Below are positions 1 to 64,000 of a stretch of 64,000 bases of DNA, piece after piece. The number at the start of each line of letters is the position of its first letter. Position 1 is the first letter of the stretch. The DNA comes from Zygnema cylindricum (taxonomy: Eukaryota > Streptophyta > Zygnematophyceae > Zygnematales > Zygnemataceae): NCBI GenBank assembly GCA_037447655.1, contig JBBHKE010001320.1, forward strand, positions 114,146 to 178,145. Direction: 5' to 3'. The translations under genes were made by a program, and so were the position numbers. A model generated the notes under the pieces. It ran no database searches. It saw nothing but the letters and a program-made list of their open reading frames with translations, and was not told the origin of the DNA.

Positions 1-552
1 TTTTTTTTAAGTACCGAATATTTTCACAATCCTTTTTTTGAAAAGGGACGTGTATACAAGAAGAGCATTATTCGGGTATATGAAATTTTGACTTTTGCGA
101 CCTTTGCCTCAGGGGAGTGACGACGTCCAGAGGTATCGCGATGGTTATGGAGCTGATAAACCATCGCGATATATCGTTGTTAAATCGAGATGGCATATTT
201 TTCGATATCGAGACGATACATTGATTATCGGCAAGTCGTAAAAGGCACATATTGAGTATTGGCAAGAGGCTCTCGATAGACAATACTACATGAAATGTTG
301 TTTTTACGCTATGACCCATAAGGTACTTTGGTGTGTCTATTGCAAGATTTGGATAAATAGGGCCATTCGACGCGTGGCCATTTACTAACAAAGTGAATAC
401 AAAATTACGAGAAGAACATATGTGCAGGGAAAAGTTTTTTTCCTAACACTTTTATAAGCCATGAATTTTTTTTAGGATAAAATCATGAATTCGACGAACC
501 ACCTTTCATTTTTTTGACGGCTACAAAATTTTTTAAGAGTTTTCACAGGTAA
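1..552. other. No supported gene; AT-rich flank
   Basis: I see no recognisable gene. A minus-strand open frame at 68-391 (107 codons) has no motif I can place, and no codon bias or homology argument supports it. Bases 139-185 are rich in the palindromes ATCGCGAT and GATATATCG, a theme that recurs at 28300-28410. The stretch ends at the TAA target duplication of the first TIR element. Confidence 0.5.
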
Positions 553-1517
553 GGGCACTTTCCCATGTGATAAAGTTAGGGTTTTTTTTTGTCGTTTTCC
601 TCCAAAACTTAGCCCTCAACAAAAAAATCCGTAGCCGTACAATTGAAATTACCACAATACAATTTGCGTCACTTTGAAACTTTAAATGTAGTGCAATTTG
701 TCATCTAGCGCGTTTCAACCCATTTTTGAGTTCCTCCGACTCATCTTCATATTTATACTCAAATCACCTCTCAAGGTGATTTTAACTAAAGTTCCATGAT
801 GTGAGCGAATAGGCAGATGTTGTCGCACGCGTTGACGTTTTTGACAATTTTTGTGCGCGGAGTACAAGAAATAAAACCACTACACGTTTACAACCTGTGC
901 GTACTCCTTTCCGTGCGCCTTTTTCCCGTACAAGGGCCATGGAGGGGTCTCGAACAACGGACGCCATTTCGTCAAAAGGGAAGTCTGTGAAAGCGCCTCT
1001 TTCTGCTTCCCTCTCTTATTACCCCGGATATCTCACAATTGTTGCAATGAAAAATTGTAATAATATTATCAATTGAAAGATCTCTGAAAAATATTACTTT
1101 TGATTGTCTTTGGGCGTATTTTGATGACAAGTAGAGTGAGAAAGGATGGAAGAAAAAATAGGGAAACCATGGCGGAAAGTTTTGGAATTAGTGACGTCGA
1201 CGCTATCATAAGTGAGCGTGCCGTCAAAATGTAAAAAACCCTAAACATCTACAATGTCACAAGAAACCACTAGACATAGTAGACGCCTACAACCATCGCT
1301 ATTCTGTAAACGTCATTGCTATTTTGTAAACGGCATCAATTATTGCAAGTTTTTGTTGTTGTCTACAACCATAACATATTACACCCACAATCCATCACAA
1401 TTTAAAGTAACGATTTCGTTGCGTTACATCAGAACGCTCTGGAAGTACAGTATTATGTAAAATCCTTCTTAAAAAACCAAAAACAAGATGAAGTTTCGGT
1501 TACATGGGAATGTGCCC
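553..1517. mobile_element. PIF/Harbinger-like TIR element, copy 1
   Basis: The 965 bp segment is bounded by terminal inverted repeats, GGGCACTTTCCCATGT on the left and ACATGGGAATGTGCCC on the right. It is flanked on both sides by TAA (550-552 and 1518-1520). Trinucleotide TAA/TTA duplication with GGG-starting TIRs is the signature of PIF/Harbinger and Tourist elements. No transposase ORF is visible, so it is non-autonomous. It is homologous throughout to the neighbour at 1558-2540; for example both contain a CTACAATGTCACAAG block and a block around GGACGCCATTTC. Confidence 0.75.
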
Positions 1518-1557
1518 TAATCTTATGTATCTTGCAATTTGTTTTTTCCATATATAA

Positions 1558-2540
1558 GGGTACTTTCGCATGTGCTAAAGTTACAGATATTTTTTGTCGT
1601 TTTCCTCCATAACTTATAAAAAAACGAGAAAATCAGCACCCGCCAGTACAAGTTCAAATTACCGTCGTACAAGTTGCGTTACCTTGAAACTTTACGTTTA
1701 TTGTAGTTTGTCGTCTATCACAATGCAATTTGTCGTTTAGTGCATTTCGACCCACTTTCGCGTCTTTTCGGCTCATCTTCAAACTTTATATAAAATCACC
1801 TCGCGAGGTGAATTTAGATAAAGTTCCATGAGGTGATCAAATAGGCAGATGCTCTCGCACTTGTCGGAAGTTTTTGACAATTTTTTTGCTTGTATTACCA
1901 AAAAAAAACCCACTGCACGTTTCCAACCTGTGCGAGATTTTTTTTCCGTGCGCTTTTTTCTGTACAAGGGCCGTGGAGGGGGTCTCGACTAACGGACGCC
2001 ATTTCAAAAAAGCGAAGTCCATGAAAATGTCTCTCTCTCTCTCTCACTATCTCTCTCTCTCTCTCTCTCTTGCTCCCACTACAGTGTCTATCTCAAAATT
2101 CTTGCAATGAAAAACATCAATCATGGTATCAAATGAAATATCTCTAAAAAAATGTTTTTTTTACTATGTTTGTGCGTATTTTGATGGCAAGTAGAGTGAG
2201 AAAATACTAAATAACAAATTCGGTAAACCATGGCGGAAATTTTAGAATTTGTGACATCGACGCTGTCATAATTTGAGGGTGACGTCAAAATGTCTAAAAC
2301 CCTAAACATCTACAATGTCACAAGCAGCTAGACGTTTACAACCGTCGCTATTTTGTAAACATCATCAATTGTCGCTAATTTTGTAGTCGTCTACAACCGT
2401 CACAAATTACACCCACGTCTACATCCGTCACAATCTAAAGTAACGACTTCATTTCTTTACATGCTCTCAAAGTAGTACTGAGAATCTTCGTTAAAAACAA
2501 AGTTGCAAGACTAAAGTTTCAGATACATGCGAAAGTACCT
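1558..2540. mobile_element. PIF/Harbinger-like TIR element, copy 2
   Basis: This is a second, diverged copy of the element at 553-1517, in the same orientation and only 40 bp away. The TIRs read GGGTACTTTCGCATGT and ACATGCGAAAGTACCT (the last base is changed from C). It is flanked by TAA at 1555-1557 and 2541-2543. It has no coding capacity. A CT microsatellite has grown inside this copy only. The TIR sequences of the two copies differ in a compensated way (CCC/GGG versus CGC/GCG), so they are separate subfamily members rather than a simple local duplication. Confidence 0.75.
2031..2071. repeat. (CT)n microsatellite
   Basis: Nearly uninterrupted CT dinucleotides, broken once by CACTAT. The tract lies inside TIR element copy 2 and is absent from copy 1, so it expanded after the copies diverged. 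Confidence 0.9.
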
Positions 2541-2803
2541 TAAGACGCGTCTTTATATAACAGGCCGTTCGATTTTCCCCGAGTACCCGTAGTGCTCCGC
2601 TATTGGTACCGAAAACAATTATCCCTGGTCTACAAAGACAGTCCATACTTTCAGTGAAAGTTCAAACGGCTGGACAATGTTTGGTTGTAGATTACAAATT
2701 TTAAATAAACGTATTTCATTTTTGAGCGTGTCATTTGATCGGGTGAGAGCGAGTACAATAGAAATAACATGTACGAAAAAGTACAAAATCCGTGCAGACC
2801 GGA

Positions 2804-2856
2804 CAAGATTTGATGTGACAAGACTAGACGTGACAGGATTTGACGTGACAAGATAT
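2804..2856. repeat. Short degenerate tandem repeat
   Basis: Three to four degenerate units of about 18 bp built on GTGACAAGA, immediately left of the TIR element at 2861. Function unknown. Confidence 0.5.
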
Positions 2857-2860
2857 GGTA

Positions 2861-4373
2861 CACCGTGTATCGCTATTAAAGTTAGGGTAACCTTCCCTCA
2901 GACGTTCCCAGTAATCATACGGTCACGTTTACTGGCAGTAATATTTGTAACACCTTTCCATCAGGTCATGCCAGTGAAGCAAAAATTACAAAATTTCAAC
3001 CTCATATCCATACGGGCGGACGGCGATAAAATATCTAGTGGCGTCACGCTAATGTACAATGTGAAAATTCTTGTATTTGTCGTTGTACCAACGGCCACGA
3101 AAACCGTTGCAAAATGAAAGTTTGTACAAATGTCTATGAATGTACCATTTGTACGTTCATGTATTATCGTTGTACCAACGGGGAGGCATGACATGATGTC
3201 CTACAACCCATATTTTGTCGTTGAACAGGGTGGCTTTGATGTCAGAAGGTACACGCCATTTGCCACATGTAAGTTTGTAACTTCACGTCCGTCGTGGATC
3301 GACTCTGACTTTTACAAGTGGACCAATGTGGACCAATACACACGTCCAGTACGCGCAAAGTGTCCTCCTGAGGACAGTCGGAGGAGACTAGCCAGACACT
3401 GGATAGAAGGGGCGTTTGCGCCTAAAATTCGAAATCGGACGGTGGAAGTTTTCGCCAAAAAGTATGTAGAATCTTAACGAATTTCTACTAAACATCTTTT
3501 GTAAAAAAAAATAAAAAAAATCAGTACGTCTTAGTACGGAAAGGTACTTTCTCCAATAAACAACCCCACTTTTCGCTTGATGAAAGGTTACCCTTAATAA
3601 TTTGTTCGCCACTTAAAACATATTTTATCCGTACACAATTGACGGATTTTGAATTTGAAACATACACCTTGAATCGTTATTAGACTTATGTACTCTATAT
3701 CGGCGCCCCAAAATTTTGACATTGATACCTTATATAAAATAAATTATACTATTTAAGGACGTGGACCATAATCTGCCACGTTTCCGGCACTAAATTAGCA
3801 TCAATGACACTAATTAATTTTTGACACTAATAATTTCTTTAGTCTAATAACGATTCACGGTGTAGTTCAAAAGTAGGCGTTTTTTGGTAGGCGTTTTTTG
3901 GTAGGCCTTTTGTAGGCCGCCTTTAGCGTAAGTTGTGTTCCGAGCTTTCCATGTGATCTTCTTAGATCGTTACTTTCATCAATGACCGTCAGATTGTACG
4001 AATCTGACGGTTTAAATAAAAAGTCGCTCAAAACTCACAGAAAAAGATTTTTTTGTCCATTTTTTTTTCAAATTTAGACATGACGTTTAATTCTCTATCG
4101 ATCCATGTGCAACTCAACCCTGTTACTATTTATTTCATTTTGCGGCCAATACAATATGGGTCTTAAGGCCATATTGTATGTTTTGCATACAATAGGCATA
4201 TTGTATGGGCGTACGGTCACCTACTTTTGAACGATGATTTGAAACTACCAATCAGAAGCTGAGAATCTTACCTTTCAATCGCAACCGCCAGATCCACAAT
4301 CGGCCATGTGTGTACGGAGAAAAGATGCTTTAACAGACGAAAAAAACATTAGCCCTAATAGCGATTCACGGTG
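2861..4373. mobile_element. Candidate 1.5 kb TIR element, CACC...GGTG family
   Basis: The left end reads CACCGTGTATCGCTATTAA after TA. The right end, reversed, reads CACCGTGAATCGCTATTAG and is followed by CA where TA would be expected. These termini match those of the shorter elements at 3665-3862 and 6822-7086, so they form one family. TA duplication with CA-starting TIRs suggests a Tc1/mariner-type element. No transposase frame is visible. Inside are a hairpin at about 3986-4010 (CCGTCAGATT and its complement) and a cluster of ATATTG inverted repeats at 4145-4212. The pairing of these two ends is inferred. Confidence 0.45.
3665..3862. mobile_element. 198 bp MITE, CACC...GGTG family, nested
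   Basis: The TIRs are CACCTTGAATCGTTATTAG and, reversed, CACCGTGAATCGTTATTAG, about 19 bp with one mismatch. They are flanked by TA on both sides (3663-3664 and 3863-3864). The interior is AT-rich and non-coding. The right-hand portion, including a block around AAGAAATTATTAGT, recurs at 8115-8196. It lies inside the candidate 2861-4373 element. Confidence 0.7.
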
Positions 4374-4544
4374 CACTGTCCTGTAGCCTGCCGACGACCG
4401 TTTAGACCATTGGAAAAGCTTCTCGTACGAAGCGGCCGGCTAACTTTCCCCGTGTTTGCCGTCCTTTGAATTGACGGCCGTCAAGTCGATTCGCCGGCAA
4501 GTGGCGCGCCCGTTCTAACCCTTCTGAAGGCAAATTGTGACGAT

Positions 4545-5865
4545 GCCATGGAAGAGGGAGAGGGAAGAGGTGGGACGAAAGGGGAGGAGGGAGAGGGAGA
4601 AGAGGAAGGAGGTGGAGGTGGAGGGAGAGGGAGAGGGAGAGAGAGAGGGAGAAGGGGAGAGAGAGAGAGTAGGCGTGGAACTAGGGGTGGAGTAAGGGTG
4701 GGAGAGAGGGTGTGAGATGGAGAGAGGGAGAGGAAGAGAGAGAGCGAGACGGGGAGGGGTGAGGGGAAGGGCAGGGGATGAAAGTAATTGCTAAGGAGAT
4801 AAGGGGAGCAATGGGTCATAGGAGGGAAAATGGGAGGTGGAGTGTTGGCGAGGGGGGTGGAGGGGAAGAGAGAGAGGAGGGTGAAAAGGTGAGAAAAGGG
4901 TGAAATGAGAAAGGGGAAAGAGGTGGGAGACTAGGGGAAGGGGGTGGGGGGATGAGGGAGGAGAGAAGAAGATGGAAAGAGAAGGGGTGGAGTAATTTAT
5001 GAGCAGGGACAAGGGAAGAGGGAAAGAAAAGGGGGTGGAAGGAGGGATATAAGAGGAGGAAAGAACTGGATCAAAAAAGGTACGGAAATCTAAGGGAGGG
5101 AAAAAAGGAGTAGGTAGAAATGAAAAGAATGCGTATGGGAGAACATGTAGAAAGAGGGAAGAAAGGAGAGAGAAAGTAGGAGGAGAAGGAAGAGGAGGGG
5201 GGAAGGAGTAGGGAGGAGCAAAAAGCAAAGAGGGACGAGGTAAGAGGGAGGGTTGAAGTAGAAGTTTGAGGGAAGGAGGAAAGAGGTAAAGGTAAAGAAA
5301 ATAGAGGTGGGAGGTGGGAGGGTATAAATAGAGGTGGAGTAGAGGGATAGCGAAGAGAGAAGGTGGGAAGCTGGGGTTCAAACTAGCAAGGAGGGAAGGG
5401 AGGGAGGGAGGGAGGGAAAGGGGAGGGGCATGCGTTGCGATAAAGAGAGAGAGAGAGGAGGGAGGGGATGGAGGTAGGGATGAGGGTGGGAAAGGGAGGG
5501 GCATGCCTTCCGGTTAAGAGGGAGAGTGGCGAAGGGAGAGGCAGAGGGGGGGAGAGGGGGAGTGGAGGAGAGGAGGAGAGGGAGAGAGGGGAGAGGAGAG
5601 AGGGGAGAGGCGATGGTAGGGGGAGTTGGGCGAGGGGAGGGGGGGGGGGGGGGGGGGGGGGGAAAGGGGAGGGGTAGGTCAAGGGGAGGCCAAAGGGAAT
5701 GGGAAGATGAAAACGAGAGGGTGAGTTGGAGGCCATGGGCAGGGAAAGAGGAAGTGGAAAAAAATAAAAGAAAGAAGGTAAGTTAAAGAGGAGGATGGAG
5801 GACTATGGGAGTGAAGAAGGAGAGAAAGGACAGAAGTGTGAGGAGTTAGAGAAAGGAATATTGGT
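4545..5865. repeat. 1.3 kb polypurine (G/A) tract
   Basis: The plus strand is almost purely G and A for about 1.3 kb, built from GGGAGA, GAGGGA and AGGGGA motifs. It includes a run of 24 G at 5639-5662. Long proline/serine/leucine open frames on the minus strand and glycine/arginine/glutamate frames on the plus strand are by-products of this composition, not genes. Such mirror-rich polypurine DNA can form triplex (H-DNA) or G-quadruplex structures in principle. Confidence 0.9.
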
Positions 5866-6821
5866 TTAAATTTGTTTGGTTTTTTTCGTTTACTTGTTGC
5901 TATTGTTTCTCCAATGTGGGTTTTTTTTTTTTCTTTGCATAGAGGCGACAAGGCTAAAGACTTTGCCACTTTATTTTACCATGTTGTGCTTCGAAAAAGC
6001 ATATATTGAGCCTACACTTACACTTGCAAAAAAAATTAACACTTTATTTTACGATTCCTACCAATCATAGAAGCTTGAGGACCACAATTTTCAAAAGATT
6101 TGGTGAGAATGAGTTTTCAACATTAATCAATGTGTAAGTTACCTTTGAGCCACTCAGGAAGAAGTCACAAAATCCAAAAGAAGTACAAAAAGTATGAAAG
6201 GTACAAATGGCTGTACGGAAAAGTAAGGAGAACTTAGTGTAAAAGATGGAACTCGGAGCACCGTGTGTGATTTCGCAGAACCGAGGGCAAAATTTGACAA
6301 AAAATAAGAAAAATTAAGATAGAATTTTATTTTATTTTTTGAATTTTAAAAAGTGGGTATTGTACAGGAAGAAGGTTGGGGGGGGGGGGGTAGGTGGGTT
6401 GTTTTTTTTTTTTTTTGTGTTTTTTTTTTTTAGGGCGCCCCCCCCCCCTTTTTTTGTAGGTGGTTTTTTTTTGCGGGAGGGAGGTGTTGACGGAGGGGAA
6501 AAACTGACCCCCAAAATAGTATTGCTACAAAAACATAGACAAAACCTCGATATACGCTTATTGTAAGAAATGATAAAAAAACGAAAACAATTTTAATAAG
6601 AGACCCACAGATTACAAATGAATAAAAATGAGAATTAGCGTTGCTTAATGATGTACTTTTTAGGGCTATATGAAACTATTATATTGTGTTTTAGAGGACA
6701 GTGGTCTTTTTTAAGTTCATACTAATGTGGACAAAATGTAAATGATATAATTTACAAAAAAATACACATGTATAATCATACACTAGAAACAACAAATTAG
6801 AAATGCATAAGTTTTAAAATA
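5866..6821. other. Non-coding AT-rich region with homopolymer cluster
   Basis: No gene is visible. At 6376-6475 there is a cluster of homopolymer runs (G11, several long T runs, C9), which is also a plausible sequencing or assembly weak point. The short open frames crossing it are composition artefacts. Confidence 0.6.
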
Positions 6822-7086
6822 CACTGTGAATGGTTGTTAGAGCAAATTACTTTTATTATTATTATTATTATTAGGGTAAAGAAATTATTAGCGGGTTTAT
6901 ATTAGTGTAGTTTATTTTTTTTCATTTATTTTTGAATGTGACAATGACATGACTGTTTTGAAGTTGTTTGAATAATTAACTCTAAAGAAAAAACACTAAG
7001 CAGTATTACCTATGTTTTGTGTTCAACGGGTAGAAAAAAACAAGACATTAAGTTAGTGATATCAACACTAATAGCGATTCATGGTG
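6822..7086. mobile_element. 265 bp MITE, CACC...GGTG family
   Basis: The left TIR is CACTGTGAATGGTTGTTAG. The right TIR, reversed, is CACCATGAATCGCTATTAG. TA flanks at 6820-6821 and 7087-7088. It is a diverged member of the family at 3665-3862. The interior contains an (ATT)n microsatellite at about 6850-6872. Confidence 0.6.
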
Positions 7087-8114
7087 TAGTGTAACGTTTC
7101 AAATTACTATAAAAATGTTGACGCGTATTTAGAGTGCCTAAAATACGATTCTATAAATAAGACAACTGTATGGGCACTCATTTCAAATATTGCATTTTGT
7201 TTTATTTGGGGAACAGTTTAGAGCAGAATGACTCTTCTTCAACTATTAGTCATCATGGGTTTACGATTTTTATTAGGTCCTTATGGGTTAATTAGGGTTT
7301 TTCGCAACTTTGTGGTCTTAAGGGCTTTTTATTATCTTATAAAAGTATTGTTTATTATTATTTTTTATTATTGTTATTTTAATTCTTATCTTGGTCTTCT
7401 AGTTTAATGCTTGCGCTTTGAAAGTATGTCATGGGGTAAATCCTCCCCCAACCCCAATTTTTTACTATATTTTTTTTACTTATTTTGCCGAAAATTAAAT
7501 GTTAATTGAATAAATTAAATTGCATTATTAAATGCTGGAATCGGTTATCTTACCATACTTTATCCCCCTTTTTTACTTTATGGTTTTAGAGGAATTTAAT
7601 CTTTTAGGGTTTTTTCTGACAGTTTATTCATAAATCAAGTGTGGAAAAATTGGAAATCAATAACGTGTGTGTATTTTACGTACTGAAACAGTTTTCAAAT
7701 TAAAAAAATTCGTATAATAAGCATATCGCACTGAAAAACCCCAAAATAGCGTATCCATTTGTACTTTCAATGGATGTGAAGTTTAAACGAAGAGAAAAAA
7801 TGTAAAAAGAGAGTTCCATTTGTCTCCGCACGTATGTATTTTGAATTTATTTCAAGTTTACGAAGGGAAACAAATTTGAAAACTAGTGAAAATTTTTAGC
7901 TTGACGATTAAAATTTGTCAACGCACCAAAAAAAAGTAGGCGCGGCGCACTAAATGCTAGTGCGATTGCATTTTAATTTTGGCGTGTTTCGCCCTCCGTT
8001 TCCTCCAAAAGTAAACGGACCGCGAAGTACGTATCCTCCAAACAAAAATAATAGTCGCGGGCGACCCGGTGCTTTGCCCTTTGGTTGCTTAGGGCCTTTC
8101 GATTTTGTACAGTA
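7087..8114. other. No gene seen
   Basis: AT-rich sequence with many T-runs. No open frame or repeat that I can support. Confidence 0.5.
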
Positions 8115-8196
8115 CACCGTGAATCGTTATTAGACTAAAGAAATTATTAGTATCAATACCAAAATAGTGTCATTGATGCTAATTTGTGTATACATC
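8115..8196. mobile_element. Truncated MITE end, CACC...GGTG family
   Basis: Begins with TA then CACCGTGAATCGTTATTAG. About 80 bp are homologous to the reversed right half of the element at 3665-3862, including the GTGTCATTGATGCTAATTT block. No matching second end was found downstream, so it is a fragment. Confidence 0.6.
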
Positions 8197-9375
8197 CCAT
8201 CGTCAAAAAAATGTTTAATGTTAATTTCTTCTTAACGCTGATTTAGGTATATAGGATCCGCCGTCATTACCTATACGTTAAAATAGGTAAAAGTACAAAA
8301 CCTGACAATCCGTACCACGAGGCGTCCTTGCCGTGAAAAAAATCCATAACTCTAATTTGTGTTTGTTGCTAAACAATCATTACTCCATGCAAATTTATAC
8401 ACTAAAATAGGTACATGTAAATTGGGTCGAATGGTACGGTTGTTGTCCTTTCGTTCACTTGTCAGTACAATTGTAAAATGGTTTTTTTCGCACGCGTGAA
8501 TATTACTACAGTAAAAGATGTGCGAGTTCAACATAAGACAAACTGTACATTTATCGATTCCTTGTTTCGACCTGTAAAACGCAGTGAATGTATGACTTCA
8601 GTACGTTCGTTCGGTTCAGTTTATTATCGTGTATGAACGAAACTATAACGGCATGCATTCTATGTATTGTTTCGTTTCATTTAAGTTGCAATGATTTATG
8701 TGAACGATTTTAGTTTTCCTTGTCATTCGCGTGTATATCGAGCGTTGTATGACGTTAATTATGGACCGTTAACTTTAATAAGGTGCCAGTTGGGTTGCTT
8801 TATTAGAATTCATATATTGTAATACAGGCACTTAATTGTAATGTGGATGCGTTTAGTTGCGTCAAACGTGTAAAGATCCTCTTTTTAGTATCATGGGTTA
8901 ATTGTAATTGAGGGTCCAACATATAACAAACCTCATTTAGGATGCATTTCTAATTGGAGGTAAAATGCCGACGACAGCTGGTCAACCGCCGTCGAAAGAT
9001 AATCATTGGCTGTTGCCGAAAAACGTGGCATGTTCAATGTCCACGTATTTGCAAAATTGGTCAGTGATCGAAGACGACGATGGAAAAACCGTGTATCGGT
9101 GTTACAACCATCGAATGTCATCTAATCTAATTTTAGCCGTACAACATGTAATCTGGAGGTGTTCCATGGCGCTTTCTATTTTTTCGGCGACGACGTGATT
9201 TTTGAAATATTTAGCCAAATTGCTCCAAATTAATTTTTTTCCCGCTTTTATTCCGTCGTTTTTCAATATTTACAATAGTGATGATTCAAAAAACGTTCAA
9301 ATTTTGAATTTTAGAAAGTGAAGGCGTTTCCCTCCATTCTTTCCGCGCAAATTTAATTTCGCGAGCATCGCTTCT
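8197..9375. other. Intergenic; no supported gene
   Basis: No recognisable gene. The stretch at 8933-9198 is less AT-rich and carries short overlapping open frames on both strands, neither with recognisable motifs. It could be an exon or degenerate gene remnant upstream of the candidate gene at 9399 onward, but nothing in the sequence decides this. Confidence 0.4.
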
Positions 9376-9384
9376 ACTATATAA
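9376..9384 (+). promoter_or_regulatory. Possible TATA box
   Basis: CTATATAAG lies about 15-23 bp before the ATG at 9399 and 130 bp before the ATG at 9509. It is the only clear TATA-like element before the coding-like block and would suit transcription of the downstream acidic frames. Prediction only. Confidence 0.35.
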
Positions 9385-9508
9385 GTGCATCTGTGAAAAT
9401 GGCAAGCACACTACCAACTCTCTGTCTACATTTTCTTTGGTTGCCATTCTTTACTTTTACGGTTGCTCTTTCAACTTGTTCATTTAGTGATATTCGGAGT
9501 TTGGAAGT

Positions 9509-9799
9509 ATGTGGACTCTCACTCGGATGTGGGGTGCCAACTCTGGCAATAGCATCACTGTTCCCCGTAATCCACAAATTGAACACGATACGGAAGACGA
9601 GAGGATCAACGAGGAAAACGAGTTTCAAAACGAGGAATACGGTGAGAAGAACGACGACGAAGCGAGCCGGAAGTGGAAAGGTTGGTTGATCCGGCGGCGA
9701 TCGTGGATGGGTTCTTTCCATCTTCAGGCAATGCTAGAGGACGTGTTGCTCACCGAAAAATTCAACACGTGTCGACCAAGGCTACTCGATTGCGAGTAA
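9509..9799 (+). CDS. Unknown acidic protein or exon, 96 codons
   Basis: The frame runs from an ATG to a stop and is strongly polar: residues 25-55 are rich in Glu, Asp and Asn, followed by a basic stretch around residues 58-66. No known domain is recognised. Its composition resembles the acidic protein at 10631-11542, so the two may be exons of one gene. A possible continuation in another frame at 9808-9901 ends at a donor-like GTAAGC. An alternative frame from the ATG at 9399 has a hydrophobic start. Which frame is used cannot be decided from sequence alone. Confidence 0.3.
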   Translation: MWTLTRMWGANSGNSITVPRNPQIEHDTEDERINEENEFQNEEYGEKNDDEASRKWKGWLIRRRSWMGSFHLQAMLEDVLLTEKFNTCRPRLLDCE

Positions 9800-9918
9800 T
9801 AAGCTGAATGTTGAAAGACTGTGAGGAGAACGGGTCGAAGGAACTCATTCCAAGGACCATGAGGAAGTTTCCGGAACATTTTAATGGAGTGTACGGTACA
9901 AGTAAGCACTGTCGTCAT

Positions 9919-10630
9919 ACCTTACCCCGTGTATTAAATGGTGTTATTGCAACTCTTAACACGGTTTTTGAAATTAAGTTTCATTGTGACTTTGTAGTAA
10001 TTGCGTGTTTCAATGTTGGACCGTCGTCTTACCCTCTCGATATTTGTCCTAATCGCACTTTTCCTCCACATTGGTGCGTGTTTTTCATTGTTGAGGGATG
10101 TTCAGTATTGTATTTGGCATTTTGTTGTCTTTCTCCTCCACGTGTCATACGTTTTTATTTTAGGTTCATCGTTTTACCGACGAGATTGACTTGTATCATA
10201 GTAGACATCGATATCATGTCGTCGGTTCAATGATGGGCGCGACGAAATTACGGTATGTACAGTGACAACTCGTTTCGACTGAAGTTAGAATGACCTCCAA
10301 CAACGGTTCGGCGTCATCGATGAACCGAGGTTAGAAACCCCTACGCTGGTATTCGCGAATGAAATTCGACAGCGACAACATTGTTTCGACGAGTCTCTGT
10401 TGGGATACCCGAATATTCCTGAACGGGCGACGACATTTTCTCGTCGCTAGAACGTCCCTCTGAACGTCGCAGGGTCAACGTTTAAATAGGTTGGGAGTGA
10501 ATAGTAAAGTAACACAGATTCCAAACTGTTTTAGTAAATGCGTTAGTAAAGTTAGTCTCTTAAGCTGTTTTTGTCACATACTAACTGTGTCTCGGCTTAG
10601 TTTCCCGATAAGGATAAATTTTCCTTCTTC
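9919..10630. other. Intron-like or intergenic stretch
   Basis: A T-rich stretch follows the donor-like GTAAGC at 9902. Short frames (for example 10001-10233) have no recognisable content. Several GCGACGA/TCGTCG words occur here and again near 16930, which suggests the two regions belong to one unit. Confidence 0.35.
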
Positions 10631-11542
10631 ATGGAGGGCATCCGACCACCATGGAAACGTCTTCGCTCTGCCATTCAGCGACGACTTCTTCCACCGCCAA
10701 CGGAAACCGAGGTGGGGGGTCATATACTTAGAGGGGAAAACTTTGCGAGGGAAGTAGCGGGGGAAGAAGAAAGGAGAATGTTGGCTGAGGAGGTGGCAAA
10801 AGGGGATAGAATCCGAAGAGAGGGCTTAAATAGAGAAAGGGAGGAGTTTTTTAGGGTAGGGGATGTGGCAGAAGATGTTGGTGGAAGAGAAGGGGTTGGA
10901 TTGGAGCTTGTGTTGAGGGAGGGGGAGGAAGCGGATCATGAAATAGATGACAAAGAGGAATCGGATGAGGTGGGAAGGGAAAAGACTGGGACGGATAGGG
11001 TGGAAAGTGGCACTGAGTTGGAGGGGGAGTTAAAGGATGAAGGGGTTGTAGCGGATGAGGCAGGTGTACGCGAAGTACAGGGGGGTAAGGACGTCGATGC
11101 AGATTACCACCCATCGGGAACCGATACCGACGAGTCTATAGTGGATGGGGATGAGCTTACCGAAGAGGAGGAAGTGCCGGAAGAAACCTTAGCGTCGGAT
11201 ATTCCGGTGACCACATACGATGACGACCCCACAACCTCGGACGACAAATCTTCGGAGAGCTCGGAAAGACGTATGGAAAGAGAGTATGTGGACAAAGACG
11301 AGGGAGTGGGTTTTCCACCTTCACCGGACCGCGAGAGGGCTTTCGTGGCGGTAGAACCAACTCGAAATCCACCGAACCGTGAAGTCCCGTCCGAGAGGAG
11401 GAACCAGACTGGTTTTTTCCACCCCCAGTCAGAGATGAGGCCATGGATGGCTTCCGACCAACGGCAGCGCATTACATCCCGGGGGAGGAATGGCCTGATT
11501 ATTGGCGTTATGGGGAGCCTCGACCCATCGACCGGTGGTTGA
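10631..11542 (+). CDS. Unknown highly acidic protein (N-terminal part)
   Basis: A 303-codon frame starts with a basic, arginine-rich segment (residues 1-30, including WKRLRSAIQRR). A long Glu/Asp-rich, probably disordered region follows (residues 45-230), then a Pro/Arg-rich end. No catalytic domain is recognised. From about 11383 the next frame (11383-11860) also becomes open and looks more protein-like, so the real product probably switches frame here through a one-base indel or a short intron. The last residues in this frame are then artefactual. It could be a transcriptional-regulator-like or transposon-associated protein; no function can be assigned. Confidence 0.45.
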   Translation: MEGIRPPWKRLRSAIQRRLLPPPTETEVGGHILRGENFAREVAGEEERRMLAEEVAKGDRIRREGLNREREEFFRVGDVAEDVGGREGVGLELVLREGEEADHEIDDKEESDEVGREKTGTDRVESGTELEGELKDEGVVADEAGVREVQGGKDVDADYHPSGTDTDESIVDGDELTEEEEVPEETLASDIPVTTYDDDPTTSDDKSSESSERRMEREYVDKDEGVGFPPSPDRERAFVAVEPTRNPPNREVPSERRNQTGFFHPQSEMRPWMASDQRQRITSRGRNGLIIGVMGSLDPSTGG

Positions 11543-11860
11543 ACCCCGTCGCGGAAATCCTCGACATCCCTCAAGATGTCCCCGCCCACCCAACATGGTT
11601 GTACATTGCATCTTACAATCATGCTTCAAATTTTCCATACATTAGGCATTTCCAGCCTAATGATGTTTGGTTCACTTGGGTTGTCCGTAGAGTGAACGGA
11701 TTCGAGATTGATGTGCCGAAATTATTGCGCCATTATCATCCTAGGGACCCACGGTTATTCACCATCCTTCCTCATGCAATTCGTACTCCAGACTTAAATG
11801 CATTTTTAGATGCGCGAAGTGCGATTTTGCAGTGCTTCCGGAATGTTCAAGTGCGACGAA
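11383..11860 (+). pseudogene. Unknown protein, left part, interrupted by LTR element
   Basis: The open frame continues the 10631 protein in a shifted frame (conventional ATG at 11443). It encodes a compact Trp/Tyr/His/Pro-rich segment with FRPTAAHYIPGEEWPDYW near its start, then a helical part ending near residue 139. It is cut at 11860 by the insertion of the gag-only element at 11861-16403. The frame resumes exactly in phase after the 5 bp target duplication at 16404-16408. The domain is not recognised. Loss of the C-terminus in this allele is certain if no splicing removes the insert. Confidence 0.5.
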
Positions 11861-12510
11861 TGAAATTCCATGGGCTCCATTGCCACACAGAATTCGCAGA
11901 TCAAAAGAAGCTAATCTAGATAGTGTCGACTCCAAGTTTATATAAACCCAAATGATTGACCTCTTGACAATCAAAACCCCATTAGAGCTTCACCTCGTGA
12001 AATACGACTTTCTTTGTGCTCAGTTCCACCACAGAATGCAAAGTTAGAATATGAGATTTGGACACATTCACCCACTTTGACTTTCCCTTAGAAACGCAGC
12101 CACCTTGGTAGGCAAACACTCTGACCGACTACACCCCTGTGTAGCGTGGACCCCCGTGAGTCGGCAGCAACAAGAATCACTGAAATTGGTCAACTGAATT
12201 GATAGTTATGGCTTGCCAAAGTTTGCCATTTATACAAGGTGCTCTCTCGGAGAGGCAGCTACCTACCAGAAATATTATAACTTCTAAACCCCTCTCTAAA
12301 CCCTCTAGTTCTGAGATACGGACCAATCAAATTACTGTATAGTACATAAAGGTATAGATGGCGGTGTACCTTTTGTACGGCCATCGTACGACATGGCTAA
12401 AAACTTAACACATTTCCTATCGGGATTCGCTCTTATAATCCCCAGAATTCCTGCTTCCAAATCTTATCCCTCCATGTGGCGCCAGGCCATGCCACGTCAG
12501 AAAATCGGTA

Positions 12511-12550
12511 CCGTACAGAAAGTACAGGTGCAGGAGTACTTTCTGTACGG
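12511..12550. promoter_or_regulatory. Perfect 15-bp inverted repeat in LTR U3
   Basis: CCGTACAGAAAGTAC, a 10 bp spacer, then its exact complement GTACTTTCTGTACGG. The same pair occurs, perfect or slightly decayed, in every C/D/E-type LTR here (for example 15711-15750, 36195, 41110, 47318, 62980), about 250-300 bp before the TATA box. A dimeric transcription-factor site or RNA hairpin in U3 is likely; the factor is unknown. Confidence 0.65.
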
Positions 12551-12940
12551 ACATTGTACGATGATGTTATAATGTGACATTTGTCACATCCGGATTTGTT
12601 ATGTTCATTTTTTCGGATTTTCCGCAACGTGTACAATTTTGCCACGTGTCATTCAGAGTGGTGACGTCCGCAAACGCCAAAAACCTGTTCCGCGATCTCG
12701 GCATTTATTCCGGCCGTCCGATTTAAACTGGCATTCAATTTTAGCCGTCGAAAATTAGTGCGCGGTATGTGTTTCGATAGCGAAACAAATGCGCGGTATC
12801 CGTTCCGTCCCCGTATTGTACTCCGTACTAGATTAAACTGCATCTATGTACTAAGTATCTATTTCCCGTTAAACGAATTAATCTACGTGTAACTATTTAT
12901 ATATTTATCGAACTCTATATATTCAACACTAGTTCTGGAC

Positions 12941-13022
12941 TTAACGGTTAAAGCTAACGGCTACGTTGACTTGACGGACGGCATGTACCAGGATCAATTC
13001 CTGGGTCCGTGAAGCACCTTTT
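12941..13022 (+). promoter_or_regulatory. tRNA-like pol III cassette in D1 3' LTR
   Basis: Antisense to the LTR. The A-box-like segment is AACGGTTAAAGCTAACGGC. The T-arm-like hairpin is CCAGG, ATCAATT, CCTGG (12988-13004), set inside a longer stem GACGGAC/GTCCGTG. It is followed by TTTT at 13019-13022, a pol III terminator. B-box similarity is GGATCAATTCC versus consensus GGTTCGANTCC. No complete acceptor stem is formed, so it is tRNA-derived or tRNA-mimicking rather than a tRNA gene. Confidence 0.55.
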
Positions 13023-13205
13023 GGTAAATCAACGTAATTCACCCCCTGTCTTCTCTAGAGAGTTTAGGTAGCCATGGCTCTAGCTCCCTTTCCAGCCTTC
13101 AGTGACTACAACAAGTGTGGGGGCTTGGTGAGGGGAGTTAGAGGCAGACCGCCTCATCTCTTTTTGTATCCTAATACTGACCGAGAAAATACTCAAATAT
13201 CAACA

Positions 13206-15059
13206 CTCCCCTTATTTTCTAGTCTATTTTCCTTTCAACTTCCACAAACAAGTAAACAAAAACCTCCTCCCCTTTTTCTTTTTCGTTTTTTCCTTTTCCT
13301 TTCATAAAACTTAAGAAAATACTCTCGTATTTAACACAGTGCATTAGATGAACTGAAATAATAATTGCATCACATATTTTATTTAACATCCCACTTTTCA
13401 TAAATCAGAGCAAAGATTTTATCCACCTCATCACTTTTTCATCCACACACAAACTGGTTTCCCTCTTGCAATCCAAACAGCCAGCCCCATCTCTAATCTG
13501 CAACATACACCCAGATGCTAACCCTTTTACAGGCACACCTTCATAAATACCATCACTCTTTTTAGCGATGTCAAACCCATTACCCGCAAAAAATGAACTT
13601 TCCTCACTCTCTCCTATGGATTTTTTTCCACTCTCTCTTTCTAAATTTATTCTCAATAAGTATTTCTCCTACCCTAAACCTTTCATTAAATATTCCTCTT
13701 CTCCCTTATCTTTAAAAACCCCTTCTAGTTTCACTTCTCCCCTTTCCTAGGAATCCGTTGAGGTCTCCCTTTCCGACCAGTTTTCTAATCCTAAAATACC
13801 TATTAAATTATCCTTATTAATTTTATCTTTCCCGTTTTCACTTATGGATCCTAGATCTGACTTTCTCATTTCTAAGTCATCCACTCTACACTCCTTGACA
13901 TCCTCAAGTGCCTCCCCTCTCTTTACTTCCCTTATACCTCCAAAAGCACACAGTTGTTTTCGTGGAATTTGTGTGTACTTTTCTCTCTTCTCCATTCTAC
14001 CGATGTGAAGAAGCTCCAAGATTTCTTCATCCTCTTTCTCCTCTTCCCCTTCTTCCTCCTCATTCACACTCCAACTTCTAAGTTTTTCCAAACGAGGACA
14101 CTCCTCCATATGGTGACCAAGTTCTATACAAAAGAAGCAAACCCCTTTTTCCAAAGCTCCCATTTCTTTTCTTCTCCCTCTCTTTCCACCAAAGTTCCGA
14201 TAAGGTTTACCTTTGTCTTTCTTCCTCTCATCACGCTTCCGCCAGTCACCACCAGCTGTAAATGCAGTCACCCTCTCACTTCCCCTACGAAGCTCGAAGG
14301 TGCTTTCTCTCACAAGTATTATCCCCATGGTGATGCTCCAAGTCCACGAGGAGCCATCCATTCCCTGCATACGGTAAATGATGTCTTCGTACTCATCTGG
14401 GAGTTTCATGATTAGTGTATTAATCTTTCTCTCCTCATATTCTACATATCCCGCACTAGCAAGCTCAACATATAACGCAGCAATATCATTGCAAAACTCT
14501 ATCATGCTACTGCCTTTATAAACATAGGCCTCTATTTCTTGTTTTACTAACTGCTGCCTCTGTATATTCTCACTCTTATAAATCTGAATTAGTGTTTCCC
14601 AAATTTCCGAAGACTTGATTAGACTTAAAAGATTGATAGCTATGGACTTAGACACATATCTAAGTATGAGATGTTTTGCTATAGTGTTTTTATATTTCCC
14701 AAATTTTCCTGTCATTTTCTTCAGTTTTTGGTTCAGTTATAACCCCCACATGTGGAACCATAGCCGAGAGCCTATCTCCCCTCACCATCGGTGTTCCTTT
14801 TCCCTTCTCCCTTTTTTCCCCTTCCACGGCAAGGTTTTTCCCTTCACCTTCCGTTGCATCTGAACTCCGGTTGATATTCTGGGCAGCCTCAGATGATTCT
14901 CCATAGTAAGCTCCTTCAAGGCCGGGTGGCAGAAATCTCACTTATCCCGAAACAATTCCCAATAAGTGTTTCTCGAAAAGCAATCCCTCCATCGTGAACT
15001 CCCAATAAGTAAAGTATGTTCCATCGAACATAGGCACCCTGGATGGTGGGCCCATAACT
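13206..15059 (-). CDS. gag: Gag region of D1, degenerate, with CCHC knuckle
   Basis: The gag frame starts at the ATG at 15077-15079, inside the 5' LTR, and crosses the primer-binding site, giving a V-M-G-P-P-S-R start. It meets a stop after about 43 codons; frames at 14941-14690 and 14715-13747 (322 codons) continue it. The latter holds the helical copia-type gag domain and a CX2CX4HX4C knuckle (CFFCIELGHHMEEC), followed by a Glu-rich tail. A further piece at 13656-13405 (GNGFDI...IYEGV...GLASGC) is shared with D2 and is not a known pol domain. No enzyme motifs (DTG/DSG, DDE, YxDD) are present. Stops show this copy is probably inactive. Confidence 0.75.
15047..15059 (-). other. Primer-binding site, half-tRNA initiator Met type
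   Basis: Directly after the 5' LTR, the minus strand reads AGTTATGGGCCCA. It is complementary to the anticodon stem-loop of eukaryotic initiator tRNA-Met (…TGGGCCCATAACC…) rather than to a tRNA 3' end. The same priming mode is established for Drosophila copia and yeast Ty5. Its position fixes the LTR end at GAATTTCA. Confidence 0.8.
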
Positions 15060-16403
15060 TGAAATTCTATGGGCTCCATTGCCACACAGAATTCGCAGAT
15101 CAAAAGAAGCTAATATAGATAGTGCCGACTCCAAGTTTCTATAAACCCAAATGATTGACCCTTTGACAATCAGAACCCCATTACAGCTTCACCCTTGTGA
15201 AATAAGACTTTCTTTGTGCTAGTTTCACCACAGAATGCAAAGTTAGAATATGAGATTTGGACACATTCACCCACTTTGACTTTCCATTAGAAATGCAGCC
15301 ACCCTGGCAAGCAAACACTCCGACCGACTACACCCCTATGTAGCCTCGACTCCCCCTGAGTCTGCAGCAACAATAATCATTGATATTGGTCAGCTGAATT
15401 GATAGTTATGGCTGGCCAAAGTTTGCCATTTATACAAGGTGCTCTTTGGGAGAGGCAACTACCTACCTGAAATATTCTAAGTCCTAAACCCCTTTCTAAA
15501 CCCTCTAGTTCTCAGGTACGGACCAATCAAATTACTGTATAGTATATAAAGGTATAGGTGGCGGTGTACCTTTTGTACGGCCATCGTACAACTTGGCTAA
15601 AAACTTAACACATGTCCTATTCGGATTCGCTCTTATAATCCCCGGAATTCCTGCTTCCAAATCTTATCCCTCCACGTGGCGCCAGGTCATGCCACGTCAG
15701 AAAAACGGTACCGTACAAAAAGTACAGGTGCCGGAGTACTTTCTGTACGGACATTGTACGATGATGTTATAATGTGACATTTGTCACATCCGGATTTGTT
15801 ATGTTCCTTTTCGGAGATTCCGCAACTTGTACAATGTCGCCACGTGTCATTCAGAGTGGTGACGTCCGCAAACGCCAAAAACCTGTTCCGCGATCTCGGC
15901 ATTTATTCCGGCCGTCCGATTTAAACTGGCATTCAATTTTAGCCGTCGAAAATTAGTGCGCGGTATGTGTTTCGATAGCGAAACAAATGCGCGGTATCCG
16001 TTCCGTCCCCGTACCGTACTCCGTACTAAATTAAACTGTATCTATGTACTAAGTATCTATTTCCCGTTAAATGAATTAATCTCCGTGTAACTATTTATAT
16101 ATTTATCGAACTCTATATATCCAACGCTAGTTCTAGACTTAAAGGTTAAAGCTAACGACTACGTTTACTTGACGGACGGCACGTACCAGGATCAATTCCT
16201 GGGTCCGTCAAGTACCTTTTGGTAAATCAACCTAATTCACCCCTTGTATTTTCTAAAGAGTTTAGGTAGCCATGGCTCTACCTCCCTTTCCAACCTTCAG
16301 TGACTACAACTAGTGTGGGGGCTGGGTGAGGGGAGTTAGAGGCAGACCGCCTCAGCTCTTTTTCTATCCTAATACAGACCTAGAAAATACTCAAATATCA
16401 ACA
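15060..16403 (-). repeat. 5' LTR of D1
   Basis: 1344 bp, collinear with the 3' LTR and showing only scattered substitutions and small indels. It carries the same inverted repeat (15711-15750), CACGTGTCAT site, TATA-like box and antisense tRNA-like cassette (about 16141-16220 on plus, B-box region CCAGGATCAATTCCTGG, terminator TTTT at 16217-16220). Confidence 0.85.
16141..16220 (+). promoter_or_regulatory. tRNA-like pol III cassette in D1 5' LTR
   Basis: Copy of the cassette at 12941-13022. The outer stem GACGGAC/GTCCGTC is perfect here and the terminator TTTT is retained. Confidence 0.55.
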
Positions 16404-16590
16404 ATGAACTTATCTTTGGGAAATTCTGAGGGTTCCACATGTCGATGAGCCCCCTCCACAACTGGAGGTAGAACAATTGAGGAATGAGGTCGAAATTCTC
16501 AATCGTCGGGTGGCGGCTCAAGAAGTAGCGATGATTGGGGTTCGTCCGTTGATTGAAAATTTGACTCGAGAGCTTGCACAGGTTAGGTGA
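16404..16590 (+). pseudogene. Unknown protein, right part after D1 insertion
   Basis: After one copy of the duplicated 5 bp, the frame interrupted at 11860 continues without a stop for about 60 codons and ends at TGA 16588-16590. The segment is Glu/Leu/Arg/Val-rich with heptad spacing (VEQLRNEVEIL and following), so a C-terminal coiled coil is likely, suggesting oligomerisation. In-phase resumption across the insertion supports a real coding sequence before the retrotransposon landed. Confidence 0.5.
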
Positions 16591-17074
16591 CGTTGATGCG
16601 AGATGATGAGGGTCAATGGCCCTCATTCGACGGGGAGGTAACTCGATTTCTCCTTCACCCTCCATTGTGTTCCCATTGTTTTTTTTTTCTTTGTCTATAC
16701 GTGTATTAACCTCGTGCTTCAATTCCCGTTACTCATCGTTTGTACGTTTAATAATTGTTAACCGTTTTTATGGTTTTTCTGTGTCACGTTTATGTTAGAC
16801 ACTCGTAATTACCGGTTTAACGATAAGACTGTGTGGTCGTTGCATGGACTGTGAACTTGCAAAAAATAACGGGTAGTCCACAGACGAGTATATTTCAAAG
16901 GATACTTAGAAAATTCAATGTGACGTGACATAATTAGCGACGACAATTAGTCGTCGCTAATTATGGTATGTCAACATTTCGTCGTTAATTTTTGTTGTTC
17001 ATCATAATTTTTTTGGTAATGTAGCTACATTCATTTTGAAACTTATTCTTTATATATTGTTTATTTAATTTTTA
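16591..17074. other. Intron-like or intergenic stretch with hairpin
   Basis: T-rich. A perfect 14 bp inverted repeat (16930-16943 and 16951-16964, core TTAGCGACGA/TCGTCGCTAA) lies here. The 3' end reads ...TTTTATTGTGTACAG, a plausible polypyrimidine tract and splice acceptor in front of the coding block at 17083 onward. Confidence 0.4.
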
Positions 17075-17542
17075 TTGTGTACAGAGTATCAAAAAGCCAA
17101 GCGGTGGTGGGTAGAAAGGAGGTCCATGCTCGATGGGATAAGAGAGTCAAGGCGTACCTTTTCGACTTCGAGTTTTTGGAGGAGATCAGTGGCGGTTACC
17201 AAGGCATTACCGGGACGAGGAGGCAGGGAAGCCACTTGGGTCACGGTTATACACGAGGAGTTACTTGAGGATTTTGAACGGTTTAAGAAAGCGGGAATGA
17301 AGATGTCCACCGCAATTCTCGGGGACATGGCACGGGATATAATAAGACGAAAGAGAGAATATATTGGCCCGAAATGGTTCAATAATGATTGGTCCGAAAC
17401 GCACCCAATAATCATTAAAAGGTGGGTCCAAAGGTGCCAAGAAAAGCACGACATTGTCGTGCGTGCACAAAAAGGGAAACTACAATGTAGTCTTGAGAAA
17501 GAGGACTACATCGAGCGAACCACAGCCTTCCACATGGGCTAA
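17075..17542 (+). CDS. Unknown protein or exon, possible HTH transposase-like fragment
   Basis: An open block follows an acceptor-like TGTGTACAG. It is basic, with many Arg and Lys. Residues about 75-150 contain predicted helices and the string RWVQRCQEKHDI, then VVRAQKGKLQCS, reminiscent of the DNA-binding part of pogo/CENP-B-type transposases (helix-turn-helix followed by a short linker). The DDE catalytic domain is not present; the frame stops at 17542 and coding-like sequence in another frame stops soon after. It could be the last exon of the gene starting at 10631, or an independent transposase remnant. Family assignment is weak. Confidence 0.35.
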   Translation: MCTEYQKAKRWWVERRSMLDGIRESRRTFSTSSFWRRSVAVTKALPGRGGREATWVTVIHEELLEDFERFKKAGMKMSTAILGDMARDIIRRKREYIGPKWFNNDWSETHPIIIKRWVQRCQEKHDIVVRAQKGKLQCSLEKEDYIERTTAFHMG

Positions 17543-17689
17543 ACCTTCGAGCCGTGGGTGGTCCGGAAAATTGGTTGGACCCTGTAAGGCATTTTTTTGG
17601 AAAGTGGCAAGGGATTCCATCCGAGAGGGTAATGCGACGAGGGACAGAAACGGAATGAGTTATGCTCAAAAAACCATGATTCAATGTGG

Positions 17690-18737
17690 TGTAGAAACTA
17701 ATGGTTTTATTAGTATTTTCTAGGTCTGAAAAGAAATATAGAAGTCGAGGCAGTCTATCTCTAACTTCTCTCTCCAACTCTCAAACTTGTCGCAGTCACT
17801 GAGAAATTGGAGAGGAAGCTAGAGCCATGGCTACCTTGGCTATCCTGAGGTTTACGGGAATTCTATATTAGGGTTTATATATTTAATTAAAATGTATGTG
17901 CCGGCGGCAGGATTTGATCCTTGTACCTGCCGGCCGGCAGACACATGTAGCCGGTAGCCCTAGCCGTTTCATCTAGCGGTAGTGTTACCTAGCATATAGT
18001 TTGATAATTATTTACATATGTATACAAGCGATAAACCATTTAACTGAAATGAATTACGGGATACATAGATCTAGTAATATATAATATACGACTTACGGTA
18101 CGGACAAAAATCAGTACCGCGCATTTGTTTCGTAAATGAAACAAATACCGCGCATGTATTTATTACGGCTACGATTAAAGCCGAATTTAATCGGACGGCC
18201 GGGATTAGCGCCGAGATCGCGGAGGAAGATTTCGGCGGTTTATGGCCATCGCCACATCGGATGACGCGTGGCAAAATTCCGTTGGATTGTGGAAACTCGG
18301 GAGATTATGGCACCGAATCCGGATTTGACATGTGTCGACATTTTGGCCATGTCGTACAATGTCCGTACATAAAGTACACCGGCAGCTGTACTTTTGCGTA
18401 CGGAACTCAATTCTGATTGGTTCCGTACATCAGTAGATAGAGTCTGTGAGAGAGATAGGACTTAGAAAAATTAGAAGATAGGACCCTCTCTCCCAGAGAG
18501 CTTCTGTACAAAAGGTCAACTTTGACCCTCCATAACTTACTGCTCAGGGGAGCAAATTCAGAGATTCTTTTTGCTATCGACTCAGGGGAGTCTTGTCTTC
18601 ACAGGGGTGAAGTTGGTCAGAGTTTTTGTCTGCCAGGGTGGCAGTTATTTTTGCTTAAACACAAAGGGGTCAGGATTATCCTAGAGGCTTCTTGGAAGCT
18701 GTCCACTCTGAGGACTTATGGAGGTCTCAGAGTTTCA
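17690..18737 (+). repeat. E-type LTR (TGTAGAAA...AGTTTCA)
   Basis: 1048 bp LTR starting TGTAGAAACT and ending GAGTTTCA, with the TATTTTCTAGGTCT box at its start. Left flank is tgtgg (end of the host region), right flank is gatgt (inside copia pol). The flanks do not match, so the junction is recombinant rather than a simple solo LTR. It contains the GTAC inverted repeat (about 18364-18403), a GACACATGTC-like site, and the antisense tRNA-like cassette. Confidence 0.7.
17889..17975 (-). promoter_or_regulatory. tRNA-like pol III cassette in E-type LTR
   Basis: On minus: GCCGGCCGGCAGGTACAAG, then GGATCAAATCC (B-box-like), then GCCGCCGGC, ending in TTTT (17889-17892). Antisense to the LTR, like the others. 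Confidence 0.5.
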
Positions 18738-19980
18738 GATGTAAAGACAGCCTTTTTGCATGGAGAACTAGAGGAGACCATTTACATGCAGCAGCCTGAA
18801 ATGTATGCTGAACCAGGAAAAGAGCATTTAGTATGTAAACTGCTAAAATCGTTGTACGGCCTAAAAACAGGCCCCAAGGCAATGGAATCTAAAACTTGAT
18901 GAATTCTTAACTGGTCTAGGCTTTAAAAGGACAAGCTCTGATCACTCTGTCTATGTTCTACAAGGTGAGGATGGAATAGTATATATAGCGGTATACGTAG
19001 ATGATTTACTATTAGTCAGCAAATCAATGGCTGAAATTAACAAAATTAAAACTGCTTTGAAATCACAGTTCGAGATGAAAGACCTCGGTGAGGCAAAATA
19101 TATTTTGGGTATTCAAGTAGAAAGGGACAGGAAAAACAGATTAATAAAATTGACTCAAAAGGAGGCTATTGGAAACATGTTAGATGAATATGGAATGCGG
19201 GGGGCAAAAGGATGTGTAACACCAATGGAGTTTCGGCAAAGGTTAGAGGGGGAAGAAAAAAAACCACGTGTTATTGTCAGAGAAGTCTATGAGTCAGGGG
19301 AGGATGATCCTATGACATTGATACCTTACAGACAGATAGTGGGAAGTTTAATTTATTTCATGAACTGTACCCGTCCGGATATTGCTGCAGCAGTTGGGGT
19401 ACTGAGCAGAAGTCTAGAAAATCCGAGAAAATCTGACTTTGATGCAGCAAGAAGAGTTTTAAGATACTTGGCAGGAACCAAAGACCTCAAACTCACACTA
19501 GGCGGAGGAGAAGTGAAGCTACAAACATGGAGTGATGCAAGCTATGGCGATATGCCGAGTCGAAAATCCACCACGGGATTCGTTCTGCAAATTGGGAACG
19601 GAACTTGCTGTTGGAGCAGCAAACTTCAAAAGGTCACGGCACAATCGACGATGGAATCAGAATATATGGCAGCAAGCTCGGCCCTCAAAGAACTCCTATG
19701 GGTGAAATCCATGTTACAAGAGTTGGGATACATGCAGGTAGGTCCACAAGTGATCTGGTGTGATAACCAGGCTGCCATTACCATTGCTTCTAACCCAAGT
19801 CACCATTTCAAAAGCAAGCACATGGATGTAAGATTACACTTTGTAAGAGAAAAGGTGTTCTCTAGAGTGATTAAATTATGCTATTTGCCAGATGCAAAAA
19901 TGATTGCTGATATGCTCACTAAAGCTCTTCCGGCTCCTAAACTGAAATATTGTAGGGACGCAGTGGGATTAAGTGAATAG
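18738..19980 (+). pseudogene. pol: Copia-A pol fragment: RT C-terminus and RNase H
   Basis: Starts in the RT motif [21 protein letters not shown] and breaks by a one-base insertion near 18875, just before the QW(N/Y) motif. It continues through the catalytic VYVDDLLLV (about 18988) and the DLGEAKYILGIQ motif. RNase H follows with its conserved acids in WSDASYGD, ESEYMAASSALKELLW and WCDNQAAI, and the terminal HHFKSKHMD and DMLTKALP motifs. Stop at 19978. It lacks gag, protease, integrase and the RT N-terminus, cut by the LTR at 17690-18737. Apart from the indel the frame is long and open, so this is a relatively young fragment. Confidence 0.9.
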
Positions 19981-20055
19981 CTGAGTTGCTGCACTGCTAT
20001 ACTGCTATGCTGCTCTAGTCTAATGATAGAGATATACTGGGACTACGCGACTTGC

Positions 20056-20176
20056 TAAAATTGCTACGTTGCTAGGCTGCGATGCTGCGCTAGTTCGAAA
20101 TCGCAGCGGCTCTGAAAATTGCTACGTTGCTATGCTGCGATGCTGCGCTAGTTTGAAATCGCAGCTGCTCTGACAT
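20056..20176 (+). repeat. Two-copy tandem repeat, about 60 bp, GCTGCGATGCTGCG-rich
   Basis: Two near-identical units in the copia-A 3' untranslated region, each containing TTGCTACGTTGCTA, GCTGCGATGCTGCGCTAG and CGAAATCGCAGC or a near variant. The same GCTGCG/GCAGCTGC vocabulary continues in the adjacent LTR. Confidence 0.8.
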
Positions 20177-20200
20177 ACCGAGTCTAAAGCTTTAGGGGAG

Positions 20201-20970
20201 TGTTGTTTTTGAAAAGCTTTAAGTCTCAGCAAATTAGTAGGACGGCGGAAAAATAGATCTATATGGACACGGGTCATCACTTGAATCACAGTACAGGTTT
20301 TTGGCACCGACAACGCAGCTGCGACGCAGATGGAACAAGCGCAGCTGCGGTTATTTTTGATATGATCTGTACGGACGACCGCAGCCTGCGATGCAACGGG
20401 TCAAACGCAACTGCGGATATTTTGGTACATAACAACGCAGTTGCTACGCAACAAGACAAACGCAGCTGCGATGAACTTTTGTATGTGATAACGCAGCTGC
20501 TACGAAGCTGCGGATATTTTTGAATACAAACAGGAATTGAACTGCGCTACTGCGGTTGATTCGAATCAAGTCAACGGACGAGATTCTCTAAGCCCGGCGA
20601 CAAGTATTTGATTAAATAACCTGTATAGGATTCTTAGTCATATTGAGTGTGCAATGATAGATTAGTTTTAGCGTGATTAGGTGCACTTAGACCTTAGTGG
20701 CAGTTTAGTTCTTTTGGACGTATCTTGTAGGAACACTTGTATCAGCGGCACAGCACTATGTTGAAGTACAACTAAGTGAAGAGTATAAGACTTAGGACGT
20801 AGAACACTTTATGTATCCAGACTTCCACACTGTGTAATCTGCAGACTGTTTCTGGGAAACTTCTGAGTTGCATATCTTGGTGTATGTTGGATCAATTGAG
20901 CTGAAACTTTGGGAGTTGTCAGCCCTTGTGATATTCTATACTGTGGTATAGTGTGAAGCAATTTGGTTCA
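20201..20970 (+). repeat. Copia-A LTR, plus strand
   Basis: 770 bp, starting TGTTGTTTTTGAAAAGC directly after the polypurine tract AAAGCTTTAGGGGAG (20186-20200) and ending TTTGGTTCA. It is followed by TTGTATCAGATTTGG, a weak match to the usual TGGTATCAGAGC primer-binding site. U3 holds several GCAGCTGCG palindromic words (20311-20510). Internal sequence lies on both sides (pol to the left; leader and gag start to the right), so it is not an ordinary terminal 3' LTR. Confidence 0.8.
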
Positions 20971-21111
20971 TTGTATCAGATTTGGTGAGCTGTAGAAAAC
21001 AGCTGTTTGATAGGATTCTTGATAAGCTTCTGTGAGTGAGATTATGTCTACTTCCACTACTACTGCTGCTCCTCCACCTGCACCGGTGGTTGTAGAACAA
21101 CAAACTCCCTC
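20971..21111 (+). pseudogene. gag: Copia-A leader and gag start, truncated
   Basis: Leader after the LTR, then ATG at 21043 with a Ser/Thr/Ala/Pro-rich N-terminus (MSTSTTTAAPPPAPVVVEQQ). It fuses near 21110 to a minus-strand copia-C integrase sequence. Only the first ~23 codons of gag survive. Confidence 0.7.
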
Positions 21112-23080
21112 ATCTCTCAAGTATTTTTCAAACTGGTTAGCGGTGTACCTCCCCCATTATCACTTCTTATTCTCTTAATGGGGGTTCCGTGTAACTTTTC
21201 ACTTCAGGCTTGGTATTCTTTGAAGTACTTTGGTGTTTCAGACTTTGTTTTCAGGAAGTAGACTCTAGAATATCAGGACCAATCATTAGTAATTGTCAGC
21301 ATATACCTCTTCCCCCCAACCGAAGGTACTCCTGCTGGTCCCCAGATATCTGTGTGGATTAGATCTAGTACTTTCTCACCTCTATATGTGGCAATTTTGG
21401 GAAAGGGAAGTCTACGAGCCTTACCTTGGGCACAGCCACTACAATCATCCATCATTTCATTATCCCCAAACTGAGTGCCTTCTACCTCACCCAACTTCTT
21501 CATTTCCCTTAGCCTATCAAAATGCACATGCCCCAAACGCTTATTCCAGATCATCAAGCTCGGGACACCACCATACTTAGCACTCTTATTTTCATTACTC
21601 ATGTTAAGCCTAAACATTCCTTGGCTACCCTTATCTGCTGTGAAGTAGACTTCATCTCAGTATTTAGCTGTAAAGACTCCCTTTCTAGTAAAGGTATCAA
21701 AATCCTTGTCATCTAATATAGAAGTAGACACAAGATTTTTACTCAACCGAGGAATGTAGAGCACATCTGAGAAGGTGAGTATAAAAGTCTTTCCCTCCAC
21801 TAGGACTTTGAGATCTACCGATCCCACTAGATCTGTGGTAACTACTCTCCCATCCTCATACTCTATTTCTACCGTAGGGATCTTTCTTAACTTAGTGAAG
21901 AGGTGCTGTCGCGACACATATGCATGGATGCACCTGAATTGGTGATCCATCCTTCCTGTGAAGCTTCTCGAATGGCTTCAAGAGCACACTTCTGTTTTTA
22001 AGGGATCTCCTTCTCCTCCAGTTTCTTGTCGAGAAGAAGTACCACATCCTCCTCCTCAGAGGACTCGTCCTCCTCAGTCTCTCTTTTTACTCGTGTGACC
22101 ACAAGTTCCTTCTTCTTCCCTCCGGAAGATCCCCCCTCCACAATTTTCTTGAAGCCTCAGCTTTGACAGCTTGATGCAATCAGCTATGAAGTGTCGCGGC
22201 TTTTTGCATAAATGACAAAAACCCTTTTGGGGGCCTAGGTTCTCCAGATTGATCTCTTTCTCCTTTGAAGCTGTTGTACGGCTTCTTTGGATCCTTCCTC
22301 CAACGGTCTGTTTTGGGAGCTAAAGCTTGAACGTTCTTACCTCCTCTACGGATCTCAATAGTGTTCTTTTGCACGAGTATCATTCGGACGATGGTGTTCC
22401 ACTTCCAAGAACTGTCATCCATTTCTTGCACTCGGTACACAATGTTTTCATACTCCTCACGTAGCTTCATGATGAGAGTGTCAACTTTCATCTTCATTGT
22501 GCCTGTCCATCCAGCACTCTCCATTATTATTTATAGACAAGAGAGATCATTACAGTAATCTAACATATTCCCTCCTTTGTAAGTATAAATCCCCAACCTT
22601 TGCTCCACCAGCTGGATCTCTAAGATGGTACCAGCTCTACAGATCTCCACTAAAGTCATCCACAACTCCTCGGCCTTAAAGATGTGAAGATGAGAGGTCG
22701 CCAAAGCTTAGGTGAGGTGCCTCAGAATGAAATGCTTGGCATTCATGTTGGTGTACTCCCACATTTGAATATCGTTTTCCTCGGTCTTCACGACCACCAC
22801 TCTGGGTGTCGTGGCAATAGGAGTAACACGTGTCTCTTTTACTTTCCCATTTTCGGACACAATAATGTTCGGATCGTCTGTCTCCTCTGTTGGAGCAGAT
22901 GTTAATGCAGAAAACCTCACTTTATCAATCCCTGGTGGAGTCCCCTGAAATGGTCGTTTCAATCGTCCACTGACGATACCCTGGTATCGTTTTTCACACA
23001 ATGCCCTTGTCATCATGGCTTCCCAGTAAATGAACCCAGATCCGTTGAAAATGGGCAACCTAGAGGGTGGGCCCATAACC
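21112..23080 (-). pseudogene. Copia-C internal region: gag, protease, integrase N-part
   Basis: On the minus strand from the primer-binding site: gag N-terminus (23100-22708, with MGPPSRLPIFNG), gag core (22524-22180, TLIMKL and YRVQEMDDSSWKWN motifs), and a degraded CCHC region. Then a protease segment at 21950-21657 whose Asp-Ser-Gly active site is lost to frameshifts, and integrase from 21617 with the zinc-binding pattern (LGHVHFDRL...CSGCAQGK) and first catalytic Asp (HTDIWGP). It stops at a junction near 21111 shortly after the second catalytic region. No RT. Several frameshifts; dead copy. Confidence 0.8.
23068..23080 (-). other. Primer-binding site, half-tRNA initiator Met type
   Basis: Minus strand reads GGTTATGGGCCCA directly after the LTR end GAATTGCA. 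It is a perfect complement of the initiator tRNA-Met anticodon arm. Confidence 0.8.
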
Positions 23081-24076
23081 TGCAATTCTGTGTCCCCCAT
23101 TAGATCACTGAATTCAAGAAGCCTTTAGATAGCTTTTGGCTAGCCCTCATTCAACTTGGATCACTGTCACCCAAGCAAAAAAACAGTAAATCAAACTGTA
23201 CCCCTATGCAGTTTGGACTCCCCTAAGTCCCCAGAAAAATGAATCACTGAAAATGCCCAACCAGACAATTAGATATCAAGTGGCAAAGATGCCAATATAT
23301 ATACAAGCTTGTTGGGAGAAAACGGCTACCTCCTCAATCCTCTAAGTCCTAAACCCCTCTCACAACCCCTATATACTGATGTACGAACGAATCAGAAGGC
23401 TGTACAGTACAGAAAGGTACTAGGGCCGATGTACTTTTTGTACGGCCTGTGTACGACAAGGCCATAGAGTGGACGTATGTCTCCTCCAAACTTGTCCTCG
23501 CGCTCCTTAGGATTCCCGCTTCCCAATAATATCTTGCCACTTATCGACAGGTCATGTCACATTTGAAAACCACCAAGGCTGCTATTCCGAGATCGCGACG
23601 ATGATGCGGACCGTCGGATCCAAACTAGCTTTTAATGATCGCCGTCCAAAATAACAAATGTTCGGTACATTTGTTTTATACGCACTAAAACTTTACTAGT
23701 TTCTATGTCCTTATTATTATTCGCTTGAACGAATTAATGATCTTGGTAATGTTTAAACAGCTATCAAACACTATGTATCCTAAAGGACTACTATGTCAGA
23801 CCGGTAAGAGCTGAGAGCTACGCCTCGCTCTGCCGGTCGGAGGTTCGAGTCTTGCCGGACTCAACCTTTTTGTTGAGAGTGACTTAGGTCACTCTTTAGT
23901 CTTGCCGATGGAGCTGAGGCAACCATGGCTCCATCGTCCTCTCTCTCCTTCAGTAACTATAACAAGTATGGGGGCTAGAGAGAGAAGGTGGAGGCAGGTT
24001 GCCTGTGCTTTTTCTTTTAGTTATTTCACCTAATTAAGACCTAGAAAATACCTTTCATAAATCAGTAATTTCAACA
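23081..24076 (-). repeat. Copia-C 5' LTR, minus strand
   Basis: 996 bp, TGTTGAAATT...GAATTGCA in minus orientation. It is inserted in another minus-strand gag at its zinc knuckle (right flank ctagt). It carries the antisense tRNA-like cassette, the GTAC inverted repeat (about 23405-23445), and GAGTGACTTAGGTCACTC near 23878. Confidence 0.8.
23796..23871 (+). promoter_or_regulatory. tRNA-like pol III cassette with near-consensus B box
   Basis: Plus strand, antisense to the LTR. The A-box-like ACCGGTAAGAGCTGAGAGC is followed by GGTTCGAGTCT (23842-23852), one base off the pol III B box GGTTCGANTCC, then CCGGACTCAACC and TTTTT (23867-23871). The surroundings resemble a tRNA 3' half. It does not fold into a complete cloverleaf. 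Confidence 0.6.
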
Positions 24077-24975
24077 CTAGTTTCTTACAATAGTGACATA
24101 AACCATTGGGAGCCTTTGGACCGAACTCGCCGGTCTGATTTTTATGCTCCCCACCCTCTGTAATTTCCGACTGGTCTCCAGAATCCTTGTTCCTCCAATA
24201 AGTCCCAGCTGCCAACGCTTGTCCACTCTTTCCTCCCCTTTGGATCTCAATCGTTTTCTCCCGAACGAGAATCATTCCTACCATTGAGTTCCATATCCAC
24301 CTTGAGTCGGACAAGTCTTATACACGGTTTACTATGTTCTCGAACTCATCGGGAAACTTCATCAGTAAACAATTAACCTTTTGCTTTTCACTAAATTCTT
24401 TTCGAACACTCTCTAGCTCCATGAAAAGTGTAGCAAGCTCATTGCAAAAATCCAACTTCTTCCCCCCTTTGTATACTTACTTCTTAAAATTCTGATCTGC
24501 CAATTGTTGTTGTTGAATTGTACCACTTCGGTACATCTCTATGAGAGCCATCCAAAGATTGGATGCCGTTTCTACCTGCAAATGAGGACATGCAAGCCCT
24601 TGAGTGAGATGGCGGAGGATGAAGTGTTTTGCCGCAATATTGTTAAAGTCCTAGGTATCAGTATCATTCTCGTAGTTCTTTGGAATAGGTGACATGAATG
24701 TCGAACCAATTGTTATTGGTGTGGTCGTCTCCTTCTCTTTTCCTTCGTACACCACCTCCCTTTCCTTTGTCTCCTCCGTTGAAGACGGATCTGCTTTCTT
24801 GATTAATCGGCTTCCTCCAAACCTTGGAGGGATTCATAGACTTGATGGACTCCACACTCGTCAACTCACTATTTTTCAAAACCTTTTCTCGCATAGAGAT
24901 CATATCATCATACTTTCCCAGTGTATGAAGCCAATTCTAATAAATATGGGTACCCTAGAAGGTAAGCCCATAACT
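24077..24975 (-). pseudogene. gag: Gag of a second minus-strand element, truncated at zinc knuckle
   Basis: From the primer-binding site at 24963-24975 (AGTTATGGGCTTA) gag runs leftwards. Fragments at 24903-24664 and 24314-24077 show the copia-C gag core, a basic linker and the start of the knuckle (CHYCKK), cut by the LTR at 23081-24076. Multiple stops and frameshifts. Confidence 0.65.
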
Positions 24976-26044
24976 TGCAACTCTGAGACCTCCATAAATC
25001 CTCAAAATGAACAGCTTGCACGAAGCCTCTAGGATAACCCTGACTCCTTTGTGTTTCAGTAAAAATAAATGGCACTCTGGCTGACAAAAACTATGACCAC
25101 TCTCACCCTTATGAAGGGAAGACTCCATGGAGTCGATAGCAAAAATAATCTCCGAATTTGCTCCCCTGAGCAGTAAGTTATGGAGGGTCAAAGTTGACCT
25201 TTTGTACAGAAGCTCTATGGGAGAGAGGGTCCTATCTACCAATTTTTTCTAAGTCATATCTTTCTCAAAAACTGTATCTACTGAAGTACGGCACCAATCA
25301 TATTACATTGCCGTACACAAAAGTACAGTTGCCGGTGTACTTTTTGTACGAATATTGTACGACATGGCCTAATTGTCGACACATGTCATATCCAAATTTT
25401 GTCCCGTAATCCTCGGAGATGCCGCGATCCAATGTAATTGTGCCAGGTGCCATCTGATGTGGCGATGAACACAAACTGCCGAGATTCACTTCCGCGATCT
25501 CAACATTCTTTACGGCCGTTCGATTGAATACAGATTTCAATCGTAGCCGTCATAAATACTTGCGCGGTATTTGTTTCGTTTAAAGAAACAAATGCACGCT
25601 ACTCGTTTTTTATCCATACCGTCATCCGTTATTTTACAGAAATGAATCTATGTATCCCGTAAACAGTTGCCGTTAAATGAATTATCATACGTTGTAACAT
25701 TTAAAAAAATAACAAACCCTATAGCATGTAACTCTAGTCTTAGACTAAATAGATAAGTCTACCGGCTACCGACAGCTTTATCGGACGACAGGTACCAGGA
25801 TCAAATCTTGGATTCGACATCACCCCTTTTTAGTAAATAAACTACCTATCCATAAATCAACTAATATATTTCCTGTAATTCTATAGATAGCCTAGGTAGC
25901 CATGGCTCTAGCTTCCTCTCGAACTTCTCAATGACTGCGACAAGTGTGGGAGTTGGAGAGAGAAGTTAGAGGCAAACTGCCTCGGATTATTTATGCATCT
26001 CATTTTAGACCTAGAAAATACTAAAATAACCATTAATTTCTACA
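24976..26044 (-). repeat. E-type LTR, minus strand
   Basis: 1069 bp, TGTAGAAATT...GAGTTGCA in minus orientation, followed on its inner side by the half-tRNA site at 24963-24975. Its outer flank (26045 on) is plus-strand copia-B sequence. It carries the GTAC inverted repeat (25304-25345), a GACACATGTCAT site, the TTTGTTTCG/GAAACAAA inverted repeat near 25571, and the tRNA-like cassette. Confidence 0.75.
25745..25831 (+). promoter_or_regulatory. tRNA-like pol III cassette in E-type LTR
   Basis: A-box-like AGATAAGTCTACCGGCTAC, B-box-like CCAGGATCAAATCTTGG, terminator TTTTT at 25827-25831. Antisense to the LTR. Confidence 0.55.
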
Positions 26045-26638
26045 TTTACAAATGTGCATCAAACGCCTCCAAAGAGTATATACTATGCTTGTGGGATGAG
26101 TGGTCAAACCTCAGCTCAGGGTGATGTATCTTTAATGGTATATGTGGGGGAAAAGTCGGTAGAGAGAACTCTTCACAATGTTTTTTATGTTCCAGACTTT
26201 AAAATGAATCTTTTCTCTACATCATTAGAGGAAAGCAAAAGCTTTTAAGTCATTATGAAAGGAGGTAGGCAGGTTGTTAGTGAGAAAGGAAAAGTAGCAA
26301 TAACACGAACTAGAGATGCTAGCAAAATGTACCGGATGGACATGGCTGAATAGACCATGGATCGGAAAGAGTTCTACACCTAATAAATCGTGATGATCTT
26401 AGTCTGTCACAAATGGCTTCGGCTGGAGGCGTCCACTATATGGTCACATTTACAGATGACTACTCGAGGTACACCAAAGTTTACTTCATGTAACATAAAA
26501 GTGAAAAGTTTACTCACTTCAAACACTACAAAGCATGGGCGGAAAAGCTTCATAGAGTTCCAATATTGGCGTTGAGATCGGCGACGGGGGAGAATACACG
26601 TCAAAGGAATTTGAAGAATTTCTCCTTCAAGAAGGTAT
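26045..26638 (+). pseudogene. Copia-B protease and integrase fragments
   Basis: Plus-strand protease-region residues (CGMSGQTSAQGDVSLMV, then YVPDFKMNLFSTSL) are joined after a deletion to integrase (HYMVTFTDDYSRY-like, GGEYTSKEFEEFLLQEG). It ends exactly where a copia-B LTR begins at 26639. Stops and a frameshift near the second catalytic Asp. Homologous to 30460-31290. Confidence 0.7.
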
Positions 26639-27462
26639 TGTTGTTTTCAAAGCTTTGTCTTCAGTAGATAGAGCTGAGAGGGGAGAATTAACAGTAAGAA
26701 TATTTTTGGATAAGTTAGATGTAATACTGACCTTAAATAGTGTGACAATCAAGTATTACTCTAAAGTATTTTGTACGGTCATATAAGACACGCGTCGACA
26801 TTTTAGATAACTCAGAAAGTGCGGAATGGACATGGACACATGTCGCCTAACGAACGGATGTCTTCGGCAGATTAGGCGGACGGGAAATGAACAGGACATC
26901 TGGGAACATAGTTGTGAAGGGAAAATACCTGACGTTAGATTTTATCAAGTTAACGGTTGAGATTCGAGTGGGGACCACAAGTGACGAGATGCCCTTTACG
27001 CACCCCAAATATCCGTACGAAATCACCACAACAGATTGGACATAGTAGACGGATGCTTACTAAGCAAGCAACATTTTATGTACGCAGTCAAATTGTAAAT
27101 ACCTAAAGAAATATTTTTTGTTGCTTGGTGCTTTATCAAATAGTGTTTCACTATTTAGTTTTAGGGTAATTGCAATTAGGTTTTTGGAAGTACATTAGGG
27201 TACCTTGCCGTACTACAGTACAGTAATACTATTCAGGGTACTGTCACCTGATTGGCTAATGAGCAGTAGGAGCTCACTCAGAGTATAATGTTTAGGCCTT
27301 AGAATTATTTTGGTATCCAGTTTTTGGAATATGGGAAATTAAAAGGCAATATTTGGGAAACTTACAACTCTCATATCTTATGGTTTACTAAGTCACTTAT
27401 GTTGTAATTTTGGGAATTAGCAGTGTGTGTGCTAGTCTATTTATGTACCAATTCTTAGGGTA
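26639..27462 (+). repeat. Copia-B LTR, plus strand
   Basis: About 820 bp, starting TGTTGTTTTCAAAGC. The right end is approximate because no canonical CA plus primer-binding site is evident. Left flank is integrase, right flank is leader plus gag, so internal sequence borders both sides. It lacks the tRNA-like cassette seen in C/D/E LTRs. Confidence 0.65.
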
Positions 27463-27541
27463 GTTTGATTTGTGAGTCAAGATTTACAGTGTGTCAAAAG
27501 GTGCTGTCTGTGAGGGATTCTTGTAAAGCTTCAGCTTAAGT

Positions 27542-27792
27542 ATGTTTTATTCTACTACTACTACTGCACCTCCACCTACACTTGTTGTTATAGAACAAGT
27601 GGTTATGGGCCTATCTCCCATAATTCTTGTGTTTAATGGACAAAAATATGCTTACTGGGCAGACATGGTTGAGTCTTACTTTAAAACTGCAGGTTTACTA
27701 GAAATTTTGGATGGATCACTTGATGAAGCTAATCAACTTGGGCGAAAAAGAATTCGCAAGCTTGGAATGCTCTCAAACTATGTCTTCTGTGT
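27542..27792 (+). pseudogene. gag: Copia-B gag N-terminus, truncated
   Basis: ATG then a Thr/Ala/Pro-rich start, then FNGQKYAYWADMVESYFKTAGLLEILDGS, the typical beginning of copia gag (DUF4219/UBN2-like). It is cut at about 27793 by an inverted piece of copia-A leader and gag. Confidence 0.7.
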
Positions 27793-27918
27793 TGTTCTAC
27801 AACCACCGGTGCAGGTGGAGGAGCAGCAGTAGTAGTAGAAGTAGACATGATACACTCTCAGAAGCTATCAAGAATCCTACCAAACAGCTGTTCTTAAGTG
27901 CTCACCAATTCTTATAAA
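27793..27918 (-). repeat. gag: 126 bp inverted copia-A leader/gag-start, copy 1
   Basis: Reverse complement of the copia-A leader plus first gag codons. Nearly identical (about 3 differences) to 28868-28993 in the same orientation. The two copies flank the unexplained 27919-28867 segment. Confidence 0.75.
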
Positions 27919-28867
27919 ATATAAAATCCTTAAAAAATCTTTAAAATTACAAACAACTAACATAAATGTACGAAATTATACATAAAGTGTACCTTACAAA
28001 CTCAATAATACGGCAAATCTTTGTCAACCGTACTAAATAATATATGAACGTACGGCAATGTACCTTATAAACCCTAAAATCCCCCCTTATATTAACCCCA
28101 AGGAGTACGGATATGTGCAAACATTGCACGTAAATATACAGAAAATGTAGCGCAGCTGTACTAAAATATACGAAAAATGTACGCCAATGTATCCTCCAAA
28201 CCCTAATGTACGGGTGCAATGGAAGGTGTTTTATTATACAAAGTCAATAATATAATACAGTATGTTATACAGTACTATTGTATGCATACTATATATTTTT
28301 TTAAGTTATCGCCGATATGGAATTTGTTGGTCTCAGACCGATATATCGGAACCTCTGACCATTCGATAACCGATAACTATCGATATATCGGTGTTATCGC
28401 GATAATTTTTTTACCGACACACAACACTACAAAGAACTATTAAAGGCAACTCTTTAATTTCCTTGGGGTTATGGCAGCACACTAAGTTAAAAAACACATC
28501 TTCGATTCATAATAGCGAAAACAAATCATTATAGCTCCCACTTGCTCTAATGCAAGATAAATGATGACGATACAAAGAGTAAGGGAAAAACATAAGGGTT
28601 TTCAAGGAGCCACCTCTTAACACAACATCGTGATAGGATCATTAACAACACAAAGTGTGCAATTGTTACACAACTCACGAGGGAAAGCAAAGTAAAACAT
28701 ATAAAATTACATAAGGGGTCCATCGATATCAATACATTAAATGAATTGTTTATTTAACCCTTGCTCTCACAACAATCCTTACTCAATATTTTGCTCGTTG
28801 CAAAATTTCCTACATGTGAGAAGGAATACGAACCCCCAGACATTCTACAATTCTTATGACAAACATG
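27919..28867. other. Unassigned AT-rich insert between 126-bp direct repeats
   Basis: 949 bp without a recognisable gene. It contains palindromic GATATATCGG/CCGATATATC words and ATCGCGAT (28300-28410), reminiscent of 139-185. No terminal inverted repeats or poly-A tail were found. Origin unknown. Confidence 0.5.
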
Positions 28868-28995
28868 TTGTTCTACAACCACCGGTGCAGGTGGAGGAGC
28901 AGCAGTAGTAGTAGAAGTAGACATGATACACTCTCAGAAGCTATCATGAATCCTACCAAACAGCTGTTCTTTAGTGCTCACCAATTCTTATACAA
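28868..28995 (-). repeat. gag: Inverted copia-A leader/gag-start, copy 2
   Basis: The minus strand carries leader plus ATG and the MSTSTTTAAPPPAPV start. It directly continues the minus-strand copia-A LTR at 28996-29641. Confidence 0.75.
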
Positions 28996-29236
28996 GCATC
29001 CAAACCTCACAAAACTCTATCAGAATATAGAGTAGCATAAACACTGATAACTCCCAAAGTTATAGCACAATTGACCTGACAACACTCAAGATATAATACT
29101 CAGAAGTTTCCCAAAAACTGTCTGCAGTTTTTCTACTTGGATGTCTGGATACATCATGTGTTTTGAGTCCTAAGTCTTATACTAGTGTTGTACCGGCAAT
29201 ACCAGTGTACCTGAGAGGTACGTCAAGCTGCCAAGC

Positions 29237-29336
29237 TAATACTAAGCTACCACTGAGCTACCACTGAGCTACCACTAAGCTACCATTGAGCTACCACTGA
29301 GCTACCCACTAAGTTACCACCGAGTTCCCACTAAGT
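29237..29336. repeat. 11-bp tandem array (GAGCTACCACT)n
   Basis: About eight or nine imperfect copies of GAGCTACCACT or GAGTTACCACT inside the minus-strand copia-A LTR. Possible U3/R enhancer array. Confidence 0.85.
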
Positions 29337-29460
29337 TGACTAGAATCGTATCTATCGCAGTTGTTCTGTCCTGTATTGAATCACATTAAGGATATCAGAT
29401 GTTGCGTTGTCCGTACGGACCATATCAAATATAATCGTGGTTGCCTTGTCCTGTCTCTGT

Positions 29461-29620
29461 TGCAGCTTCGCTGCTGCGCTGCTCTGCTGCTGCGTTGCTC
29501 TGCTGTATAGCAGCTACTCTGCTGTATAGCAGTTGCTCTGCTGTATAGCAGCTGCGTTGCTCTGTTGTATAGCAGCTGCGCTGCTTTGTTTGAAAAGCAG
29601 CTGCGCTGCTCTGAGGCTGA
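29461..29620. repeat. GCAGCTGCGTTGCTCTG tandem array in LTR U3
   Basis: Four or more units of about 27 bp built on CTGCTGTATAGCAGCTGCG and TTGCTCTG, close to the start of the minus-strand LTR (U3). U3 tandem arrays often act as enhancers in plant copia elements. The same vocabulary appears in the copia-A 3' region and in the gypsy LTR. Confidence 0.8.
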
Positions 29621-29641
29621 AAGCTTTCCAAAAAGACAACA

Positions 29642-32600
29642 TTTTGAAGTACATGGATATGTCACGAATTAATTTGAAGAAGGCGATTAACATCTGGAAA
29701 TCCCTCAAGGCGTCTTATGAGAAGGCAAATGTTCAAGAGGAACTTCTATTGGCAAGAAAAATCTGGGACTACAAATACTCGGGGGGAACAATGGCTGAGT
29801 ATACGGATAACTTCAGAGCTTTTATTGATGCTCATGCTTGTGCCGGTGGCTCCTTCCGTGAGTTATAGCAGACTGCTTTTATCATTAGAGGTCTTCCTAA
29901 CAGTAAAAAAGATACGTTTGTTGAATTGAAAAATCATGATAAAGCTAGCCGGACACTTCAGTTAACTATTAATATTATTCTAGAGGAGGAGTCTATGTCA
30001 AAGATGCTTAATGGAGAGAAAAAAGTAGAGTCATTTAACACAGACTTTAATAGGAAACGACAGTTTAATCAAGCAACAAATATGTTTAATCAACAAAGGA
30101 ATTAGTTAAACCCAAATTAGGGTCAGTTTAAACAGTTTAATCAAAGGCAGAATAGATAGTTTTTTACTGCTTGTTTTTATTGTTCAGAGAGAGGTCATGG
30201 ATATAGACTGTCATAAATTTAAAAAGGCAAATGAGACAAGATTATATCGGCCAGGTTGGCAGCAAAGTAAGTATAACCAGGGCTTTTTCTGGTCATCGGT
30301 TACAAAACAACTCATTGTTTTCTTCATCTGTCACTCATGAAGATGAGTCTTTGACCTTTAATAAGCAAGATGACTCATAGTAATTTGCAATGGCGGCAAC
30401 AATAGAGGGCTCAAAGGACACCGGATGCATCATGGACACAGGGGCATCGGCCCACATGTGTTTGAACAAGGGATTTTTTACCAATGTGCAGACAACACCT
30501 GCAAAGAATATCTACTATACTTGTGGCATGAGTGTCCAGACTTGTGCTCAGGGTGATGTTTCATTGCTGGTAGATGTAGGAGGAAAGTTTGTAGAGATAA
30601 CACTTCATAATGTCTTATATGTTGCGGACTTCAAAAAAAATCTGTTTTCCACTTTTTTGGGTGAAAGCAAAGGGTTTGAGGTCACCCTTAAGGGAGGTAG
30701 GCAGGTTGTAAGCAAGCTAAGAAAAATAACAGTGACAGGAACTAGAGATACAAGCAAAATGTATCGCATAGACATGGTTGATTCTAAGGAAAATGATGTT
30801 CTCTACTTTAGTGTAATATCTAAAAATGAATTATGGCATAAAAAGCTAGGACATGTTCACTATGACAGTTTAATAAAAATCTTGAAAGCTACGAAAGAAC
30901 AGGGTGTTTCTCTCACAGATTAGCTAGTCAAAACTTGTGATGGTTGCTATTTAGGAAAGATACATAAACTGCCTTTTCAATAGGAATCGGATCATAAATA
31001 TACAAAAGTCTTGCAGCTAATTCACTCGGATGTTTTGGGACCTGCTCAGGTGCCCCCTGTTGGGTGGGTTCGTTTTATGTTAACGTTTACACATGACTTC
31101 TCCAGATTCACTAAAGTTTACTTCATGAAAGAAAAGTGTGAAGTGTTTGGACACTTCAAACACTACAAAGTTTGGGCGGAAAAACTGCATGGTTTTCCTA
31201 TTTTGGAAATCAAATCTGACAATGGAGGAGAGTTTATGTCAAAAGAATTCAAAATTTTTAAGCTGGATGAGGGTATAAGTTGCTAGCTCACTGTTCCTTA
31301 CACTCCTCAGTAGAATGGTGTTTCGAAAAGACTAAACAAAACCATTATAGAATGTGCTAGATCTATGCTGGTAGATAAAAATATAGATTTGAAATTTTGG
31401 GCTGAGGCCCTTAACTGTGCAGTTTATATCAGATATAGAATTGGTTCTAGGTCTGTTAGTACTACATCCTTTGAACTTTTGACAGGTAGAAAGGCTGATG
31501 ATAGTCATTCCAGAGTTTTTAGAAGTAAATGCTTTGTTTTGAACACCTCACCAAGCACCTGGAAAATGGAACCAAAGAGTTTACCGGGTATCCTTATGGG
31601 GTATGATGATACTTCAAAAGGCTACAAAGTATATGTTTTTGATAAGAAAAAAGTAATTTTGTCTAGAAATATTATTATAAAGGATAAGGAAGTTTCAGCA
31701 GATCTATTTAGCATGACAAAAAAACAAGTTGAGGAAAAGTCACAAGAATATGTTGTTTTTGATTGTTCGGCAACCTTTTGCAGATCCAATGTCTTCCGAT
31801 CCTCAAGTTCATCTTCCGACTCAGATGGAGCAAGCTGAACCGGTCCAAGAGCAACAAAAACATGTCACAAGACCAACGAGGAACGCCAAGGATCCATTGG
31901 TCTCCACCTTAGAATTTCCGGGGGGAAAGAGATCTAGCAGCCGTCTACAATCTGGATCACACTTTGCCAACTCTGCTAGCCCGGGGAAACCTCAGACTAT
32001 CCGGGAAGCCTTCTCTTCACCCGAAAGAAACCATTGTATTGAGGCGGCAAACGATGAAATGAAGTCCATAATGGAAGCTCAAACATGGGAGTTGGTTAAT
32101 CCTCCTTCGTACCGGAAAGCTATCGGTAGCAAATGGGTATTCAAACTGAAACTAAATCCGGATGGCACCATTGAAAGATACAAAGCAAGACTTGTGGCGA
32201 AAGGCTACAATCAAAAAGAAGGAATTGACTTTGAGGAGACTTTCTCTATGGTGGTAAGGTTTCCAACTGTCAGAATTCTATTGAGTCTAGCTGCAATTGA
32301 AAACATGGAAGTGCATCAAATGGATGTTAAAATACCTTTTCTTCATGGAGAGCTTGAAAAAACTATTTATATGCAACAACCAGAAATGAATGTAGAGAAA
32401 GGAAAAGAAAAACTAGTTTGTAAACTGATGAAATCTTTGTATGGGATGAAACAAGCCCCTGGACAGTGGAACCTGAAGTTAGATGAATTCCTCACTAAAT
32501 TAGGCTTTAAAAGAATCAGTTCACATCATTCTGTGTATGTTCTGCAAGGGGAGGATGGTGTACTTTATATTGCTATTTATATAGATGATGTGCTACTTAT

Positions 32601-33584
32601 TAGCAAATCCACAGATGAAATGAATCGCATTAAAAGAGCCTTAAGGTCTAGATTTGAGATGAACGACCTCGGTGAGGCCAAATACATTTTAGGGATACAA
32701 GTAGAGAGAGATAGAAATAAAAGACAGATCATGTTAACGCAAAAAGAGGCCATTGGTTCCATGCTTGAAAATTATGATATGAAAGAGGCAAAAGGATGTG
32801 TCACTCCTATGGAGTACACACATAAATTAGGAGTTGTTTCTGATTCTGTTATTCTAGTTGATGAGAGCTTAAAGTCACGAGAGGAGTATTTTATGGCCTC
32901 AAAACCATATAGACAGGTAGTTGGTAGTCTCATCTACTTTATGAACTGCACGAGGCTAGATGTAGTAGTTCCTATGGGAGCCTTAAGTAGAAGTCTATAG
33001 AATTCAAAAAAAGCAGTCTGGGAAGCTGCAAAAAGAGTTCTGGGGTATCTGGCAGGGACCTGGAATCTTAAACTTGTCCTTGGAGGAGAGGAGGTCAAGC
33101 TGGAAACCTAGAGCGATGCGAGTTATGGCGATATGCCCAGCAAGAAATCAACCACTGATTTTGTCTTGCACATTGGAAACAGAACCTGCTGCTGGAGCAA
33201 CAAACTTCAGAAGGTCACCACCTAATCAACTATGGAGTCAAAATATATGACAGCAAGCTCTGCCCTCAAGGAACTTCTATGGGTAAAGGCACTTTTGTTG
33301 GAATTGGGACACATGCAAACTGGTCCTCAAGTCATCTGGTGTGACAACCAAGCAGCTATTGCCATTACCTCCAATCCGAGCCACCACTTCAAGAGTAAAC
33401 ACATGGATGTCAGACTGCAATTTGTCCGAGAAAAAATGCTTGCCAAAGTCATAAAATTGTGTTACTTACTTGATGAAAATATGGTTGCAGATGTGCTAAA
33501 AAAAGCTCTACCTGCACCTAAATTACAGTTTTGCAAAAAGGCTATTGAGCTAAGTAAATAACTGAGTCTAAAGCTTTAGGGGAC
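29642..33584 (+). pseudogene. gag-pol: Copia-B1 gag-pol, nearly full length, degenerate
   Basis: Domains in order: gag middle (29653-30060, INIWKSLKASYEKA), a basic Asn/Gln/Phe-rich linker, a broken CCHC knuckle near 30175 (CFYCSERGH), and protease from 30390 with DTGAS at about 30436. Then integrase with HHCC (KKLGHVHYD...CDGCYLGK), first Asp (HSDVLGP) and second Asp (KSDNGGEF); the third catalytic residue, expected Glu in the NGVAERLN motif, is Lys (VSKRLN). RT follows (31729-33000) with KWVFKLK, LVAKGYNQKEGIDFEETF and IYIDDVLLI, then RNase H to TAA 33559-33561 with DNQAAIAI and HHFKSKHMDV. Stops at 29866, 30103, 30922, 31284, 31312, 32998 and 33109, plus frameshifts, make it inactive. Its 5' end is replaced by an inverted copia-A LTR. 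Confidence 0.9.
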
Positions 33585-34643
33585 TATTGTTTTCAAAGCT
33601 TTGTCTTCAGTAGAAAAAGCTGTGAGGGGAGACTTAACACTTAGAATATTTTTGGATAAGTTAGATGTAATACTTACCTTAAATAGTGTGACAGTGAAGT
33701 ATTACTCTTGAGTATTTTGAACGGTCATATAAGACACGCGTCGGCATTTTAGAAAACTCAGAGAGTGTAGGATGGACTTGGACACATGTCGCCTATCGAA
33801 CGAATGACTTCGGCAGATTGGGTAGACAGGAAATAAACTGGACATCCGAGAACACAGTTGTGATGGGCAAATACCTGATGTCGAATTTTGAAACTCTAAA
33901 ACCTCCATTGGTCCTCATACTAGGCAGCTCTCAAGAGGCTTGTCTAGTAAGTGCCGACTCCAAGTTGATACAAACCCAAATGATTGTTCCCTTGACAATT
34001 AAAACCCTAATACAATTTCACCCCTGTGAAATAAGACTTTCTGTGTGCTCACTTCCACCATAGAATGCAAAGTTAGAATATGATATTGGAGACATTCACC
34101 CACTTTGACTTTCTATTAGAAATGCAGCCACCCTAGCAAGCAAAAACTATGAATGACTACACCCTTGTGTAGCCTAGACTCTCTTGAGTGCGAAGCAAAA
34201 AGAATCACTGAATTTGGTCAACCGAGTGAGTTGTAATTAAATGGCAAAGTTTGCCTATTTATAAAGATGCACTTGGGGAGAGAGGCGACTACCTACCAAA
34301 AAAAAAATCTAAGTCCTAAAACCCCTCTCTAAGCTCCCTAGTACTGAGGTACGGTCTAATCGTAAGACTGTATCGTACAGGAAAGTACAGGTACCGTCAT
34401 ACTTTCTGTACGGTCCATGTAAGATATCGCCACAGTGTTACATTTCTCACATCCGGAATTATTATTGTTGAAATTTAAGTTTTTTCTAGGTCTAGAGATT
34501 GTTAAATAAAAATCAAAAAGGGGACAGTGACAGCCTGCCTCTAACTCTTCACTCAAGTCCCCAAACTTGTCGCTATCACAGAAGACTTGAAGAGGAGTTG
34601 AATCCATGGGTGCCTAGGCTGTCCAAAGAGGACAAGAATGCAA

Positions 34644-35699
34644 TGTAGAAATTAATGATCCATTTAAAGTATTTTCTAGGTCTAAATAGAAATATAGAAA
34701 GAAGCCGAGGCAGTCTACCTCTAACTTCTCTCTCCAACTCTCAAACTTGTCGAAGTCACTGAGAAATTGGAGAGGGAGCTAGAGCCATGGCTACCTAGGC
34801 TAACAAGAAGTTTACGGGATTATATATTAGTTAGGGGTTTTATTACTAAAAATATATGGTGCCGGCTACAGGATTTGATCTTTATACCTACCGGCCGGTA
34901 GGCAGCCGGTAGACGGTTGCCTTAACCGTGTAGTCTTCATTGAATGTTACGTAATATAGGGTATGATAATTATTTAAATGTTACTGAGTAGGAAAATTTA
35001 TTTAGCTATAACTGATTACGGGAGGCATAGATCCATAATTGTAAAAGTACGGATAACGCTACGGATAAGAAACCAATACTGCGCATTTGTTTCTTTATAG
35101 AAAAGAATATCGCACATGTATTTATTACGGCTACGATTAAATATGAATTTAATCGGACGGCCGGAATTAACGCCGAGATCGCGGAAGAGGATTTCGGCGG
35201 TTTATGGACATTGCCACATTGGATGACACATGGCGGAATAACATTGGATCGCGGCATCTCCGAGGATTACGGGAACGAATCCGGACATACCACGTGTCGA
35301 CATTTAGGCCATGTCGTACGATGTTCGTACAGAAAGTACACCGGCACCTGTACTTTTGTGTACAGAGCTGCATTTTGATTGGCTCCGTACATCAGTAGAT
35401 AGAGTCTGTGAGAGAGATAGGACTTAGAAAAATTAGGAGATAGGACCCTCTCTCCCAGAGAGCTTTTGTACAAAAGGTCAACTTTGACCCTCCATAACTT
35501 ACTGTTGAGGGGAGCAAATTGAGAGATTCTTTTTGCTATCGACTCATGGGAGTCTTGCCTTCACAAGGGTGAAGTTGGTCAGAGTTATTGTCTGCGAGGA
35601 TTGTAGTTGATTTTGCTGAAACACAAAGGGGTCAGTGTTATCTTAGAGGCTTCTTGGAAGCTTTCCACTCTGAGGACTTATGGAGGTCTCAGAGTTTCA
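34644..35699 (+). mobile_element. E-type solo LTR, innermost of the nest
   Basis: 1056 bp TGTAGAAATT...AGAGTTTCA, flanked by tgcaa (34639-34643) and ggcaa (35700-35704), 4 of 5 matching. It is very similar to the LTR at 17690-18737 and to the inverted one at 24976-26044. Contains the antisense tRNA-like cassette at 34848-34935. Confidence 0.8.
34848..34935 (-). promoter_or_regulatory. tRNA-like pol III cassette in E-type LTR
   Basis: Minus strand: GGTATAAAGATCAAATCC (B-box-like), TGTAGCCGGC, ending in TTTTT (34848-34852). Antisense to its LTR. Confidence 0.5.
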
Positions 35700-35722
35700 G
35701 GCAAATCTTGATAGAGTTATCT

Positions 35723-35800
35723 AAAAGGTTTGACGGACCCAGGATTTGATCTGGGTACCTACCGTTCGTCAAACTAGCCGTTAGCTTTAACCAATAAGTC
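35723..35800 (-). promoter_or_regulatory. tRNA-like pol III cassette in outer solo LTR
   Basis: Minus strand: A-box-like GGTTAAAGCTAACGGC, the stem TTTGACGAACGG, then CCCAGATCAAATCCTGGG, GTCCGTCAAACC and TTTT (35723-35726). Antisense to its LTR. Confidence 0.55.
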
Positions 35801-37027
35801 TAAATCCTGCTGGAGTATAATAGGTTCGACAGATATTTATATTTTTAGACGTAGACTAGTTCATATAACGGTAAATAGATACGTAATGCATAGATACAAT
35901 TTTGTATAGTAGGGAGTAAGATTTAATGTATTTTATGATACGGATACCGCGCATTTGTTTCGAACAACAACAAATATCGTTTATGTATTTTCAACGGCTA
36001 CAATTGTATCCGCTTTGATCGTACGACCACGATAGGCGCCGCGATCACGGAATATGTACTTTTGGCATTTTTCAGCCATCGCCACGTCATGTGACACGTA
36101 GCGCGACAATGTTGGATTGCGGCGACTCCGGAGATTACGCGAACAAATCCGGCTATGACACGTGTCGACATTTATGCCACGTCGTACGATGGTCGTACAG
36201 AAAGTACACCGATACTTGTACTTTTCTGTACGACACAGTAATTTGATTGGTATGGTACTTCAGTAGATAGAGTTTTAGAGGGGGAATAGGACTTTAGAAA
36301 ATTTTGGGTAGGTAGCTGCCTCTCCCAGAGAGCACCTTGTATAAATGTCAAACTTTGGCCATCGATAACTATCAATTTACTTGACCATTTTCAATGATTC
36401 TTTTTGCTCCGGACTCAGGGGATTCCACGCTACACAGAGGTGTAGTCGGTCAGAGTTTTTGCCAGCCAGGGTGGCTGCATTTCTAAGGGAAAGTCAAAGT
36501 GGGTGAATGTGTCCAAAACTCATATTCTAACTTTGCATTTTGTGGTGGAACTGACCACACAGAAAGTCTTATTTCACAGTGGTGAATCTATAATGGGTTT
36601 GTGATTGTCAAGGGGTCAGTCATTTGGGTTTATATCAACTTGGAGTTGACACTATCTAGATAAGCTTCTTTTGGGTTTGCCTACTTTGAGGGCCAATCGA
36701 AGTCTTAGAGTTTCAATTATCTCGCGTTCCAAAAATCTTTCAATCCTTCAGATCGTGCCACATGTCATCCGGAGTGGCGATGCGCGAAAACGCCAAGTTG
36801 TCCACTCCAGAATCCTGGATCGCACCAGGGCCGTTCGATGAATAATGATATTTATTGTTGGTTGTAAATTAAAACGTCGTTTCGTTAATTTCGTGCGTTT
36901 TGGAATTTGTGCATTTTAACCCGTGTCCGTGTACATGCCGTCCCGTAAGCAGTTAAATGAAATATATTGCGTCATTCACGTTTATATAACTATCGACTCT
37001 ATATGTTCTTGCATTGATCCTATAATA

Positions 37028-37107
37028 TAGGATAAAGCTACTAGCTACCAGATTCTTGACAGACGGCACGAACCAAGATCAAATCCTGGGTCCGTCAAGA
37101 CCTTTTT
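37028..37107 (+). promoter_or_regulatory. tRNA-like pol III cassette in D2 3' LTR
   Basis: A-box-like GGATAAAGCTACTAGCTAC, B-box-like AAGATCAAATCCTGG, GTCCGTCAAGACC, then TTTTT at 37103-37107. Antisense to the LTR. Confidence 0.55.
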
Positions 37108-37305
37108 GGTACAACTACCAGAAACTACAACTTGTCTCTCTATGTGGGCAGCATGGGCAGCCATGGCTCTAATTGTCTCTCCAACCTTTAGTGACTGCGA
37201 CAAGTGTGGGGGTTTGGAGAGTGGAGCGAGAGGTAAGTTGCCTTTGCTGACTTCTTTTTTTTAATTTTCCTTTATTCACACCTAGAAAATACATACATTT
37301 CAACA

Positions 37306-39162
37306 CTCCCTTTATTTTTTAGTCTACTTTCCTTTCAACTCCTACCAAATACATATTTCATTTCTTTTCCTTCTTTCTTTTCTTCACATAAATCTTTAAG
37401 GAAATAACCTCTTATTCAAACAAGTCTGTTAGATGAGCTGAAATAAACATTGCATCTTGTTGATCACACATTTTATTTAGCATCCCATTTTCATAAATCC
37501 GAACAATGATTTTATCCACCTCATCTCTTTTCCATCCACACAAAATCCGTTTTTCTTCTTGCAATTCAAACAGCCTGCCCCATCTCTAATCTACAACACA
37601 CACCCAGATGCTAACCCTTTTACCTGCACACCTTCATAGATGGCATCACTCCCATTAGTGATGTCAAAACCATTACCCCCCAAATTTATCCTTAAATTAA
37701 GAGTCCCCACTAAGTTCCTCATAAAATCTACATCTTTCGTACTCATATTTTTATCCATGATAATTACCCCATTTTCTGAACTTTCCTCACTCTCTCCCAC
37801 GGAATTCTTTTCACTATCACTTTCTATTTTTTTTCCCAAAATATATTTCTCCTCCCCTAAACTTTTAATCAAATATTCCTCTTCTCCCCTATCCTTTAAA
37901 ACCCCCTTTAGATTTACTTTTCCCCTTTCCTCGAAATCCGTTGAAGTCTATTTTTCCGACCAGTTTTTTGTTTCCAAAATATCTATGAAATTATCGTCAA
38001 TTATTTGAACTCCCTCAAGTTTTTGTTTTCTCTTTAATTCCTTTATACCTTTAAAAGCACACTATTGCTTTCGTGGAATTTCTGTGTGCTTTTCTTTCTT
38101 CCCCATATTACCGATGCGGAGAAGCTCTAAAAAGTCTTCATCCTCGTTCTCCTTTTCCCCTTGTTCCTCCTCATCAACATTCCAACTTCTAATTTCTTCC
38201 AAACAAGGACACTCCTCTATATAGTGACCCAGCTCCCTACAAATGAAGCAAACCTCCTTTTTCAAAGCTCCCTTTTCTTTTCCTCTCCCTCTGTTTCCAC
38301 CAAAATTCCAATAAGGTTTACCTTTGTCTTTCTTCCTCTCATCACACTTCCGCTAGTCACCACCAACTGTTAGTGCATTCACCTTGTTACTTCCCCTACG
38401 AAACTCCAAAGTGCTTTCCCTCACAATAATTATCCCCATGGTAATGCTCCAAGTCCATGAGGAGCCACCCATTTCCTGCATACGGTTAATGATGTTTTCG
38501 TACTCATCTGAGAGTTTCATGATTAGTGTGTTAATCTTCCTATCCTCAGATTCCACATATCCCGCACTAGCAAGCTCAACATATAACGCAACAATATCAT
38601 TGCAAAACTCTATCATGCTACCGCCTTTATAAACATAGGCCCCTATTTCATCTTTTACTAACTGCTGCCTCTGTATAGTCTTGCTCTTATAAACCTGTCT
38701 TAGTGTTTCCCAGATTTATGAAGACTATGTTAGATTTAAAAGAGTGATAGCTATGGACTTAAACACATTTCTAAGTATGCGATGTTTTGTTATAGTGTTC
38801 TTTTAATCCCGAATTCTACTGTCAATTTCTTCAGTTTTAGTTGTAACCCTTACAAGTGGGACCGTAGCCGAGAGCCTAGCTCCCCTCATCATAGGTGTTC
38901 TTTTTAGTTTCTCCCCTTTTCCCCCTTCCATAATATTTTTTTACCTTCACCTTCCATTACATCTAAAATCCGGTTGGTTTTGTGGGAAGCCCCACATGTA
39001 TCTCTGTTGTGAGCTCCACCAAAGCCCAGTGGCGGACACCTCACTTGTCCTGAAACAATTTCCCATAAGTGCTTTTCGAAAAGCTATCCCTCCATCGTAA
39101 ACTACCAATAAGTGAAGTATGTTCCATCAAACATAGGCACCCTAGATGGTGGGCCCATAACT
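37306..39162 (-). CDS. gag: Gag region of D2, degenerate
   Basis: Begins at the half-tRNA site (39150-39162) with the same V-M-G-P-P start as D1. Gag core at 38616-38353 (MIEFCNDI, LIMKLSDEYENI, RMQEMGGSSWTWS) and the CCHC knuckle CFICRELGHYIEEC in 38265-38062 with an acidic tail. Downstream, 37872-37591 encodes a segment shared with D1 (GNGFDI, IYEGVQVKGLASGC), followed by a frame reading DKIIVRIYENGM. The two D elements thus share a C-terminal extension with no pol homology. Frameshifts and stops throughout. Confidence 0.75.
39150..39162 (-). other. Primer-binding site of D2
   Basis: Minus strand AGTTATGGGCCCA directly after the 5' LTR end GAGTTTCA. Half-tRNA initiator Met type. Confidence 0.8.
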
Positions 39163-40327
39163 TGAAACTCTGAGACCTCCATTGGTCCTCCTAGTTGGCA
39201 GCTCTCAAAAGGCTTATCTAGTTAGTGCCGACTCCAAGATGATATAAACCCAAATGATTGACCCCTTGACAATTAAAAACCCAATACAACTTCACCTTTG
39301 TGAAATAAGACTTACTGTGTGCTAAGTTCCACCACATAATGCAAAGTTAGAATTTAAGTTTTAGAGACATTCACCCACTTTGACTTTCCCTTAGAAATAA
39401 AGCCAACGTGGCACGTAAAAAATCTGACTAACTAAACCCCTTTGTAGCCTAGACTCCCCTGGGTCCGCAGCAAAAAGTATCACCGAATTTGGTCAACCTA
39501 GTGAGTTGTAATTAGAAGGCAAAGTTTGCTTATTTATATAGATGCTCTAAGTGAGAGAGGCGACTACCTACCAGAAAAAAAATTCTAAGTCCTAAAACCC
39601 CTCTCTAAGCTCCCTGGTACTGAGGTACAATCCAATCGTAAGACTGTATCGTGTAAGAAAGTACAAGTACCGTCGTACTTTCTGTACGGTCCATGTAAGA
39701 TATCGCCACAATGTGACATTTGTCACATCCAGAATGATTATCTCGCGGTCCGGAAATCTCGCAATCCTCCCAGATTCTGCCACGTGTCATCGGAGTGGCG
39801 ATCCTCGAAAACGCCAAGTTGTCTACTCCGGAAACCTGACTCGCACCGGGGCCGTTCAATGAAGAACGACATTTAATATTGGCTGTAAAATAAAATGTCG
39901 TTTTGTTAATTCCGTGCAGTCCGGAATTCGTGCGGTTTAACCCGTTTCAGTGTACATTCCGTCCCGTAAGCAGTTAAATGAAATATATTGCGTCATTCAC
40001 GTTTATATAACTATCATACCCTATATGTTCTAGCAATTATCCTATACTATAAGATATAGCTACCGGCTACTAGATTTTTGACGGACGATAAGTACTAAGA
40101 TCAAATCCTGGGTCCGTCAAGACCTTTTTGGTACAACGACCAGAAACTACATCTTGTCTTTGTGCGTGGGCAGCATGGGCAGCCATGGCTCTAATTGTCT
40201 CTCCAACCTTTAGTGACTGCGACAAGTGTGGGGGTTTGGAGAGTGGGGCGAGAGGCAAGCTACCTTTGCTGACTTCCTCTTATTAATTTTGCTTTATTCA
40301 GACCTAGAGAATACATACATTTCAACC
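39163..40327 (-). repeat. 5' LTR of D2
   Basis: 1165 bp, collinear with the split 3' LTR. Includes the GTAC inverted repeat (39650-39690), CCACGTGTCAT at 39780, and the tRNA-like cassette at 40048-40129. Confidence 0.8.
40048..40129 (+). promoter_or_regulatory. tRNA-like pol III cassette in D2 5' LTR
   Basis: A-box-like AGATATAGCTACCGGC, B-box-like AAGATCAAATCCTGG, GTCCGTCAAGACC, TTTTT at 40125-40129. Confidence 0.55.
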
Positions 40328-40479
40328 GATTTTATCAGGTTAACGGTTGAGATTCGAGTGGGGACCTCAGGTGACGAGATGCCCGCTAAGCACCCCGGAT
40401 ATTCGTACGAAATCACCATAGCAGATAGGACATACTACACGGATGCTGACTAAGCAAGGAACAATTTGAGTACGGAGTC

Positions 40480-41774
40480 TGAAATTCTATGGGCTCCATT
40501 GTCACACAAAATTCGCAAGTCCAAAGGAAGCTAATCTAGATAGTGCCGACTCCAAGTTTATATAAACCCAAATGATTGACCCCTTGACAATCAGAACCCC
40601 ATTACATCTTCACCCTTGTGAAATAAGACTTTCTGTGTGCTCAGTTCCACCACAGAATGCAAAGTTACACATTCACCCACTTTGACTTTCCCTTAGAAAT
40701 GTAGCCACCCAGGCAGGCAAAGACTCTGACCGACTACACCACTCTGTAGCATGGACTCGCGTTAGTCCGCAGCAAAAAGAATCACTGAAAATGGTCAACT
40801 GGATTGATTGTTATGGCTGGCCAAAGTTTGCCATTTATACAAGGTGCTCTCTAGGAGAGAGTTGGCTACCTACCCGAAATATTCTAAGTCCTAAACCCCT
40901 CTCTAAACCCTCTATTACTGAGGTACGGACGAATCACATTACTGTATAGTATATAAAGGTACAGATGCCGGTGTACCTTTTGTACGGTCAATGTACGACA
41001 TGGCTAAAAAGTCAACACATGTCCTATCAGGATTCGCTCTTATAATCTCAAGAATTCTTGCCTCCAAATCTTATCTCTCCACGTGGCGCCTGGTCATGCC
41101 ACGTCAGAAAAATGGTACCGTACAAGAAAGTACAGGTGCCGGAGTACTTTGTGTACGCACATTGTACGATATTGCCATAATGTGACATTTGTCACATCCG
41201 AATTTGTTGTGTTCCATTCCAGAGATTCCGCAACCGGTACGATGTCGCCACGTGTCATACGGAGCGGTGACGTCCTCAAACCGCCAAATTATCCTTTCCG
41301 TGAAACCGGCGCTAACCACAGCAGTCCGATTTACATTTATATTTAATATAGGCCGTCGAAACAAATGTCCGTACTATTTCTTTCGTCAGGTACTTTAAAG
41401 TACTATTGTTTCTATGTCATATAACCCGTAATCCAGTTAAATGAAATTACCTGCAAGTAACTATTTATTTAGCTATCAAACCTTATATATCGTAGTACTA
41501 GCCCTAGGCTAAACGGATAAAGCTACCGGCTACGGATGACTTAACGGATGGTAGGTACCAGTATCAATTCATGGGTCCGTCAACTATCCTTTTAGTAAAC
41601 CTACTTTTATCTACCCTTGTTTCTGTGTAGGGCTTAGGCAGCCATGGCTCTAGCCCCCTTTCCAGCCTTTAGTGACTACAACAAGTGTGGGGGCTTGGAG
41701 AAAGGAGTCAGAGGCAGACTGCCTTTGCTCCTTTTCTTTCCGAATAAAGACCTAGAAAATACTCAATATCAACT
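40480..41774 (-). mobile_element. D-type solo LTR with perfect TSD
   Basis: 1295 bp TGAAATTCTATGGG...ATATCAACT on plus (last A changed to T), flanked by gagtc at 40475-40479 and 41775-41779. It closely resembles the D1 LTRs. Contains the GTAC inverted repeat at about 41116-41156, CCACGTGTCATAC near 41249, and the tRNA-like cassette. Confidence 0.85.
41506..41593 (+). promoter_or_regulatory. tRNA-like pol III cassette in D solo LTR
   Basis: A-box-like AACGGATAAAGCTACCGGC, B-box-like CCAGTATCAATTCATGG, GTCCGTCAA, TTTT at 41590-41593. Antisense to the LTR. Confidence 0.55.
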
Positions 41775-42218
41775 GAGTCAAATTGTAAAGAAACAGTTTT
41801 TGTTGTTTAGTGCCTTATCAAATAGTGTTTCACTATTTAGTTTTTAGGGTAGTTACAATTAGGTTTTGGAAAGTACATAAGGGTACCTTGTCGTACTACA
41901 GTATACTACTACTATTCAGGGTAGTGTCACCTCTAATGAGCAGTAGGAGCTCACTCAAAGTATAAAGTTTAGGACTTAGAATTATTTTGGTATCCAGTTT
42001 TGGGAATATGGAAAATTAAAAGGCAACTTTTGGGAAACTTGCAGCTCTCATATCTTATGGTTTAGTAGGTCACTTATGCTCTCATTTTGAGGATTAATAG
42101 TGTGTGTGTTAGTATGTTTATGTGCCAATTCTTGGGGTTATTGGATATGTGAGTTAGGATTTACAGTGTGTCAAAAGGTGCTGTTTGTGAGGGATTCTTG
42201 TAAAGCTTCTACTTAAGT

Positions 42219-44160
42219 ATGTCTACTTCTACTACTACTGCTGCAGCTCCACCTACACGCGTTGTCATAAAACAACAAGTATCAGTCAAAATTTCATATA
42301 CACCAGAACAGAATGGTGTTTATGAGAGATTATGAGAGATTAAATTGGACAATGACAGAGACTTCTCGTTCAATGCTTGCAGATAAATGGCTAGTTTTGA
42401 AATTCTGGGTTGAAGCACTTAACTCTGCTGTTTACATTAAAAATAGAATTGCATCTACATTTGTTAGCACTATACCTTATAAGCTTTGGACAGGAGAAAA
42501 ACCTGATGCTATTCACTTTAAGATCTTTGGCACTAAGTGTTTTATTTTAGATACTTCACCAGATAGATGGAAAACGAAGGATAAAGGCCTACTTGGGATT
42601 ATCATGGGGTATGTTGATAATGCGAAAGGATATACAGTTTTTGTATTTGAGAAACAGAAAGTGATTATCTCTAGGAATATCCAAATTAAAAATGAACAGG
42701 ATTCGGTTGACCTTTTTAAAGTGCCAGATCAATCGGCAAAGGGAAAGCAAGAATATGTCATTTTTCACCATACGCAACGAGTCTACTTTCCACAAGCAAG
42801 TGGGACACCTCTTTCTTCAATTCCTTTGGTGCCTTCACTGGATGTTTCAGCACAAGCTACACCTCAAGCAGAAGAAAGTGCTACACACTCAATACCAGCT
42901 CAAGTTACGGTTCAAACAAAACAGAAAAATCAAAGGTTGCCGACGATTTCATCCACAGAATTTCCAAAGGGAAGAAAGATATAGCAGCCGTCTGCAAGCA
43001 AGCTCTCACTTTGCTTTTTCTGCAACTATAGAGGAGCCTCTATCGATCCAGGAAGCCTTCTCATCACGTGAGAGAAATTAGTGGATCGAGGCGGCAAACG
43101 ATAAAATGAAGTCTATTTTGGAGGTAGAAACATGGGAGCTGGTGGATCTTCCTCTAGCAGAAAAAGCCATCGGCAACAAATAGGTATTAAAGGTGAAGCT
43201 GAACCCGGACAACACCATTGAAAGGTATAAGGCCAGTATAGTGGCCAAAGGATACAATTAAAAAGAAGGTATTGACTTTGAAAAAACCTTCCCTCTAGTT
43301 GTCAAATTTCCCATTTTCAAAATTTTGCGAAGTCTAACGGCTATAGAGAATATGGAAATACATCAAACGGATGTTAAATCGGCCTTCTTGCATGGAGAGT
43401 TAGAAGAACCCATTTATATGAAACAACCTGAATGTATGTTGAAAATGGAAAGGAAGAATTAGTGTGTAAATTGATGAAATCTTTGTATGTGTTAAAACAA
43501 GCCCCGCGTCAGTGGAATTTGAAGTTAGATGAGTTTTTGACTAGGCTAGGATTTAAGAGAATTAGCTTAGATCAATCTGTATATGTCTTACAAGGGGAGG
43601 ATGGGATACTAAACATTGTTGTATATGAGGATGACTTATTATTAATAAGTAAGTCGATGGATGAAATAAACCGCATTAAAGCGGCTCTAAGGTCTAGGTT
43701 CGGATGAAGGACCTTGGTGAGGCCAAGTATATCTTAGGAATACAAGTAGAAAGAGATAGAAACAAAAGACTGATTATGTTGACTCAGAAAGAAGCATTAA
43801 GTAACATGTTGGAAAGATTTGAATTGAAAGATGTAAAGGGATCTATAACTTCTATGGAATTCACGCAGAAAATAGGAAGGAAGGGATTCAGATTCAGGCA
43901 TAATGGTATGTGAGAGTCTAGAGTCAAGGGAGGAGGAGTTTATGGCCTCAAAGCCATATAGACAGGTAGTTCGAATTCTTATATACTTTATGAACTGTAC
44001 GAGACCTGATATCGCAACAATTGTGTGGGTCTTGAGTAGATGTCTGCAGAATCCTAAAAAGGCAGACTGAAAAGCAGCAAAAAGGGTGTTGAGATATCTT
44101 GCAGGAACTCAAAATCTTAAGCTTGTACTCGGAGGAGGAGAAGTGAAGATAAACACGTGG
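42219..44160 (+). pseudogene. gag-pol: Copia-B2: gag start fused to integrase-RT
   Basis: ATG at 42219 with the Ser/Thr/Ala/Pro gag start. After about 20 codons an internal deletion fuses it (near 42277) to the integrase C-part (TPEQNGVYERL, here duplicated by a small tandem repeat). The frame 42313-42984 covers the integrase end and the linker to RT. RT pieces at 43432-43707 and 43704-43913 contain [30 protein letters not shown] (Val-Asp changed to Glu-Asp) and DLGEAKYILGIQ. RNase H begins but is cut at 44160 by the gypsy LTR. Several in-frame stops; inactive. Confidence 0.85.
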
Positions 44161-44639
44161 TGTAAAAGGGACAAAAATAAGCACCACAATACACCACAAT
44201 ACACAGCGGAAAACTCCAAGGATCTTCTCGTAGAAACAGTAGGAGCACACAACAATGACAGAAAATGTAGCGCTTTATTACTCGGGAGGAGATTACAAGA
44301 TTCAGCGCTCGCTGCAAAGGTGTACTCAAAGACTGTCTTGCTGACAAGGCCTACTTCACTATTTAAACTAACTAGCTGGTAGTCAACCTAGTACTGTACA
44401 ACTGTACACGTGGACCTTCACGGTCAACCAAGACAAATCACAAAATATCCTTCTAGAAAAATATCGTTCTATCAACATTTCGCGGCGTTACTAAACTGCT
44501 AAGCTGCGTTGCTCTGCTGCGTTGCTAGGCCGCTACGGTACTTACACTGGTCTGGAATCGCCGCTGCGCTGCTCTGGCATCGCAACTATAGCAGCCTAGT
44601 TGCTAGCTACTAAGTACCCAACTCTGTAACACTGTTACA
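44161..44639 (-). repeat. Gypsy 3' LTR
   Basis: 479 bp. On minus it runs TGTAACAGTG...CCCTTTTACA, with terminal TGTAA/TTACA. Preceded on minus by a purine-rich GTGAGAGGCA. U3 carries GCTGCGTTGCTCTG and GCTGCGCTGCTCTG words like those of the copia-A LTRs. Confidence 0.7.
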
Positions 44640-44645
44640 ATGCCT

Positions 44646-45240
44646 CTCACTAGGGCTTCGGCGTCCCGCTGAACCCTACTAGCTTAGGGAAACTGCAATT
44701 GCCGGAGTATGCCTTACGTCTCTCACGGTACTCCTCGAACTTTTGTCGAATGGTGTCGAGTTGGTTTTGGAGCTGCTCACATCGGGTCTCCAATAGCGCA
44801 ATATGATAATGTGTCGCTGCCTAACATCTCCGAGTGATTCGCTCCTAAACCTGGTCCTCCCCTTCCTCCCGTTCAACCTCTGGCCCCTCGAGTTTCGGCG
44901 GAATGGCCGCCGGTGCACGCTCCTGGGGTGCCGAAATTTGGGGTGCTTCGGGTTTTGCGAGTTGCTGTGCCTCTTCCGCCTCTCATTCAGCCAGTTCCCA
45001 CCGAGGTACCTTCTTTAGCTTGAAGGACGCATCTTTCCTGGCAGGTAAGGCCTGCTGTAGAGCGTTCTTCCCGGCCAGCTTGAGTGCCCGTACCTCAGGT
45101 GTAACCTCTGCCCGAGAGATGATGTCATGGATGTTGTCGTGTAGGACAATTCAGGTAATTTTAGAAGCGAAGGTAAGCTGGGTGTGCGGAGTGAAGCACT
45201 CTCTAAACTGCCTGGACTAGGCTGGTCGCGAGGGCGGATG
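44646..45240 (-). pseudogene. Extra 3' reading frame of the gypsy element, coiled-coil
   Basis: Downstream of the chromodomain, one minus-strand frame is coding-like for about 590 bp despite several stop codons. It begins with SRQFRECFTPHTQLTFASKI, then HDIISRAEVTPEVRALKLAG, a Lys/Arg-rich part, a Pro/Glu-rich linker (EAPQISAPQERAPAAIPPK), and a heptad-like C-terminus (ALLETRCEQLQNQLDTIRQK). No known pol domain. Either an additional ORF of this chromovirus lineage or a captured host sequence. Confidence 0.45.
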
Positions 45241-45629
45241 GCGGCTTTATCAAAGAGGGTTGAGGGTTTCACGTTTGGACTCTGTGAAACATCGCAGCGT
45301 GCGAGGGTATCAAAGCGTCCAGTATTTATAAAACTGTGGTAGTGCGGCGAAACCGAGGGTTTTTTGTCACCAATGTGGTGAAACACAATTGCGCTGTTGC
45401 GCTTTCCTGTCAGCGCACTGGTGGCGCTGCGTTCCTCTGACGGCACCGTAACCATGTTGCGCCACGGTGGGTGCGCCGCTATAGCGCTGCGGTGCGGTAA
45501 CATCGTCGCTGCGTTTCTTCACCGCGTCCCCAATATAATTGTGATGGTTGCGACACTGCGATTCGCTCATTTACCGCGGCCGCTGTGATTGCCCCTTCGG
45601 TGACGCTGAGTGTCCTCACTCGTCTGAAA

Positions 45630-46355
45630 CTAGCGCAGTAACTCAGGGGAATGCAGATCCTCCTCTTCCACCGAAGAGTCATCCTCAACTCTGTAGCCCT
45701 TCCACCGCACCAGATACTGGCTGGAGTTGGAATTCCGACAGCGGCGCGACTGAAGGATCACTTCCACCTCATACTCGTCCGAGGTACCCCGAACGGGTGG
45801 TAAAAGAGTATTCCACTGTCGATTAGGAAACATCGAATCAGGGTCGCGAAATGGTTTAAGAAGGGAAACATGGAAGACATTGTGGATATGCCACTCCTTC
45901 GGAATATCTAACTTATAAGCCACCTCACCCTCACGTGACAGAACTGTGAATGGACGCGTGAATTTCGGTGCCAATTTCTTAGAGAGGGCACCCGGTAAAG
46001 AGAGGTTTTCCATATTAAGGCGAACCTTATCACCCACGCTGAAAACGGTTTCCTTTCGGTGAGCGTCGACCTGCGACTTTTGACGATCCTTTGCCAGGTG
46101 GAGCGCCTTCGCCGCCTTTTCTAGGTTCCCTTGCAATGTTTTGGCAAAATCCAAAGCTGGCGGCGTAGGGCAGTCCGCTACCGATAAGTTTTGTGGGAGG
46201 GTGGGCTGTCCTCCATTGAGGGAGAATGGCGTAGCATTCATAGACGAGTGCAACGCACTGTTGTACGCCACCTCAATCGTTGTTAAATGGTTCACACAAT
46301 CCGTTTGGTGCACCAGGACATAAGCTCGCAACACCTCCTCCAAAGTCCAATTCAC
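45630..46355 (-). CDS. pol: Chromovirus integrase C-terminus with chromodomain
   Basis: 241 codons on the minus strand. The N-terminal part is the end of the integrase core (RAYVLVHQTDCVNHLTTIEVAYNSALHSS and the TPFSLNGGQPTLP motif). Then a GPY/F-type domain (VGDKVRLNMENL, KLAPKFTRPFTVL, YKLDIP, HNVFHVSLLKPF) and a C-terminal chromodomain at about residues 190-241 (YEVEVILQSRR, QYLVRWKGY, EEEDLHSPELL). Chromodomains in Ty3/gypsy integrases steer integration toward particular chromatin. The frame is intact but lacks its upstream catalytic part. Confidence 0.9.
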   Translation of the reverse strand: MNWTLEEVLRAYVLVHQTDCVNHLTTIEVAYNSALHSSMNATPFSLNGGQPTLPQNLSVADCPTPPALDFAKTLQGNLEKAAKALHLAKDRQKSQVDAHRKETVFSVGDKVRLNMENLSLPGALSKKLAPKFTRPFTVLSREGEVAYKLDIPKEWHIHNVFHVSLLKPFRDPDSMFPNRQWNTLLPPVRGTSDEYEVEVILQSRRCRNSNSSQYLVRWKGYRVEDDSSVEEEDLHSPELLR

Positions 46356-46369
46356 CCTTTCAGTCTGAC

Positions 46370-46640
46370 CATCATTTTAAGGGTGGTAAGCTGTAGACAT
46401 AGCCAACTACGTGCCACATAGCTCAAATAGGTTTTGCCAAATGTGGCTCACGAATTTCCGATCACGGTCGCTGACGATCCTCTTCGGAAGTCCGTGATGG
46501 CGGAATATCTCCCGAAAAAATAAGTCTGCGACATCTCGCGCAGTGGCTGTGGTTGACGTGGGTAGGAAATGGTCCATTTTCGTCAAATAATCCACAACCA
46601 CGAAGATTGAGTCATAGCCCTCCTTAGTCAGCGGGAGAGC
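46370..46640 (-). pseudogene. pol: Gypsy integrase core fragment
   Basis: Minus strand: VVDYLTKMDHFLPT (around the first catalytic Asp), then FFREIFRHHGLPKRIVSDRDRKFVSHIWQ with the second catalytic Asp (SDRD). The frame is broken by a stop (46404-46406) shortly after LFELCGT, close to where the third catalytic residue is expected in the next fragment. Confidence 0.85.
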
Positions 46641-46831
46641 TACGATGAAATTGTTGAAATAAGTAGTTTTTATTGTATTTTCTAGGTCTAAAATAATTTG
46701 CGAAAAACATACAAAGAAAATGTAGGTAGCCTGCCTCCATCACTTTTCTCTCGCCCCCATACTTGTTGTAGTCACTGAAGGAGAGAGAGAGCGATGGAGC
46801 CATGGCTGCCGTAGCTCCATGGGATGTACTA

Positions 46832-46851
46832 AAGAGTGACTTAAGTCACTC
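46832..46851. promoter_or_regulatory. Perfect 20-bp palindrome
   Basis: AGAGTGACTTAAGTCACTCT, fully self-complementary. It also occurs intact at 50134-50153 and 63449-63468 and decayed at 23875-23895 and 62529-62548. It always lies just beyond the T-run of the tRNA-like cassette. It contains TGACTTAAGTCA, two bZIP-type half sites. Confidence 0.7.
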
Positions 46852-46856
46852 TCAAC

Positions 46857-46930
46857 AAAAGGTTGGGTCCGGAAGGACTCGAACCCCCAACCGGCAGAGC
46901 GTGGCGTAGCCGTTAGCTCTAACCAGTCTG
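46857..46930 (-). promoter_or_regulatory. tRNA-like pol III cassette with near-consensus B box
   Basis: Minus strand: A-box-like ACTGGTTAGAGCTAACGGC, B box GGTTCGAGTCC (plus 46875-46885; exact consensus), then TTCCGGACCCAACC and TTTT (46857-46860). Antisense to the LTR. Confidence 0.6.
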
Positions 46931-47536
46931 TTGTAGAAGTCCGGTAGGAGATATAGGGTTTGAATAGTATTTAAACTATTGTACTATACATAAATCATTT
47001 AACTGAACATCTTTACGGTATGCATAAATACAGTTCGATAAAGTACGAAGTACTATACTAATTGAAACGCATATTGCGCATTTTGTTTCGACATCGAAAC
47101 AAATATCGCGCAAGTATTTATTACGGCTGAGATTACATTTCGCGTCAAATTTGACGGCGCACATCATCGCCGAAATCCTGGAATGGTCACTTTGGTATTT
47201 AGTGACGTGGCATGACCTGGCGCCACGTGGAGAGATGACATTTGGTCGCAGGAATTCCGAGGAACGTACGGACGAGTGGAAAATGGACACGCGTCCGCCT
47301 AATGGCCTTATCGTACAGAGGCCGTACAGAAAGTACATCGGCAGTAGTACTTTATGGTACTGTACAGTGTTCTAATTGGTTTGTACATGCAATAGATAGG
47401 GGCTGTGAGAGGACTTAGGAAAAATCAGGAAGATAGACCTCTCTCTCTTTGAGAGTTTGTATAAATTGGCATCTTTGCCACCCTATAACTTATCGCATGG
47501 TTGGGCATTTTCAGAGATTTCTTTTTCTACGGACTC

Positions 47537-47765
47537 TGTTGGATTGGCACGTGAAGCCGGTCCAATACGGGGTAGAATATGGAAATATCCATACTCGAGC
47601 CGCCCGTAATAAATGGGTACGGACCCGCTAGTCTCAACATCGAGCTGGTGGCACAGTGGTAGTGCGTTCGCAGCTGAAGTGAAAGGTCCCAGGTTCGAAC
47701 CCTGGCCGGCTCAATTTTCCCAAGTGTGGGACATGCCGAATCCCGAATTTCTAGGAAATCTAACA
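47537..47765. mobile_element. 229 bp TRIM-like TG...CA element with tRNA-like core
   Basis: Bounded by TGTTGGATT and AAATCTAACA, which are imperfect inverted repeats (TGTTGGATT versus TGTTAGATTT). This looks like a solo LTR of a short terminal-repeat element. It sits exactly between a truncated copia-C LTR and copia-C integrase sequence. The 5 bp flanks (gactc and atgac) do not match, so recombination accompanied or followed its insertion. It contains a tRNA-like cloverleaf (47642-47712). Confidence 0.6.
47642..47712 (+). tRNA. tRNA-like cloverleaf (likely pseudo-tRNA)
   Basis: A 71 nt sequence folds as a cloverleaf. Acceptor stem GAGCTGG/CCGGCTC (7 bp, one G-U), D arm GCAC/GTGC with loop AGTGGTA, anticodon stem TTCGC/GTGAA (one G-U), 5 nt variable loop, T arm CCAGG/CCTGG with loop TTCGAAC. 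The A box (TGGCACAGTGGTAG) and B box (GGTTCGAACCC) are excellent, and TTTT follows at 47716-47719. The anticodon position reads CTG, but the universally conserved T33 is G, so a functional tRNA is doubtful. Lying inside a TG...CA element, it is probably part of a mobile sequence. Confidence 0.6.
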
Positions 47766-49957
47766 ATGACACCTTATGAGAGATGGGTTGGAAGGAAACC
47801 AGATATCCCACACTTTTAAGTATTCGGTAGCCAAGTTTACAGTCTTGATATGGATAAGTAAAATTGGAAACTAGATGCTAAGGGCAAACATGGATAGTTT
47901 TTAGGATATGATGAGGATGTCAAGGGATATAGAGTCTACGACTTAGCAAAGCAAGATATTATTTTGGTCAAACACCTAGTTGTCTTGGATGAAGGGAAGT
48001 CATTTGACCCCTTCAAATATACCAAAAAGTTAAAAATATGTTTTGAGTCTAAAAGCGATGAGAGTCCTTTTTTTCCGAAAATGGACATGAGTGAAATAGT
48101 GATTGCAGATTCAGGGGAGATCCAAGATATAGGAGATCTACCGGACACCTCACATATTCCTATGGACTTCGAGGAGACAGAAAAGATGGAACTGGAACCG
48201 GCTTCCATAAATAGGGGAACCGATGAGACGGTAAGGAGAAACCCGAGACTTCTTTCCATTTCACTTTCAGAGTTCGAGGGAGGGAAAAGGAGCAGCAAAA
48301 AGATACAAGAGAGACAGGCTGCTCATAAGGTAACTAAGCCATCTTTTCTTGATGAGCCTCAGTCATAGTTGGAGGTAGTGAACAACCCTTAAAAAGACAG
48401 ATGGATTGGAGCAATAATTGATGAGGTGGCTTCCATCATGGAAGCAAATACTTGAGAACTTGCGGATTGTCCTCCAGAGAGAAAACCTATTGGCTGTAAA
48501 TGGGTATTTAAACTAAAACTGAACCCAAATAATACCATTGAGAGATATAAGGCTTGATTGGTAGCGAAGGGGTTCACTCAAAAAGAGGGGATTGACTATG
48601 AGGAGACCTTTGCTCCAGTTGTTCGATTCCCATCAGTAAGGATTCTCCTCAGTCTGGCAGCAGCGGAACACGTGGAAATACACCAAATATACATTAAGAC
48701 TGCTTTTCTTAATGGTGAGTTAGAGGAAGAAATTTTCATGAGGCAACCCGAGGGGTTCGTGGAGGAAGGGGAAAAGAGCAAAGTCTGTAGGCTCATAAAG
48801 TCTTTATATGGACAGAAGCAGGCTCCCCGATAGTGGAATAAAAAACCAGATGAGTTTCTCACTAGTTTGGGATATATCCAGATCAACTCTGACCATTCTA
48901 TCTATATGTTTGAAGATGAGAATGGTGTTATTTTTATTGCAATCTATGTGGATGATCTGTTTATGCTCAGTAAGTCTTTTTAATAGATCAATAGGCTAAA
49001 GAAAGATCTTAGAAGCAAATTTGACACGAAAGATTTAGGTGAGGCAAGATACAATTTTGGGATCCAAATGGAGAGAGATAGGGGGAAAAGGATTATCAAA
49101 CTTACTTAGAAAGAAGCGATAGGTAATATGCTTGAGAAATCCCAGATGGAAAAGGCTAACAATTGTACCACTCCCATGGACTTGAAAAAATTTAAGTGAT
49201 GGGAGTGTAGAAAGGAGTGATAATCTTAGTTTATCAAATGAGTCTAAAAGAGAGAGATTTTAAGAAGTCTATCCGTTATAGACAGGTCATAGGAAGTTTG
49301 ATCTATTTTATGAACATACAAGGTCGGACATAACAACATCAGTAAGAGTTCTCAGTAGGTGTCTTAACGATCTTAGGAAGAGAGATTGGGAGGCAGCCAA
49401 AAGAGTCATGAGATATGTGGTAGGAATTAGAGTGTTATGGTTGCATTTGGGAGGGTAGCACACTGATATCACTACTTGGAGTGATGCTAGTTATGGGGAT
49501 GCACCTATGAGAAGGTGCACTTCTGGGTATGTGTTGTATGTGGGGGAAGGTGCTTCCTGTTGGAGCAGTAAGCAACAAAAGTTGGTTGCACAGTCTACTA
49601 TAGAGGTTGAGTATATGGCCTCTTGTTTGGCTGTGAAATTGTTGATGTGGGTCAAATCATTGTTGCAAGAATTAGGGTATATGAAGGAGGGAGTGCATTA
49701 AGCTTTTTGTGATAATCAAGCTGCCATTGCTATTGCAGCCAATCCAAAACATCATTTGAAGGCTAAACATATGGACATAAGATTGAGCTTCGTGAGGGAA
49801 AAGGTTGAAAATAAAATTGTAAATCTTGTGCATAAATTCGATGAAGAAATGGTGGCTGATATGATGACTAAACGTGTGCCCTCTCCTAAGTTAAAATATT
49901 GTAGGGAAAAATGTGGATTAAAAGATAAGTTAAAATTAGACTATAAAATAATAAGAG
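47766..49957 (+). pseudogene. pol: Copia-C2 pol: integrase C-part, RT, RNase H
   Basis: Starts within integrase (TPYERWVGRKPDI) and runs through the integrase-RT linker (47964-48368, ending KVTKPSF). RT at 48480-48990 has KWVFKLK, LVAKGFTQKEGIDYEETFAPVV and YVDDLFML. RNase H at 49480-49950 has WSDASYGDAPM, QSTIEVEYMA, DNQAAIAIAA and the HHLKAKHMDIRLSFVRE terminus. At least seven in-frame stops. Homologous to 55025-57218. The last gag-pol codons run into the 3' LTR (stop at 49966-49968). Confidence 0.85.
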
Positions 49958-50962
49958 TGTTGAAATAAATAGTTTTTGGGTATTTTCTAGGTCTAAATAT
50001 ATTAGCGTAAACAGATAAGAAAAATCCAGGCAGCCTGCCTCCATCTCTTCTCTCTTGCCCCCATACTTGTTGTAGTCACTGAAAGAGAGAGAGAGAGTGA
50101 TGGAGCCATGGCTACCTCAGCTCCATAGGCAGGACTAAAGAGTGACTTAAGTCACTCTCAACAAAAGGTTGAGTCCGGCAGTACTCCAACCTCCGACCAG
50201 CAGAGCGCGGCGTAGCAGTTAGCTCTAACCAGTCTGTCGTAGAAGTCCGTTAGGATATATAGGGTTTGATATGTAATTAAACTATTGTATGGTACAAAAA
50301 CCGACTAACCAAAATATGTACGAAGGAACATAGAACTAGTTAAAGTTTAGTGCGGACGTCATTTCGCACGAAACAAATGAATTGGATTTTGTTTCGACGA
50401 CCGACATTTAATGTTGGATTTAATCTGACGGCACACATCACTGGCGAGATCGCGAAATGGTCACTTTAGCGTTTATGGATGTGGCATGACGTGGCGCCAC
50501 GTGGAGGGATAACATTTGGTCGCAGGAATTGCGGGGAACATTCGGACGAGTGGAAAGGTGACACGCGTCCACTCAGTGGCCTTGTTGTACACAGGCCGTA
50601 CAGAAAAGACATCGGCCGTAGTACCTTTTTGTACTTTACATTCATATGATTGGTTCGTGCTTCAGTAGATAGGGGCTGTGAGAGGGGTTTTAGAATTAGG
50701 AAAATCTGGTAGGTAGTCAACTCTCTCTAAAAGAGCTTTGTATAAAATTGGCATTTTTGCCAGCTTATAACTTATCGGATGGTTGGCCGTTTTCAGTGAT
50801 TGTTTTTGCTACGGACTCAGGAAAGTCCAGGCTACACAGGGGTGCAATCAAACTGTCAGTTTACCTTCTTGGGCAGTAATGATTGTGGCTTGAAGTGGGT
50901 TAGTTAAAACCTATCTAGAGGCTTCCTAAATTGTGTAGTCCAATGGAGGACACATAATTGCA
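49958..50962 (+). repeat. Copia-C LTR (3' LTR of C2)
   Basis: 1005 bp TGTTGAAATAAATAG...CATAATTGCA. It directly follows pol. The right flank (cacct) is minus-strand D3 gag, while the matching 5' LTR at 46652 is flanked by gypsy, so no target duplication survives. Contains the palindrome 50134-50153, a tRNA-like cassette, and a TTTGTATAAAATTGG TATA region near 50738. Confidence 0.8.
50162..50235 (-). promoter_or_regulatory. tRNA-like pol III cassette, decayed B box
   Basis: Minus strand: A-box-like ACTGGTTAGAGCTAACTGC, B box reduced to GGTTGGAGTAC, terminator TTTT retained (50162-50165). Antisense to the LTR. Confidence 0.5.
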
Positions 50963-51166
50963 CACCTCTTTTCTCTTTACTTCCCTTATACCTCCAAAAC
51001 ACCTTGTTGCTTTCGTGAAATTTGTGTGTGCTCTTCTCTCTTCCCCATACTACTGATGTGGAGAAGCTCCGAAATATCTTCACCCTCTTTTCCTTTTCCC
51101 CTTCTTCCTCCTCATTCACATTCCAACTCCTAATTTCTTCCAAACAAGGATATTCGGCCATATAGT
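50963..51166 (-). pseudogene. gag: D3 gag, C-terminal part
   Basis: Minus strand, continuing from 58784 across the nest. The conserved CLEEIRSWNVNEEEEGEKE tail after the zinc knuckle, as in D1 and D2. The left end is cut at 50962/50963. A further frameshift follows. Confidence 0.7.
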
Positions 51167-51347
51167 TGTTGAAATTTAAGTATTTTCTAGGTCTATATTA
51201 AGATAAAAAAAAGTAGAGGCAGTGTGCCTCTAACTTCCTTCTCCAAGCCCCCACCCTTTTTGTAGTTATTGAAGGCTATATAGGGAGATACAGCCATGGA
51301 TGCTTACGACTTCTAGAGAGACAGGAGTAGATATTGGTATAATTACC

Positions 51348-51430
51348 AAAAAATGATTTGGCTGACCGAAGAATTGATCATGGTACCTACCGTCCGTCAA
51401 ATCATTGGTAGCATTAAGCTTTGTCATATA
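51348..51430 (-). promoter_or_regulatory. tRNA-like pol III cassette
   Basis: Minus strand: GACGGACGGTAGGTACCAT, B-box-like ATGATCAATTCTTCGG, then GCCAAATCA and TTTTTT (51348-51353). Antisense to its LTR. Confidence 0.5.
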
Positions 51431-51851
51431 AGTTTAGGACCAACGCTGAAGAATATAGGGTTCGATAGATATTTAAAGATTTACATGTAGGATAATTCAT
51501 TTAACGGAAAAAAGATTGTTACAACAACGACACAGTTAGTTTTAGTAAGAATTAGGGTACCGCACGAAACATATGTGCGATATATTTGTTTCCATGGCTA
51601 GAATTAAAAGCTGGTGTTCATCGAATAGTTGTGGTAAGAGCCGATATAGCGAAAAGAGCGTTTTGGCGTTTTTCGCACGCCGCCACTTCGGATGACACGT
51701 GGCAATATCTTACGCGTTTACGAAATCTCCGGAGCGCAAGATAACAAGTGCGAATGTGATAGATGTCATTGATAGGGACATGCCATACAAATGCCATACA
51801 TAAAGTATTGTGACACCTATACTTTTATGTACGGTACATTCTTGTGATTGG

Positions 51852-52890
51852 TGTTGAAATTAATAGATTTCTAGAGTATTTTCTAGGTTTAAATATGTTA
51901 GTATAAAAGAAAAGAAAAGGACGGGCAACCTGCCTCCACCTCTCCTCTTTCTAGCCCCCATACTTGATGCAGTCACTGAAGGATAGAGAGGGTGGTTGAT
52001 CCATGGCTGCCTTAGTTCAACAGACAGTTATTTTTAGTAGGTTACTAAAAATATACCTGACGTATCCGCGATTTGATCCCGGTACCTGCGGTTCGTCAAG
52101 TTGGCCGATAGCGGTCAGCTTTATCCTATAAGACTAGGACCAATGCTAAATGATATAGTATATGATAGACATATATATATTTAGGGAGGAACAAATCCAT
52201 TTAACTAAAATTGTATACGGCATGCATAGATACAGTTTTATGAAAGTACAAAGTACCATTCTATTTCGAAACGGATACCACACATTTTGTTTCGAAACTG
52301 AAACAAATGTCACGCAAGTATTTATAACGGCTAAGATTGCGTCTCGCTGCAAATCCAACGGCGCACATTATTGCCGAAATCCCGCAGTGGTCACTTTGGC
52401 GTTTTGTGATGTGGCATGACCTAGAGCCACGTGGAGAGATGACATTCGATCATGGGAATTCCGAGGAATGTACGGACGAGTGAAAAGCGGACACGCGTCC
52501 GCTTAATAGCCTTGTCGTACATAGGCCGTACAAAAGGTACACCGACAGTAGTACTTTTTGGTACGGTACAGTAATCCGATTGGTCCGTACTTTAGTAGAT
52601 AGAATTTATTAGAGGGAATCAGAACTTAGAAAATTTTGGTAGGTGGTCACCTCTCCTTTTGAGAGTTTGTACAAATTGGCATTGTTACTGCCTCATAACT
52701 TATCACCTGGTTGGCGGTTTTCAGTGATTCTTTTTGTTACAGACTCACGGGAGTCCAAGCTGCATACGAGTGCAGTCAAACTGTCATTTTGCCTTCCTGG
52801 ACAGCAGTGGTTGTGGCTTGAAGTGGGTTAGTTAAATACTATCTAAAGGCTCTCTGTATTCTGTGGTACAATGGAGGTCACAGAATTGCA
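51852..52890 (+). repeat. 5' LTR of C1
   Basis: TGTTGAAATT...GAATTGCA. The gag start codon is at 52871-52873, inside the LTR. Contains the tRNA-like cassette on minus (52047-52130), GTAC inverted repeat near 52527-52565, and TTTGTTTCG/GAAACAAA around 52290. Confidence 0.85.
52047..52130 (-). promoter_or_regulatory. tRNA-like pol III cassette in C1 5' LTR
   Basis: Minus strand: A-box-like AGGATAAAGCTGACCGC, GACGAACCGCAGGTACC, B-box-like GGGATCAAATCGCGG, terminator TTTTT (52047-52051). In the 3' LTR copy (57400-57500) the T-run has decayed to TTT. Confidence 0.5.
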
Positions 52891-53850
52891 CGTTATGGGC
52901 CCACCCTCTAGGGTGCCCACCTTCAAGGGATGTGGGGTCATCTTTTGGGAAGCCATGATGATGGCAGCTTTGTGCGAAAATCGATACTGGGGTATTGTCT
53001 CAGTGGACAAGTGAAACGTCCACCTACAGTAACTCCACCAGGATTTGGAGGTGTAAGGTTTCCTGCAGCAACGGCTGCCTCAGCAGAGGAGGCAGATGAT
53101 GGGGACAACTGTCTGTCCGAAAAGAGGAAAGGGAATAAGACACCCCTCACTCCTATTGCCACAGTCCCGGGATCGGCGATCGTGAAGACCGCGGAGAACG
53201 ATACTCAAATGTGGAAGATATAAACATGGCTGCCAAGAACTTTATTCTGAGGCACCTCACTCAAGCTTTGGCCACTCCTCATCTTCACATTTACAAGGCC
53301 GAGGAGTTGTGGGTGAGTTTGGTGAAGATTTATAGAGCTAGAACTAATCAGGAGCTCTAGTTGGCTGAGCAAAAGCTAGTGAGTTACACTTACAAAGGAA
53401 GAAAGATGCTAGATTACTGTTTTTATCTATCTTGTTTGTATATGGAGATGGAAAGTCCCGGATGGACAGGTACAATGAAAAGGAAAGTTAACACCCTTAT
53501 CATGAAGTTACCAAATGAGTACGAGAATATAGTTTACCGAGTACAGGAAATGGCTGATAGTTTATGGAAATGGAACACAGTGGTCAGGATGACACTTGTG
53601 CAGGAAAACACAATGGAGATTAGGAGAGGAGGAAAGAGCATTCAAGCTCTATACGGAGCAGGGGACCGATAGGGGAAGGACCCGAAGAAACCGTACAAAG
53701 GGGAAAGAGATCATTCTGGAGGACCGAGGCCCCCAAAGGGTCTTTGTCATTTTTGCAAAAAGCCGGGACACTTTATCGTACACTGTGTCAAGCTGTCGGA
53801 GCTGAGGCTCCAAGTATACCCTGGAGGGGGTTCTTCCAGAGGGAAGAAAA
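52871..53850 (+). pseudogene. gag: C1 gag with start codon inside the LTR
   Basis: ATG 52871 gives six codons in the LTR, then continues across the primer-binding site (H-V-M-G-P-P-S-R). The homologous start is kept in the minus-strand copy at 23100 and in D elements. A stop follows after about 43 codons; frames at 52930-53223, 53361-53672 and beyond carry gag (TLIMKLPNEYENIVYRVQEM) and a CCHC knuckle near 53748-53790 (CHFCKKPGHF then HCVKL; Cys replaced by His-Cys arrangement). At least three frame disruptions. Confidence 0.75.
52891..52903 (+). other. Primer-binding site of C1
   Basis: CGTTATGGGCCCA immediately after the LTR end GAATTGCA; complementary to the initiator tRNA-Met anticodon arm except for the first base. 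Confidence 0.8.
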
Positions 53851-56800
53851 AGGCACTTGTGGTTACAAAAGTGACAGGAGAAACCGAGGATGAGTCTTCT
53901 GTGGAGGATGGGGAGCTTCTTCTTAACGAGAATCTGGAGGAGAACGAGATCCCTAGTAGACACAAATGTGCTTTTGGAGAAATTTGGGAGGCTCCACAAG
54001 AAGGATGGATCATTGACTCAAGTGCATCCATGCATATGTGTCGTGATAAGGAACTTTTCACTAAGCTAATAAAGATCCCTACTGTAGAGATAGAGTATGG
54101 GGATGGGAGAGTGGTTACTACAGATCTAGTGGGATCACTAGATCTGAAAGTCTTAGTGGAGGGTAAGACTTCTATACTTACATTCTCAATTGTACTCTAA
54201 AAATCTTGTCTCTATGTCTGTGTTAGATGACAAAGAGTTTGATACCTTTAATAGAAAGGGAGTCTTTACAGCTAAGTATGGGGATGAAGTTTACTTCAGG
54301 GCAGATAAGGGTAGCCAAGGAATGTTTAGGCTTAAACTGAGTAATGAAAAGAAGAATGCTTACTATGTTGGTGTTCCTAAGTTGATGATTTGGCATAAGC
54401 GGTTGGGGCATGTACATTTTGATAGGTTGAGGGAAATGAAAAAGCTTGGGGTAGTAGAAGGCATTCAGTTTGGGGATAATGAAATGATGGATGATTGTAG
54501 TGGCTGTGCTCAAGGTAAGGCTCACAAACTTCCATTTCACAAAGCCGCCACATATAGAGGTGAGAAAGTATTAGATTTGGTCCACACAGATATATTTGGG
54601 GACCTGCAAAAGTACCTTTGGTTGGAGGAAAAAGGTTTATGATGACAATAACCGATGACTAGTCTAGATACTCATTAGTATACTTTCTAAAAACAAAGTC
54701 TGAAGCATCAACTTACTTCAAAGAATATAAAGCATGGAGTGAGAAGTTGCATGAAACCCCATTAAGAGGATAAGGAGTGATAATGGGGGGGAATATACCT
54801 CTAACCAGTTTGAGGAATATCTAAGAGATGAGGGAGTACAACACCTGAAAACTATACAATATAACCTGGAACAAAATGGGGTAGCTGAGAGGTTGAATCG
54901 AACACTAGGAGATAGTGCATGCAATATGTTGGCCGACAAGAAAATAGGAAAGAGATTTTGGGCAGAGGTAATGAACTGTGCCAACTACATTAAGAATAGA
55001 GTCCTTACCTCCGCTGTAAAGGGAGTGACACCTTATGAGAGATGGGTTGGAAGGAAACCAGATATTTCACACCTTAATGTGTTCGGTAGCCAAGTTTACA
55101 GTCTTGACACAGATAAGAAAAACTGGAAACTAGATGCTAAGGGAAAACTTCGATACTTTGTGGGATATGATGAGGATGTTAAACGGTATAGAGTCTATGA
55201 CTTATTAAAGAAGGATATCATACTGGTCAAACACCTAGTTGTCATGGATGAAGGAAAGTCATTTGATTAATTCAAATATACAAACAAGATAAAAATCAGA
55301 TTCGAGTCCGAAAGTGAGGAGAACTCGGTCGTTCCCGAAAGAGACATGAGTGAAACCGTGATTGCAGATTCAGGGGAGATCCGAGATACAGAAGACTTAC
55401 CGGAAACCTCACATACTCCTATGGACCTCGAGGAGATAGAAGAAGGGGGACTAGATTCGGCTTCCATGTACAGGGGAGTCGATGAGACAGTGAGAAGAAA
55501 CCCAAGACTTCCATCCATTCCAGCTTCGGAGTTTGAGGGAGGAAGGAGGAGCAGCAAAAAGATACAAGAAAAACAGGTCGCTCATAAGGTAACTAAAGCT
55601 ATCTTACCTAGATGAGCCTCAGTCTTACTCGGAGTCAGTGAATAGTCTAGAGAAAGAAAGATGGATTGGAGCCATAAATGATGAGATGGCTTCTATCATG
55701 GAAGCAAATACTTGGGAACTAGCGGATTGTTCTCCAAACAAAAAACCTATTTGGTGTAAATGGGTATTTAAACTAAAACAGAACCCAGATAATACTATTG
55801 AGAGATATAAGGCTCGATTGGTAGCGAAGGGGTTCACCCAAAAGGAGGGGATTGACTATGAGGAGACCTTTCCTCCAGTTGTTCGGTTCCCATCAGTAAG
55901 GATTCTCCTCAGTCTGGCTGCAGCGGAAGACATGGAAATCCTCGAGATGGACATTAAGACTTATTTTCTTAATGGTGAGTCAGAGGAAGAAATTTCCATG
56001 AGACAACCCAAGGAGTTCGTGGAAGAAGGAGAAGAGAGCAAAGTTTGCTGGCTCATAAAGTCCTTATATGGACTGAAGCACGCTCCTCGACAGTGGAATA
56101 AGAAACTAGATGAGTTTCTAACCGGTTTGGGATATATCCGTATCAGCTCTGACCATTCTATCTATATGTTTGAAGATGAGAATGGTGTCATTTTTATTTT
56201 AATTTATGTGGATGATCTGTTTGTGTTGAGTAAGTTTTTGGAGAAGATCAATAGGCTAAAGAAAGATCTTAGGGGCAGATTTGATATGAAGGATTAAGGG
56301 GAGGCAAAATATATTTTGGGGATCCAAATGGAGAGAGATAGGGGGAAGAAGATTATCAAACTTACTCTGAAAGAGGCAATAGGAAATATGCTTGAGAAAT
56401 TCCAGATGGAAAATGCTAATAGTTGTACCACTCCCATGGACTTGAAAAAAGTAAGTGATGGGAGTGTAGAAGGAGGAGTGATGATCTTAGACGATCAGAT
56501 GTGTCCACAGGAGAGAGAGTTTATGAAGTTTATCCCTTATAAACAGGTCGTAGGAAGTTTAATCTGTTTTATGAAATGTACCAGGCCGGACATAGTAACA
56601 ACAGTTGGAGTATTCAGTAGGAGTCTTAATGATCCTAGAAAGAGAGATTGTGAGGCAGCCAAGAGAGTCATGAGATATCTGGTTGGAACCAAAAAATTAT
56701 GGTTGCATTTGAGAGGGGAGCACACTGATATCACCACTTGGAGTGATGCTACTTATGAGGATGCACCTATGAGAAGATGCACTTCTAGATATGTTTTGTA

Positions 56801-57218
56801 TGTGGGGAAGGTGCTTGCTGTTGGAGCACTAAGCAACAAAAGGTGGTTGCCTAGTCTACTATGGAGGCTAAGTATATGGAGTCTTGTTCTGCTGTAAAAA
56901 AACTAATGTGGGTGAAGTCATTGTTGCAAGAACTGGGATATATGAAGGAGGGAGTGCATGAAATCTTTTGCAATAATCAAGCTGCAATCGCAATTGCAGC
57001 TTATCCAAAACACCATTTCAAAGCAAAACATATGGACATAAGATTAAGCTTCGTAAGAGAAAAAGATGAAAATAAAATTTTAAATCTTGTGTATAGACTT
57101 GATGAAGAAATGGTGGCTGACATGATGACCAAACCTGTGCCCTCTCCTAAATTAAAATATTGTCGGGAAAAATGCGGGTTGAAACAAAAATTAAAATTAG
57201 ACTTGAAAATAAGGTCAG
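53851..57218 (+). pseudogene. pol: C1 pol: protease, integrase, RT, RNase H
   Basis: Protease at 53995-54200: IDSSASMHMCRD, with the catalytic DSG changed to DSS. Integrase: zinc finger in KRLGHVHFDRL...CSGCAQGK (54395-54520), first Asp in HTDIFG (54583), second Asp in the SDNGGEYTS-equivalent near 54775, third in EQNGVAERLN (about 54870). RT at 55638-56297 has KWVFKLKQNPD, LVAKGFTQKEGIDYEETFPP, KSLYGLKHAPRQW and IYVDDLFVL. RNase H at 56316-57218 has TWSDATYEDAPM and NQAAIAIAA (the catalytic Asp before it is Asn: CNNQ). Disrupted by stops at about 54660, 55268, 55612 and 56295, and by frameshifts. Confidence 0.85.
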
Positions 57219-57526
57219 TGTTGAAATTAATAAATTTCTAAAGTATTTTCTAGGTTTAAATATGTTAGTATAAAAGAAAAGTAAAGGACGGACAACCTGC
57301 CTCCACCTCCTCTCTCTAGCCCCCATACTTGTTGTAGTCACTGAAGGATAAAGAGGGTGGTTGATACATGGCTGCCTTAGTTCAACAGGCAGTTATTTTT
57401 AGTAGGTTACTAAATATATAACTCACGGATCCGGGATTTGATCTCGGTACATGCGGTTCGTCAAGTTGGCCGATAGCGGTCAGCTTTATCCTATAAGACT
57501 AGAACTAATGCTAAGTGATATAGTAT

Positions 57527-57593
<67 letters not shown>

Positions 57594-58315
57594 TTATATA
57601 TATATTTAAGGAGGAACAAATCCATTTAACTAAAACTGTATACGGCATGTATAGATACAGTTTTATGAAAGTACAAAGTACGATTCTTTTTCGAAACGGA
57701 TACCACGCATTTTGTTTCGACAGTGAAACAAATGTCGCGCAAGTATTTATAACGGCTAAGATTGGGTCTCGCTGCAAATCCAACGGCGCACATCATCGCC
57801 GAAATCCCCGAGTGGTCACTTTGACGTTTTGTGATGTGGCATGACCTCGAGCCACGTGGAGAGATGACATTCGGTCATGGGAATTCCGAGGAATATACGG
57901 ACGAGTGAAAAGCGGACACGCGTCCGCTTAATAGCCTTGTCGTACATAGGTTGTACAAAAGGTACACCGGTAGTAGTACTTTTTGGTACGGTACAGTAAT
58001 CTGATTGGTCTATACTTTAGTAGATAGAAGTTATTAGAGGGAATAAGGACTTAGAAAATTTTGGTAGGTAGTCACCTCTCCCTTTGAGAGTTTGTACAAA
58101 TTGACATTTTTACTCTCTCATAACGTATCGGCTGGTTGGCCATTCTGAGTGAATCTTTTTGCTACGGACTCACGGGAGTCCACGCTGCATAGGGGTGTAG
58201 TCAAACTGTCATTTTGGCTTCCTGGACAGCTGTGGTTGTGGCTTGAAGTGGGTTAGTTAAATACTATCTAGAGGCTTCCTGTATTCTGTGGTCCAATGGA
58301 GGACACAGAATTGCA
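57219..58315 (+). repeat. 3' LTR of C1
   Basis: 1097 bp. The gag-pol frame overlaps its first ~20 bases. Matches the 5' LTR except for the (TA)n expansion and scattered changes. Ends GAATTGCA before gttgg. Confidence 0.85.
57530..57607. repeat. (TA)n microsatellite in 3' LTR of C1
   Basis: About 39 TA units with two interruptions. The 5' LTR has only a short TATATATATTTA at the same place, so the expansion happened after insertion. Confidence 0.95.
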
Positions 58316-58783
58316 GTTGGTGTCGTACTTCAGTAGTAGAGGGTTTAGAGAGGGGTTTACGACTTAGAAAAATAAAAAGTTGTCGCCTCTCTCCCAAAGT
58401 GCTTTTGGATTTATATGCCATCTTTGGCCAACCATAACTAACAACTCAGGGGAGCAAATTCAGTGATACTTTTTGCTGCGGACTTCGGGGAGTCCATGCT
58501 ACACATTTGAGTAGTGGGTTAGAGATTCTGCTTGCCAGGGTAGCAGCATTTGTAAGGGAAAGTCAAAGTGGGGGAATGTGTCCAAAAACTCATATTCTAA
58601 CTTTGCACTCTGTTGGGGAACTGAGCACAGAGAAAGTCTTTTTTCACAGAGGTGAAGCTTTATTGGGGTTCTAGCTGTCACGATGTCAGTCATTTGGGTT
58701 TGTATCAGCTTGGAGTCGGCACTATCTTGATAAGCTTCTTTAGATCTGCGAATCTTTTGGGGAATGGACCTCACAAAATTTCA

Positions 58784-59760
58784 ATAGTGACTTGGTTCCT
58801 TACAAAAGAAGCAAACCCCTCTTTTCGAAGCTCCCCTTTCTTTTCTTTTTCCTCTATTTCCATTGAATTTCTGATAAGGTTTATCTTTATCTTTCTTCCT
58901 CTCATCACGATTTCGCCAGTCACCATCATTCCTCTTATCACGCTTCCGCCAGTCACCACTGTTAGTGCATTCATCCTATCACTTCCTATACGAAGTCCCA
59001 AAGTGCTTTCCCTCTCAATAATCATCCTCATGGTAGTGCTCCAATTCCATGAGGAGTAATCCATTCCATGCATATGGTTAATGATGTTTTTGTACTCATC
59101 TGGAAGTTTCATGATTAGTGTGTTAATCTTTCTCACCTCTGATTCTACATATCCTGCACTAGCAAACTTAACATATAATGAAGCAATATCATTGCAAAAC
59201 TCTATCATGCTAACGACTTTATAAACACATGCCTCTATTTGTAGTTTTACTAACTGGTGCCCTTGTATAGTCTCACTCTTATAATTCTTAATTAGTGCTT
59301 CTCTGATTTCTGAAGATTTGGTTAAGGCTATAAGAGAGATAGCTATAGAACTAGACACGTTTCTTAGTATGAGATGTTTTGCTATAGTGTTTTTATACTC
59401 CCAACTCTTACTGTCATTTTCATCGGTTTTCGGTTTAGTTTTACCCCCTACAAGTGGAACCCTAGCCTAGAGCCTAGCTCCCCTCACCATAGGTGTTCCT
59501 TGCCCCTTCTCCCATTTTCCCTTTTCCATGGCAATAATTTCCCTTTCACCTTTCGTTGCACATGAACTCCGTTTGGTTTTCAGCGAAGCCCCAGATATAT
59601 CTCCATAGTGAATCCACCAAAGCTCGGTGGCGGTCACCTCACTTTTCCCGAAATAATTTTCCATAAGTGCTTTTCGAAAAGCAATCTATCTATTATAAAT
59701 CCCCAACTAATGAAGTCTGTTCCATCAAACATATGCACCCTAGATGGTGGGCCCATAACC
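58784..59760 (-). pseudogene. gag: D3 gag, N-terminal and central part
   Basis: Minus strand from the primer-binding site (59748-59760, GGTTATGGGCCCA). The frame 59358-58771 carries the gag core (MIEFCNDIASLYV, TLIMKLPDEYKNI, HMHGMDYSSWNWS) and the start of the zinc knuckle, interrupted by the solo LTR at its target site; gag continues at 51166-50963. It is a third gag-only-type copy; whether it ever had pol cannot be seen. Confidence 0.75.
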
Positions 59761-60913
59761 TGAAAGTTTGTGACCTCCATTCCCCCCACAGAATTTGCAG
59801 ATCCAAAGAAGCTTATATAGATAGTGCCAAATCTAAGTTGATACAAACCCAAATAATTGACACCTTGAAAGTCATAACCTGAATAGAGCTTCATCCATGT
59901 GAAAGAAGACAACCTGTGTGCTCAGTTCCCCAACAAAGTGCAATGTTAGATTATGAGTATTTGGACACATTCCCCTACTTTGACTTTCCCTTGTAAATGC
60001 AGCCACCCTGGAAAAAAAAATCTCCAACCTATTACATGCTTGTGTAGCCTAGACTCTCATGAGTTAGCAGCAAAAAGAATCACTGAATTTGCTCTCGTAA
60101 GTAGTTAGTTATGGCTGGCTAAAGATGGCCTATAAATACAAAGGCACTCTAGAAGAGAGGCGCCTACCTACTATTTTTTCCAAGCCCTAATCCCCGCTCT
60201 AAATCCTCTACTACTGAAGTACGCTAACAATCACAAGACTGTACCGTACATAAAATTAAAGGTGTCGAAATATATCCTCTACGGCATTTGTACGCTATGG
60301 CCATAATTATGACATCTGTCACATCCTGACTTGTTAGCGTGCACTCCGGAGATTCTGTAAACCCGTAAGATGTTGCCAAGTGTCATCCAGAGTGGTGGCG
60401 TTCAAAAACTGCCAAGGCGGCCATTTCAAAATCTCGGCTCACACCATGGCCGACGATCAAAGTCAACTTTTGATACGGACCGTCGAAATAAATGTTTGTG
60501 ACATTTATTTCGTATGGTATATAAGGTATAGTGGGTTTTATGCTTTAATATTCTGTTATATTAGTTAAATAAAATCTTCAGCATATACATAATTAAATGT
60601 CTATTGTACCGTATATATTTTAGTACTGTTCATAGTCTATAAGATAAAGCCAACGGCTTCCGGCTATTTTGACGGACGTTAGGTACCAGGATCAAATCAT
60701 GGTTCCAACGGCCCATTTTTGGTACAGACTAAGTATTAAGCCTATCTCTGTCTCCTTGGACAGCATAGGCTGCCATGATTCTATCTCTCTCTTCGGTCCT
60801 CAGTGACTACAACAAGTATCGTGACTGAACAGTGGAGCGAGAAGCAAACTGCCTTTGCTGACTTTCTCTTTTTATTTTTCCTAATTGACCTAGAAAATAC
60901 ATGAATTTCAACA
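59761..60913 (-). repeat. 5' LTR of D3
   Basis: 1153 bp, TGTTGAAATTCATG...AACTTTCA in minus orientation, right flank gagag. It carries the tRNA-like cassette and decayed versions of the GTAC inverted repeat and CCAAGTGTCAT site. Confidence 0.75.
60640..60720 (+). promoter_or_regulatory. tRNA-like pol III cassette in D3 LTR
   Basis: A-box-like AAGATAAAGCCAACGGC, GACGGACGTTAGGTACC, B-box-like AGGATCAAATCATGG, TTTTT at 60716-60720. Antisense to the LTR. Confidence 0.55.
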
Positions 60914-60981
60914 GAGAGCATGTTGGCATTTAACTTAGCTGCAAAATTGGAATAGATTCACAAAGCATTACGTTGAATTTA

Positions 60982-61747
60982 TGGCGTGTTCCCATGTAAG
61001 CGAAACTTTGAAATGTCATTTTGGATTTTAACGGAGATTTTACGGTGTAATTTTCAAAATGTTCCTATGTCAATTGTTACTTGCGCATTCGTTACTTCGA
61101 ATATATGACAGTTGTAGACGTTGCCAATATCTCACAACACATGTAGAGGTAAACAAACTGCAAACATTTGTAGACGCCAACGAGCTTTGGACAAACTTTA
61201 GACATTTGTCGACGTCGACGAGCTCCGGACATTTGTAGATGCCCAAATGTGGACAACATAAGCAATAACCTATGCCTATAAATGGGTTTTACAGGTGTGA
61301 AAGTGCCATTGAATTGTTTGCGTGACATTGTAGACGGTCACTACACCGCTGTAATCTCCGAAGAACCTTGCTGGAGAGAAATTCCGTACAATCAAACGAA
61401 CAAAGGAATTGTTTGCAAGCGAACAAACAATTTTTTTTGTGTACTCTCCCAAATGCGATTTTTTTTTTTGAAAACATTTGACGCGTGCAATCCACGTTTT
61501 CTATTCGTCAATAGGGTAGTATTTTGATTCTAATCATGCCGCGATTTGATTTCAGTGCAAGTGTGAAGATGAGGTGGAAGTGGGTCGCGATGATAATAAC
61601 ACTCGTACCTTCCAAGTTCTAAGATGACGCAAAATGTATTTGTGTTTTGCCCATTTTTTGTATGGCGTAATATTTTCTCATTGAAAGTCCCATTTTCGGT
61701 GAAAACAACGGATAAAAACCTTTACTTGAACTCATGGGAACACACCC
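60982..61747. mobile_element. PIF/Harbinger-like TIR element
   Basis: 766 bp with TIRs TGGCGTGTTCCCATG and, reversed, GGGTGTGTTCCCATG, flanked by TTA (60979-60981 and 61748-61750). No transposase. It contains imperfect ACATTTGTAGACG tandem words (61110-61240). Related in TIR style to the elements at 553-2540. Confidence 0.65.
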
Positions 61748-62258
61748 TTAGGATGCGTCTCTATGTACTTCAAACTTAGAGAATTAACTTTGTTTTTTAG
61801 CGTAGATTCGGCTAACCCGGATTTCGGGTGTCCCTATGTGTATCAAACAAAGTTGTCACTTAAGATCGTGAAAATTGTATATGTCGCCTATGCCCGTGAC
61901 GGCTGCCAATAATGTACAATGTACAATCTATGATGACGCACCAAATTGTAAAAAAATGCTTTGAACGTCGCATAACCTTGCGTGACATTTGTAGACGTTA
62001 ACCTTCCAACACTCTGCCATGAAGGATGTCCATGGCTAAAGAAGTGCCGTTTTTTCCGCTACCTTACCTGTATGGTTGCCTCTTTGACAAATTACACGCA
62101 CTTTGAATCCTTTTTCTACCACATCTGCAAGCTGCATAGTGAGGCAAGATGCAAAGGAGGCAACTCCCTCTCCAATTCCACTTTGACATTAATACCTCAA
62201 AATCATTTTTTCCTCCCTCACAATCTTGTTGAGTCGCCTTGTGACAAGATGAGGAACA
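61748..62258. other. No gene seen
   Basis: Begins TTAGGATGCGTCTCTATG, possibly the edge of another TIR element, but no second end was found. A short plus-strand frame at 61982-62281 has no recognisable content. Confidence 0.4.
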
Positions 62259-62346
62259 CGTTGAAATCACTAGATTTATAGAGTATTTTCTAGGTCTAAA
62301 TAGCTTAGTAAGAAAAGAAAGTAAAAGCGCAGGCAATCTCCCTCCA

Positions 62347-63347
62347 TGTTGAAATCACTAGATTTAGGGGAGATATTTTCTAGGTCTTAATAGATTAGAA
62401 TAGCTAAAAGAAAAAACGTAGGCAACCTGCCTCCATCTTCTCTCTCTAGCCCCCATACTTGTTGTAGTCACTCAAGGAGAGAGAGGGCGGTGGAGCCATG
62501 GCTGCCTCAGCTCTTTAGGCAGGACTAAAGAGTGACCTAAGTCAATTTCAACAAAAAAGTTGAGTCCGACAGGACTCGAACCTCCAACCGACAGAGCGAG
62601 GCGTAGCCGTCAGCTCTTACCGGTCTGTCGTAGTAGTCCGTTAGGATACACAGGGTTTGATAGCTATTTAAACATTGGCTAGATCATTAATTTGATTAAC
62701 GGAATAACAAATTGAGGACATAGAAACTAGTTGAGTCTTTTAGTACGCACGAAACAAATATACCGTACATTTGTTATTTTGAACGGCTAACATTAAAAGC
62801 TGGTTTGGATCCCACACCCCTCACCATCGGCGAGATCCCGGAATGACCGCCTTGGCGTTTTTCGGACGTGACATGACCTATCGACACGTGTCAAGATATC
62901 ATTGGGAAGCGGGACTCGGGGAGCGCGAGGACAAGTGTGAAGGAGACAGAAGTCCATTCCATGGCCTTGTCGTACACAAGCCGTACAGAAAGTACATCGG
63001 CCCTTGTACCTTTCTGTATTGTACAATCTTCTGATTGGTTCGTACATCAGTAGATAGGGGTTGTGAGAGGGGTTTAGGACTTAGAGGATTGAGGAGGTAG
63101 CCGCCTCTCTCCCTATAAGCTTATATAAATATTGGCATCTTTGCCACCTGATAATTAATTGCCTGGTTGGGCGTTTTCAAAAATTCTTTTTGCTGTGGAC
63201 TCAGAGGAGTCCACACTGCATAGAGGTGCAGTCAGATTGTCTACTTGCCTGCTTGGGTAGTAGCTATTCTAGTTGAAAGTGGGTTAGTGATAAACTACTT
63301 AGAGGCTTCCTGAATTCTGTAGTCCAAATGGGGGATACAGAATTACA
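62347..63347 (+). mobile_element. C-type solo LTR with perfect TSD
   Basis: 1001 bp TGTTGAAATCAC...AGAATTACA, flanked by ctcca at 62342-62346 and 63348-63352. It ends with the retained gag ATG region (ATGGGGGATACAG). Inserted in the LTR 62259-64000. TATA-like TATATAAAT at 63122-63130. Confidence 0.85.
62553..62630 (-). promoter_or_regulatory. tRNA-like pol III cassette with consensus B box
   Basis: Minus strand: A-box-like ACCGGTAAGAGCTGACGGC, B box GGTTCGAGTCC (plus 62572-62582, exact consensus), TGTCGGACTCAAC, then TTTTTT (62553-62558). Antisense to the LTR. Confidence 0.6.
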
Positions 63348-63471
63348 CTCCACCCCTTTGCTCTACCCCCCATACTTGTTGTAATCACTGAGGGAGAGAG
63401 AGAGAGTAGTGGAGCCATGGCCGCCTCAACTCATTAGGCAGGACTAAAGAGTGACTTAAGTCACTCTCAAC

Positions 63472-63545
63472 AAAAGGTTGAGTTGGTTAGGACTCGAACC
63501 TCCGACAGGCAGAGCGAGGCGTAGCCGTCAGCTCTAACCGGTCTG
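63472..63545 (-). promoter_or_regulatory. tRNA-like pol III cassette with consensus B box
   Basis: Minus strand: A-box-like ACCGGTTAGAGCTGACGGC, B box GGTTCGAGTCC (plus 63490-63500, exact consensus), TAACCAACTCAACC, then TTTT (63472-63475). Antisense to the LTR. Confidence 0.6.
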
Positions 63546-64000
63546 TCGTGGAAATCCGTTAAAATACATAGGGTTTGATAAATAATTAAAATGCCGTATG
63601 ATATTGAAATTGATCAACTTAAGTATGAATGCAAGACCATAGAACTAGTTAATTTTCAGTGCGGACGTCATTCAACACGAAAGAAATGAATCTGACATTT
63701 GTTTTGATGGCTAACATTCAATGTCAGATTTTATCCAACGGCATATATTGTGCCGGGATCGCGGAATGGTCACTTTGGCCTTTTTCGACGTGGCATGACC
63801 TGGCACCACGTGGTGGGATAACATTTTGTCGTAGGAATTCCGGGGAACGTACGGACGAGAGGAAGGTTGACACGCGTCCACTCAGTGGCCTTGTTATACA
63901 CAAGCCGTACAGAAAGGACATCGGCCGTAGTACCTTTCTGTACTGTACAGTTTTCATTGGTTCGTACTGTAGTACATAGGGATTCTGAGAGGGGTTAAGA

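Follow-up and report, generated by a model that had tools for sequence, protein, structure and literature searches.

The U3 regions of a copia-type long terminal repeat (LTR) family in Zygnema cylindricum carry one homologous tRNA-like unit, antisense to the LTR, which was found in 18 of 18 U3s in the stretch of 64,000 nucleotides analyzed here, referred to in the following as the window. Within this unit, 13 universal tRNA positions in the A and B boxes change at about half the rate of U3 (p 0.002–0.008). We give an even chance to the explanation that these U3s have captured a tRNA-derived sequence that serves, in antisense, as a Pol III type-2 promoter or as a TFIIIC site.

Presence and orientation of the unit

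The LTRs were identified with a profile built on the U3 sequence that flanks the unit upstream, which yielded 18 U3s in the window, 16 of them whole and 2 interrupted by nested LTRs. Two extra weak matches in the window both fell within LTRs already counted. The initial annotation had reported the cassette in all complete LTRs of its C, D and E types, which agrees with this result. All 17 sites that it listed lie in LTR U3s, but an 18th (57410-57501, minus strand) had been overlooked. The unit was antisense to the LTR in all six LTRs with an adjacent primer-binding site (PBS), representing five subgroups; in LTRs without an adjacent PBS, the strand of the unit was assigned by alignment. The features are listed below, with the sense of each LTR or PBS in brackets.

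12936..13024, +: antisense tRNA-like unit; LTR 11861-13218 (sense -); TGGACTTAACGG / GGATCAATTCC / T4
16134..16222, +: antisense tRNA-like unit; LTR 15060-16416 (-); PBS 15058 (-)
17886..17975, -: antisense tRNA-like unit; LTR 17690-18738 (+); exact GGATCAAATCC
23793..23873, +: antisense tRNA-like unit, C type; LTR 23081-24078 (-); PBS 23079 (-); GGTTCGAGTCT / T5
25741..25833, +: antisense tRNA-like unit; LTR 24976-26046 (-); PBS 24974 (-), 2 mismatches
34846..34937, -: antisense tRNA-like unit; LTR 34644-35700 (+), itself nested inside another LTR
35720..35802, -: antisense tRNA-like unit; LTR (+) from about 34466, split by nested LTR 34644-35700
37021..37109, +: antisense tRNA-like unit; LTR 5' part 36717-37305 (-)
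40043..40131, +: antisense tRNA-like unit; LTR 39157-40330 (-); PBS 39161 (-); T5 between A and B boxes
41505..41595, +: antisense tRNA-like unit; LTR 40480-41790 (-)
46855..46934, -: antisense tRNA-like unit, C type; LTR 46652-47536 (+), 3' end cut; exact GGTTCGAGTCC / T4
50161..50240, -: antisense tRNA-like unit, C type; LTR 49958-50976 (+); damaged B box GGTTGGAGTAC
51346..51436, -: antisense tRNA-like unit; partial LTR 51166-51850 (+); lowest box score
52045..52136, -: antisense tRNA-like unit; 5' LTR 51852-52890 (+) of a decayed copia element with both LTRs
57410..57501, -: antisense tRNA-like unit; 3' LTR 57219-58315 (+) of element 51852-58315; broken T-run ATATATTTAG
60633..60722, +: antisense tRNA-like unit; LTR 59761-60918 (-); PBS 59759 (-); T4 between A and B boxes
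62551..62631, -: antisense tRNA-like unit, C type; LTR from 62347 (+), nested in another; exact GGTTCGAGTCC / T6
63470..63549, -: antisense tRNA-like unit, C type; LTR (+) from about 62260, interrupted by nested LTR, resuming at 63348; exact GGTTCGAGTCC / T4
52892..52905, +: PBS GTTATGGGCCCACC; adjoins LTR 51852-52890; complementary to the anticodon arm of the host initiator tRNA-Met (iMet); sets LTR orientation

The element at 51852-58315 has Pol_BBD and RVT_2 matches between its two LTRs, and LTRs of the lineage are about 1.0–1.36 kb long. From 200 kb elsewhere in the same genome, 21 LTRs found by their flanks only were retained, all of which contained the unit. In 353 Mb of the genome, 2,707 occurrences of the C-type A-box motif were counted. 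The LTR family is large and copia-type, and the genome has plant-type initiator tRNA genes.

Boxes, T-run and likeness to tRNA

The A-box motif of the initial annotation, searched with up to 3 mismatches, matched 17 times in the window (16 in cassettes, 1 elsewhere) against 1.63 expected, and none of 100 shuffles reached 17. However, it was exact in only 4 of 18 copies, and the canonical A box is instead the stretch TAG.CT.A..GG, which overlaps the 5' side of that motif. The two proposed B-box sequences were likewise enriched, but less exact than described: GGATCAAATCC, searched in the window with up to 1 mismatch, gave 13 matches (11 in cassettes) against 1.37 expected and was exact in 1 of 13 D/E-type copies, while GGTTCGAGTCC gave 5 matches (4 in cassettes) against 0.73 expected and was exact in 3 of 5 C-type copies, not in all. 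The T-run was kept in nearly all copies, as had been claimed, with T4–T6 on the 3' side of the B box in 17 of 18 window copies. With the 21 extra LTRs included, 36 of 39 copies had T4 after the B box (34 of the 36 parsed by script, and 2 of the 3 left unparsed). T4 or T5 also occurred inside the unit in three copies, two of them in the window (40043-40131 and 60633-60722), and A4 in none, giving no sign of selection against early stops.

Each of the 18 window copies had 11–13 of the 13 universal tRNA positions; among random background stretches, 22.6% reach 11/13 (4.0% with T4), 1.9% reach 12/13 (0.4% with T4) and 0.14% reach 13/13. Two copies scored via an A box at a non-homologous place. The order and spacing of a Pol III type-2 promoter (A box, B box, T-run) was found in 12 of 18 window copies, at a score of at least 12/13 with T4; in the remaining copies the A box, B box or T-run was weak or broken. 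When the whole window was scanned for 12/13 with T4, 22 matches were obtained, whereas 20 block-shuffled windows gave 8.0 on average. These comprised the 12 cassettes, a tRNA-like LTR at 47692 and 9 matches elsewhere, one of them 13/13. The tRNA-box scan of the window is not very specific.

No cassette in the window was recognized as a tRNA by ARAGORN or Rfam, three short cassette stretches searched singly (E up to 10) gave no tRNA match, and T-stem pairing showed no covariation in the cassettes. The unit is a decayed tRNA-like piece without a tRNA fold, not a functional tRNA gene. A tRNA origin, as previously suggested, was favored when the units were aligned locally with 22 different tRNA-type sequences from the same genome, including two Helenus LTR copies (mean z 2.0 in antisense vs. 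0.3 in sense), but no single parent tRNA stood out. The C-type copy at 23793-23873 scored 39 against the tRNA-like part of a Helenus-type TRIM from the same genome.

Rates of change and alternative explanations

In the window, the invariant columns changed by 0.077 steps, compared to 0.169 for cassette columns (p 0.001) and 0.155 for U3 (p 0.007), while the other cassette columns changed faster than U3 outside (0.193 vs. 0.150), all based on 16 of 18 copies after dropping the two split LTRs. With T4 added to the invariant columns, p was 0.0007. The 21 extra copies by themselves gave corresponding p values of 0.0016, 0.008 and, with T4, 0.002; in all these statistics the copies share ancestry and represent few independent lineages. 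The slow invariant columns were stable across three alignments (n = 36). In the larger subgroup (30 copies), the B-box invariants were at 0.021, compared to 0.126 for the T stem, 0.129 for the acceptor part and 0.108 for U3 outside, and positions 44 and 46–48 were also slow, though outside both boxes. The C type differs at positions 54 (T for A), 57 (G for A) and 59, all B-box-compatible. That the boxes and the stop signal change more slowly than the surrounding letters suggests that the unit may still recruit the tRNA-transcribing machinery of the cell.

The background-rate test proposed in the initial annotation, carried out on up to 37 LTRs, distinguished the 13 invariant columns and the T-run from U3, but not the contiguous boxes. 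The contiguous A-box and B-box windows were not conserved above other U3 windows, some other U3 blocks were more conserved than the boxes, and the A-box positions alone did not differ significantly from U3 (p 0.12–0.14). When the 13-column pattern was slid along U3, equally low values were obtained in 16/247, 21/261 and 19/247 shifts, so that the pattern alone fails this control. With T4 included, the numbers were 0/225, 6/239 and 0/225, and 3/417 for the mirrored pattern with T4.

The unit might also be the passively inherited remnant of a tRNA gene, SINE or Helenus-like piece that inserted antisense in an ancestral U3, as the local similarity to host tRNAs and to the TRIM would allow. The rates within such a relic should not differ as they do here, with boxes and T-run slow and the remainder faster than U3 outside, and we consider this explanation improbable.

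Hairpins were predicted for the units, strongest in the C type, where the fold consists of two abutting hairpins. In the larger subgroup the hairpin is kept (covariation score 0.179 vs. 0.109 shuffled, reached by 0 of 500). Together with the weak specificity of the box scan and the location of the unit directly upstream of the TATA box, this is what would be seen if the unit were an ordinary Pol II cis-element, i.e., a factor-bound inverted repeat upstream of TATA, resembling tRNA by chance or remote descent. However, two-sided pair changes (3 vs. 2.9) and pair types (10 vs. 9.9) were not in excess over shuffles, and the hairpin is not common to both subgroups: each C-type copy has 3 of its 9 outer pairs. 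Universal tRNA positions, rather than the stem, make up most of the slowest ones; in the stem, positions 52 and 62 are at 0.31 and 0.28. The subgroup differences at 54 and 57 are ones tolerated by a B box. Such an element is rather unlikely, in our estimation.

The unit could also be a second, 3' PBS as in Ty3, where a bipartite PBS extends into U3 and contacts tRNA-iMet (PMC5371799, in excerpt). Sense U3 RNA would then pair with the iMet T arm, and the D arm would contact U3. The PBS of these copia LTRs matches the anticodon arm of host iMet, iMet gave the best local match of the host tRNAs compared for 18 of the 32 copies in the larger subgroup, and the T-arm stretch of one copy (L054_9819) equals iMet at 19 of 23 letters, read by eye. 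Still, the fit to this RNA–tRNA pairing is poor: the near-invariant positions 48 (A, 30/30) and 60 (T, 29/30) are not complementary to iMet, the T-stem positions expected to pair change at the background rate, and the C type has an elongator-type T loop, yet the same PBS in the sole C-type window copy with a PBS. Moreover, a primer cut within the anticodon loop would be without the T arm, and the T-run would be left unaccounted for. Drosophila copia and Ty5 are known to be primed by half-tRNAs (PMC5371799, in excerpt). We consider a Ty3-type bipartite PBS very unlikely.

Predicted promoter arrangement and related elements

Read as an antisense Pol III type-2 promoter, the unit has its A box beside the presumed Pol II TATA box, a B box starting 35–43 nt past A21, and a T4–T6 stop. 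TFIIIC would probably bind the two boxes and position TFIIIB 33–41 nt upstream of the A box, on an AT-rich stretch that is also the TATA-like box of the element. Pol II in the sense direction and Pol III in antisense would then start from one shared, divergent core promoter. The predicted transcript is a structured antisense RNA, roughly 100 nt long and complementary to the U3 that ends the genomic RNA on its 3' side; a variant in which TFIIIC occupies the site and nothing is transcribed is equally likely. A TATA-like hexamer was found 29–48 nt upstream of T8 in 37 of 39 copies, a count with no control set, and CAA/YAAC start motifs in just 13 of 39. The TATA-like box is accounted for by sense Pol II alone, which counts against the promoter explanation. 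That the Pol II TATA box doubles as a TFIIIB site, and that a coding copia LTR family of thousands of copies encodes its own antisense Pol III RNA regulator pairing with its own U3, is conceivable but doubtful.

If functional, the unit would be an antisense Pol III promoter in protein-coding copia LTRs, with a core promoter that Pol II uses as well. It would carry the TRIMp3 idea beyond small, non-autonomous elements to coding ones, offer a direct system to ask whether Pol III antisense RNA or TFIIIC occupancy limits copy number or shapes chromatin, and be relevant to tRNA annotation of repeat-rich genomes.

As in the initial annotation, no described copia family with an antisense tRNA-like unit in its LTR came to light in the literature searched, but close relatives are already published: Helenus, Cassandra, Ajax and the foamy-virus U3 cassettes. 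The latter are Pol III miRNA cassettes of about 120 nt with hairpins and a terminator, independent of protein expression (PMC6950176, PMC5807749, in excerpt). The Zygnema unit resembles them in its U3 location and in its predicted hairpins, putative Pol III promoter and putative terminator, but they belong to vertebrate retroviruses and make miRNAs, and the excerpted descriptions do not include an antisense or tRNA-derived nature. Cassandra and Ajax are TRIMs with a 5S rRNA-derived LTR part, and transcription of Cassandra runs from inside the 5' LTR to an end point in the 3' LTR (PMC10886601, in excerpt). They likewise have the promoter sequence of a small-RNA gene inside the LTR; the Zygnema unit, in contrast, is not 5S-derived, with no 5S match within the window.

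Helenus (TRIMp3) elements are non-autonomous TRIMs of 311–1263 bp, whose LTRs contain a tRNA-like sequence with A and B boxes, mostly with no functional tRNA, and for which an origin by SINE insertion was proposed (Kojima 2024, PMC10886601, in excerpt). According to the same excerpt, most fungal families have an anticodon-loop PBS, commonly iMet, and a long LTR stretch common to Helenus and its autonomous partners is not expected. The Zygnema copia LTRs similarly contain a tRNA-derived sequence with A and B boxes, as judged here from resemblance and conservation, and, like most fungal Helenus, an anticodon-arm iMet PBS. Unlike Helenus, they are about 1.0–1.36 kb long and belong to copia elements with pol domains, and their unit is antisense in all PBS-adjacent LTRs, whereas that of Helenus is presumably in sense. 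The Helenus-type TRIM from the Zygnema genome (L042) carries its tRNA-like part in sense orientation.

Layout of the copia LTRs and the antisense unit

The window contains degraded copia elements with RVT_2, Retrotran_gag_2 and Pol_BBD domains (Pfam) and LTRs of ~1.0–1.36 kb. Among the 120 protein matches listed, identities were 31–48% and the named relatives were mostly plants; a gag search returned no homologue at E 0.001. When aligned on the sense strand, the U3 regions showed a constant order of blocks: a TGTTGAAAT-like start, GTATTTTCTAGGTC, CTTGTTGTAGTCACT, GAGCCATGGCT, an A-run, the tRNA-like unit, ATATAGGGTTTGATA and a TATA-like box. In the antisense reading, the unit comprises TAG.CT.A..GG..A.AGC, a T-loop-like core that starts 35–43 nt past A21 (tRNA numbering) and then T4–T6. 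The initial annotation had described an antisense tRNA-like cassette in the C, D and E LTRs, and 18 U3s in the window indeed carry the unit: 13 of D/E type (subgroups a–d, the larger subgroup) and 5 of C type (subgroup e). Searching with a profile built only from the upstream flank recovered the same 18 U3s in the window and none besides. Two of the 18 LTRs are interrupted by nested LTRs:

34466–36720: LTR split in U3 by a nested LTR at 34644–35700
62260–64000: LTR split in U3 by a nested LTR from 62347 to about 63347

The primer-binding site (PBS), GTTATGGGCCCACC with ≤2 mismatches, was found directly 3' of six unit-bearing LTRs, in the sense direction and in five subgroups. In 6/6 of these LTRs the unit lies on the strand opposite to the sense defined by the PBS, which confirms the orientation originally assigned. 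The genome's initiator tRNA-Met (iMet) genes hold the exact complement of GTTATGGGCCCACC, showing that the PBS matches the anticodon arm of iMet, as in the half-tRNA priming described for Drosophila copia and Ty5 (PMC5371799). The host iMet is taken to be identical to that of plants; this, together with the mostly plant names among the copia protein matches, led us to reject a rust-fungus host, which the Helenus paper had suggested. A seventh PBS match, at 27602, follows an LTR of a different family, and neither stretch of that family gave a match in the whole-window scan for tRNA-invariant boxes:

27104–27602: LTR-like stretch, with PBS-like GTTATGGGCC at 27602
41786–42275: LTR-like stretch, 87% identical to the first

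In the C type, GGTTCGAGTCC was exact in 3/5 window copies and in 17 of 24 distinct places in the genome, a sample that favours the A-box pattern with which it was retrieved; C56 was altered in three C-type places (L021, L024 and L027). All five C-type units have a 20-nt palindrome, AGAGTGACTTAAGTCACTCT, just beyond the T-run, absent elsewhere in the window at ≤3 mismatches:

46833–46852, 50139–50158 and 63448–63467: AGAGTGACTTAAGTCACTCT, exact
23876–23895: AGAGTGACTTAAGTCACTCT with 1 mismatch
62529–62548: AGAGTGACTTAAGTCACTCT with 3 mismatches

On genome contigs (G000 C109, C142, C228 and C286), C-type A boxes were spaced ~5.3–5.4 kb apart, with three consecutive ones on C109, a spacing that suggests recent elements and tandem LTR-sharing arrays. 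In the 3' LTR at 57219–58315, but not in its 5' partner, a (TA)n repeat has expanded at the TATA box. The window also includes a gypsy-type remnant with Tf2-1-like SH3 and chromodomain (45630–46376, minus strand), with relatives 30–48% identical among 120 matches listed.

Resemblance to tRNA and folding

The family motifs occurred far above shuffled expectation, which shows only that they are repeats. Against canonical A and B boxes the cassettes scored 12–16 of 18, and 10 of the 18 reached 15, as did 1.2% of background stretches (0.27% reached 16). On 13 tRNA positions (the universal ones, with R9 added from the A-box consensus), all 18 cassettes matched 11–13. The background reached 11 in 22.6%, 12 in 1.9% and 13 in 0.14% of stretches, or 4.0%, 0.4% and 0.14% when T4 was required. 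A scan of the whole window for these invariants was less impressive, giving 22 matches (12 cassettes, one tRNA-like LTR and 9 elsewhere) against 8.0 in shuffles.

A further 21 copies from elsewhere in the genome brought the total to 39. Local alignment of these to 22 distinct host tRNA-type sequences gave a mean z of 2.04 antisense and 0.33 sense, and in 22/39 copies ≤2 of 50 shuffles scored as well. Host tRNAs were only partly sampled (Phe, Lys, Gln, Cys, Arg, Trp, Asn and, for later comparisons, iMet), and the reference set included two sequences from a Helenus-type TRIM, which was the best tRNA-type match for 8 copies; the best-matching tRNA differed from copy to copy. Against 23 T5 phage tRNAs plus the tRNA-like sequence of the window, the 18 window copies gave 1.31 antisense and −0.37 sense. 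The unit is real, widespread, antisense and tRNA-like. Viral and bacterial contigs scanned with the pattern yielded 5 and 3 stretches, whose only matches to the window were 20–25 bases long.

The relaxed-mode tRNA search proposed at the outset proved useless here, ARAGORN flagging ~190–350 places. At E up to 10, Rfam found no tRNA in three single cassettes. Sub-threshold Rfam matches at 46840–46960 were to the tRNA-like families mascRNA-menRNA (E 0.94) and beta_tmRNA (E 0.52). No RNA fold common to all 18 copies was found. The mean folding z over the 18 copies was −2.0 antisense, about −2.4 sense and −1.0 for an upstream U3 piece; 9.2% of 120 background stretches fell below −2, and only such fractions are usable, the background mean being undefined. 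The larger subgroup keeps a hairpin with some covariation and C-type copies fold as a double hairpin, so that the unit could possibly be an ordinary palindromic Pol II element of U3.

Column rates across copies

Taken as contiguous windows, the boxes are ordinary for U3: 29% of U3 windows were as conserved as the B box, 42–70% as the A box and 46% as the TATA box. For the T-run the share was 9%. The most conserved windows were the 5' block and the GCCATGGC block. Among the U3 blocks tested, GTATTTTCTAGGTC (17713–17726 and other U3 starts) and GAGCCATGGCT had the top conservation, above the unit itself.

Single positions gave a different picture. In 16 window copies (the split LTRs 35720–35802 and 63470–63549 were dropped here and in the new-copy run), the 13 tRNA positions averaged 0.077 parsimony steps; cassette columns averaged 0.169 (p 0.001) and U3 0.155 (p 0.007), and adding the T-run gave p 0.0007. 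The column counts had been viewed before this test was run. The other cassette columns, at 0.193, were faster than U3 outside (0.150). The new copies came from 20 stretches of 10 kb (200 kb, 5,990 bases N) on contigs with A-box matches, with coordinates chosen unseen and LTRs found by U3-flank profiles only; of 25 profile matches, 4 weak ones were dropped. The 21 kept gave p 0.0016 against the cassette, 0.008 against U3 and 0.002 with the T-run, the last a rough value because an insertion in one stretch (L050) separates the T-run columns. Because all copies, new and from the window, sit within a single family tree, the repeated test replicates the result across copies rather than across independent origins.

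Three alignment methods agreed on the rate pattern in 36 copies (the split LTRs and L050 3222, which has an internal insertion, were dropped), with p values against U3 of 0.005–0.010 for the B box, 0.004–0.05 for the T-run and 0.12–0.14 for the A box. The expectation that boxes and T-run evolve below the background rate thus held for single positions, the B box and the T-run, but not for the A box alone or for contiguous A- and B-box windows. Sliding the 13-position pattern along U3, a stricter control, equalled the observed value in 16/247, 21/261 and 19/247 shifts, and with the T-run in 0/225, 6/239 and 0/225; the mirrored pattern with the T-run was equalled in 3/417.

TFIIIC reads particular letters of the B box. 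In 30 larger-subgroup copies (7 C-type copies, 35720–35802 and L050 3222 dropped), the B-box invariants 53, 55, 56, 58 and 61 averaged 0.021, compared with 0.126 for the T stem, 0.129 for the acceptor part and 0.108 for U3 outside; positions 44 and 46–48, just 5' of the T stem, were also slow. T-stem covariation was absent over the 18 copies, which together with the slow invariants indicates that the letters expected to be read by TFIIIC are kept and the pairs of a tRNA fold are not. The C type departs at positions 54, 57 and 59, as the B box allows. The rate pattern fits a putative Pol III internal promoter.

An attractive alternative is that the unit is a second, Ty3-like PBS in U3 for iMet: of the host tRNAs fetched, iMet gave the best local alignment in 18 of 32 copies of the larger subgroup. 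However, mismatches to iMet at 48 and 60 are conserved, the T-stem positions are free to vary, and the C type also speaks against such a PBS.

Candidate promoter arrangement and related elements

On the antisense strand, an AT-rich stretch lies 33–41 nt upstream of T8 (AT 0.82–1.00 per position), with a TATA-like hexamer in 37/39 copies; it is presumed to be the sense TATA box. The putative Pol III promoter would then be part of a divergent promoter in which TFIIIB and TFIID share the AT-rich stretch. The predicted RNA would be antisense to U3, a region that the genomic RNA carries at its 3' end; MLV 'let' RNA is a background case. The CAA start motif of the plant TATA/CAA rules was found in only 13/39 copies and lends no support.

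Foamy viruses have Pol III cassettes in U3 (PMC6950176, PMC5807749). Helenus elements are TRIMs with tRNA-like LTR parts, described from fungi, chiefly rusts, from animals and from a single plant, and are expected to have little LTR sequence in common with their autonomous partners (Kojima 2024, PMC10886601). In the literature searched on antisense, tRNA-like or Pol III LTR units, which took in few subscription papers, we found no description of coding copia elements whose LTRs carry an antisense tRNA-like unit, in keeping with the initial annotation, which knew of no such copia family. The same genome contains a Helenus-type TRIM, and the window contains a related piece:

L042 (another stretch of the genome) 7188–7704, minus strand: Helenus-type TRIM, 517 bp, boundaries read by eye
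47642–47713: the only tRNA match in the window, within the LTR-like piece 47537–47766

The TRIM has two LTRs of 229 bp, a 5-bp duplication (GAGTC) and its tRNA-like part in sense; 12/13 letters of its PBS match the 3' end of iMet, including a presumed CCA. The sequence at 47642–47713 is tRNA-Gln-like and probably not functional, as it has a G at position 33. The surrounding 230-bp TG..CA piece is 81–83% identical to the TRIM LTRs and lies at a copia LTR/pol junction without a duplication, perhaps through deletion between two such copies.
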